Source: Candidatus Kuenenia stuttgartensis (GTDB taxonomy: Bacteria > Planctomycetota > Planctomycetia > Planctomycetales > Planctomycetaceae). From it: a stretch of 38,344 nucleotides of DNA. The notes below the pieces were generated by a model that did no database searches, was not told where the DNA came from, and saw nothing but the letters and a program-made list of their open reading frames with translations. Within the stretch, counting starts at the first letter, position 1, and every line of letters starts with the position of its first letter. The translations under genes were made by a program, and so were the position numbers. The stretch lies in assembly GCA_945904015.1 (NCBI GenBank), contig CAMDPK010000064.1, forward strand, positions 1-38,344. The letters are read 5' to 3'. Shown piece by piece: positions 1-38,344 of this stretch.

Positions 1-39
1 TTTGTGGACGTCCAAACCAACGAACCGTAGCTTACTCAT
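1..39 (-). CDS. IS110-family transposase, N-terminal 13 codons only (partial)
   Basis: Starting at the ATG on complement 37-39, the minus strand reads MSKLRFVGLDVHK and leaves the window at base 1. Gly-Leu-Asp-Val-His-Lys is the characteristic first strand of the RuvC-like DEDD domain of IS110 transposases, and its Asp is the first acidic catalytic residue. A GGGAGG Shine-Dalgarno sequence lies nine bases upstream. The rest of the enzyme (remaining acidic residues and the C-terminal Tnp20 domain with its catalytic serine) is outside the window, so intactness cannot be judged. The family call rests on 13 residues plus the leader, but the motif is distinctive and the position explains the truncation of the next gene. 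Confidence 0.75.
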   Translation of the reverse strand, partial: MSKLRFVGLDVHK

Positions 40-135
40 CGGACCAGTCCTCCCGTTTGTGGCTCTGTGTCGAACGGAACTCTCAAAACGCTCCGCTCAA
101 CTTAACCCACGCTGACGTGAGCGACTGGTCCTTCC
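1..135 (-). mobile_element. End of an IS110-family insertion sequence (partial)
   Basis: Read on the minus strand, this stretch gives a short untranslated leader, a GGGAGG ribosome-binding site nine bases before an ATG, and the first codons of an IS110-type transposase that leaves the window. The leader holds a 9-bp inverted repeat (41-49 with 123-131) and a small CACG/CGTG hairpin (108-119). IS110 elements lack classical terminal inverted repeats and target duplications, so the exact outer boundary cannot be read; about 131-150 is my estimate, because the downstream M56 gene begins there. In the IS110 group a bridge RNA is transcribed from the leader, whereas in the IS1111 group the noncoding RNA lies at the other end. 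About 100 nt is short for a full bridge RNA, so the subgroup is left open. Confidence 0.7.
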
Positions 136-138
136 ATA

Positions 139-3100
139 TTGTCTACGAATGAGCCAACCGATATCGGTCGTGCAACGCCTGATATCGTGGCCGACCCGCC
201 GCGGCGGGCCAGCGTCGGCTCGCGGACGCAAGCTGCGTCCACCACGGCGATCGCCGCTGGGCCGTCTTGGCTCGAACGCATTCGCCAACTCGTCGAAAGG
301 TATCTCACCTGGATCGTCGGTGTCTGGCTGTTCGGAGTGGCGATCTTGTCGCTGCGATTGCTAGCAGGTTGGCTCAGCGTGCAAAGATTACGACGCCGCG
401 CTCATCAACCCGCCAATGAAACTTGGCAAGCGATGCTCCGCCGCATCGCGGAACGATTGCGAGTCACTCGGCCGGTGAAACTGGTCGAGTCAGCTCTGGT
501 CGAAGTCCCAACGGTCATCGGCTGGCTGAGTCCGATGATTCTGCTCCCCGCCAGCGCGATGACCGGACTGACGACCGAGCAACTCGAAGCGCTGCTCGCA
601 CACGAACTCGCGCATGTGCGGCGGCACGATTACCTCATCAATCTGCTTCAAACGGTGGTCGAGACGCTGCTGTTCTATCACCCCGCCGTCTGGTGGGTCT
701 CGCACCGCATCCGTCTCGAACGAGAACACTGCTGTGACGACCTCGCGGTGCATGTCTGCGGCGACGGTCTGACGTATGCGAAAGCGCTCGTCGCGTTGGA
801 GGAGTTGCGTGCTCCGAAACTCGGCTTGGCGATGTCATCACGCGGCGGAAGTTTGCTGACGCGAGTCGCTCGCCTGCTCGGTCAAGCCGAGCAACAACGT
901 CGGCCGACCGGCTGGATCGCGGGCCTCTTGTCGTTGGTGTTGCTCACGATGGCCGGAGCGCTCGGCGCGGGTCTCCTGACCCCGCCGGACAAACCGACCG
1001 CAGGTCTTCCGAACAACACGCAACCAACAGAAACAAAATCAACCGACACGAACGAGGAGACCTCCGGTCCAACCCAGCGACAGGGTCAGGACACCCGTGC
1101 CGAGCGTGAATTGTTCGTGACTGTTGCCGAAGGCCAAACGCTCGACCTCGAATTCGAGCAATCCGTCAAGACGGTCGAAGGTTTCGATTTGAGGATGCTG
1201 ACGGTCACAACGCCCTCGCCAACGACGGCGCGAGTGAAAGGTGTGATCGTCGGATTGACGATCGTAACAGTGACGGACGTCAATGGGACCGAGTTCACTG
1301 TTCCGATTGAGGTACTGCCGAAGTCTAATTCTGAATTGAACAAGCCAGCCACAACCACATTCCGCCCCAAGCCAAGAAAGAACCCACTGCTGCGTCCTAT
1401 CCAGATTGGCCAAAACAAAATGTCGGTCGTACTTGGCGTTCAGCAGCCTCGCTTCGTGGAATTTCCAAATCGGATTTTTCGCATCGACGGTTTTGATCCA
1501 TTGGTGATCAATGTCGGTGCGATGTCCCCTTACCAATTGCGAGTGACGGGGCTGGCCATTGGGAAAACGTCATTCACTGCCGGGATCGAGGGTGACAAGC
1601 CGCTCACGGTTGAGTTTGAGGTGACACCATTCAAGCACAGCCGGGAGTCAATCATAAAACTCTTTGCGGCAACGGATGGCGATTTGCCAGGAGGAGAACT
1701 GCGGATCAGCGAAGTGGCGGGGGCGGGAGACCCGCGCCGAGCGCAAGTCGATGATCAGAAAGCCGTCCAGCGCGAAGAACTCATTCCCATTCACGGTCAA
1801 TGCGTTGGTGCAAAGACTGATCAGCCGATCGAGGATGCCGAAGTGCGGCTCTATCGGTTGGACCGAACTCTTCGGAAGAATTCGTTGATCATTGCGACGC
1901 GAACCGATGCGACCGGTCGGTTTGATTTGGGTACGTTTCCAGAACTCGGCGAGGGGCAAAATTATTTTGTCGGTGTGCGAGCGAAAGGTTTCGCGTCCTC
2001 GTTGAGCGCGACGCGCCACAATCGTAGGTCTCTGGAGCGATCTGCGCCACTGATGCTCCGCTTGTCGCCGGCAGCGACATTGAGTGGCACTGTCCTGGGG
2101 CCGGACGATCAACCGCTGGCGGACGTGAAGGTGAATCTCGGCGTGGATTGGATTCCCGGAATCCGCAGCACGACGACTGATGCCAAGGGGCAGTTTGCTC
2201 TCGACGATGTCACCGAAATCGTGGAGGGATCAAGTCGAGGGCGTATAGTTTTGGAGCACGCCGAACTGGGCCGCAAGGATGTTTGGTATTCGCGCTGTCC
2301 TGACACGCTGGACGTGAAGTTTGTCGCTCCCGCAATTGTTGAAGGAACGGTCCTAAACGCGGATGGATCGACCGCTCGAAATGAAACGCTGCATTGCCAG
2401 TCCACTCATGCGGAGCGTGCGATCGTCCCTGGTCCCGCCGAGCACAGCGTGACGACGGACGACCAAGGTCGATATCGCTTCGCGTTTCAAGTGGCGGGAA
2501 AGATCAACCTATTGCACATGGCCCGAAATCCAGATTTCGTGGCTGAGGCGATCGAATCAATTGAGGTCATTAACGGTCAAACGGTGACGGCTCCTCCAAT
2601 GACGTTGGTAAATGGAGGCCTCATCGTTGGGCAAGTCATCGACGCCGATACGGGTAAGCCGGTCGTCATCCGGCCGTTCGAGAGTTTTCATGTGGGCGCG
2701 CATGGACCAAGCCGTCCGAACAGCAGTCCTATGGTGGTCGTCGCTTATGTGAAACCTGACGGAACGTACTCTTTACGAGTTCCTCCGGGCCGTAGCTACC
2801 CGTATTTGGGCCGCAGCAGTAACTCCACAGCCAACGGCCCTAATTGGTCGATCACCGTTGGAGCCTACGATCCGTTGAAGGCTCTCGAACAACCGATCGA
2901 TGTGCTGGAAGGCCAAACGATCGAACTCAATTTTGAAGTCAGCCTTACTCGACGTAAAAACGTGCCCGCGATTTCAAAGCTTCAGTCCATCGAGCGCAGC
3001 TCTCCTGATGCACCACTCAATAAATCGGATGCTCGTGATGGACGTGGGACTACAAACGTCGGCCGGTTTGTCGGGCGAGTGCGGCTGAAGACGGAGAAGG

Positions 3101-5460
3101 CGTTGCCGGATTTGGAGAAGGTGGCGGTGCCGGCCGGAAAAGTGTTGGATGAGTCGTTGGTGTTCTCGAAGGACGGCGGCTTAGCGAATGTGTTCGTCTA
3201 TTTGCGGAAGCCGACGTTTCCGATTGAGCCGCCGTCGGAGGCGAAACTCGCGAAGCCGTTCGTATTGATCGCGGAGGACGGAAAGTTCTGGCCCCATGCG
3301 GCGATGGTCCGAGTTGGGCAGCCGATCGTTCTCGAAAACCGAGACATTGAAGGAGTCAATTTTCATCTGCAACTATCGAGGAATGGCTCGCAAAACATTG
3401 CGGTGGTTGGTGGCGAGAGATTCAGAAGCAAGCCACTCAGTAAATCCGAGAGTTATCCGCTGCCAGTGACGTCCGACTTGCAGCGGTGGAAAAAGGCGCA
3501 CCTTTTTGCTGTCGATCACCCATTCGTCGCCGTGACGGATCATGACGGCCACTTCGTCATCAACTGTCTGCCTCCCGGCGAACACGAATTCCTTGCCTGG
3601 CACGAGCGGGTCGGCTACTTGGCGAAGTCACTCGTCATCACGATCAAGCCGAGCGAAGACGTGCAGTCCGAATTGGAATACGCGCCGGATCGTCTCAAGC
3701 TCACCGAGGCCGAAGTGCTGGCTTGGGGCAATCGACTGATTGATGCCAAGTGGATTCCGAGAGCGATCGTGCCTCGGCCTGCGGCCCCGAAGAAAGAGGA
3801 CGAGGGCAAGGCTGACTTGTCAGAGACTCCTGACACGAAGCAACCGCCACAAAAACAACTGAAGGTCGAAACGGAAGCAGAGCAAGCTCGGCGAGCGATC
3901 ATCCGCCAGCGGGCGGAGAATGACGTCACTGTTCGATTTGCGAAGAAGAGTGCCGAAGTCGCCAAAGCAGAATGGGAAAAACTCTTGGCCGCCAATCGCA
4001 GCGTACCGGGAGCGATCTCGGAGTCCGAGGTTCGCCGAGCGAAAGCAAAGTACGAGATCGCTCTGTTGCAAATCGAGCACGCTGAAGCGGAGCGAGCAGC
4101 AGCTCGCTCGCAGCTTGAGGACAAAACGCTCGACGAGCCGTCCCCGAAAACGGTCGAACTTCGCCAGCGAGCGGCGAAGACCGCCGCCGAAATCGCCAAG
4201 GCCAATGCCGAAATCGTGAAGGCTGCCATCGAACGCGCCGTCGCCTTTTTGAAAACTCAGCAGCAAGAAAATGGTGCGTGGCAAGGGATGCCGGCTGATG
4301 GAGTGACCGCTCTTTGTGCCGCCGCGTTGTTGCAAGCGGGTGTGAAGGCCGATGATCCCGTCATGCAGCGGGCGTTGGCTCAACTGCGGAAGATCGAACA
4401 GTCGCTGAGTTACACGGTTGCGTTGCAGACGATGGTCTTCTGCTGGGCTTCGCCGAAGGAAGATGCGGAATTGATTCTGCGAAATGTCGAGTGGCTGGAG
4501 AAAGCTCAAGTGACGAAAGGTGAGCTGCGCGGGGCGTGGAGCTACGCGGTCACGAACCTCGGCGTTGGCGATGGTTCGTGTTCGCGGTTCGCGGTGATGG
4601 GCCTGCACGCGGCGAAGCGAGCGGGCTTCGCGGTGAAGGCCGAGACTTGGCGGCACGTCAGCGATTATTGGCTGACGACTCAAAAGGATCAGGGTCGCTG
4701 GGGCTACACGCCGCAATCGGCACCGACACCCACGATGACTCTGGCGGGGATCGCGTGCCTCGCGACTGCGAATCGGTACTTGCCGCAGGATGAGCAAACG
4801 AAGACTCGCGAAGCCGCGATGCGCAAACCGGCCGAGTATCTGGAAAAGGTGATCCCCGATTTGACGAAGGCGGGATTCGCGCTTTACGCCCTGCAATCGC
4901 TCGAACGAGCCGGCCACATCAGCGGCATCAAGGAGTTTGGCAAGCTCGATTGGCAAGCCGATCTGACGAAACGGCTGTTGGAAACGCAGCATCCCAACGG
5001 AAGTTGGAAAGGGAGCACGCCGACCGAAAGCGAACTCGTCGCCACCTGCTTCGCGTTGCTCGCGCTGACGGGACAGCCGGAGACGAAGCTGGTCGCCCAC
5101 CGGGTGCGGATCGAGCCTCGCGACGCAGGGGGAAAAATGCAAATTCGTACCAACTTGATCGTGACATCCACACCACCTCGGCAGCGCACCGAGATCAGTG
5201 GCGGCGTACGAATCGAAGCGATCGAGCCGGATGGATCGAAGTGGCGCATCGAAGCCGATCAGGCAATCATCGAATCTGGTACTGGAGTCAATGACAAATT
5301 CGAGTTGTCTGGTAGTGACGTGACGCGCATCGTATGCACTGGCTCGGTGAAGATGGTGGGGGGGCAAGGCGATCAATTGACGGAAGTGACGGCAGAGAAT
5401 CTGGAATTGGATTTCCAAAAGAACGAAGGTTGGCTTAACCAATCCCAAATACGGCCGTGA
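139..5460 (+). CDS. M56 (BlaR1-type) peptidase multidomain protein, 5'-truncated
   Basis: A 1773-residue reading frame whose first possible start is the TTG at 139, after a stop at 118-120. Visible parts: membrane segment about 55-77; M56 zinc peptidase with HELAH at 155-159 and the downstream EREHCCDD at 194-201; second membrane segment 258-280; two pilus-formation N-terminal-like beta domains (about 325-395 and 428-500); four carboxypeptidase-regulatory/CnaB-like repeats (about 549-935); a cupredoxin-like stretch (about 998-1175); an alanine/glutamate-rich coiled coil (1244-1370); squalene-cyclase/prenyltransferase-like helical repeats (1360-1655); and a C-terminal OstA/LptA-like beta domain. 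BlaR1-type proteins normally carry two or three more N-terminal helices, and often a BlaI repressor gene lies upstream. Both are absent, and an IS110 end abuts the start, so I infer truncation by insertion. Three copies of a 29-bp repeat lie inside the frame. Function beyond a membrane metallopeptidase sensor is unknown. Confidence 0.8.
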   Translation: MSTNEPTDIGRATPDIVADPPRRASVGSRTQAASTTAIAAGPSWLERIRQLVERYLTWIVGVWLFGVAILSLRLLAGWLSVQRLRRRAHQPANETWQAMLRRIAERLRVTRPVKLVESALVEVPTVIGWLSPMILLPASAMTGLTTEQLEALLAHELAHVRRHDYLINLLQTVVETLLFYHPAVWWVSHRIRLEREHCCDDLAVHVCGDGLTYAKALVALEELRAPKLGLAMSSRGGSLLTRVARLLGQAEQQRRPTGWIAGLLSLVLLTMAGALGAGLLTPPDKPTAGLPNNTQPTETKSTDTNEETSGPTQRQGQDTRAERELFVTVAEGQTLDLEFEQSVKTVEGFDLRMLTVTTPSPTTARVKGVIVGLTIVTVTDVNGTEFTVPIEVLPKSNSELNKPATTTFRPKPRKNPLLRPIQIGQNKMSVVLGVQQPRFVEFPNRIFRIDGFDPLVINVGAMSPYQLRVTGLAIGKTSFTAGIEGDKPLTVEFEVTPFKHSRESIIKLFAATDGDLPGGELRISEVAGAGDPRRAQVDDQKAVQREELIPIHGQCVGAKTDQPIEDAEVRLYRLDRTLRKNSLIIATRTDATGRFDLGTFPELGEGQNYFVGVRAKGFASSLSATRHNRRSLERSAPLMLRLSPAATLSGTVLGPDDQPLADVKVNLGVDWIPGIRSTTTDAKGQFALDDVTEIVEGSSRGRIVLEHAELGRKDVWYSRCPDTLDVKFVAPAIVEGTVLNADGSTARNETLHCQSTHAERAIVPGPAEHSVTTDDQGRYRFAFQVAGKINLLHMARNPDFVAEAIESIEVINGQTVTAPPMTLVNGGLIVGQVIDADTGKPVVIRPFESFHVGAHGPSRPNSSPMVVVAYVKPDGTYSLRVPPGRSYPYLGRSSNSTANGPNWSITVGAYDPLKALEQPIDVLEGQTIELNFEVSLTRRKNVPAISKLQSIERSSPDAPLNKSDARDGRGTTNVGRFVGRVRLKTEKALPDLEKVAVPAGKVLDESLVFSKDGGLANVFVYLRKPTFPIEPPSEAKLAKPFVLIAEDGKFWPHAAMVRVGQPIVLENRDIEGVNFHLQLSRNGSQNIAVVGGERFRSKPLSKSESYPLPVTSDLQRWKKAHLFAVDHPFVAVTDHDGHFVINCLPPGEHEFLAWHERVGYLAKSLVITIKPSEDVQSELEYAPDRLKLTEAEVLAWGNRLIDAKWIPRAIVPRPAAPKKEDEGKADLSETPDTKQPPQKQLKVETEAEQARRAIIRQRAENDVTVRFAKKSAEVAKAEWEKLLAANRSVPGAISESEVRRAKAKYEIALLQIEHAEAERAAARSQLEDKTLDEPSPKTVELRQRAAKTAAEIAKANAEIVKAAIERAVAFLKTQQQENGAWQGMPADGVTALCAAALLQAGVKADDPVMQRALAQLRKIEQSLSYTVALQTMVFCWASPKEDAELILRNVEWLEKAQVTKGELRGAWSYAVTNLGVGDGSCSRFAVMGLHAAKRAGFAVKAETWRHVSDYWLTTQKDQGRWGYTPQSAPTPTMTLAGIACLATANRYLPQDEQTKTREAAMRKPAEYLEKVIPDLTKAGFALYALQSLERAGHISGIKEFGKLDWQADLTKRLLETQHPNGSWKGSTPTESELVATCFALLALTGQPETKLVAHRVRIEPRDAGGKMQIRTNLIVTSTPPRQRTEISGGVRIEAIEPDGSKWRIEADQAIIESGTGVNDKFELSGSDVTRIVCTGSVKMVGGQGDQLTEVTAENLELDFQKNEGWLNQSQIRP
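958..986 (+). repeat. 29-bp coding-embedded repeat, copy 1
   Basis: The repeat begins GCGCTCGGCGCGGGTCTCC and ends in GACCCCGCC. Here it is translated as ALGAGLLTP at the end of the second membrane segment of the M56 protein. Related copies lie at 1081-1107, 1716-1744, 32221-32249 and 36974-37002. Confidence 0.8.
1081..1107 (-). repeat. 29-bp coding-embedded repeat, copy 2 (diverged, inverted)
   Basis: The reverse complement matches copy 1 with about two substitutions over the core. It is translated as QGQDTRAER in the linker after the second membrane segment of the M56 protein. Confidence 0.6.
1716..1744 (-). repeat. 29-bp coding-embedded repeat, copy 3 (inverted)
   Basis: The reverse complement reads GCGCTCGGCGCGGGTCTCCC followed by GCCCCCGCC. 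It is translated as AGAGDPRRA between the second pilus-like domain and the first carboxypeptidase-regulatory domain of the M56 protein. Confidence 0.75.
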
Positions 5461-5535
5461 GGCGGCTTTGGTGGCGATGTCCTGCAAAATGCGAGACAGT
5501 GTTTGGGTGACTCACTCGTTTCGTCGGATGTGCCA

Positions 5536-5660
5536 GGGTCAGGTCTTCAAATTTCATTTTTGGGCACCGCAATCCGCCCCAGACTCTAATTCCAACTTGC
5601 CATTCCAATCGACATCGAGCTTATTCGTGAGGCCAAAAATGAAATTTGAAGACCTGACCC
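5536..5660. repeat. MITE/REP-like element with perfect 28-bp inverted repeats
   Basis: The left arm 5536-5563 and right arm 5633-5660 are exact reverse complements, separated by 69 bases. The arm contains GACCTGACCC next to AAATTTGAAG. From memory this sequence type recurs in genomes carrying REP-associated tyrosine transposases, but that link is inference. The right arm contains the ATG (5639) used by the sulfatase and encodes its first seven residues, so the element defines the 5' end of that gene. Confidence 0.85.
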
Positions 5661-7357
5661 CTGCGCTTCTCGTTGCTTGGACGTTGCTGTTGCTGGAAGT
5701 CGCCGAGACGAGCGGCAACGACAAGCCAACTCGGCCAAACATCGTCGTGATCATGTCGGATGACATGGGGTATTCGGATCTCGGCTGCTACGGCGGCGAG
5801 ATCAAGACGCCGAATCTCGACAAGCTGGCGGCGGGTGGGTTGCGGTTCACGCAGTTCTACAACACCGCGCGGTGTTGCCCGACGCGAGCGGCGTTGCTCA
5901 CGGGGTTGTATCCGCATCAGGCGGGTATCGGGCACATGATGGAGGACCGTGGGCACAACGGTTATCGCGGAGACCTCAATCGGCAGTGTGCGACGTTCGC
6001 CGAGGTGCTCAAGCCGGCGGGGTACGGGACGTATGCGGTCGGCAAATGGCACGTCACGAAGCACATCCAGCCGGACGGGCCGAAGCACAACTGGCCGTTG
6101 CAGCGCGGGTTCGATCGCTTCTACGGGACGATCACCGGAGCCGGCAGTTTTTACGATCCGGGAACGCTGACTCGCGACAACACGAACCTCTCGCCGTTCG
6201 CGGATGCCGAGTATCAGCCGAAGCGGTTCTACTACACCGACGCGATCACCGATCATGCGATTCGCTTTGTCGGCGAGCATTGCGACAAGCAGGCCGAGAA
6301 ACCTTTCTTGCTCTACATGGCTTACACGGCGGCGCATTGGCCGATGCACGCGCTGGAAGAGGACATCGCCAAATATCGCGGCGTGTACGACGCTGGGTAT
6401 GACGCGATCCGGAAGGCTCGGTTGAAACGGCTGCACGAGTTGGGACTGATGCCGACTGGGTGGACTCCGGCACCGACGGTCGGCGATTGGTCGAAGCTGG
6501 CCGACAACGAGCAACGCCGCGCCTGGGAGATTCGCTGCATGGAGGTCTATGCCGCGATGATCGACCGCATGGATCAGAACATCGGACGCTTCGTCGCGGA
6601 ACTGTCTCAGCGCGGGAAGCTCGACAACACGCTGATCCTGTTCCTGCAAGACAACGGCGGCTGCCAAGAGGTCATCGGCCGACAAGAGCAGATGACTCGC
6701 TCAGCGAAGCCAACGCTGCCGCCGATCGCGGCTGATGCGATTCGGCTCGATGTCATCCCGAAGCAGAACCGCGCGGGAGTGCCGACTCAGCAAGGCCCGC
6801 ACGTTCTGCCCGGTCCAGAAGACACCTACATCGCCTACGGACTGAATTGGGCGAATGTCTCGAACACGCCATTTCGCGAGTACAAGCACTTCGTCCACGA
6901 AGGGGGCATCTCGACGCCGCTGATCGCTCATTGGCCGAGCGGAATTTCTCGCCGCAGTGCGTTCGAGCCTCAGCCGGGACACCTGATCGACATCATGGCA
7001 ACGTGCGTCGATTTGTCCGGCGCGGCGTACCCGCCGGTACTGCGGTCTGAGCCGATTCATCCGCTTGAAGGCCGCAGCCTCGCTCCGGCGTTCACGGGAA
7101 AGAAGATCGAACGAGACGCGATCTATTGGGAGCATGAAGGGAACCGCGCGATCCGCGAAGGCTCGTGGAAGCTCGTCGCGAAGGAAGACAAACCGTGGGA
7201 GCTGTACGACCTAGCCGCCGATCGCACCGAACAGCACGACCTCGCCACCTCGCAGCCAGAGCGATTACAACGACTCGCCGCCAAGTGGGACGACTGGGCC
7301 AAACGCGCGAATGTTTTGCCGCTCGGCACTTGGAAAGCAAAAGCAGCGCTGAAGTAG
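5639..7357 (+). CDS. Type I sulfatase (arylsulfatase-like), exported
   Basis: 572 residues from the ATG at 5639. This is an alkaline-phosphatase-superfamily sulfatase that hydrolyses sulfate esters, in planctomycetes typically of sulfated polysaccharides. The metal-binding N-terminal DDMG appears in IVVIMSDDMGYSDLGCYGG, and the modification motif CCPTR has C79 as the predicted formylglycine residue. GKWH and a late DNGG motif are also present, and the C-terminal region reads IREGSWKLV and WELYDL as in this family. A hydrophobic stretch (about residues 9-23) suggests a signal peptide, but its n-region is unusual because MKFEDLT is encoded by the arm of the inverted repeat at 5536-5660. The native start was probably replaced. 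The frame stays open upstream to a TTG at 5468, but that part runs through the repeat and is not convincing coding sequence. No anaerobic sulfatase-maturating enzyme is in the window. Confidence 0.93.
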   Translation: MKFEDLTPALLVAWTLLLLEVAETSGNDKPTRPNIVVIMSDDMGYSDLGCYGGEIKTPNLDKLAAGGLRFTQFYNTARCCPTRAALLTGLYPHQAGIGHMMEDRGHNGYRGDLNRQCATFAEVLKPAGYGTYAVGKWHVTKHIQPDGPKHNWPLQRGFDRFYGTITGAGSFYDPGTLTRDNTNLSPFADAEYQPKRFYYTDAITDHAIRFVGEHCDKQAEKPFLLYMAYTAAHWPMHALEEDIAKYRGVYDAGYDAIRKARLKRLHELGLMPTGWTPAPTVGDWSKLADNEQRRAWEIRCMEVYAAMIDRMDQNIGRFVAELSQRGKLDNTLILFLQDNGGCQEVIGRQEQMTRSAKPTLPPIAADAIRLDVIPKQNRAGVPTQQGPHVLPGPEDTYIAYGLNWANVSNTPFREYKHFVHEGGISTPLIAHWPSGISRRSAFEPQPGHLIDIMATCVDLSGAAYPPVLRSEPIHPLEGRSLAPAFTGKKIERDAIYWEHEGNRAIREGSWKLVAKEDKPWELYDLAADRTEQHDLATSQPERLQRLAAKWDDWAKRANVLPLGTWKAKAALK

Positions 7358-7383
7358 GTGATGTCGGCGTAGCTGACGACTAT

Positions 7384-7493
7384 GTAGCCATCACGCTCCG
7401 CGTGATGAGCCGAGCGCTTCACAACCCCCCAACCCGTGAAAACGTCCATCGCTGTGAAGCCTGCGGCTCGTCACGCGGAGCGGTGACGGCTAC
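7384..7493. repeat. Inverted-repeat element between sulfatase and clpB
   Basis: The left arm (about 7384-7424, starting GTAGCCATCACGCTCCGCG) and right arm (about 7451-7493) are imperfect reverse complements of about 42 bases around a short loop. It begins 27 bases after the sulfatase stop and could act as a terminator hairpin, although no U-tract follows. The remaining 170 bases to clpB hold no gene that I can support. Confidence 0.75.
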
Positions 7494-7666
7494 GTTTCTG
7501 CGGCTTCGCCGTGCGACCGGTTGCGTCTGTCGCTCGTCCTCGGCACTCTCGCCAAAAAACTTCCGCGACTGGTCTGCCGTTTGCCTTCTTGGGTGGTGAC
7601 TGTCAATTCGGCTGCCAATTGATTCGTGGCGTTGAAGCCGGAATTGGCGGCGGGAGGAGACTCATC

Positions 7667-10297
<2,631 letters not shown>

Positions 10298-10343
10298 TTT
10301 CGAGACCAGCCCGACGCGCGAGGTTTGGTGGGCCGTTATGCGG

Positions 10344-10561
10344 TTCCGCCCCGAAGGGGCAGCAACAAAATAGCCCAGGGCAAGTGACCAACGGGAGCGC
10401 CGCCGTGGGTTGAGGAATGACCTCAGATCAAAAGCCCTGAAGGGGCGAAACTCATTCGATCGGTTTGTGAGTATCGCCCTTTCAGGACTTCAGAATTTCA
10501 AAGATTTCCGTACCCAGGGCGTTGCCCTGGGCTGGCATATTGCTGCCCCTTCGGGGCGGAA
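10344..10561. repeat. Structured inverted-repeat element (CCCC-GAA-GGGG / TAGCC type)
   Basis: It fills the clpB/rsmH convergent gap. The left arm 10344-10382 contains a GCCCC-GAA-GGGGC hairpin, then TAGCCCAGGGC. The right arm 10522-10561 is its reverse complement, with 22 exact bases at the outer end and 11 at the inner. A further hairpin (about 10433-10488) sits between them. It shares its layout with the elements at 12834-13070 and 30758-30990. No open reading frame of note lies within 10298-10617. Confidence 0.75.
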
Positions 10562-10617
10562 TCACAGTCGAGCGCAGGATCAATTCACGCCGGCGAAGAC
10601 TTTGAAAACCGAGGTTG

Positions 10618-11697
10618 TCAGCCACTCGCTTGCGCGTCGTGCTCGTCTGACGACCTGATTGCGTACCGCAGCTTTGCCGATGACGAACGTGGGTTGGCTC
10701 GCTGTTCGGCGGGCGACGCACGCACGACATCGTCGGCGATGGACGAGTACAGTCCGTCGCGCAGTCCTTGTTTGAACGCTAGCTTCACGCGGCGGTCTTC
10801 GCCGGAATGAAACGTCAGGATCGCGGCTCGGCCTCCCGGCTTCAGGCAGAACGGTAGATGGCGAAGCAGCATATCGAGCGCACCGAACTCGTCGTTCACG
10901 GCGATTCGTAACGCCTGAAACACGCGCCGCACGGCATCGTCCGCGTGCTCGTCGGTGCGTTGTGGCAGGCGCGAGATGAGTGCTTGCACGACACCGGCAA
11001 GCCCTTGTGTGGTCGTCAATGGCTCGCGCGATTGAGCGAACGCAATGGCCGTTGCGATCTGAGCGGCTCGTGGTTCGTCGGCGTTCTCTTCCAGCAGCGT
11101 TGCGAGTTCCGTCCGGTCAAGTCTCGCAAGCAAAGCCGCCGCCGATTCGCCTCGCGCGGGATTCATCCGCATGTCGAGCGGTCCATCGGCCTTGAACGTG
11201 AAGCCGCGTGCGGGATCGTCGATTTGCATCGACGATAAGCCAAGGTCAGCCAACAGCAGGTCCGCTCCCTCAGGTGATTCCGCCGCGATGAGCTGAGCGA
11301 CTCCCGCGAAATTGCTGCGCCGCACGATCAGCGACTCGGATGGGAAGCCGAGCGTCCGCAAGCGAGCCTCGGTTTTCGGCAACTCAATCGGATCGGCATC
11401 GACCGCGAGCAATCGGCCGCCCGGCTGTACGGCAGCCAACAACTCGCGAGCGTGTCCGCCGTAGCCCAGCGTGCAATCGACCGCGAATTCCCCCGGCTGT
11501 GGCGCGAGCACCTGCATGATCTCGCGAACCATGATCGGTCGATGCGTCCCGGCCGGTGTCTTGCCGCTAGCCACGACCTTGGCCACATCGTCGGCGAAGC
11601 GAGCAGGATCGTGCTCCTTGTACTTCTCCGCGAACTGCCGAGGATGCGTCCCGCGGTATCGCGGCCGACGTTTCGGTTTTTCGGCAGGATCGGTCAT
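10618..11697 (-). CDS. rsmH: 16S rRNA (cytosine(1402)-N4)-methyltransferase RsmH
   Basis: 359 residues from the ATG at complement 11697. It methylates N4 of C1402 in the decoding centre of 16S rRNA using S-adenosylmethionine. The family start HRPIMVREI (from residue 52) is followed by the SAM loop DCTLGYGGHA (74-83). LLADLGLSSMQIDDPARGF and the C-terminal NPRSSSAKLR are further hallmarks. It carries an N-terminal basic extension of about 50 residues. The frame stays open upstream to 11883, but that stretch reads through the repeat at 11721-11800 and should not be annotated. In most bacteria this gene (mraW) sits in the dcw division cluster; here it stands alone between clpB and an esterase, which fits the dispersed or depleted dcw cluster of planctomycetes. 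Confidence 0.95.
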   Translation of the reverse strand: MTDPAEKPKRRPRYRGTHPRQFAEKYKEHDPARFADDVAKVVASGKTPAGTHRPIMVREIMQVLAPQPGEFAVDCTLGYGGHARELLAAVQPGGRLLAVDADPIELPKTEARLRTLGFPSESLIVRRSNFAGVAQLIAAESPEGADLLLADLGLSSMQIDDPARGFTFKADGPLDMRMNPARGESAAALLARLDRTELATLLEENADEPRAAQIATAIAFAQSREPLTTTQGLAGVVQALISRLPQRTDEHADDAVRRVFQALRIAVNDEFGALDMLLRHLPFCLKPGGRAAILTFHSGEDRRVKLAFKQGLRDGLYSSIADDVVRASPAEQRANPRSSSAKLRYAIRSSDEHDAQASG

Positions 11698-11720
11698 GAT
11701 GGAAGTGGATTCAAAACTCG

Positions 11721-11800
11721 AAAAGTAACCCGAAGCGTCAGCGAGGGAGTCAGGAAATCCAGCGTGAGATCGACCCTCGCTGACGCTTCGGGTTACTTTT
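11721..11800. repeat. AACCCGAAGCG-family inverted repeat, copy 1
   Basis: The arms 11721-11747 and 11774-11800 are perfect 27-bp reverse complements (AAAAGTAACCCGAAGCGTCA and on). It lies between divergent rsmH and the esterase gene, 23 bases before the rsmH start, so it would be in the rsmH leader or overlap its promoter. Confidence 0.85.
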
Positions 11801-11889
11801 GAAATGGCCGCTAGAGCCTCAACGATTGTTCGCTTCGCTAAACTACGGCCGCTGACGATTTCTTCCAACCCCTTGAAAGGCAATCAACG

Positions 11890-12783
11890 ATGATTCTTCG
11901 ACGTTGCATGTTGTTCGTGATCGTGCTGGCGGGCTGTGGTTCCAACTTGGTTTCAGCAGCCGATCCAATTCGGTTGTGGGCAGGAGCGGCTCCCGGCGCG
12001 TTGGGCGAAGCGGATCACGATATCCCGACCATCACGCCGTACTTGCCAACGGCCGACAAAGTCAGCGGCACATCAATCGTGGTTTGTCCCGGCGGCGGTT
12101 ACGGCGGCTTGGCTCCGCACGAAGGAGAAGGCTATGCCAAGTGGCTGGCGGATAACGGTGTGTCAGCGTTTGTGTTGAAGTACCGACTCGGCTCAAAGGG
12201 CTATCGGCATCCGATCATGCTGGGCGATGTCTCGCGAGCGATCCGTCTCGTGCGATCTCGGGCGGCCGAATGGAAACTCGATCCGCAGCGAGTCGGTGTG
12301 ATGGGCAGCAGCGCGGGGGGACATCTCGCCTCGACCGCCGTCACGCATTTCGATACGGGCAAAGCCGACGCCACAGACGTCGTCGAAAAACAAAGCTCGC
12401 GGCCTGACTTCGGAGTGCTCTGCTATGCCGTCATCAGCATGGAAGACGGAGTCACTCACGGCGGCTCGAAAGCCAACCTGCTGGGGAAAGATCCCGACCC
12501 GAAACTGGTTGAGTTGCTCTCGAACGAGAAGCAGGTCACGAAGAACACGCCGCCGTGTTTCGTTTGGAGCACGCAAGAAGACAAAGCCGTTCCCGTCACG
12601 AACTCGCTGCGGTTCGTCTCCGCGTTGCAGCAAAATGGAGTGGCCTACGACTTCCACGTCTACCAAAAAGGTCCGCACGGCATCGGCCTGAGCGAAGGCA
12701 AGAACGGAGCCGCTGCCGGTGAGATTCATCCGTGGGGAAAAGACCTGCTGTTCTGGATGCGGCAGAACAGTTGGCTGAAGTAG
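11890..12783 (+). CDS. Secreted alpha/beta hydrolase (acetyl-esterase/xylan-esterase-like)
   Basis: 297 residues. Serine esterase of the alpha/beta hydrolase fold, probably deacetylating polysaccharide or small esters outside the cytoplasmic membrane. The oxyanion strand VVCPGGGYGGL is followed by the nucleophile elbow GSSAGG (S141), an acid in STQEDKAVPV (D231) and the histidine in GPHGIGL (H263). The N-terminus MILRRCMLFVIVLAGCGSN looks like a lipoprotein signal (LAGC), though signal peptidase I cleavage after VSA is also possible. A GAAAGG sequence lies about ten bases before the ATG. Substrate cannot be told from sequence. Two further hydrolases of this fold, of different subfamilies, lie at 13121-14377 and 24258-25187. 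Confidence 0.88.
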   Translation: MILRRCMLFVIVLAGCGSNLVSAADPIRLWAGAAPGALGEADHDIPTITPYLPTADKVSGTSIVVCPGGGYGGLAPHEGEGYAKWLADNGVSAFVLKYRLGSKGYRHPIMLGDVSRAIRLVRSRAAEWKLDPQRVGVMGSSAGGHLASTAVTHFDTGKADATDVVEKQSSRPDFGVLCYAVISMEDGVTHGGSKANLLGKDPDPKLVELLSNEKQVTKNTPPCFVWSTQEDKAVPVTNSLRFVSALQQNGVAYDFHVYQKGPHGIGLSEGKNGAAAGEIHPWGKDLLFWMRQNSWLK

Positions 12784-13106
12784 CTCCGGCCCTTGTGGCC
12801 GGGATGATTTGCTGCCGTTTGAATTGGGGTACTCAAACTGAGCGGCTTCTGAGTCCCGCAAGGGACGGATCGAGAATAGCCCAGCACGTCAGTGCTGGGT
12901 TTCGTAGCGCAAATCATCACAAAGTCCCGCCAGGGACGACAGAAAACGATCATGCTCTATCGTCCCTGACGGGACTCAGGCGGCAGGCTTAACGGCCATC
13001 CCAGCTGACGTGCTGGGCTATTTTCGAGTGTCCCTGACGGGACAAAAACAAAACCGCTCAGCTTGAGTGTGGCGGAAATCTCATCACTCAAGCCACAAGG
13101 GCTTGG
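12783..13106. repeat. Nested inverted repeats with GTCCC hairpins and TAGCC box
   Basis: It fills the convergent gap between two esterase genes. Outer arms: about 12783-12800 with 13089-13106 (CCCTTGTGGC). Middle arms: about 12834-12850 with 13054-13070 (CTCAA-CTGAGCGG). The inner part has several GTCCC-GCAA-GGGAC or GTCCCTGACGGGAC hairpins and two copies of the box TAGCCCAGCACGTCAGTGCT (about 12877 and, inverted, about 13020). The symmetric nesting suggests insertion of one element into another, or one long cruciform. No gene is present. Confidence 0.7.
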
Positions 13107-13120
13107 GCTGCAGGAGTTCG

Positions 13121-14377
13121 TCAGCGAATCATGATTCGGCTGCTGACGAGTGCGTCTCGCTCGTCGGTGACGGTGATGAACCACACGGTTGCTTCGGCCG
13201 GTGCGGCTTCGACGGTGATGGTGTTGCCGTCGATCGTGGCGGCGGTCGTCTTCCAAGTCCGCTTGTTGATCGCATCGCCGTCGGTCGTGTAGTGCAACGC
13301 GGCTTGCTTCAGCTTGGTCTCTGACTTCACCGCGACTTGCACACGACCGTTTTCTGTTTTTGGATCGGAGAGTTTTGGCAACGCCGGGCCGCGTCCCAAC
13401 TGGTGGTCGATGAACAGTCCAATCTCCGGCGGAGCCCAACCCGGTGGATGACCGTGCGGCAGGTTGACGCTGACTCGCAACTGCTTTGTGCCTGGCACGG
13501 CGTTGAAGCTCTTCATGTAGCTGTCGAGCGGGTATGCGAAATCGTTCGTGCCGTTGACGAACAGAATCGGCATCGAGACCGCCGGCAAATATTTGGACGG
13601 ATCCCACAGCGTCACCCAGCGCTGGCGTTGTTCGGGTGACATCTTTTCAAAGCGAGACAACCACGCGCTGTTGTCGTGCAGGAAGCCGCAGCCATAAACC
13701 GGAACCGCAGCTTTGAAGCGGCTGTCGAGTCCGGCCACGATGCAGGTCAGATAGCCGCCCCAACTGATGCCGGTCACGCCCGTCCGCTGCGCGTCGACTT
13801 CCGGAAAGCTGCGAATCAGCGAGTGTGCTCGAATCGCCGCCGCGACGGCGTGATACGACCACTGCTCAGTCTGTGGCTTGTCGATGCTGCCGAACTTCTC
13901 GTCGTCTCCTTGGTTCGGCCCGCCGTCCGGCAATCGCGTACGATTGGCGGGCTGATGAGCATTCTGCCCCTCGTTCGGCCGATGCCCTGCCAAGTCCATC
14001 GCGATCGCGGCGTAGCCTCGTTTGGCCCACAACTCGGCCCACTCACGAAACGCTGTCCCGCCTCCGCCATGAATCAGCACGACGGCCGGAAATTTTTCTG
14101 CCGGCGGCTTGCTGTCCGAAAGCGTCGCGGGAGAAGCGTAGTACGCGAAGACGCGAGTCGCTTTGCCGCCATACGGCTCGCCCGCGTAGAACAGCGAACG
14201 CACGCTGCTCTTTTGATCGACCCACTCGAAGGCCGGCACCTCGCTGAGTTGCTTCAAGTCCCACGGCGTCGTCTCCGGCAACCGCTCCGACCGGACAATC
14301 ACGTCCGCAGCGGAGGCCGTCATTGCAGCCAGTAGGAACAGAACTGAGAAGACCGATACTCCCCATCGACATCGCAT
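13121..14377 (-). CDS. Secreted alpha/beta hydrolase with C-terminal beta domain
   Basis: 418 residues from the ATG at complement 14377, preceded by an AAGGGA site. The signal peptide is MRCRWGVSVFSVLFLLAAM and so on, with likely cleavage after ASA (residue 23). The hydrolase core has VVLIHGGGG (100-107), the nucleophile elbow GISWGG (S205), the acid in FVNGTNDF (D279) and a histidine in NLPHGHPPGW (H308 or H310). After about residue 335 a beta-rich tail resembles the Fn3-like domain that follows some acetyl-xylan-esterase or PhoPQ-regulated-type hydrolases. An upstream in-frame methionine at 14431 would add a non-signal extension and is less likely. The gene is last in a minus-strand row starting at the CAP gene. 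Role probably hydrolysis of acyl or acetyl groups on polysaccharide; substrate unknown. Confidence 0.88.
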   Translation of the reverse strand: MRCRWGVSVFSVLFLLAAMTASAADVIVRSERLPETTPWDLKQLSEVPAFEWVDQKSSVRSLFYAGEPYGGKATRVFAYYASPATLSDSKPPAEKFPAVVLIHGGGGTAFREWAELWAKRGYAAIAMDLAGHRPNEGQNAHQPANRTRLPDGGPNQGDDEKFGSIDKPQTEQWSYHAVAAAIRAHSLIRSFPEVDAQRTGVTGISWGGYLTCIVAGLDSRFKAAVPVYGCGFLHDNSAWLSRFEKMSPEQRQRWVTLWDPSKYLPAVSMPILFVNGTNDFAYPLDSYMKSFNAVPGTKQLRVSVNLPHGHPPGWAPPEIGLFIDHQLGRGPALPKLSDPKTENGRVQVAVKSETKLKQAALHYTTDGDAINKRTWKTTAATIDGNTITVEAAPAEATVWFITVTDERDALVSSRIMIR

Positions 14378-14476
14378 CGTGCGTTTCCCTTTGGTTGTCA
14401 GGCTCGCGAATCCACAGCCGCCACCACGCACATCAGCGCGATGCCCGGCGATTGCATTCGCATCAATCCCACTTGG

Positions 14477-14794
14477 TTATGGGCGATCACGGTTGAAGTA
14501 CCGGTGCCACTGCCACACTCCCTCAAACCAGAGACGCTGCTCCTCACGCAACTCGTGAGGTCCAGGTCCACTCCACATTCCCATGTGAAAGTATCTCAGA
14601 CTGGATTCAAGGGACTCAGGAGGATCAGCAGATTCCTCCCGCATTCGCGTCAGTTGCTGTGATGGTAAGAAGGCTGCGATTTCCTCAGGAGGATGCGACG
14701 CTGCCGCCTGCACTAGTCTAAAAAGCAACTCGATGTCGGTGATGTGTCCTTCATCATAAAGCTGAAGCCACCGTTCAGGGTCGTAACGAAGCAT
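14477..14794 (-). CDS. Conserved-looking small protein, unknown function
   Basis: 105 residues from the ATG at complement 14794 (a start at 14818 adds eight residues). I prefer 14794 because GGAAAG lies about seven bases upstream. The sequence starts MLRYDPERWLQLYDEGHIT, is rich in Trp, Glu and Pro, and has no signal peptide, membrane segment or cysteine motif. It begins 27 bases after the stop of the DUF1501 gene on the same strand, so it is probably cotranscribed with it. The compact acidic/aromatic composition and a proper ribosome-binding site make it a credible gene, but I do not recognise the family. Confidence 0.6.
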   Translation of the reverse strand: MLRYDPERWLQLYDEGHITDIELLFRLVQAAASHPPEEIAAFLPSQQLTRMREESADPPESLESSLRYFHMGMWSGPGPHELREEQRLWFEGVWQWHRYFNRDRP

Positions 14795-14821
14795 CGTGTG
14801 ACTTTCCGGAGATGGCACTCA

Positions 14822-16051
14822 TTACACGAACTCAACCGGCCGGAACGCACCACCCAACACCGGTTCGCTGGGGATGCTCAGCCAGCGGTCGAGCAGCGTG
14901 GCGTACACGGAACGAAAATCGGTGTGGAACTTCAAGTCGCCGTCGTCGAGGTCGGTCAGGCTTGGATGAGCGCCGATCACGCCCCCTTTGCACTTCGGCG
15001 AGACGACGAACATCTGCGAGGCGGCTCCGTGATCGGTGCCGAGGCTGCCGTTCTCGGCGACGCGGCGGCCGAATTCGGAGAACGTCGCGACCAGCACTCG
15101 GTCGGCGAGGCCGTGGCCTTTCAGGTCGCCGACGAACGCGGTGATCGCCGAGGACAACTCGGTCAGCAACGCCTGATGCGCGTTCGCTTGCTGCGAGTGC
15201 GTGTCGAAGCCGTCGAGATTCACATAGAACATCCGCGTGCCCATGTCGCCGCTGATGATCTCCGCCACCGTGCGCAGCTTCTGTCCCAGCGGGTTGCCGG
15301 GATACTCCGTCGCCGGCTTGTAGCTGGCGGAGATTTGCTTGAGCTTCTCCGCGCTCGACCACGCCGTGCGAGCGGTGCGTCGCAAGAAGTCGAGGTCCGA
15401 ACCTGCGGAGGCATCGCGGCTGGCGATCCGCTCCAACGCTTGCTTGTGCGTCTTCAAGGCGGACTCGTTGCCGGGGCCAAGATTCAAATGATAGCCCTTC
15501 ACATCGCGCACCGTCGGCACGTTGATCTTCGACGCGACCAGCGACAGAGGCAGCTTGTCCGTCCCGAACGCCAGCCCCGGCACCTTGCCGACATGCTGCT
15601 CGACGGTCGAATCGAGTGCTCGGCCGAGCCACCCGCTGCTGACGTCATCCTTCTCCGGCTTGGCCGACTGCCAGATATCCATCGAGCGGAAGTGCGAGCG
15701 ATCCGGGTTCGGATAGCCGACTCCTTGCACGACGCTCAGCCAGCCTTCGTCGAACAGTTTTTTGAACCCGTCCATCGCCGGATGCAGGCCAAGCTCGCCG
15801 TTGAGTTTCAACACCGCATCCTTGCCGATGCCGACTCCGGGTCTCGCCTTGTAGTACTCGTCGCGACCGAATGGAACGACGGTGTTCAATCCATCGTTGC
15901 CACCCGCCAATTGCACGAGCACGAGGATGCGTTCGTCTGGCTTCGCTTCCGTCGCAGCAGCCGCCCGCGCGAGAAAGCTCGGCGGCGTGGCTCCCAATGA
16001 GACGAGACTGGCGGCTCCGAACTGCTTCAAGAATTCACGGCGAGTGGTCAT
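14822..16051 (-). CDS. DUF1501 family protein, Tat-exported
   Basis: 409 residues. DUF1501 proteins belong to the alkaline-phosphatase/sulfatase-like superfamily and are greatly expanded in planctomycetes; their biochemical role is unproven. The N-terminus MTTRREFLKQFGAASL is a twin-arginine signal, implying export of a folded protein. Family motifs visible are VLVQLAGGNDGLNTVVPFG, RSHFRSMDIWQSA, the metal-site-like NLDGFDTHSQQ and the C-terminal SEFGRR with GTDHGAASQMFV. The ATG at complement 16051 has AAAAGGA six bases upstream. It follows the DUF1800 gene, with an AACCCGAAGCG inverted repeat in the gap. DUF1800 and DUF1501 genes are a standing pair, which supports a joint exported function. 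Confidence 0.95.
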   Translation of the reverse strand: MTTRREFLKQFGAASLVSLGATPPSFLARAAAATEAKPDERILVLVQLAGGNDGLNTVVPFGRDEYYKARPGVGIGKDAVLKLNGELGLHPAMDGFKKLFDEGWLSVVQGVGYPNPDRSHFRSMDIWQSAKPEKDDVSSGWLGRALDSTVEQHVGKVPGLAFGTDKLPLSLVASKINVPTVRDVKGYHLNLGPGNESALKTHKQALERIASRDASAGSDLDFLRRTARTAWSSAEKLKQISASYKPATEYPGNPLGQKLRTVAEIISGDMGTRMFYVNLDGFDTHSQQANAHQALLTELSSAITAFVGDLKGHGLADRVLVATFSEFGRRVAENGSLGTDHGAASQMFVVSPKCKGGVIGAHPSLTDLDDGDLKFHTDFRSVYATLLDRWLSIPSEPVLGGAFRPVEFV

Positions 16052-16065
16052 GGGTGGTCCTTTTC

Positions 16066-16163
16066 AAACTAACCCGAAGCGTCAGCGAGGGCGAGCGCTT
16101 CAAAACGCATGGCCAACGGAAGTCGGTGAAGCGTTCGCCCTCGCTGACGCTTCGGGTTAGTTT
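16066..16163. repeat. AACCCGAAGCG-family inverted repeat, copy 2
   Basis: The arms 16066-16101 and 16128-16163 are 36-bp reverse complements with one mismatch. It is the entire spacer between the DUF1800 stop and the DUF1501 leader on the minus strand, so a transcript of the pair must read through this hairpin. Confidence 0.9.
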
Positions 16164-16165
16164 GG

Positions 16166-17464
16166 CTACGTCAACTGATACTCCGGCATCTGCATCACGA
16201 ACTGAGTCAGCGAGCGGAGTCGAGTCTCTGCGTCGCCGGTTTGGTTCTTCGCGAACTGCCGCAGCTCGGCGACGGCGTCGGGGCCGACGTCGCGAGCTAG
16301 CAGCAACTCGACGAAATAGTTCACATCGTCTTCGACTCGCAAGCCAGCGAACGAAATTGAGCCGAGTTGGTTCGACTTCAGCAGCGCGGTGGCGAAGTTG
16401 GCTCGCTGAATCAGCGTGGTCGAACTAATCCACAGCCGACCGCCGTCCCAGCCTTTGACGGTTGGCGGCTCGAAGATGTCCTGGCCGAGTTCCGCTGATA
16501 ATCGCGCGAGGCTCTGCAGATTCGGCTTGGCTTTCAATTGCCGCACCGCTCCGAGCAACAACTCGACCGGCGACTTGATGATCGACTGCCGAGCTTGCTC
16601 GCTGAAAAACAGCCGCGATGCGAACAACTCACGCAGGATCGGCCGCCACTCGAAATTGTGCTGCCGGATGCGAGCGGCCAGAGCGTCGATGTGTTCCTTC
16701 GACGGTGACGGCTCGACGAATTGCCGCAGCAGCTTGAACGCCAGGAAGCGCGGGCACGCGGGATGTTCGAGACACAACTCGACGACCTCGCCGCCGTCGA
16801 AGTTGCCGCGCTTGGTAAAGATGACCTTCTCACCGGTGTCGTGCTGAATCGCGTTGAACCAGAACTCGCCGTTGCGGACATGCCAGCCGGTGAAGGCGCG
16901 GGCGGCTTCTTGAATGTCGTGCTCGGAATAGTTGCCGACGCCGAGACTGAAGAGTTCCATGACCTCGCGGGAAAAGTTTTCGTTCGGATGCCGCTTGCGG
17001 TTTGAGTTGCTGTCGAGCCACAAGAGCATCGCGACATCTTTGGCCATATCGTGCAGCACTCGCCGAAAGCTGCCGAGCGACTCGCGCCGCAGCAGATCGT
17101 TCTGAGCGGCCATCAGCAGCACCGAATCGACCTTTGCGTTCGAGGTCGCGAAATGGTTGTGCCACAGCAGCGTCAGCTTCTCGATCAGCGGATTGGCCGA
17201 GGCGGTCATCCGGTGCAGCCACCACGCTTTCAGGTCCGCAATGCTCCCACTGTCGAACGCGGCCTGTCGGAGCAACGCATCGGCCTTCCCGAATTCCGTA
17301 GTTTCCACCGGCGGAGCGAGCAGCCGATCAAGCGTCTTGTCCAAGCCGTCCTGCGTGGCCTGCTGAATCTCGTCGGCCGAGGCTCCGAATCCGGTTCGCC
17401 ACAGCAGGTGAGTCGCTGCGCTCCGCGACCATTGGCCGTCAGTCCGCTGCATTTCGTTCGCCAT
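16166..17464 (-). CDS. DUF1800 family protein
   Basis: 432 residues. Family of unknown biochemical role, usually encoded beside DUF1501 in planctomycetes and other bacteria. Typical motifs seen are AATHLLWRTGFGAS near the start, LTLLWHNHFATS, NENFSREVMELFSLGVGNY, EAARAFTGW, and VKGWDGGRLWISSTTL near the end. There is no convincing signal peptide, as is common in the family, so export would have to depend on its partner. The ATG at complement 17464 has GGAGA eight bases upstream. The gene follows the phytoene-desaturase-like gene after 79 bases on the same strand. The stop lies two bases from the arm of the repeat that separates it from DUF1501. Confidence 0.94.
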   Translation of the reverse strand: MANEMQRTDGQWSRSAATHLLWRTGFGASADEIQQATQDGLDKTLDRLLAPPVETTEFGKADALLRQAAFDSGSIADLKAWWLHRMTASANPLIEKLTLLWHNHFATSNAKVDSVLLMAAQNDLLRRESLGSFRRVLHDMAKDVAMLLWLDSNSNRKRHPNENFSREVMELFSLGVGNYSEHDIQEAARAFTGWHVRNGEFWFNAIQHDTGEKVIFTKRGNFDGGEVVELCLEHPACPRFLAFKLLRQFVEPSPSKEHIDALAARIRQHNFEWRPILRELFASRLFFSEQARQSIIKSPVELLLGAVRQLKAKPNLQSLARLSAELGQDIFEPPTVKGWDGGRLWISSTTLIQRANFATALLKSNQLGSISFAGLRVEDDVNYFVELLLARDVGPDAVAELRQFAKNQTGDAETRLRSLTQFVMQMPEYQLT

Positions 17465-17543
17465 GAGTTCAGTCTCCGGTGCGCCAAGGGACGCGAGCCA
17501 TACCGAACGAACCCCGAATTGGTTTCACTTGTCCGGCCGGGCA

Positions 17544-18968
<1,425 letters not shown>

Positions 18969-19000
18969 CGTTCCGCTCACCGCCAACCTTGAAAACAAAC

Positions 19001-19023
19001 GCAGCCCGGTTGAGCCGGGCTGC
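19001..19023 (-). terminator. Intrinsic terminator after the CAP-domain gene
   Basis: A GCAGCCCGG / CCGGGCTGC stem of nine pairs with a five-base loop, followed on the minus strand by GTTTGTTTTC. It lies 75 bases after the CAP stop and before the phytoene-desaturase-like start, so that gene probably has its own promoter. Confidence 0.75.
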
Positions 19024-19097
19024 ATCAGGGGCGGCAGTTTAAGGTTTGTGGCCGATGCTGCCAGCGTCGGCTCGGACGCTGACAGGAGCCACGGCGA

Positions 19098-19550
19098 CTA
19101 TTGCATCACCGAGCACCAGCAGTACCGGCCGTTGAGTACCATGTAGCCGAAGCCGACATCGGTGCCGCTGAGCATATTTCCGTGGTGAGCCGGGGACCAA
19201 ATCCAGCCGTTGGTGGCGGCTTCAGGGGTGGTGACTCCCATGAAAATGTTCTCGCGGTACGGCAAACCGCTGTGCGACATCGAACCGGTTTCGGCCATCC
19301 AGACGGCGTGCCTTTGGGCGGCGAGGCACATTTCTGGGTTCAGCTTCGACGGCGACAAGCCGACTCGTGCCCGTTCTTGGTTGTGTAGCACCAGCAGTTT
19401 TTGGATGGTTGGATGCTGAACCAGCCAATCGAGGTTTTTCGAGTTTTTCTCCACCCGCGCCGCCATCTCGGCGGATCGGGTTCCAGTGACAGCGACCCCT
19501 GTGACAGCGAGGGCCAAGGCGAGAACCAGTGACTTCCGAATCAGACACAT
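19098..19550 (-). CDS. Secreted CAP-domain (SCP/PR-1-like) protein
   Basis: 150 residues from the ATG at complement 19550, which has GGAGAG seven bases upstream. The N-terminal signal is MCLIRKSLVLALALAVTGVA. The CAP domain is short but shows LHNQERARVGL (55-65), LAAQRHAVWMAETGSMSHSG with H93, the ENIFMG pair E100-N101, and GWIWSPAHHGNML with H122/H123: together the usual CAP cavity of two histidines and two acids. It ends almost at once after GYMVLNGRYCWCSVMQ, so there is no extra domain. Bacterial CAP proteins are extracellular, with lipid-binding or protein-interaction roles; the specific role here is unknown. It is divergent from the glycosyltransferase gene and followed by an intrinsic terminator. 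Confidence 0.88.
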   Translation of the reverse strand: MCLIRKSLVLALALAVTGVAVTGTRSAEMAARVEKNSKNLDWLVQHPTIQKLLVLHNQERARVGLSPSKLNPEMCLAAQRHAVWMAETGSMSHSGLPYRENIFMGVTTPEAATNGWIWSPAHHGNMLSGTDVGFGYMVLNGRYCWCSVMQ

Positions 19551-19680
19551 AGCACAACTCTCCATAGAAACCGGGTAACTTGCGCAGACTTTGACGATGA
19601 CCCATCTCCTGCGACCGGGCGGATCCTTGCGGACGCCGACCCTCAGTTCAAGCAACCGGGGCGAAATCGAAGAGGCCAAG

Positions 19681-20376
19681 ATGCAGCTGTCCATCGTGAT
19701 TCCGACGCTGAACGAAGCCGCCGGAATTGAGCAAAACATACTGCGTGCCTTGGCGTTACGTCCGAACGAAATCATCGTGTCTGATGGCCAAAGCCAGGAC
19801 GGAACCGGTGATCTGGCCCGATCGGCTGGAGCGACGGTCGTGACCAGCGAGCGTGGCCGAGGTCGGCAACTCAACGCCGGGGCGAGAGCGGCGACGGGCG
19901 ACGTACTCCTGTTCCTGCACGCCGACTGCTGGTTGGAATCTCAGGCCGCCGAGCAGATCGAGGCAGTCCTTCGGGATGAAAAAGTGATCGGCGGAGCGTT
20001 CCAGCAGCGGATCGACCATGACCGGAGAATCTTCCGCTGGCTGGAATTGGGCAACTCGGCCCGCGTTCGCTGGAGGCGGATGCCCTATGGCGACCAGGGA
20101 ATTTTCGTCCGGCGGTCGGCCTTCGAGGCGGTCGGCGGGTTTGCCGAGGTCCGGCTGATGGAAGACGTGCTGCTGATGCGGGAAATCCGCCGTCGCGGCT
20201 GGCGAATCGAACTCTTGCCCGGCCCGATCCATGTCGATCCGCGGCGCTGGCTGAAACACGGAGTTGTTCGGCAAACGCTTCGCAATTGGACGTTGCTGGC
20301 TGGACTGAAGCTGGGCATTTCGCCCGATCGACTGGCGGAGTTTTACTCGCCGAACTCGGTTGTTCCGGGGCGTTGA
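19681..20376 (+). CDS. TIGR04283-type family 2 glycosyltransferase
   Basis: 231 residues from the ATG at 19681 (GAGG six bases upstream). GT-A fold glycosyltransferase: SIVIPTLNEA at the start, IIVSDGQSQDGT, GRGRQLNAGA, and FLHADCWL carrying the metal-binding HAD (80-82), then YGDQGIFVRR and a LMEDVLL acidic motif. This combination is typical of the TIGR04283 group (the rSAM/selenodomain-associated transferase 2 family). Acceptor and sugar are unknown. An upstream ATG at 19591 would add 30 residues without similarity and is less likely. The feoA-like gene starts 36 bases downstream, so it may share a transcript with the iron block, although no functional link is evident. Confidence 0.88.
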   Translation: MQLSIVIPTLNEAAGIEQNILRALALRPNEIIVSDGQSQDGTGDLARSAGATVVTSERGRGRQLNAGARAATGDVLLFLHADCWLESQAAEQIEAVLRDEKVIGGAFQQRIDHDRRIFRWLELGNSARVRWRRMPYGDQGIFVRRSAFEAVGGFAEVRLMEDVLLMREIRRRGWRIELLPGPIHVDPRRWLKHGVVRQTLRNWTLLAGLKLGISPDRLAEFYSPNSVVPGR

Positions 20377-20411
20377 GGGCCTAGAATCCCGTCCCGCTCT
20401 GGAGCCTTGTC

Positions 20412-20648
20412 TTGGAAAACATCGTCCCGTTGGAACTGATGGCGGCTGGCGAAGTCGGCCTTGTGGTCCAGGTGAACGGGTCGCCCGACGTAGTTCACCG
20501 ACTGGCCGAGATGGGACTTCGGGAGCAAGTTCGGATCATGATGGTCCAGCCGGGTCGGCCCTGCATCGTCGCCGTGGGGGATCATCGGCTCAGCTTGCGA
20601 ATGGACGACGAGGCCGAAATTTTGGTGGCTCTGACAGTGACTCCGTAA
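20412..20648 (+). CDS. feoA: FeoA-like ferrous iron transport protein A (first copy)
   Basis: 78 residues, SH3-like FeoA fold. It starts at TTG (20412) with GGAG seven bases upstream; the first in-frame ATG would cut off strand one (IVPLELMAAGE). The core shows VVHRLAEMGLREQVRIMMV and DHRLSLRMDDEAEILV, the usual FeoA pattern of an RL-x-x-MGL turn and a final LR-x-x-EA strand. The region that is normally PLGDP reads GRPCIVAVG, so it is the more diverged copy. FeoA is a small cytosolic partner of the Fe(II) permease FeoB. It lies first in the feoA-feoA-feoB row. Confidence 0.85.
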   Translation: MENIVPLELMAAGEVGLVVQVNGSPDVVHRLAEMGLREQVRIMMVQPGRPCIVAVGDHRLSLRMDDEAEILVALTVTP

Positions 20649-20663
20649 CCGAATCCATCCATG

Positions 20664-20728
20664 AGCCGGAACGCGCTAGCGTCCGGTTTTCCAGGAAATC
20701 GTGAACCCGACGCTAGCGCGTTTCGGCT
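20664..20728. repeat. Inverted repeat between the two feoA genes
   Basis: The arms 20664-20688 and 20704-20728 (AGCCGGAACGCGCTAGCGTC type) are 25-bp reverse complements with two mismatches and a 15-base loop. Each arm contains the palindrome GCGCTAGCG-like core. It starts 15 bases after the first feoA stop and ends 21 bases before the second start. Confidence 0.85.
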
Positions 20729-20749
20729 GATGACAGAAGGCGTTCCCCG

Positions 20750-20977
20750 TTGCCTCAGACTCTCGACAAACTCCCCGAAGGCCAAGCGGCCACGATCCTC
20801 GATGTCGAAGGGGACGACGCCGTTGCCACACGCTTGCTGGAAATGGGCCTCACCGACGGGCAATCAATCCGGTCGCTCGGTGCCGCACCGCTGGGTGATC
20901 CGCTGGAATTTGAAGTCCGCGGCTACCGCCTCTCCCTCCGCATCGTCGAAGCCCGCCGAGTGCTAATCCGTTCGTAA
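20750..20977 (+). CDS. feoA: FeoA-like ferrous iron transport protein A (second copy)
   Basis: 75 residues from a TTG at 20750 with AGAAGG nine bases upstream; there is no ATG in frame near the family start. It begins PQTLDKLPEGQ and continues with VATRLLEMGLTDGQSIRSLG, then the full FeoA signature APLGDPLEFEVRGYRLSLR and a final EARRVLI. It is closer to the FeoA consensus than the first copy. It precedes feoB by about 105 bases, most of which is an inverted repeat. Tandem feoA genes before feoB are known in several phyla; a two-FeoA complex with FeoB is plausible but not shown. Confidence 0.92.
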   Translation: MPQTLDKLPEGQAATILDVEGDDAVATRLLEMGLTDGQSIRSLGAAPLGDPLEFEVRGYRLSLRIVEARRVLIRS

Positions 20978-20990
20978 ACCTGCCCCCTCC

Positions 20991-21073
20991 GTAGCCACGC
21001 TCGCCAGAGCGTGGGCGAAATGCTCAACGTCCCGCCAAACATCGAAGCCCCACGTTCTGGCGAATGTGGCTAC
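20991..21073. repeat. Inverted repeat abutting the feoB start
   Basis: The arms 20991-21015 (GTAGCCACGCTCGCCAGAGC and on) and about 21048-21073 are reverse complements with about three mismatches. The right arm includes an ATG at 21064 in frame with feoB and ends 12 bases before the likely feoB start at 21085, so it displaces any native leader. Confidence 0.8.
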
Positions 21074-21084
21074 GAAAACCCTTC

Positions 21085-23406
21085 ATGCCGCTCACTGTCG
21101 CAATCATCGGCAACCCGAACACCGGCAAGAGCACGCTGTTCAATGCTCTGACGGGCTTGCAGGCGCGAGTCGGCAATTTTCCGGGAGTCACGGTCGAGAA
21201 AAAGATCGGCCGGATCAAAGGGACCGCCGAGCCAATCGACCTCGTGGACTTGCCGGGGACGTACAGCCTGTCGCCGCGATCGCTGGACGAGATGGTTTCG
21301 GTCAACGTGCTGCTCGGCCGGCAGACGGATGTCGGCAAGGTGGATGCGGTCGTCTGCATTCTCGATGCGTCGAACCTCGAACGGAATTTTTATCTCGCCT
21401 GCCAGGTACTCGATCTGGGGCTGCCGACGGTGATCGTGCTCAACATGTTCGACGTGGCCACGACGCGCGGCGCGAAGATCGACATTTCTGCACTCTCACG
21501 GAAGCTCGGAGTCCAAGTGGTGGCGACGTCCGCTCACCGCAAGGAGGGCTTGGATGCCCTCAAATCCGCGATTGCCGCGGCCGTGCCGAACGGTCCTGGC
21601 CCGCGACCGCATCCGTTTCCCGAAGCGTTTTACGCCGAGTGTCATCAACTCGCGTCGAAGCTCGCCGAGCTTGGCCGCTCAGACGCGCCGAGTTTTCTCG
21701 TCGAGCGTGCGCTGCTGGATGTCGGCGGGTATCTCGAAACCGAGTGGCTGGCTGGCAGCGACGTGGCCGAACGCTGGAAGACCGCGTTGATCGAAGCTCG
21801 TGCTCGACTGAAAGAAGCCGGCTGCCGAGTGCCGGCCGTCGAAGCAAAGGCCCGCTACGCTTGGGCGAAGCAAACGCTGGCCGATGTCGCCACGGCTCCG
21901 GCCGCGCGAGCCGAAACGCTCAGCGACCGCGTGGACCGCGTGCTGACGCATCGCTTCGCCGGCCTGCTGATCTTCGCGGTGCTGATGGTCGTGGTTTTTC
22001 AAGCAATCTTTTCGTGGGCACAGCCACTGATGGATTTGTGCGGAGCGGGGCAATCGGCGGTCTCAGGCTTTGTCGCGTCGCTCATTTCGCCGGGGACGCT
22101 GCGAAGTTTGCTGACGGATGGCGTCGTCGCCGGCGTCGGCGGCGTGTTGGTCTTTCTGCCGCAGATCGGGATGTTGTTCCTGTTCATCGCGCTCTTGGAG
22201 GACTGCGGCTATCTGGCTCGCGCCGCGTTTCTGATGGACAAGGTGATGTCGAAGTTCGGTCTCAACGGCAAATCGTTCGTGCCGCTGATGACGTCTCACG
22301 CCTGCGCGATTCCCGGCATCATGGCCACACGCGTGATTGAAGATCGAAATGCTCGGCTAGCGACGATTCTGGTCGCGCCGCTGATGAGTTGTTCGGCGCG
22401 GTTGCCGGTCTACACCTTGTTCATCTCGCTGTTCGTGTCAGACGCGCCGCTGTTGGGATTGCGAGGCGCTCGGCAGGGGCTGACGCTGTTCGCGATGTAC
22501 GCGCTGGGAATCATCGCGGCGGCGCTGGTTGCCGCAGTGTTGCGAAAGACGATCTTTCACGGCGAGACGCCGCCGTTCGTGATGGAGTTGCCGGCTTACA
22601 AATGGCCGTCGCCGTGGATCGTCGCCAGTCGTGTGTGGGACCGCATGATGGCCTTCGTGACTCGCGCGGGAACGCTGATCTTCGCGGCGGCGATCGTCGT
22701 CTGGGCGGGAAGTTTCTTTCCGGGAGATCACTCGCAGGAGTTTGAGAAGCAACGCTTCGTCGAACAGACGGACGTCGCTCAGGCTGATCCATTGAAGCAT
22801 CGAGCGATGCTTGAAGAGGCGCTCGCCAAACTCAATGGCCGGATCGCTGCTCAAGCATCGGCAAACGAATTGGAACGGGCCGAGTGGCAGCAGAAACTCG
22901 CCATCACCGAAGGGGGATTGGCGGAGCTGAACGCAGCGTTGAAGCCCCTCGACGACGCTCGCGCGGAAGTGAACCACCTGCGGGCCTCACTGGTTGAGCA
23001 GAGCTTTCTCGGACATCTCGGTCATCTGATTGAGCCGGTCGTGAAGCCGCTCGGCTGGGATTGGAAGATCGGCGTCGGCACGTTGCTGTCGTTCCCGGCT
23101 CGTGAGCTAGTCGTGACGAATTTGGGAATCATCTACGGACTCGGCCAGGACGTGGACGAGAGCAATCAACAACTGTGGTCGGCGATCCGCGAGGCGAAGT
23201 GGCCCGACGGCCGGCCGGTCTACGGCGTGCCGGTGGCGTTGTCGATCATGGTGTTTTTCTCGCTGTGTGCTCAATGTGCCGCGACGCTGATGACCATTCG
23301 CCGCGAAACCAACTCTTGGCGCTGGCCCATCGTGACGTTTAGCTACATGACGTTGCTGGCGTACTTCGCCGCGCTGGTGACGTATCAAGTCGCCATCCGT
23401 TTGTAG
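21085..23406 (+). CDS. feoB: Ferrous iron transporter FeoB
   Basis: 773 residues from the ATG at 21085. Inner-membrane Fe(II) permease with a cytosolic GTPase: G1 GNPNTGKST (9-17), G3 DLPG (55-58), G4 NMFD (120-123). A helical spacer follows, then the first membrane helix near residue 290 and the Gate/FeoB_C segments (MTSHACAIPGIMATRVI and LMSCSARLPVYTLF carry the conserved cysteines). Unusual is a charged, helical, coiled-coil-like insertion at about 550-640 before SFPARELVVTNLG. The start at 21085 gives MPLTVAIIG, the family N-terminus; an ATG at 21064 lies in the repeat arm. No Shine-Dalgarno is visible before either. The stop codon lies inside the arm of the next repeat (23403-23455). Confidence 0.97.
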   Translation: MPLTVAIIGNPNTGKSTLFNALTGLQARVGNFPGVTVEKKIGRIKGTAEPIDLVDLPGTYSLSPRSLDEMVSVNVLLGRQTDVGKVDAVVCILDASNLERNFYLACQVLDLGLPTVIVLNMFDVATTRGAKIDISALSRKLGVQVVATSAHRKEGLDALKSAIAAAVPNGPGPRPHPFPEAFYAECHQLASKLAELGRSDAPSFLVERALLDVGGYLETEWLAGSDVAERWKTALIEARARLKEAGCRVPAVEAKARYAWAKQTLADVATAPAARAETLSDRVDRVLTHRFAGLLIFAVLMVVVFQAIFSWAQPLMDLCGAGQSAVSGFVASLISPGTLRSLLTDGVVAGVGGVLVFLPQIGMLFLFIALLEDCGYLARAAFLMDKVMSKFGLNGKSFVPLMTSHACAIPGIMATRVIEDRNARLATILVAPLMSCSARLPVYTLFISLFVSDAPLLGLRGARQGLTLFAMYALGIIAAALVAAVLRKTIFHGETPPFVMELPAYKWPSPWIVASRVWDRMMAFVTRAGTLIFAAAIVVWAGSFFPGDHSQEFEKQRFVEQTDVAQADPLKHRAMLEEALAKLNGRIAAQASANELERAEWQQKLAITEGGLAELNAALKPLDDARAEVNHLRASLVEQSFLGHLGHLIEPVVKPLGWDWKIGVGTLLSFPARELVVTNLGIIYGLGQDVDESNQQLWSAIREAKWPDGRPVYGVPVALSIMVFFSLCAQCAATLMTIRRETNSWRWPIVTFSYMTLLAYFAALVTYQVAIRL

Positions 23407-23455
23407 GTTGGGATTCCATCCCGACCAATCGGGTCGGGACAGAGTCCCAACCTAC
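23403..23455. repeat. Hairpin repeat at the feoB stop codon
   Basis: GTAGGTTGGGA (23403-23413) pairs with TCCCAACCTAC (23445-23455), with an inner CCCGACC/GGTCGGG stem. The feoB stop TAG (23404-23406) is within the left arm. It may end or attenuate the transcript; the next gene starts 31 bases later. Confidence 0.8.
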
Positions 23456-23485
23456 CTTTTCTGAAACTACGACCTGAGACGTCAA

Positions 23486-23701
23486 ATGCCCAACTTCGAC
23501 ACACAAACGCTGGTGGCTCTTGTCTGCGTGACGGTCGCGCTGGCGGTGTTGTTGCGGCGAACGCTGTTGTGGTGGCGAGGGCAATCCGCCGGCTGCGGAG
23601 GAGGCGGCTGTCACGGCTGCGGCGAGACGAAACCGGAAGTTCAAATGAAGGTGCCGCTGACGGTGATTGACCTCGATCAACCTGAACCGAACGAACGATG
23701 A
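23486..23701 (+). CDS. FeoB-associated Cys-rich membrane peptide
   Basis: 71 residues. One N-terminal membrane helix (about 8-30, LVALVCVTVALAVLLRR) is followed by a Gly/Cys cluster with C37, C42 and C45 (SAGCGGGGCHGCG) and a polar tail. This is the layout of the FeoB-associated Cys-rich membrane protein family (PF12669-like), found beside feoB in many bacteria and thought to help FeoB function or bind iron; the mechanism is not established. Its stop overlaps the next start by four bases (ATGA at 23698), so the two are translationally coupled. Confidence 0.85.
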   Translation: MPNFDTQTLVALVCVTVALAVLLRRTLLWWRGQSAGCGGGGCHGCGETKPEVQMKVPLTVIDLDQPEPNER

Positions 23702-24147
23702 CGGACTCTTCGCAGATCACTGACTTGTCTGACATCGTCCGCTGCTGTGACGAAGTGCTGGCTCATGCCTGGATGGTGCGGACCTTCATCAAGCATGGCG
23801 AAGAGATCGACGACTACCCGGAGCTGATGGGGATCGTGCGGTCGGTGTTCGACATCTCGCGAGCGTTGGAAACTCGGCAGGCCGATCCGGTCGGCTACGT
23901 GCGAATGCTCAATAAGAAAGTCGGCAAGCTCCGCAAAGCGGCCGAGCAGTTCGCGGTTGATGCCTTGAAGGCTTCGACGCACACGAACTTTCAGCAGGCG
24001 GTGAAGTCGATGAACGTGTGCGTGCGCGAGTTGCTGGCGCTGTCGGTTCGCGGTCAGGAACTGCTGGCCACGTTGCCGCCGACGTCGGTCGGCAGCATGG
24101 CGGACGAAGACGACGAGCTTGGCATAACGGAGCCGCAACCAAAGTAA
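23698..24147 (+). CDS. Unknown 149-aa protein coupled to the feo genes
   Basis: 149 residues starting at the ATG in the ATGA overlap with the Cys-rich peptide gene. The predicted protein is soluble and mostly helical (DIVRCCDEVLAHAWMVRTF, then LNKKVGKLRKAAEQFAVDAL) with an acidic tail, and no signal peptide or membrane segment. I do not recognise a named family. Coupling to the feo block suggests co-expression with iron uptake, but a role is not inferable from sequence. The stop TAA is inside the left arm of the next inverted repeat. Confidence 0.75.
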   Translation: MTDSSQITDLSDIVRCCDEVLAHAWMVRTFIKHGEEIDDYPELMGIVRSVFDISRALETRQADPVGYVRMLNKKVGKLRKAAEQFAVDALKASTHTNFQQAVKSMNVCVRELLALSVRGQELLATLPPTSVGSMADEDDELGITEPQPK

Positions 24148-24246
24148 CCCGAAGCGTGAGCGAGGGCGAACGCCTCACAACGCTTTGATCGCGAATTCAA
24201 CGCCTCTAGAAGCGCACGCCCTCGCTTACGCTTCGGGTTATTTTTT
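24141..24246. repeat. AACCCGAAGCG-family inverted repeat, copy 3
   Basis: The left arm from 24141 (AAAGTAACCCGAAGCGTGAG) and the right arm ending about 24246 form the family hairpin with a longer, less paired loop. It occupies the convergent junction of the 149-aa gene and the esterase gene, and supplies the stop codon of the former. Confidence 0.85.
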
Positions 24247-24257
24247 CGAGCGATGCG

Positions 24258-25187
24258 TTATTCCGATTTGGCGGGCTTCGTTGCCAGATGTTTGTCGAAC
24301 CAATCGGCGAACAGGTTCAAGTCTTGGCCGAGTGTTACCCAGCCGTGGTCGGCGCCGGGGCGGAGGACCAGTTCGCACGGGACTTTGGCTTCCTTGAGCT
24401 TGTCGATGAAAATGTTCGCTTGCTGGATCGGTACGACTTTGTCTTTATCGCCGTGGATGATGAGCATCGGCGGATCGTCGGCCGAGACGTGCGTGATTGG
24501 CGAAATCTCGCGGCCGATCTTTTTCAACTTCTCTTCGTCGGCGATGCGTTCAAAGCGTTTGGTCTTCGCGTCAGATTCGACGAAGTCGAACGGGGCCGGC
24601 AGCCATGCCAACGGTCCAGTGCCCAAAGCCACGATTCCCGGCTCACCCCAATTGAGAAAATCGGTGGGTGGAAAAAAACAGGCGACCGCTTGCACGCGGC
24701 TGGATTGGCGATCGACCGGATCTTTGGCGTCCTTGTTATCGAGTTGGCCATTCGTGCCCATCATCAATGACAAGTGCCCGCCCGCTGAGGCACCGATGAT
24801 GCCGATGCGATTCGGGTCGATCTGGAATTCGTCCGCCTTGCTGCGGATGAATCGAATCGAACGTTGCAGGTCGCTGATCGCTTCAGGAATCGTGAACCTT
24901 GGCTGACTGCCGTGAACCACCGCGAAAACGGTGTAACCCTTTTGCAGGAACGGCGTGATGAAGCCAGCGTTGATCACTGAGTGATCCGAAAACCATCCGC
25001 CGCTGACGACCCAGATCACTGCCGCTCGGTTGGGCTTTTCCTTGGGAGTGAAGACATCCAGCGTCAGCGCGGTGCCGAACTTGCGGCCGTAGATGACATC
25101 CTCGCGGCGAGTGAACGGCTCGTCGGCCGAGACGAAGTTTGTGGAGACGAAACAGAGCAGGAGGGCAAGCAATGTATGGCGAGTCAT
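24258..25187 (-). CDS. Secreted alpha/beta hydrolase (acetyl esterase/BD-FAE-like)
   Basis: 309 residues. Signal peptide MTRHTLLALLLCFVSTNFVS with likely cleavage after VSA (residue 21). Esterase features: LTLDVFTPKEKP then VIWVVSGGWFSD (oxyanion region), nucleophile elbow GASAGGH (S134), acid in IIHGDKDKVVP (D249), and histidine in GADHGW (H281). It resembles lipase/acetyl-esterase families that deacylate plant or microbial polysaccharide; the substrate is not determinable. It follows the RluA-like gene on the same strand across a 95-base gap that is mostly repeat, and faces the feo block. Confidence 0.88.
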   Translation of the reverse strand: MTRHTLLALLLCFVSTNFVSADEPFTRREDVIYGRKFGTALTLDVFTPKEKPNRAAVIWVVSGGWFSDHSVINAGFITPFLQKGYTVFAVVHGSQPRFTIPEAISDLQRSIRFIRSKADEFQIDPNRIGIIGASAGGHLSLMMGTNGQLDNKDAKDPVDRQSSRVQAVACFFPPTDFLNWGEPGIVALGTGPLAWLPAPFDFVESDAKTKRFERIADEEKLKKIGREISPITHVSADDPPMLIIHGDKDKVVPIQQANIFIDKLKEAKVPCELVLRPGADHGWVTLGQDLNLFADWFDKHLATKPAKSE

Positions 25188-25205
25188 GGTGGCAACTCCA
25201 AGGAT

Positions 25206-25297
25206 TGAAAAAGGGTATCGCGGCTGTCGGCTAACGGCCGTCGGCGTTCGGCCGGAAGCTGACAGCCGATTGCCGACAGCCGTTATACCGTTTTTTG
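25206..25297. repeat. Inverted repeat whose arm recurs inside the DUF1553 gene
   Basis: The left arm (about 25206-25231) and right arm (about 25272-25297, GCCGACAGCCGTTATACCGT) are imperfect reverse complements. The right arm supplies the last codons and TAA stop of the RluA-like gene (AQKTV, stop). A nearly identical arm is present in frame within the DUF1553 gene near 33285-33309. Confidence 0.75.
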
Positions 25298-26257
25298 AGC
25301 GGACTCACTCGCGTCTCGGCGTTGCAGCTTCACGAAGGTTTGAAACGTGCGCGGCATCTCGGACACGAAGCGCAGGTCTTCACCGGACACCGGATGTTGG
25401 AAGCCGAGAATATGCGCGTGCAACGCGAGTCGCGTGTGCGGCCAGTCGGGATGTTTTGAGAGATTCGGTCGATAGCGGCGGTCGCCGATGATCGGGTGGT
25501 CGGCTTCAGCCAGATGCACTCGGATTTGATTGCGGCGGCCGGTGTCGAGCTTCACTCGCACGAGCGTCGTGTCGGCCAGCCGTTCTTCAACCGCGAAGTG
25601 TGTGATCGCGTGCTCGCCGCCGTCGGGGTTCTCGACCGAGTACCGACTGAGCCGTTTGCTGGTCGCCAGATAGCTTTCGTACTGCCCGGCCTCTGCCTTC
25701 ATCACGCCAGCGACGAGCGCGAGGTACACGCGATCGGGAGCTCGCAGGCGAAGTTGATCCTGCAATGCTCCGGCGATGTTGGATTGCTTTGCGAAGACCA
25801 GCAGACCGGACGTCTCGCGGTCGAGCCGATGCACGACAAGCGCTCGGATTTGGCCGCCGAGATAGCGGGAGACCTCATCGACGAGCGTGCGTGAATCTTG
25901 ATTTTCGGTCGGGACGGTCAGGATGCCGGCTTGCTTATCGACGACGATCAAGTAGTCATCCTCGAAGACGACGCTGAAGGACTTGCATTGAAATTTGCCT
26001 TGAGGCGACTTGGTTTGAAACTTGCCGAGCCAGGTCTCGCGGTACTTCCGCTGCGGATCGAAGTTGACGTCGATGACGTCTCCCTGTTTGACAGCAGTGC
26101 TGGGTTCGGAGATTTCGCGGCCGTTGATGCTGAGGCAGCCGTTCATGCACATGCCGCGCAGTTGCGAGCGCGATCGGCCGGTGATCGCTTTCACGATCAG
26201 ATCGACTCGACCGGCTTCCTCGGCGGTGACGGTGTGGGTTTTGTGTTCGAGTGGCAT
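25283..26257 (-). CDS. RluA-family pseudouridine synthase
   Basis: 324 residues. It isomerises uridine to pseudouridine in rRNA or tRNA. An N-terminal S4-like RNA-binding segment (about 13-75, RVDLIVKAITGRSRSQLR and NGREISEPSTAVKQGDVID) precedes the catalytic domain with HRLDRETSG (143-151), where D146 is the catalytic aspartate. The later motifs TGRRNQIRVHLA and RLALHAHILGF fit the family. Which site it modifies (RluC-, RluD- or another type) is not clear. It begins 39 bases after the RlmI-like methyltransferase on the same strand, so two RNA modification enzymes are neighbours. Its C-terminus AQKTV is encoded by a repeat arm, so the native C-terminus may have been altered. Confidence 0.93.
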   Translation of the reverse strand: MPLEHKTHTVTAEEAGRVDLIVKAITGRSRSQLRGMCMNGCLSINGREISEPSTAVKQGDVIDVNFDPQRKYRETWLGKFQTKSPQGKFQCKSFSVVFEDDYLIVVDKQAGILTVPTENQDSRTLVDEVSRYLGGQIRALVVHRLDRETSGLLVFAKQSNIAGALQDQLRLRAPDRVYLALVAGVMKAEAGQYESYLATSKRLSRYSVENPDGGEHAITHFAVEERLADTTLVRVKLDTGRRNQIRVHLAEADHPIIGDRRYRPNLSKHPDWPHTRLALHAHILGFQHPVSGEDLRFVSEMPRTFQTFVKLQRRDASESAQKTV

Positions 26258-26296
26258 CAGGAGGAAATCTCAAATTCCAAATCTCAAATTCCAAAC
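26258..26296. repeat. Short direct repeat between rlmI-like and rluA-like genes
   Basis: Two copies of TCTCAAATTCCAAA in tandem (about 26268-26295) fill the 39-base gap. They make up most of the leader of the RluA-like gene, which has no clear Shine-Dalgarno sequence. Confidence 0.7.
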
Positions 26297-27586
26297 TCAG
26301 GTGAGTCGCATCCAGGCGGCTTTGAGATAGTCGGATTCAGGGTAGTTGGCCGAGACCGGATGATCGGGAGACGCACCGGTGCGGAAGAGGATCTGCATGT
26401 CGCGAGGGCCACGACGTTGGAAGCCGTTGTCGTCGGCGGGGCCGAATGCTTCTCCGGCTTGTCGCGAGGCGGAATACAGCAGACGCAAGAAGTCTGCGTC
26501 TTGCAGTAAGCCGGAACAACTGCAACTCAGCAACAAGCCATCTGGCTTGACCAGTTGCATCGCGAGGCGGTTGAGGTCGAAGTGGCGGCGCGTTCCTTCG
26601 TCGAGTTCGGCTCGGTTGCGAATCAGCTTGGGCGGATCGAGGACCACGACATCGAACTGCCGGTTATTGCGGATCATGTCGCGCATGTACGGGAAGACGT
26701 CGGCTTGCACGAAGTTCGCTTTGACTGCGTTGAGCTGCGCGTTGCCGCGCGCGATCTTCAGCGGCTGTTCGTCGAGATCGACGCCGATGACTTCGGCCGC
26801 GTTGCCGAGTCGCTTCGCGGTGATCGAGAACCCGCCGGTGTAGCAGCAGAGATCGAGCACGCTCTTGCCGGCGGTGAATTCGGCGAGACGGCGACGATTG
26901 TCTCGCTGATCGCAGAAGAAGCCGGTCTTGTGTCCGCCCATGAACTCGACGCGGAACTTCGTGCCGAATTCCTGCACGACGACGGAACGGGGCAAGTCGG
27001 GCGAACTCACCGGCTCGGCGGTGAAGCCTTCTTGAGCTTCGGTGTACGGTCCTGGTCGCAACAGCCAATGTTTCGCTCCGACGATGCGGGCGAGCCGTTC
27101 GAGAATTGCTTGCCCGCGTTGGAACAAGCCGAGGCCGAACGCTTCAGCCGAGAGCGTGTCGCCGTAGCGGTCAATGACGATGCCGGAGATGCCGTCACCT
27201 TCGGAGTGGATCAGTCGATAGGTGTCGGTGGAGTCATCGAGTTTGAGGATGTCGCGTCGCAGGCGAACCGCGCGGTCGAGCAATCCGTCCCAGAACGCTT
27301 CGTCCGGGGGCGTCTCTCCGGCGCGTAGAACTCGGACAGAGATCTCCGATTTCGGATTGAAGTAGCCGAAACCGAGAGTCTCGTTGTCCGGCCCGACGAG
27401 GGCGATCAAGTCCCCTCCGCGAGCCGGCGGATCGGGCTGATCTTGCAGCCGTTTCCGAAAGATCAGCGGGCTGGCACCGAGCGTGTTGATCGGAACTGCC
27501 GACTCGATCTCGTCCGGTGCGTCCAGCGGACGTTGACCTGTCGGTGAGGGGGAGGTTCGCGGTCTGGATCGAAAAGGGGTACGCAT
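26297..27586 (-). CDS. RlmI-like class I SAM-dependent rRNA methyltransferase
   Basis: 429 residues from the ATG at complement 27586. The family methylates cytosine C5 in 23S rRNA (RlmI type). An N-terminal PUA-like region (about 40-95, SPLIFRKRL and LGFGYFNPKSEISVRVL) precedes a central EEHUD-type beta region (DTYRLIHSEGDGISGIVIDR). The Rossmann methyltransferase has DLCCYTGGFS (245-254), IGVDLD (268-272), LDPPK (316-320) and SCSCSG (354-359), the last typical of RlmI-like enzymes. The frame extends upstream to 27709, but that part is read-through of the repeat at 27596-27688 and is excluded. The residue-to-site assignment is by family only. Confidence 0.9.
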   Translation of the reverse strand: MRTPFRSRPRTSPSPTGQRPLDAPDEIESAVPINTLGASPLIFRKRLQDQPDPPARGGDLIALVGPDNETLGFGYFNPKSEISVRVLRAGETPPDEAFWDGLLDRAVRLRRDILKLDDSTDTYRLIHSEGDGISGIVIDRYGDTLSAEAFGLGLFQRGQAILERLARIVGAKHWLLRPGPYTEAQEGFTAEPVSSPDLPRSVVVQEFGTKFRVEFMGGHKTGFFCDQRDNRRRLAEFTAGKSVLDLCCYTGGFSITAKRLGNAAEVIGVDLDEQPLKIARGNAQLNAVKANFVQADVFPYMRDMIRNNRQFDVVVLDPPKLIRNRAELDEGTRRHFDLNRLAMQLVKPDGLLLSCSCSGLLQDADFLRLLYSASRQAGEAFGPADDNGFQRRGPRDMQILFRTGASPDHPVSANYPESDYLKAAWMRLT

Positions 27587-27595
27587 CGCGGCGAT

Positions 27596-27688
27596 AATAA
27601 CCCGAAGCGTCAGCGAGGGCGAACGCTCCAAAACCTCGCGAACGAGAAGTCTCTGGAGCGTTCGCCCTCGCTGACGCATCGGGTTACG
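27596..27688. repeat. AACCCGAAGCG-family inverted repeat, copy 4
   Basis: The arms 27596-27630 and 27654-27688 are about 35-bp reverse complements with few mismatches. It lies in the divergent region between the RlmI-like gene (ten bases from its start) and the lipoprotein gene. The rest of the region, to 27887, holds no gene that I can support. Confidence 0.85.
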
Positions 27689-27887
27689 GGTGACTGGCAA
27701 TTTGGGCAATCGGTATGAGCGGCCGGGAGTCGGGTCGCCTCGGAATCGTTGCGAGAACCGGAAGGACCGGTCGATTCGGCAATCTCGCGTCCGATATTGG
27801 AGAGCGATGGATTGCCGCGCGAGACGGATTTCGCGTAGTTGTTTCCGCCACCGGCCAGCCGCCAGTGGCGACGGAAAAGGTGCGAAC

Positions 27888-28949
27888 GTGAAACTCGCAA
27901 GGATGCTGAGTGCGATCGGACTGATGGCGGCGCTGGCGGGTTGTCGGACCTGCTGGATCGATCGCGCCGATGATCGTCCGGTGAAGTACGGCTCGGTCCG
28001 TGACTGCCTGAGCTATGGCTGGTGGGGCGAGTGTTTCCATCCGCATTATCACTGCGGCGCGCCGGACGGAATCCGCGATCATGTTGCCGTCAAGAAGGCC
28101 GCGGTCAAAGCTGCGAATCGGGCGCTCTCCGAACAGAACTGCGGTGCGACGACCCGTGATTTCCGATACGGCTTTCAGCAAGCGTACATCGACGTCTCGA
28201 ACGGCGGCAGCGGAGCGTTGCCGGCCGTGCCTCCGCCGCGCTACTGGGCGGCTCCGTATCGGACGACGTGGGGACACAACAAGGCTCGTGATTGGTTCTC
28301 AGGCTATGAAGTCGGAGCGAGCGCTGCGAAGTGCTGCATGCCGTCGAACACGATCTCGGTGCCGACCTCGGTGTTTCGCGGCTGCGACAATCGGCTCGCA
28401 GTGGGACTGGATGGCGGATCATTCGGAGCGGCCCCGATCGTCAACACGAACTACGGCGGAGCCGGTGGCGGAGTGCCTGCGTACTCCACCAGTCCGATGA
28501 TGGGCAGTCCGTATTCCGCGAGTCCTGGTTATTCGACCGCGCCGTATTCGATGAACCCGTATGGCGGCGCGATGAATGCACCGGCCATGAACGGGCAGAT
28601 GCCGATGATGACGTCTCCCGCGATGACCGCTCCGAACGGTGACAGCATTCCAGGCGGCGGTTGGTCGAGTGGTCCGAGTCCCACCCTTCCGAACTACTCA
28701 CCCACTCTTCCGAACTACTCACCGCCAACGTACTCCGTTCCGAACTCGCCGATCCTCGGACCAAACGGCGGCGGGTATTCGATCCCCGTGCCCAACAATG
28801 AAGTCGTGAATCCGCCGGCAATTCCAATGAACGGACAGAACTTCACGCCATCTGCGGTTCCACAACGAGGGCCCTCAGCCAGTAATCCGTGGGGACGTTT
28901 CAGCGGAGTGAGCGGCTTCGGATTCAAACCAGAAGGAGTCTCGCGGTGA
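27888..28949 (+). CDS. Lipoprotein with Pro/Gly/Asn-rich tail, upstream of export gene
   Basis: 353 residues from GTG at 27888, with AAAGG seven bases upstream. The signal MKLARMLSAIGLMAALAGC has a lipobox LAGC with C19, so it is probably an outer-membrane or periplasmic lipoprotein. The N-terminal half is cysteine-rich (CRTCW, CFHPHYHCGAPDG, KCCMPSNT, FRGCDN); the second half is low-complexity Pro, Gly, Ser, Asn, Tyr and Met, with a 21-base tandem repeat giving SPTLPNY twice (around 28680-28721). It overlaps the next gene by four bases (GTGA), a sign of tight co-translation with the polysaccharide export lipoprotein. No known domain recognised; I infer an accessory role in the same envelope system. 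Confidence 0.8.
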   Translation: MKLARMLSAIGLMAALAGCRTCWIDRADDRPVKYGSVRDCLSYGWWGECFHPHYHCGAPDGIRDHVAVKKAAVKAANRALSEQNCGATTRDFRYGFQQAYIDVSNGGSGALPAVPPPRYWAAPYRTTWGHNKARDWFSGYEVGASAAKCCMPSNTISVPTSVFRGCDNRLAVGLDGGSFGAAPIVNTNYGGAGGGVPAYSTSPMMGSPYSASPGYSTAPYSMNPYGGAMNAPAMNGQMPMMTSPAMTAPNGDSIPGGGWSSGPSPTLPNYSPTLPNYSPPTYSVPNSPILGPNGGGYSIPVPNNEVVNPPAIPMNGQNFTPSAVPQRGPSASNPWGRFSGVSGFGFKPEGVSR

Positions 28950-30550
28950 TTCGCTTCTTGGAATCTCGTCGCCTGTTTGCTCGAGCCGCAGTTTGCGGAA
29001 CGCTGATTGGATCGTTTGGCCTTTCCGGCTGCGCGGCGTTTCGGCCGATCGACGGCATTCCCGCGCGGTACGTTCCCGACGAAGTCAAAGCTCCGGTGCG
29101 GTCTGGCAAAAAGACGATCAATTTATCGTTGCTCGAACAGACGCAGCCGAGCGTGTATCACCTCGACACGGGTGACGTGTTGGCGATCTCGATCGAAGGG
29201 GTCATGCCGCGCCGAGAGGGAGAACTTCCGCCGGTGAACATGGCCTTCAATCCCAACGACCAAGCCTTGCCGGCGTTGGGCTATCCCGTTCCGGTGCGAG
29301 CGGACGGCACGATTTCGTTGCCGATGCTGCACCAAGCGATCGCGGTGCGCGGCATGACGGTCAAGCAAGCCGAAGACGCCGTGCGTCGAGCCTATACCGT
29401 CGACAAAAAGATTCTGCAATTAGGCAACGAACGAGTGTGGGTCATCCTGCATCGGCCGCGTCAGTACCGAGTGCTCGTCATTCGCCAAGAGGGGGTCGAA
29501 GCACAGGCCGGCTCCGGGCAGGCGGGCGGCGTCAACCTCGGCACACTGAAGCGAGGCACCGGCAGAGCGGTCACGCTCACGGCCTACAAGAACGACGTGC
29601 TGCACGCGCTGACCGAGACTGGCGGACTGCCGGGACTCGATGCCGAGAACACGATCTACGTCATTCGCAGCAAGCGTGGCAGCGCCGTGGCTGATGGATT
29701 GGCAACCGGATCGCCAACGAACTCCGGTTCCGGTTGGAGTGTTGCTCCCTCGCAGCTTGGCATTCCGCCGCTGCCGGACGGCGGGCATTCCTACGGCGTG
29801 CCCAACGGAGTCGCTCCCGCATTGCCGATCGTTCCCGGCGTGAATACTCCGGCATTGCCCCCGCCGCCTGCGCAAGAGCTGCCGTTACCTGATTCCAAAG
29901 AGACGACGCCGGAATCCCAGACACACTTCTCGCCGATGTCCTCGAACTCCGGCTTGCAAGTGGCCATGCTCGGCTTTGAATCGGGCGAGTCTCTGAAGCG
30001 TGTCGCTCCGATCTCGTTCAACGCCAACGCGGCGGGTCAGCCGAGCTACACGCTGCCAATGACGAACCAGCCGCAGATGGCATCGCCGCCGATGGATTGG
30101 CAAGGCGGAATGCCGCCGATGCAGTCGTCCGGCAACTGGTCGGAAGTCTCCGCAGAAAATTGGATGGGCCACGCCTCGCTCGGCGATCCGACGTTGGCCA
30201 ATCAAAGCGTCACGAAGATTCCGGTGCGGCTCGCGCCCGGTGAGCAAACGCGGTTCACCGAACGCGACATCATTCTCGAAGACGGCGACATCGTGTTCAT
30301 CGAATCGCGCGACACCGAGATTTTTTACACGGGCGGATTGCTCGGCGGCGGCCAGTACACGCTACCTCAAAACTACGACCTCGACGTGCTGGGAGCCATC
30401 GCGATCGCTCAAGCCGGCCGCGCCAACGGGCGGGGCCACACGAGCCACCGGCGGCATCACAGCGATCAACAACGATGTCACAATCAGCGCCAGCCAGGCG
30501 ATCATCCTTCGCAAGATGCCCAACGGCACACAAGTGCCGATCAGGGTTGA
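28946..30550 (+). CDS. Polysaccharide export lipoprotein (Wza-like), frameshifted near its end
   Basis: 534 residues as read, from GTG at 28946 with AAGGAG seven bases upstream. Lipobox LSGC (C29). The Poly_export domain begins at VYHLDTGDVLAISIEG and continues through VRADGTISLPMLHQAIAVRGMTVKQAE; SLBB-like material follows (YRVLVIRQEG, LTAYKNDVLHALTETGGLPG), then a long Pro/Ser/Met-rich insertion, then the closing IILEDGDIVFIESRDTEIFYTGGLLGGGQY. Such proteins form the outer-membrane channel for capsule or exopolysaccharide. After AIAIAQAGRANG the frame turns into unrelated His/Gln-rich sequence and stops at 30550, while the expected C-terminus continues in the next frame (30432-30719). One extra base, perhaps in the GGGG run at 30432-30435, explains this. 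It may be a real mutation or a sequencing error. Confidence 0.88.
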   Translation: MIRFLESRRLFARAAVCGTLIGSFGLSGCAAFRPIDGIPARYVPDEVKAPVRSGKKTINLSLLEQTQPSVYHLDTGDVLAISIEGVMPRREGELPPVNMAFNPNDQALPALGYPVPVRADGTISLPMLHQAIAVRGMTVKQAEDAVRRAYTVDKKILQLGNERVWVILHRPRQYRVLVIRQEGVEAQAGSGQAGGVNLGTLKRGTGRAVTLTAYKNDVLHALTETGGLPGLDAENTIYVIRSKRGSAVADGLATGSPTNSGSGWSVAPSQLGIPPLPDGGHSYGVPNGVAPALPIVPGVNTPALPPPPAQELPLPDSKETTPESQTHFSPMSSNSGLQVAMLGFESGESLKRVAPISFNANAAGQPSYTLPMTNQPQMASPPMDWQGGMPPMQSSGNWSEVSAENWMGHASLGDPTLANQSVTKIPVRLAPGEQTRFTERDIILEDGDIVFIESRDTEIFYTGGLLGGGQYTLPQNYDLDVLGAIAIAQAGRANGRGHTSHRRHHSDQQRCHNQRQPGDHPSQDAQRHTSADQG

Positions 30551-30719
30551 TCTGTACCGAGCCTTGCGGCATCCGGACGAGCGAGTGCTGATTCAACCTG
30601 GCGATTACCTGCTGCTGCAATACACCAAGCTGGAAGCCTGCGGAGCGTTCTTTGAACGCCACCTGCTGGAAGGTGCGCTCTTCGGAGTCGCCGCAGCGCA
30701 GGTCAACAGCAACCGCTGA
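30432..30719 (+). pseudogene. Out-of-frame C-terminal part of the polysaccharide export gene
   Basis: In the +1 frame relative to the preceding CDS, this reads GATRATGGITAINNDVTISA, followed by IILRKMPNGTQVPIRVDLYR and DERVLIQPGDYLLLQYTK. The last part is the normal ending of planctomycete polysaccharide export proteins (the VRK-PNG and ILIQPGD pattern). Removing one base near 30432-30435 joins it to the upstream frame, giving about 590 residues. There is no own start or ribosome-binding site. Confidence 0.8.
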
Positions 30720-30757
30720 TGCAGCCTCGCCGCACGAATTCACTCGAAGCGTCAGAT

Positions 30758-30990
30758 TTGAAGTTGCGCTTTTGCCTCTGAACCCGGAGGGTTCTCAGCG
30801 ATTAGCCAGTGGTCGCCGAAGGCGCACCACCGGAAAACTCGCATCCCGGAGGGATGCCAGCCAATCTGTTGCTGGCATCCCTCCGGGATGCGGGACCACC
30901 AAAAACTTGTTTCCGGTGGTATCGCTTCGCTCAACCACCGGCTAATCGCTTTGAACCCTCCGGGTTGAATCGCCGAAGCACAACTTCAAA
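30758..30990. repeat. Structured inverted-repeat element (CCC-GGA-GGG / TAGCC type)
   Basis: The arms of roughly 105-120 bases (30758-30860 and 30871-30990) are imperfect reverse complements. From the outside in, each holds an AACCC-GGA-GGGTT hairpin, GCGATTAGCC, a GGTGGT/ACCACC stem with a variable loop, and a GCATCCC-GGA-GGGATGC hairpin. Its layout is shared with 10344-10561 and 12783-13106. The gap 30720-31089 holds no gene. Confidence 0.8.
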
Positions 30991-31035
30991 GGGCGTCAAC
31001 CAGAGCGATCGATCCCCAGCCGCTTGGAACCCTCG

Positions 31036-31065
31036 CCCTCGCCCTCGCTGACGCTTCGGGTTAGT
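31036..31065 (+). repeat. Solo arm of the AACCCGAAGCG repeat family
   Basis: The right-arm sequence CCCTCGCTGACGCTTCGGGT is present with CCCTCG repeated in tandem before it, but no left arm lies within 100 bases upstream. It directly follows the TAGCC-type element. Confidence 0.75.
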
Positions 31066-31089
31066 GTGTTGACCACGGAGCAACCCCGA

Positions 31090-33978
31090 ATGAGCCACGG
31101 ATCAAAGCGTCCTCGCAGACAACTGCGAACAATCTGCCTGTGCGCCAGCTTGGTCATCAGCGCGGCGGCCTTATCGGCTGACGATGCCGAGCCGGTTTCA
31201 CGGCACTGGGCCTTTCAGGCATTGCAGCGATCGACCATTCCGGCTGTGAAGGATGCGTCGCGCGTTCGCTCGCCCATCGACCACTTCGTGCTGGCGAAAC
31301 TTGAAGAGCGAGGGTTGTCGCTCGGACGTGCGGCGGACAAGCCGACACTGATTCGCCGAGTCGCGGTCGATCTGACGGGACTGCCGCCGACGCCCGGTGA
31401 TGTCGCGGACTTCGTCGCGGATGATTCGCCCGACGGTTACGAACGTATGGTCGAACGATATCTCGCCTCGCCGCATTACGGCGAGCGGTGGGGCAAGTGG
31501 TGGCTGGATGTCGCCGGCTACGCCGACTCGAACGGCTACTTCAATGCCGACTCGGATCGGCCGCTGGCGTACCGTTATCGCGACTACGTGATTCGTGCGA
31601 TGAACGCCGACAAGCCGTTCGACCAGTTCATCCGCGAACAAATCGCCGGCGACGAACTCAGCGGCTTCGATCCCAAACAGCACGAGCGACACGCGACGCC
31701 GGAGATGATCGACCTGCTCGAAGCGACGCACTTTCTTCGCAACAGTCCCGACGGTTCGGGGGAAAGCGACGGTAATCCCGAAGAGGTCATGATCGACCGC
31801 TACTTCGCGCTCGAGGGTGCTCAACAGATTCTCGGTTCGTCGCTGCTGGGGCTGACGATTCAGTGCTCGAAGTGCCACGACCACAAGTTCGAGCCGATCA
31901 CGCAGCGCGAGTTCTACCAACTGCAAGCGTACCTGCATCCCATCTTCAACATGCAGAAATGGCTCAAGCCAAACGAGCGTTTCACGCATGCCGCGCTCCC
32001 CGGCGAGGTCGAGGCGTGGGAGACTCAGCAGCGCGAAGCAGAAACTCACGTCGCCGTGCTGCGAACTGAGTTCACCCGATGGCTGCGCGAGCATCGTCCG
32101 GTCGCCGGTGTCTTGTTCTCCAACGACTTCGACGGCGCGGAAGAGACCTTCCTCGCGAATTGGTCAAACACCGCTCCGGGCGATGATGCTCCGGGCGGAA
32201 CTGGAGTCGTGACGCTCACAGCGCTCGGCGCGGGTCTCCCGACCCCGCCGAAGATCGAATCCCCCGCGGCCGTTCGGGCAAACGGCACGCTGCGGATCAT
32301 CGAAGGGGGGCCGTCCGGCGACAAATGGATCTCGACGAAACGAGCCTTCGATTGGACGCCGGACAAACCAGGCGAATGGATTCAGGCAACCTTCGATTTG
32401 CTCGACAACAAAGTCAGCGCCGACGACAAGCCGGCCGAGCGGATCGCGTTCTTTCTCGCGCTGCACGACTTCAACGACAACGGTGCGACCGCTGGCGGCA
32501 ACATTTTGATCGACGGCAATCCGGCGGGCGGTGCGGCCGTGCATCTCGATTATCCCGGAACCGATCAGTCGCATCGCGGCGTGATTGGGAAAAGCGGTTA
32601 CGCTCCGGGACGCAACTTCGGCGTGCGCGTCACGAATCTCGACGGCCAGAAATTCAAACTCGAACAACTCGTTGATTGGCTGCCGGAAGAACGGACTCTC
32701 GAATTGGTTGCCGCGAACTTGCCGGACGGCGGCTTCGGCTTCGAGTTCTGTTGCAACCGCAGCTTCATCGTGGACAACGTCACCGTCGAGTCCTCGACGG
32801 GCAGCACGCAAGACGAGGCGGCTCAAGTCGCGTTGAAAACATTTCGCACCGAATACGAATCGCGACGCAAAGCGCTGGCCGATGCGGTTGCCGAAGTACA
32901 GAAGCGTCAGACCGCGCGCCCCGGCAAGATCGCCTGGGCGAGCGACGTCGCCGCCGAACCCCCCAACGTGCCGATCTTGTTGCGAGGCAACGTGACGACT
33001 CCGGGAGAAATCGTGCAGCCCGCTCCGCTGCGAGCGATTGCTTCGACGTCCGCACCTCCCGCCCGAAGTCGCACCGCTCTGGCCGACTGGCTGACGCGAA
33101 GTGATTCACCCGCCTCGGCGCTGATGGCTCGCGTGCAGGTGAACCGACTGTGGGAACGCCATTTCGGTCGCGGCTTGGTGGCGACGCTCGACAATCTGGG
33201 AGTCAGCGGCGCAGCTCCGTCGCATTCTGAACTTCTCGAATGGCTGGCGGCTGAACTCGCCCGGCCGGATGCCGACGGCCGACAGCCGACAGCCGTTATG
33301 CCGTTTTTTTCATGGTCACTTAAACGCCTGCATCGCGAAATCCTGCACTCGGCAACCTACCGGCAATCGAGCCAATTCAACGAAGCTGCGTTCGCGATCG
33401 ATCCCGACAATCGACTGCTCTGGCGGCAGCCGGTGCGACGATTGGATGCGGAAGCGATTCGAGACGGGATGCTGTTTGTCAGCGGCTCGCTCGACCGACG
33501 TTTCGGTGGGCCGTACATCCCGACACAACGCAGCAGCGCGGCCGAGGTCGTTGTCAACGATTCGCATCCCGAAGCCCATCGGCGTTCGGTCTACTTGCAA
33601 CAGCGACGCACGCAGACGCTCAGCCTGCTGAATCTCTTCGATGCTCCGGCCGTGACGTTCAACTGCGTGCAGCGACCGACGACCACGATGCCGCTGCAAT
33701 CGCTCAGCCAGTTGAACTCCGAGTTCGCGCTGACTCGCGCGGCCGACTTTGCTCGTCGATTGGATCGCGAAGCTCCGCCCGATCCGCGTCACCGCGCGCG
33801 ACTGGCGTTTGAACTGGCGACCGGGCATGTGTCTTCGGACGTCGAGCTGCGCGCGTCGCTGTCATTTCTCGAAGAGCAAACCCGCGCGTACGAACCGGCC
33901 GCCGACGCTTCGCCGCGAGCCTGGACCGACTTTTGCCAAATGCTGTTGTCGTCGAACGGGTTTTTGTACGTGGAATGA
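31090..33978 (+). CDS. DUF1549/DUF1553 secreted protein with CxxCH
   Basis: 962 residues from the ATG at 31090 (ACGGAG about ten bases upstream). The signal peptide is LRTICLCASLVISAAALSAD-like. The PSCyt2/DUF1549 domain begins PIDHFVLAKLEERGLSL, with LIRRVAVDLTGLPPTP, HYGERWGKWWLDVAGYADSN, and the haem-c-like CSKCHDHKFEPI (C259, C262, H263). A beta-sandwich-like insertion (about 335-580) precedes the C-terminal PSD1/DUF1553 domain (LADWLTRSDSPASALMARVQ, VNRLWERHFGRGLV, SWSLKRLHREILHSATYRQS, RRSVYLQQRR). Function is unknown; it is a hallmark planctomycete family, usually followed by DUF1501, which is absent here. Two repeats lie in frame: the 29-bp repeat (residues 378-387) and a repeat arm (about 728-741). 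The extension to 31024 is repeat read-through. Confidence 0.93.
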   Translation: MSHGSKRPRRQLRTICLCASLVISAAALSADDAEPVSRHWAFQALQRSTIPAVKDASRVRSPIDHFVLAKLEERGLSLGRAADKPTLIRRVAVDLTGLPPTPGDVADFVADDSPDGYERMVERYLASPHYGERWGKWWLDVAGYADSNGYFNADSDRPLAYRYRDYVIRAMNADKPFDQFIREQIAGDELSGFDPKQHERHATPEMIDLLEATHFLRNSPDGSGESDGNPEEVMIDRYFALEGAQQILGSSLLGLTIQCSKCHDHKFEPITQREFYQLQAYLHPIFNMQKWLKPNERFTHAALPGEVEAWETQQREAETHVAVLRTEFTRWLREHRPVAGVLFSNDFDGAEETFLANWSNTAPGDDAPGGTGVVTLTALGAGLPTPPKIESPAAVRANGTLRIIEGGPSGDKWISTKRAFDWTPDKPGEWIQATFDLLDNKVSADDKPAERIAFFLALHDFNDNGATAGGNILIDGNPAGGAAVHLDYPGTDQSHRGVIGKSGYAPGRNFGVRVTNLDGQKFKLEQLVDWLPEERTLELVAANLPDGGFGFEFCCNRSFIVDNVTVESSTGSTQDEAAQVALKTFRTEYESRRKALADAVAEVQKRQTARPGKIAWASDVAAEPPNVPILLRGNVTTPGEIVQPAPLRAIASTSAPPARSRTALADWLTRSDSPASALMARVQVNRLWERHFGRGLVATLDNLGVSGAAPSHSELLEWLAAELARPDADGRQPTAVMPFFSWSLKRLHREILHSATYRQSSQFNEAAFAIDPDNRLLWRQPVRRLDAEAIRDGMLFVSGSLDRRFGGPYIPTQRSSAAEVVVNDSHPEAHRRSVYLQQRRTQTLSLLNLFDAPAVTFNCVQRPTTTMPLQSLSQLNSEFALTRAADFARRLDREAPPDPRHRARLAFELATGHVSSDVELRASLSFLEEQTRAYEPAADASPRAWTDFCQMLLSSNGFLYVE
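32221..32249 (+). repeat. 29-bp coding-embedded repeat, copy 4
   Basis: Same sequence as copy 1 except CTCCCGACC for CTCCTGACC. It is translated in the same phase as copy 1, as ALGAGLPTP, in the beta-sandwich-like insertion of the DUF1549/DUF1553 protein. Confidence 0.85.
33271..33310 (+). repeat. Repeat arm in frame inside the DUF1553 coding sequence
   Basis: GCCGACAGCCGTTATGCCGT followed by a run of T matches the right arm of the intergenic repeat at 25272-25297 with one difference. It encodes ADGRQPTAVMPFFS, between the conserved LAAELARP and SWSLKRLHREI blocks that are normally separated by only a few residues in this family. Confidence 0.75.
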
Positions 33979-33984
33979 CGGAAC

Positions 33985-34054
33985 CGTAGACCGGACGCCT
34001 ACGTCCGGTTGGCCCTCGCTCGGCGTTTGACCGGACGTAGGCGTCCGGTCTACG
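33985..34054. repeat. Inverted repeat after the DUF1553 gene
   Basis: The arms 33985-34009 and 34030-34054 are perfect 25-bp reverse complements (CGTAGACCGGACGCCTACGT and on). Each arm is itself near-palindromic (ACCGGACG...CGTCCGGT). Confidence 0.9.
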
Positions 34055-34107
34055 TCACGGCGCGCTGTCAATTCCTCGATGGCAGCCTTTGGCCGCAACC
34101 AAAACGC

Positions 34108-34189
34108 CAGTGCAGACTGCAAAGTGAAAAGTGCCAAATCGGCCGCTTCCATTTTGCAGTTTGCAGTCTTCACTCGTCACTTTGCACTG
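34108..34189. repeat. Imperfect GTGCAAAGTG-type inverted repeat
   Basis: CAGTGCAGACTGCAAAGTGA (from 34108) is partly complementary to 34154-34189, which contains TTGCAGTTTGCAGTC and CACTTTGCACTG. It is a degenerate, slippage-prone sequence. Together with the preceding element it makes up most of the gap 33979-34300, which has no gene. Confidence 0.6.
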
Positions 34190-34300
34190 CTCTATTCAAA
34201 CACGCGAGCAAGAAGCACACATCTTTCGGACAAAAACTCTAAGACGCCGTCGCCTCCCACGTCTCTCCCTCTGAACGCCTCGCTGGCAGGGTAAATCGCG

Positions 34301-34810
34301 ATGGACCAGTCCGTGACGGACAGCCCAAGTGAGTGGATTTTGGACGTGGTTGCTCGATGGGAGAGCGATCTCGTGCGGTATGCGCGGCACATGGTTGGGG
34401 ACGTCGAACGGGCACGGGACGTCGTTCAAGACACGTTCTTGAAACTCTGCCAGCAGGATCGCGGGCAGCTCGACGGGCATCTGGTCGAGTGGTTGTTCAC
34501 GGTCTGCCGCAACGGGGCGCTCGATGTGCGACGAAAGGAACAACGCATGACGACCATGACGCTCGACGCAGTGATGGAATCGGCGGGCTTCGATCCGCAA
34601 CCGGATGACGCGGCAGAACAACGCGACGAATCCCATCGCGTGCTGCAGCTGATGACCGGGCTACCCGCCAACCAGCAGGAAGTCCTGCGGCTGAAGTTTC
34701 AGCACAGCCTGAGCTATCGCGAGATCAGCGCGATCACCGGGCTGTCAGAAACGAACGTGGGATTCCTGATTCATGTCGGGATCAAACGACTTCGCGAATT
34801 AACGAAATGA
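34301..34810 (+). CDS. ECF-type RNA polymerase sigma-70 family factor
   Basis: 169 residues. Region 2 is DLVRYARHMVGDVERARDVV followed by QDTFLKLCQQ; an inter-region linker follows, then region 4 with LPANQQEVLRLKFQHSLSYR and the helix-turn-helix EISAITGLSETNVGFLIHVG. There is no signal or extra C-terminal domain. The next gene on the same strand encodes an N-terminal anti-sigma-like segment fused to a membrane vWA protein, so the pair probably forms a sigma/anti-sigma unit. No promoter consensus could be assigned. A GTTGGTTATTGGT-type inverted repeat occupies the gap to its partner. The target regulon is unknown. Confidence 0.93.
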   Translation: MDQSVTDSPSEWILDVVARWESDLVRYARHMVGDVERARDVVQDTFLKLCQQDRGQLDGHLVEWLFTVCRNGALDVRRKEQRMTTMTLDAVMESAGFDPQPDDAAEQRDESHRVLQLMTGLPANQQEVLRLKFQHSLSYREISAITGLSETNVGFLIHVGIKRLRELTK

Positions 34811-34909
34811 ATTGGTCGTCGGTTATTGGTCGTTGGTCAGTTGTCATTTTTCGGCAAATGCAGCGTTCCAAATAGCCAATGACCAACGACCAATAACCAA
34901 CGATCAATT
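34810..34909. repeat. Inverted repeat between sigma factor and vWA genes
   Basis: The arms 34810-34839 (AATTGGTCGTCGGTTATTGG and on) and 34880-34909 are 30-bp reverse complements with about three mismatches. The left arm starts on the last base of the sigma-factor stop codon. It would form a hairpin inside a sigma/anti-sigma transcript. Confidence 0.85.
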
Positions 34910-34941
34910 TTCTTCTGCCCTCCGCTCAAAAGGAGCCTGTC

Positions 34942-37371
34942 ATGTCCACCAATCACGACGATCCGCGTCTGACCGCGTATGCCTTGAACGAACTCAGTCC
35001 CGCTGTCCGAGCGGCGGTTGATCGCCAATTGGCCGACTCGCCCGAAGCCGCCGCCGAGGTCACTTCGATCCGCGAGATGGCCGACGAATTGCGAGCCGCG
35101 CTGCAATCGGAGCCGGCTCTGCCGCGGACGGACTTCGTGGTGCCGACGCGAATCGCACCATCGAAAGTCGGCGCGGCCGGCGTCGGTGCGTCTCCCGATT
35201 CGTTCTCGCCGCGACATCGTTGGTCGAGCCGAGTCGCTGTCGCGGCGTCCTGCGTCGCACTGCTCGGCACCTTCAGTTGGGTCACTTGGAGTGGTCGAAG
35301 CGATCATCGCCAGGCGGCTGAGCAGCAACTGGCTTTGAACCGGCATCCTTCGATGTTTTCCTTCGGTGTGGGTGTGCCTGAAATCGCGGAGGCCGCCGAT
35401 GGAGTTTTGGCGGACGTGGAACTGTTGGCAAACCAACCACAAGTCCGCGTGGTTCCCTTGTACGCCTACAGCGAGGCGGAAGCCAAGCGGTCGCTCGGAG
35501 TCCAATTCCTGCCGCTTTTGACGAAGAACCACGTTGCGGAACAGAGCGGGAAGGACTCCAGAGATCGGTTCGGCCGTTCCAAGGGGAGAGCGAATGAACC
35601 CAATGTTGAGTTCTACGATCGCGATTCGTTGGAAGCGAAAACCGGCGAAGGCTTGTCCCGCTCTGACCACTTTCGGTTCGTGAAACCGCAACTCAAGGCG
35701 CTTGATGACCGAGTTGCAGAGATCGACAAATTAGGCGAACCGGAACTCAGACAGAAGCTGGTGAAGCCGTCGTTTCATCTCCCTGAAAGACTGCACGAAG
35801 AAGCCAACGCTGAAGCCTACGCCGCGATTCACGACAACCCGTTCGCCACGCCACTGCAAGAGCCGCTCTCGACGTTCTCGATCGACGTGGACACGGCAGC
35901 GTACTCGAACATGCGGCGGTTTCTGACGCAGGGAAGTTTGCCGCCAGCCGACTCGGTGCGGATCGAAGAATTGGTCAACTATTTCAACTACGACTACATG
36001 CCGCCAAATCAACTTGAGCGTCAGGTTGCTGGCGGCCGAAACGTGCCGGAGCCGGCTGATTGGCCATTCGCCGTCCACATGGAAGTTGCCGGGTGCCCGT
36101 GGAACGCCGAGCATCGTCTGGTCCGCGTCGGTCTCAAGGGCAAAGAGATCGCGCTCGACAAGCGGCCGGTCAGCAACATCGTGTTTTTGATCGACGTATC
36201 CGGCTCGATGCAGGATCCGAACAAGTTGCCGCTGGTGAAGGCCGGGCTGCGGCGGCTGGTTGAGCAGTTCACGGAGAACGACCGTGTCGGCATTGTGGTC
36301 TACGCCGGAGCATCCGGGCTGGTGTTGGATTCGACCAACGCCTCGCAGAAGGACGTCATCTTGTCGTCGATCGAGAACCTGCAAGCGGGCGGTTCGACCA
36401 ACGGCGGCGAGGGGATTCAGCTCGCGTATGCGTTGGCTCGCAAGCACTTCATCGAGAAGGGGACGAATCGCGTGATCCTCTGCACCGACGGCGACTTCAA
36501 CGTCGGCATCACCAATCAAGATGATCTCACGCGGTTGATCGAGGAGGAATCGAAGTCGGGGGTGTTCCTCAGTGTGCTGGGCTTTGGCATGGGGAACTTG
36601 AAGGACTCGACACTGGAGAAACTCGCCGACAAAGGGAACGGCAACTACGCCTACATCGACACGCTCCGCGAAGCCAACAAGGTGTTCGTCGAACAGATGA
36701 CCGGCACGCTGATCACGATCGCGAAGGACGTGAAAATCCAGATCGAGTTCAATCCGGCACTGGTCGGTGCGTACCGACTGATCGGCTACGAGAATCGGTT
36801 GCTGGCCGCTCAGGACTTCCACGACGACACGAAAGACGCTGGCGAAATCGGAGCCGGTCACACGGTCACCGCGCTGTACGAGATCATCCCGCCCAGCAAG
36901 CTGCCGGCTCCGCCGAAAGCGACCAGCGGAGAGAAACTGAAGTATCAGCCGAACGTGAAGTCGCCGGCCGACGGCGCTCGGCGCGGGTCTCCTGATCCCG
37001 CCGCTTCACCAGACCGAAGGTCCCCCGCGACCGCTACCCCCGACGAGCAACAGGCGAGCCGCCCGTTGCCAAAGAACGGCGAACTGCTGACGATCAAGTT
37101 GCGCTACAAACAACCCGATGAGGACAAGAGTTCGTTGATCGAGATGCCGTTGACCGACGACGGCCGTGCGTTCGCGAAAGCCTCGACCGACTTCCGCTTC
37201 GCGGCGAGCGTCGCCAGCTTCGGCATGATCCTGCGTCACTCGCCGCATCGTGGCAACGCGACGCTCGACGCCGTGGCGGAGATTGCTCAATCATCGTTGG
37301 GCGTGGACAAGTCGGGCTATCGCTCGGAGTTTGTCGGCCTCGTCCGCTCGGCAAAGGCGTTGCAGAAGTAG
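34942..37371 (+). CDS. Anti-sigma-like/vWA (YfbK-type) membrane fusion protein
   Basis: 809 residues, ATG with AAGGAG seven bases upstream. Residues 1-60 (DPRLTAYALNELSPAVRAAV and following) look like the N-terminal part of an anti-sigma factor, but without the usual HxxxCxxC zinc ligands. A membrane segment follows (about 97-117), then a linker, the YfbK N-terminal domain (FSIDVDTAAYSNMRRFLTQG), a vWA domain with MIDAS motif DVSGS (D418, S420, S422), and the C-terminal DUF3520 domain (LTIKLRYKQP and RFAASVASFGMILRHS). I infer that the periplasmic vWA part senses or scaffolds something and the cytosolic N-terminus holds the sigma factor encoded upstream. The fifth copy of the 29-bp repeat lies in a low-complexity linker (residues about 678-687). 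Confidence 0.9.
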   Translation: MSTNHDDPRLTAYALNELSPAVRAAVDRQLADSPEAAAEVTSIREMADELRAALQSEPALPRTDFVVPTRIAPSKVGAAGVGASPDSFSPRHRWSSRVAVAASCVALLGTFSWVTWSGRSDHRQAAEQQLALNRHPSMFSFGVGVPEIAEAADGVLADVELLANQPQVRVVPLYAYSEAEAKRSLGVQFLPLLTKNHVAEQSGKDSRDRFGRSKGRANEPNVEFYDRDSLEAKTGEGLSRSDHFRFVKPQLKALDDRVAEIDKLGEPELRQKLVKPSFHLPERLHEEANAEAYAAIHDNPFATPLQEPLSTFSIDVDTAAYSNMRRFLTQGSLPPADSVRIEELVNYFNYDYMPPNQLERQVAGGRNVPEPADWPFAVHMEVAGCPWNAEHRLVRVGLKGKEIALDKRPVSNIVFLIDVSGSMQDPNKLPLVKAGLRRLVEQFTENDRVGIVVYAGASGLVLDSTNASQKDVILSSIENLQAGGSTNGGEGIQLAYALARKHFIEKGTNRVILCTDGDFNVGITNQDDLTRLIEEESKSGVFLSVLGFGMGNLKDSTLEKLADKGNGNYAYIDTLREANKVFVEQMTGTLITIAKDVKIQIEFNPALVGAYRLIGYENRLLAAQDFHDDTKDAGEIGAGHTVTALYEIIPPSKLPAPPKATSGEKLKYQPNVKSPADGARRGSPDPAASPDRRSPATATPDEQQASRPLPKNGELLTIKLRYKQPDEDKSSLIEMPLTDDGRAFAKASTDFRFAASVASFGMILRHSPHRGNATLDAVAEIAQSSLGVDKSGYRSEFVGLVRSAKALQK
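36974..37002 (+). repeat. 29-bp coding-embedded repeat, copy 5
   Basis: Matches copy 1 with one substitution (CTGATCCCG for CTGACCCCG). It is read in a different phase from copies 1 and 4, as ARRGSPDPA, in a linker before the DUF3520 domain of the vWA protein. Confidence 0.85.
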
Positions 37372-37379
37372 CCCTGTCG

Positions 37380-37524
37380 CTTCGAGGCTGTGAAAAATCG
37401 CCACCGGGCCTGCCCCGGTGGTTCAACGGCCTTTGCACTACTGCGAATTCTCGAAGAAAGAGTAGTGCAAAAGCCGCCAAGCCACCGGGACAAGCCCGGT
37501 GGCGGGATTGTTTCACAGGCTCGG
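37380..37524. repeat. Long hairpin at a convergent gene junction
   Basis: The arms of about 62 bases (37380-37441 and 37461-37524) are imperfect reverse complements. They contain CCACCGGGCCTGCCCCGGTGG-like inner palindromes and TTTGCACTACT/AGTAGTGCAAA at the tip. It lies between the vWA gene and the minus-strand gene at 37535, where it may end both transcripts. Confidence 0.85.
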
Positions 37525-37534
37525 AGTGACCGGT

Positions 37535-38344
37535 CTACTTGACTGACTTCGCGGCCGGGTTCTCTTTCAGCGTTTCCTTCAGCGTCGTGATCAGCACGAA
37601 GGGCTTGCCGGCGTCGTCGGCGACGATGCGGCGGCCCAGCTTGTGCGGAAACGTGACTTGCCGAAGCAACAGGCCCCAGGTCGTCTTGCGGTTCGGCACG
37701 GTGACCTTGAGTTCGCTGAGGTCGATCTCTTCGCGTTCGATCGCGTGGTGGTCGATGAGCAGCGGAACTTCCGAGGCTTGCGACGCGGCGGTCAGAACAT
37801 CGGTCAGCGGCACATCGTCGAGCGCGACCGGAACCGTTTTGAAGAGCGCGGGGACGAGTTGTCCCTGGGGTTTCTCCGGGTCCAGCGGCCAGCCAATCGG
37901 CCAGGCATCTTGACCCGCGTCGCGCGGCGAGACGGCCAGTTCGATTTTTCCGTCCGGCGTGCGGAGCGGTTTGAAGCTGAGGCCGAACTCACCCAGCGTC
38001 GCGGCCAGCACGGTTCCGACGCTCAGACCGCGCGCGTCCGTTCGGAGTTTCTTGTCGGAGTCCAACATGCGAGCGGCTCGCTGCGCTTCGGGCGTCATTC
38101 GCAGCGGATGCTTCTCCGGCAACGGCAACTTGGCGAGCGCGGCTTCCAGCGACAGCCCTGCGGTGTCGACATTGACGGGAACGCTCAACTCTCGCAGCAC
38201 GCCACCGAATTGTCGGTCGTCGAGCCCGAAGAGCGGCTTGCCTTGCGGTGCTCCTTGAGCGCCGTAGGTTTTGAGTTCGCGAATCCATTCGGCCAGCTTG
38301 TCGGCTTCGGCGAGCGTGAACGCGCGGTCGTTGCAAATAATTCT
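37535..38344 (-). CDS. Planctomycete protein with STN-like repeats, 5' end outside window
   Basis: The frame is open from the right edge (38344) to the stop at 37535: 269 residues of the C-terminal part, with the start outside the window. A GTG at 38200 is in frame but is preceded by good coding sequence (LAEADKLAEWIRELKTYGAQ), so it is not the start. Two similar alpha/beta segments are visible. The last, from VALDDVPLTDVLTAASQASE to FPHKLGRRIVADDAGKPFVL, resembles secretin/TonB short N-terminal (STN)-like modules found in many planctomycete proteins. No catalytic motif or membrane segment is seen in this part. I do not assign a function. Confidence 0.75.
   Translation of the reverse strand, partial: RIICNDRAFTLAEADKLAEWIRELKTYGAQGAPQGKPLFGLDDRQFGGVLRELSVPVNVDTAGLSLEAALAKLPLPEKHPLRMTPEAQRAARMLDSDKKLRTDARGLSVGTVLAATLGEFGLSFKPLRTPDGKIELAVSPRDAGQDAWPIGWPLDPEKPQGQLVPALFKTVPVALDDVPLTDVLTAASQASEVPLLIDHHAIEREEIDLSELKVTVPNRKTTWGLLLRQVTFPHKLGRRIVADDAGKPFVLITTLKETLKENPAAKSVK

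What the first reader, a model, noticed from the sequence alone, without database searches (positions are those of the whole stretch)
958..37002. A 29-bp repeat sits inside three unrelated coding sequences, in both orientations and several phases
Copies at 958-986, 1081-1107 (inverted, diverged), 1716-1744 (inverted), 32221-32249 and 36974-37002 lie in the M56, DUF1549/DUF1553 and vWA genes. They are translated as ALGAGLLTP, QGQDTRAER, AGAGDPRRA, ALGAGLPTP and ARRGSPDPA, all without frame disruption and at linkers or domain edges. No copy was seen in the intergenic DNA of this window. This is reminiscent of Rickettsia palindromic elements, which insert into genes and are tolerated as peptide. 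The protein-level match between copies 1 and 4 would look like homology but is a DNA repeat.
Basis: partly seen in the sequence, partly recalled or inferred. Interest (0 to 1): 0.72.

Follow-up and report, generated by a model that had tools for sequence, protein, structure and literature searches.

The report
Palindromic mobile repeat inside protein linkers
A short hairpin-forming DNA repeat, found in many planctomycete bacteria, sits both between genes and inside them, where it is read through as extra linker peptide, and related species carry different palindromic repeats at some of the same protein positions.

Summary
The repeat is real. It is the outer half of a 52-nt arm: GCGCT-hairpin (10-bp stem, one bulged base, 4-nt loop), variable spacer, then a second small hairpin GACCGnAGGTCTCC. 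Two inverted arms make a palindrome of mostly 110-160 bp.

Own genome: at least 39 arms. All 12 genus genomes carry it (9 to about 100 arms), and the core occurs, patchily, in at least 29 named assemblies, mostly Planctomycetota. Hairpin stems covary. About 40% of elements lie inside predicted genes (10 of 25 own; 51 of 128 named), so intergenic DNA is preferred but coding copies are common: 87 distinct elements in 67 proteins (61 clusters). Most keep frame, lie outside Pfam domains, and use five of six possible readings; the sixth was never seen. Orthologues show filled and empty sites. At the four sites examined, some species without this element carry other palindromic repeats.

Works like REPINs and Rickettsia palindromic elements, but lacks the GTAG/CGTC tag and was not found beside a Y1 transposase. 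The mobilising enzyme is unknown.

The parts
958..1107 (.). Full palindromic element (150 bp, 50 codons in frame): two inverted arms with a 46-nt A/C-rich centre, inside the M56 gene, right after a hydrophobic stretch (seen by eye)
   Evidence: the homologue in G006:C535 (L108) carries a 150-bp element after the same stretch in the same frame
958..1009 (+).
   Evidence: 67.8 bits, E 1.3e-14
1056..1107 (-).
   Evidence: 65.9 bits, E 3.8e-14
1693..1744 (-). Solo arm with a degraded second hairpin, read as GELRISEVAGAGDPRRAQ, between the pilus-N-like and CarboxypepD_reg domains of the M56 protein
   Evidence: 59.9 bits; domain positions; reading
32221..32250 (+). Truncated arm (first hairpin only), read as ALGAGLPTPP, between PSCyt2 and PSD1 of the DUF1549/DUF1553 gene
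   Evidence: 49.5 bits; peptide in 4 of the 12 genus genomes, absent from the other 8
36974..37025 (+). Solo 52-nt arm, read as GARRGSPDPAASPDRRSP, interrupting the YfbK_C region of the vWA gene
   Evidence: 69.8 bits; YfbK_C matched in two stretches
187..5457 (+). Host gene 1: M56 (BlaR1-type) peptidase with CarboxypepD_reg and other domains (ORF 139-5460)
31150..33978 (+). Host gene 2: PSCyt2/PSD1 (DUF1549/DUF1553) protein (ORF 31024-33978)
34942..37371 (+). Host gene 3: vWA protein with YfbK_C

Best explanation
The repeat is a REPIN-like, non-autonomous mobile palindrome. Its unit is a 52-nt arm with two hairpins; two inverted arms make the full element, and solo arms are probably remnants. 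Step 1 (shown): the sequence is a dispersed family whose first arm hairpin is kept by compensatory changes. Step 2 (inferred): the hairpin is recognised, probably as single-stranded DNA at replication, by an enzyme encoded elsewhere. I think a Y1/HUH transposase is the likeliest (about 0.35), but none was found next to the element. Step 3 (shown as pattern, inferred as cause): insertions happen in genes and between genes, and those in genes survive mainly when they keep the frame and fall in a linker or loop where a Pro/Gly/Ser/Arg/Asp-rich peptide is harmless. Step 4 (shown as pattern): the linkers turn over; the element is present, trimmed, absent, or replaced by other palindromic repeats in related species.
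For: Family: 23 places in the own genome match the 28-mer with up to 3 mismatches; the reversed control matches 0. 39 arms at E<=0.01 in the own genome, and all 12 genus genomes have arms. Structure: on 72 arms, 98.9% of cells pair; covariation 0.126 against 0.037 shuffled and at most 0.043 slid; outer pairs switch CG/GC and GC/UA. In a looser set of 218 arms the two outer letters pair as CG/CG 143, GT/AC 37 and GG/CC 12 times. Doublets: of inverted neighbouring arms 15-150 nt apart in the own and named stretches, 50 are -> <- and none <- ->; 18 further neighbouring pairs point the same way. Coding: 10 of 25 own and 51 of 128 named elements are inside predicted genes; 87 distinct elements in 67 proteins, 61 clusters. 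Paired elements inside genes have lengths divisible by 3 in 30 of 39 distinct cases, against 11 of 24 intergenic (Fisher p 0.016). Readings per cluster: sense 0 in 19, sense 1 in 0, sense 2 in 33; antisense 15, 6, 29. Orthologous sites: DUF1553 second site filled in G002, G006, G007 and without it in nine; DUF2079 site filled in G000, G002, G006, G007; FAD/Fer4 site with arms in G000, G009, G010 and an apparent remnant in G011.
Against: No target-site duplication or clean excision was identified; filled sites differ from empty ones by replaced letters as well as added ones. No Y1 transposase gene was found beside the element: no convincing arm in the 30 Y1_Tnp stretches fetched (best E 2.8), Y1_Tnp in 2 of 189 element stretches, and G011 has 14 arms but no Y1_Tnp hit. 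No other recurrent transposase was found near arms. Nine of 39 distinct coding pairs have lengths not divisible by 3. Presence is not clade-consistent on the small tree, so shared sites could also reflect recombination. In the named set solo arms are not more degraded than paired ones (0.27 against 0.50 mismatches; that set was chosen by exact matches), although they are in the own genome (1.25 against 0.78).
Confidence: 0.72

Rival explanations
1. The arm works as a structured RNA or mRNA element (stability, attenuation or a protein-binding site); copies spread by ordinary duplication and are kept for that role.
For: Stem covariation is equally expected for RNA; more copies are intergenic than coding.
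Against: Inside genes the arm occurs on both strands relative to the gene: 62 sense and 64 antisense arms. No Rfam family matched the elements in the five stretches scanned. Copy number varies from 9 to about 100 within one genus.
Confidence: 0.13
2. Copies at shared sites arise by homologous recombination or gene conversion between species and paralogues, not by transposition.
For: The DUF1553 second site is filled at the same point in G006 and in G002/G007, which are not sisters; linker letters are replaced rather than only added.
Against: The elements lie in 61 protein clusters and in intergenic DNA, which recombination between flanks cannot reach.
Confidence: 0.12
3. The peptide is the selected thing: a functional linker or motif shared by unrelated proteins.
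For: Readings are uneven, and sense frame 1 is never used.
Against: Five different peptides from both strands are used; 15 of 25 own copies are not in genes; the DNA stem covaries.
Confidence: 0.03
4. Chance similarity of GC-rich codons.
For: The copies are GC-rich (0.69-0.75).
Against: 0 matches in shuffles and 0 for the reversed control pattern.
Confidence: 0

Closest known systems
REPINs (inverted REP doublets; Bertels and Rainey 2011, PMC3116915, passages seen)
   Same: Two inverted hairpin arms form a short palindrome; solo arms also occur; dispersed, non-autonomous
   Different: No GTAG tag; arms carry two hairpins; no Y1 transposase found beside them; about 40% of elements inside predicted genes; the same sequence recurs across many planctomycete lineages
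Rickettsia palindromic elements (described in the review PMC10969869, passages seen)
   Same: About 150-bp palindromes inserted in frame into unrelated genes; nearly half in ORFs
   Different: Other phylum; five readings used rather than one conserved peptide; sequence kinship not tested
GTAG- and CGTC-tagged REPs, including intragenic ones (PMC3733652; section 15 whole, part 1 of 4 of section 4, and passages seen)
   Same: REPs inside ORFs, many in Opitutus terrae; REP families reported in the planctomycete R. baltica; different REPs at about the same site of recB in two Xanthomonas species
   Different: Neither tag is present in the consensus here; here several unrelated palindromes share sites in several genes of one genus
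Class 3 TnpA-Y1 genes with high-copy secondary structures (PMC6006769; section 27 and passages seen)
   Same: Found mainly in Planctomycetes, Acidobacteria and Proteobacteria; repeats can be in high copy
   Different: Those structures flank the gene and have a CnGA foot; no such association was found here

Membership tests
REP/REPIN | Short imperfect hairpin repeat in many copies | tested here: met
REP/REPIN | Inverted doublets as the unit | tested here: met
   50 of 50 inverted neighbouring arm pairs are -> <-; 18 other neighbouring pairs are head to tail; outside that set, G009 and G010 have one <- -> pair
REP/REPIN | GTAG/GTRG (or CGTC) tetranucleotide at the hairpin foot | tested here: not met
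   neither occurs in the 72-arm consensus or its reverse complement (consensus, read by eye)
REP/REPIN | Repeat flanks a RAYT (Y1 transposase) gene | tested here: not met
   no convincing arm in 30 fetched Y1_Tnp stretches; 2 of 189 element stretches carry Y1_Tnp, 1.6 and 3.9 kb from the nearest arm; Y1_Tnp matches beyond those 30 were not fetched
REP/REPIN | Mainly extragenic | tested here: inconclusive
   72 of 128 named and 15 of 25 own elements intergenic, but 51 and 10 inside genes
Rickettsia palindromic element | About 100-150 bp palindrome inserted in frame in unrelated genes | tested here: met
Rickettsia palindromic element | Sequence homology to an RPE family | not tested
   no Rickettsia sequence was compared
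MITE | Terminal inverted repeats, no coding capacity of its own | tested here: met
MITE | Target-site duplication | tested here: inconclusive
   none evident by eye at the orthologous sites compared; linker letters too diverged
MITE | Parent transposon with the same ends | tested here: inconclusive
   no recurrent transposase within 2.5 kb of arms in the 144 stretches given; copies outside fetched stretches were not examined

The most novel reading that the evidence does not exclude
In this planctomycete genus (and perhaps the phylum), interdomain linkers and loops act as shared landing sites for several unrelated families of palindromic mobile repeats, so protein linkers are created, replaced and recycled by hairpin DNA. 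The same orthologous linker can hold this element in one species, another palindrome in a second, and none in a third.
Probability: 0.45. Interest if true: 0.75.

Novelty: new variant of a known kind. Interest (0 to 1): 0.6.

Why it matters
It extends the tolerated-as-peptide behaviour known from Rickettsia to a repeat spread across many planctomycetes, with enough copies to test how DNA hairpins enter proteins. The orthologous sites with alternative palindromes make the origin of protein linkers directly testable. It also warns annotators: short shared peptides such as ARRGSPDPA or AGSGDPRRA between planctomycete proteins can be DNA repeats, not homology.

Tried and rejected
Chance and GC-rich codons: rejected. 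Known RNA family: none on the elements in five stretches. RAYT or IS200 partner beside the element: not found (one search used some ORFs read on the wrong strand and was repeated correctly). Recurrent neighbour gene: only common planctomycete families, named by eye, such as kinases and DUF1549 proteins. Genus restriction: first suggested, rejected. Phylum search with the second model scored only 15 candidates per genome and found 5 of 392 genomes including the own one; it is a lower bound and fits a patchy distribution.

Hairpin-energy test of alternative linkers: 5 of 25 in the lowest 1% of same-gene windows over four sites. In one search the DUF2079 site was matched in only two genomes, one of them without the arm and counted among the 25 and the 5. 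Rerun alone, that site gave 1 of 9 in the lowest 1%, and the genome counted was no longer low. The alternative palindromes were picked out by eye first. Two were then counted in the genus. In the fetched DNA, families A, B, D, G and H had matches elsewhere, C and E only at the orthologous sites themselves, and F one weak match elsewhere; shuffled controls gave none. The fifth site (YfbK linker) aligned too poorly to read. Structure prediction was not run; 'disordered linker' is inferred from composition.

Double counting: 8 of 40 elements from relatives were the same places as named stretches; one search removed them and is the source of the pooled figures (before that, one search had 94 elements in 72 proteins and one search had 35 of 45 pairs).

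Literature: searches listed no paper whose title or abstract start describes this repeat; the library holds open-licence PubMed Central papers only. The RepRanger paper (PMC12306157, passages) does not contain the word stem 'planctomyc'.

Full report
Observation. They are far beyond chance: 4 and 5 window matches against none in 100 shuffles. The 28-mer has 23 places in the window's own 7.43-Mb genome with up to 3 mismatches; the same pattern read backwards has none.

Anatomy. Aligning the flanks shows a 52-nt arm: GCGCTcGGCGCGGGTCTCCnGACCCCGCCG, a spacer of about 8 nt, then GACCGnnGGTCTCC. Two arms in inverted orientation, outer ends outward, make an almost perfect palindrome, 87-164 bp and mostly 110-160 bp in the distinct pairs measured. 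The window's copies 1 and 2 are one such element, 958-1107. The copies at 1693-1744 and 36974-37025 are solo arms, and that at 32221 is the first hairpin only.

Hairpin, not just repeat. I aligned 72 arms from many assemblies out of 73 chosen with at most two per assembly where the assembly was known; one arm was left out by me. In the first stem the outer pairs switch together: C-G 53, G-C 17 and two G-U type; G-C 57, U-A 14 and one G-U. An inner pair goes from G-C 68 to A-U 3. 98.9% of cells pair; the covariation score is 0.126 against a shuffled mean of 0.037 and at most 0.043 when slid. The core letters were limited by the selection (up to 3 mismatches), but the 3' partners of the outer pairs were not. 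The second small hairpin is invariant because the selection required it, so it gives no evidence. Related sequences inflate such scores, as the tool warns. Because arms of different type are combined in one element, the conserved pairing is the local hairpin of each arm.

Distribution. With the arm model, the own genome has 41 hits at E<=1 (150 of 4301 candidates scored) and 39 at E<=0.01. All 12 genus genomes have arms, 9 to 100 (lower bounds, 99 candidates scored each); outside the genus 4 of 47 have hits, with 17, 2, 1 and 1 arms. The 80 listed come from 29 accession prefixes, mostly labelled Planctomycetota or groups of it (one a Kuenenia bin), one labelled Armatimonadota and two just 'bacterium' (labels are those of the records, and bins may be contaminated). 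Some of these are the genus members themselves. An even draw of 392 phylum genomes gave 5 with hits under strict scoring. So the element is widespread but patchy.

Coding and intergenic copies. I wrote a simple codon-based gene finder and masked the elements while scoring. Own genome: 10 of 25 elements inside genes, 15 intergenic, with 81.9% of the other bases coding. The stretches were fetched around most but not all of the hits, and elements within 150 bases of a stretch end or beyond 3 core mismatches were dropped. Named stretches: 51 inside, 72 intergenic, 5 at edges, of 128; 84.1% coding. Sixteen hand-picked stretches of relatives gave 33 inside of 40 and are not a fair sample. So copies avoid genes relative to random placement, yet a large minority is inside them: 87 distinct elements in 67 proteins after removing doubles, 61 clusters at 60% identity.

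How genes tolerate it. Paired elements inside genes have lengths divisible by three in 30 of 39 distinct cases, intergenic ones in 11 of 24 (Fisher p 0.016). Of 126 distinct arms in genes, sense arms use frame 0 (ALGAGL.TP) 19 times, frame 2 (ARRGSPDPA) 43 times and frame 1 never; antisense arms read RRGQETRAER 15, GGVGRPAPS 6 and AGSGDPRRA 43 times (example peptides). Counted per protein cluster: 19, 0, 33 and 15, 6, 29. Within the first hairpin, frame 1 contains a stop only when the variable base is T, and that base is C in 75 of 115 intergenic arms, so its absence suggests selection against that peptide (RSARVSRPR); some spacers would add a stop too. If the clusters are independent and the spacer is ignored, the probability is about 4e-7.

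Placement. I compared element positions with Pfam matches of 30 element-bearing proteins chosen by me. 25 had a match above the cut-off, and in 21 of them every element lies outside the best-matched domain stretches: for example between MmeI_N and MmeI_hel (L262), Helicase_C and DbpA (L324), Response_reg and Hpt (L254), FAD-oxidase_C and Fer4 (L091), and just before PSD1 (L121, L281). Second, weaker stretches of the same family are not located by the tool. The four exceptions lie in a domain or where it should continue: L085 (DUF2079), L253 and L336 (PSD1), and L263. Four of the 30 had no match (L095, L234, L248, L308), and L316 only one below the cut-off.

Filled and empty sites. DUF1549/DUF1553 gene, first site: the arm peptide is in G000, G002, G007 and G010 and absent from the other eight genus genomes. 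Second site: a whole element in G002, G006 and G007, not in the other nine. DUF2079 gene: G000, G002, G006 and a decayed copy in G007; not in G001, G003, G004, G005, G008, G009, G010, G011, nor in G012 outside the genus. FAD/Fer4 gene: G000, G009 and G010, with an apparent remnant in G011; not in G001-G005, G007 and G008; no hit for G006. In G009 and G010 two arms are fused the other way round, outer ends together. On an unrooted tree of three proteins the carriers are not a clade at any of these sites (three genes, support values down to 0.154). Repeated gain, loss or recombination is therefore likely.

Other palindromes at the same sites. In some species without this element the linker is another palindrome: at DUF2079, GTGGGGCAG...CTGCCCCAC in G009 and an inverted pair in G001; at FAD/Fer4, a 28-bp inverted repeat in G004 and another in G001/G008; at DUF1553, CACAGGC...GCCTGTG in G005 with a variant in G004, and GAAACGTGGAGCACGTTTC at the second site of G010. 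Two of these are shown to be dispersed repeats: a near relative of the first has 262 matches in the own genome (both strands, overlapping counts possible) and is in all 12 genus genomes; the G004 one has 23 matches there and is in 9 of 12. An energy test supports some cases (5 of 25 in the lowest 1%), but not as a rule: most alternative linkers are not unusually structured, and the DUF2079 site alone gave 1 of 9. A precedent exists: different REPs at about the same site of recB in two Xanthomonas species (PMC3733652, section 15).

Mechanism. Most likely a REPIN-like non-autonomous element moved in trans. The direct partner is not found: Y1_Tnp genes occur in 11 of 12 genus genomes, both IS200-like and REP-type by their HUH and Y motifs (motif classes recalled), but none of 30 fetched ones has a convincing arm within its stretch (up to 1.5 kb each side), and G011 has arms without any Y1_Tnp hit.

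Novelty. The kind is known (REPINs, RPEs, intragenic REPs). What is new here, as far as the searches named in Tried and rejected show, is this family: its two-hairpin arm, its recurrence across planctomycetes, its frequency inside genes, and its sharing of linker sites with other palindromes.

Noticed in passing
G000 genome-wide; DUF2079 site of G009 (L373:2716): A second palindromic repeat, GTGGGGCAGGTTGAAAACCTGCCCCAC, has 262 matches (up to 3 mismatches, both strands) in the window's own genome and occurs in all 12 genus genomes.
   Followed up: partly
G004:C43:12203-12269 (FAD/Fer4 gene): A 28-bp inverted repeat pair, dispersed in 9 of 12 genus genomes, sits in the linker where other species carry the window's element.
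   Followed up: partly
L106, L107 (second long ORF), L108, L110, L111: Homologues of the window's M56 gene are giant open frames (2065-2761 codons) that each carry 2 to 6 elements in frame.
   Followed up: partly
L109:2892-3041: In G007 the M56 homologue appears to have an in-frame TAG inside the element, so that copy looks broken.
   Followed up: no
L342, L343, L346: Short contigs labelled viral in IMG/VR carry several copies of the core, some as tandem repeats about 41 nt apart; they may be bacterial fragments.
   Followed up: no
L293, L276, L278, L305: In other assemblies the first hairpin occurs as head-to-tail copies about 30-80 nt apart.
   Followed up: no
antisense frame-0 arms in genes: 13 of 15 such distinct arms have T at the variable base (giving Q in RRGQETRAER), against 34 of 115 intergenic arms; shared descent was not excluded.
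   Followed up: no
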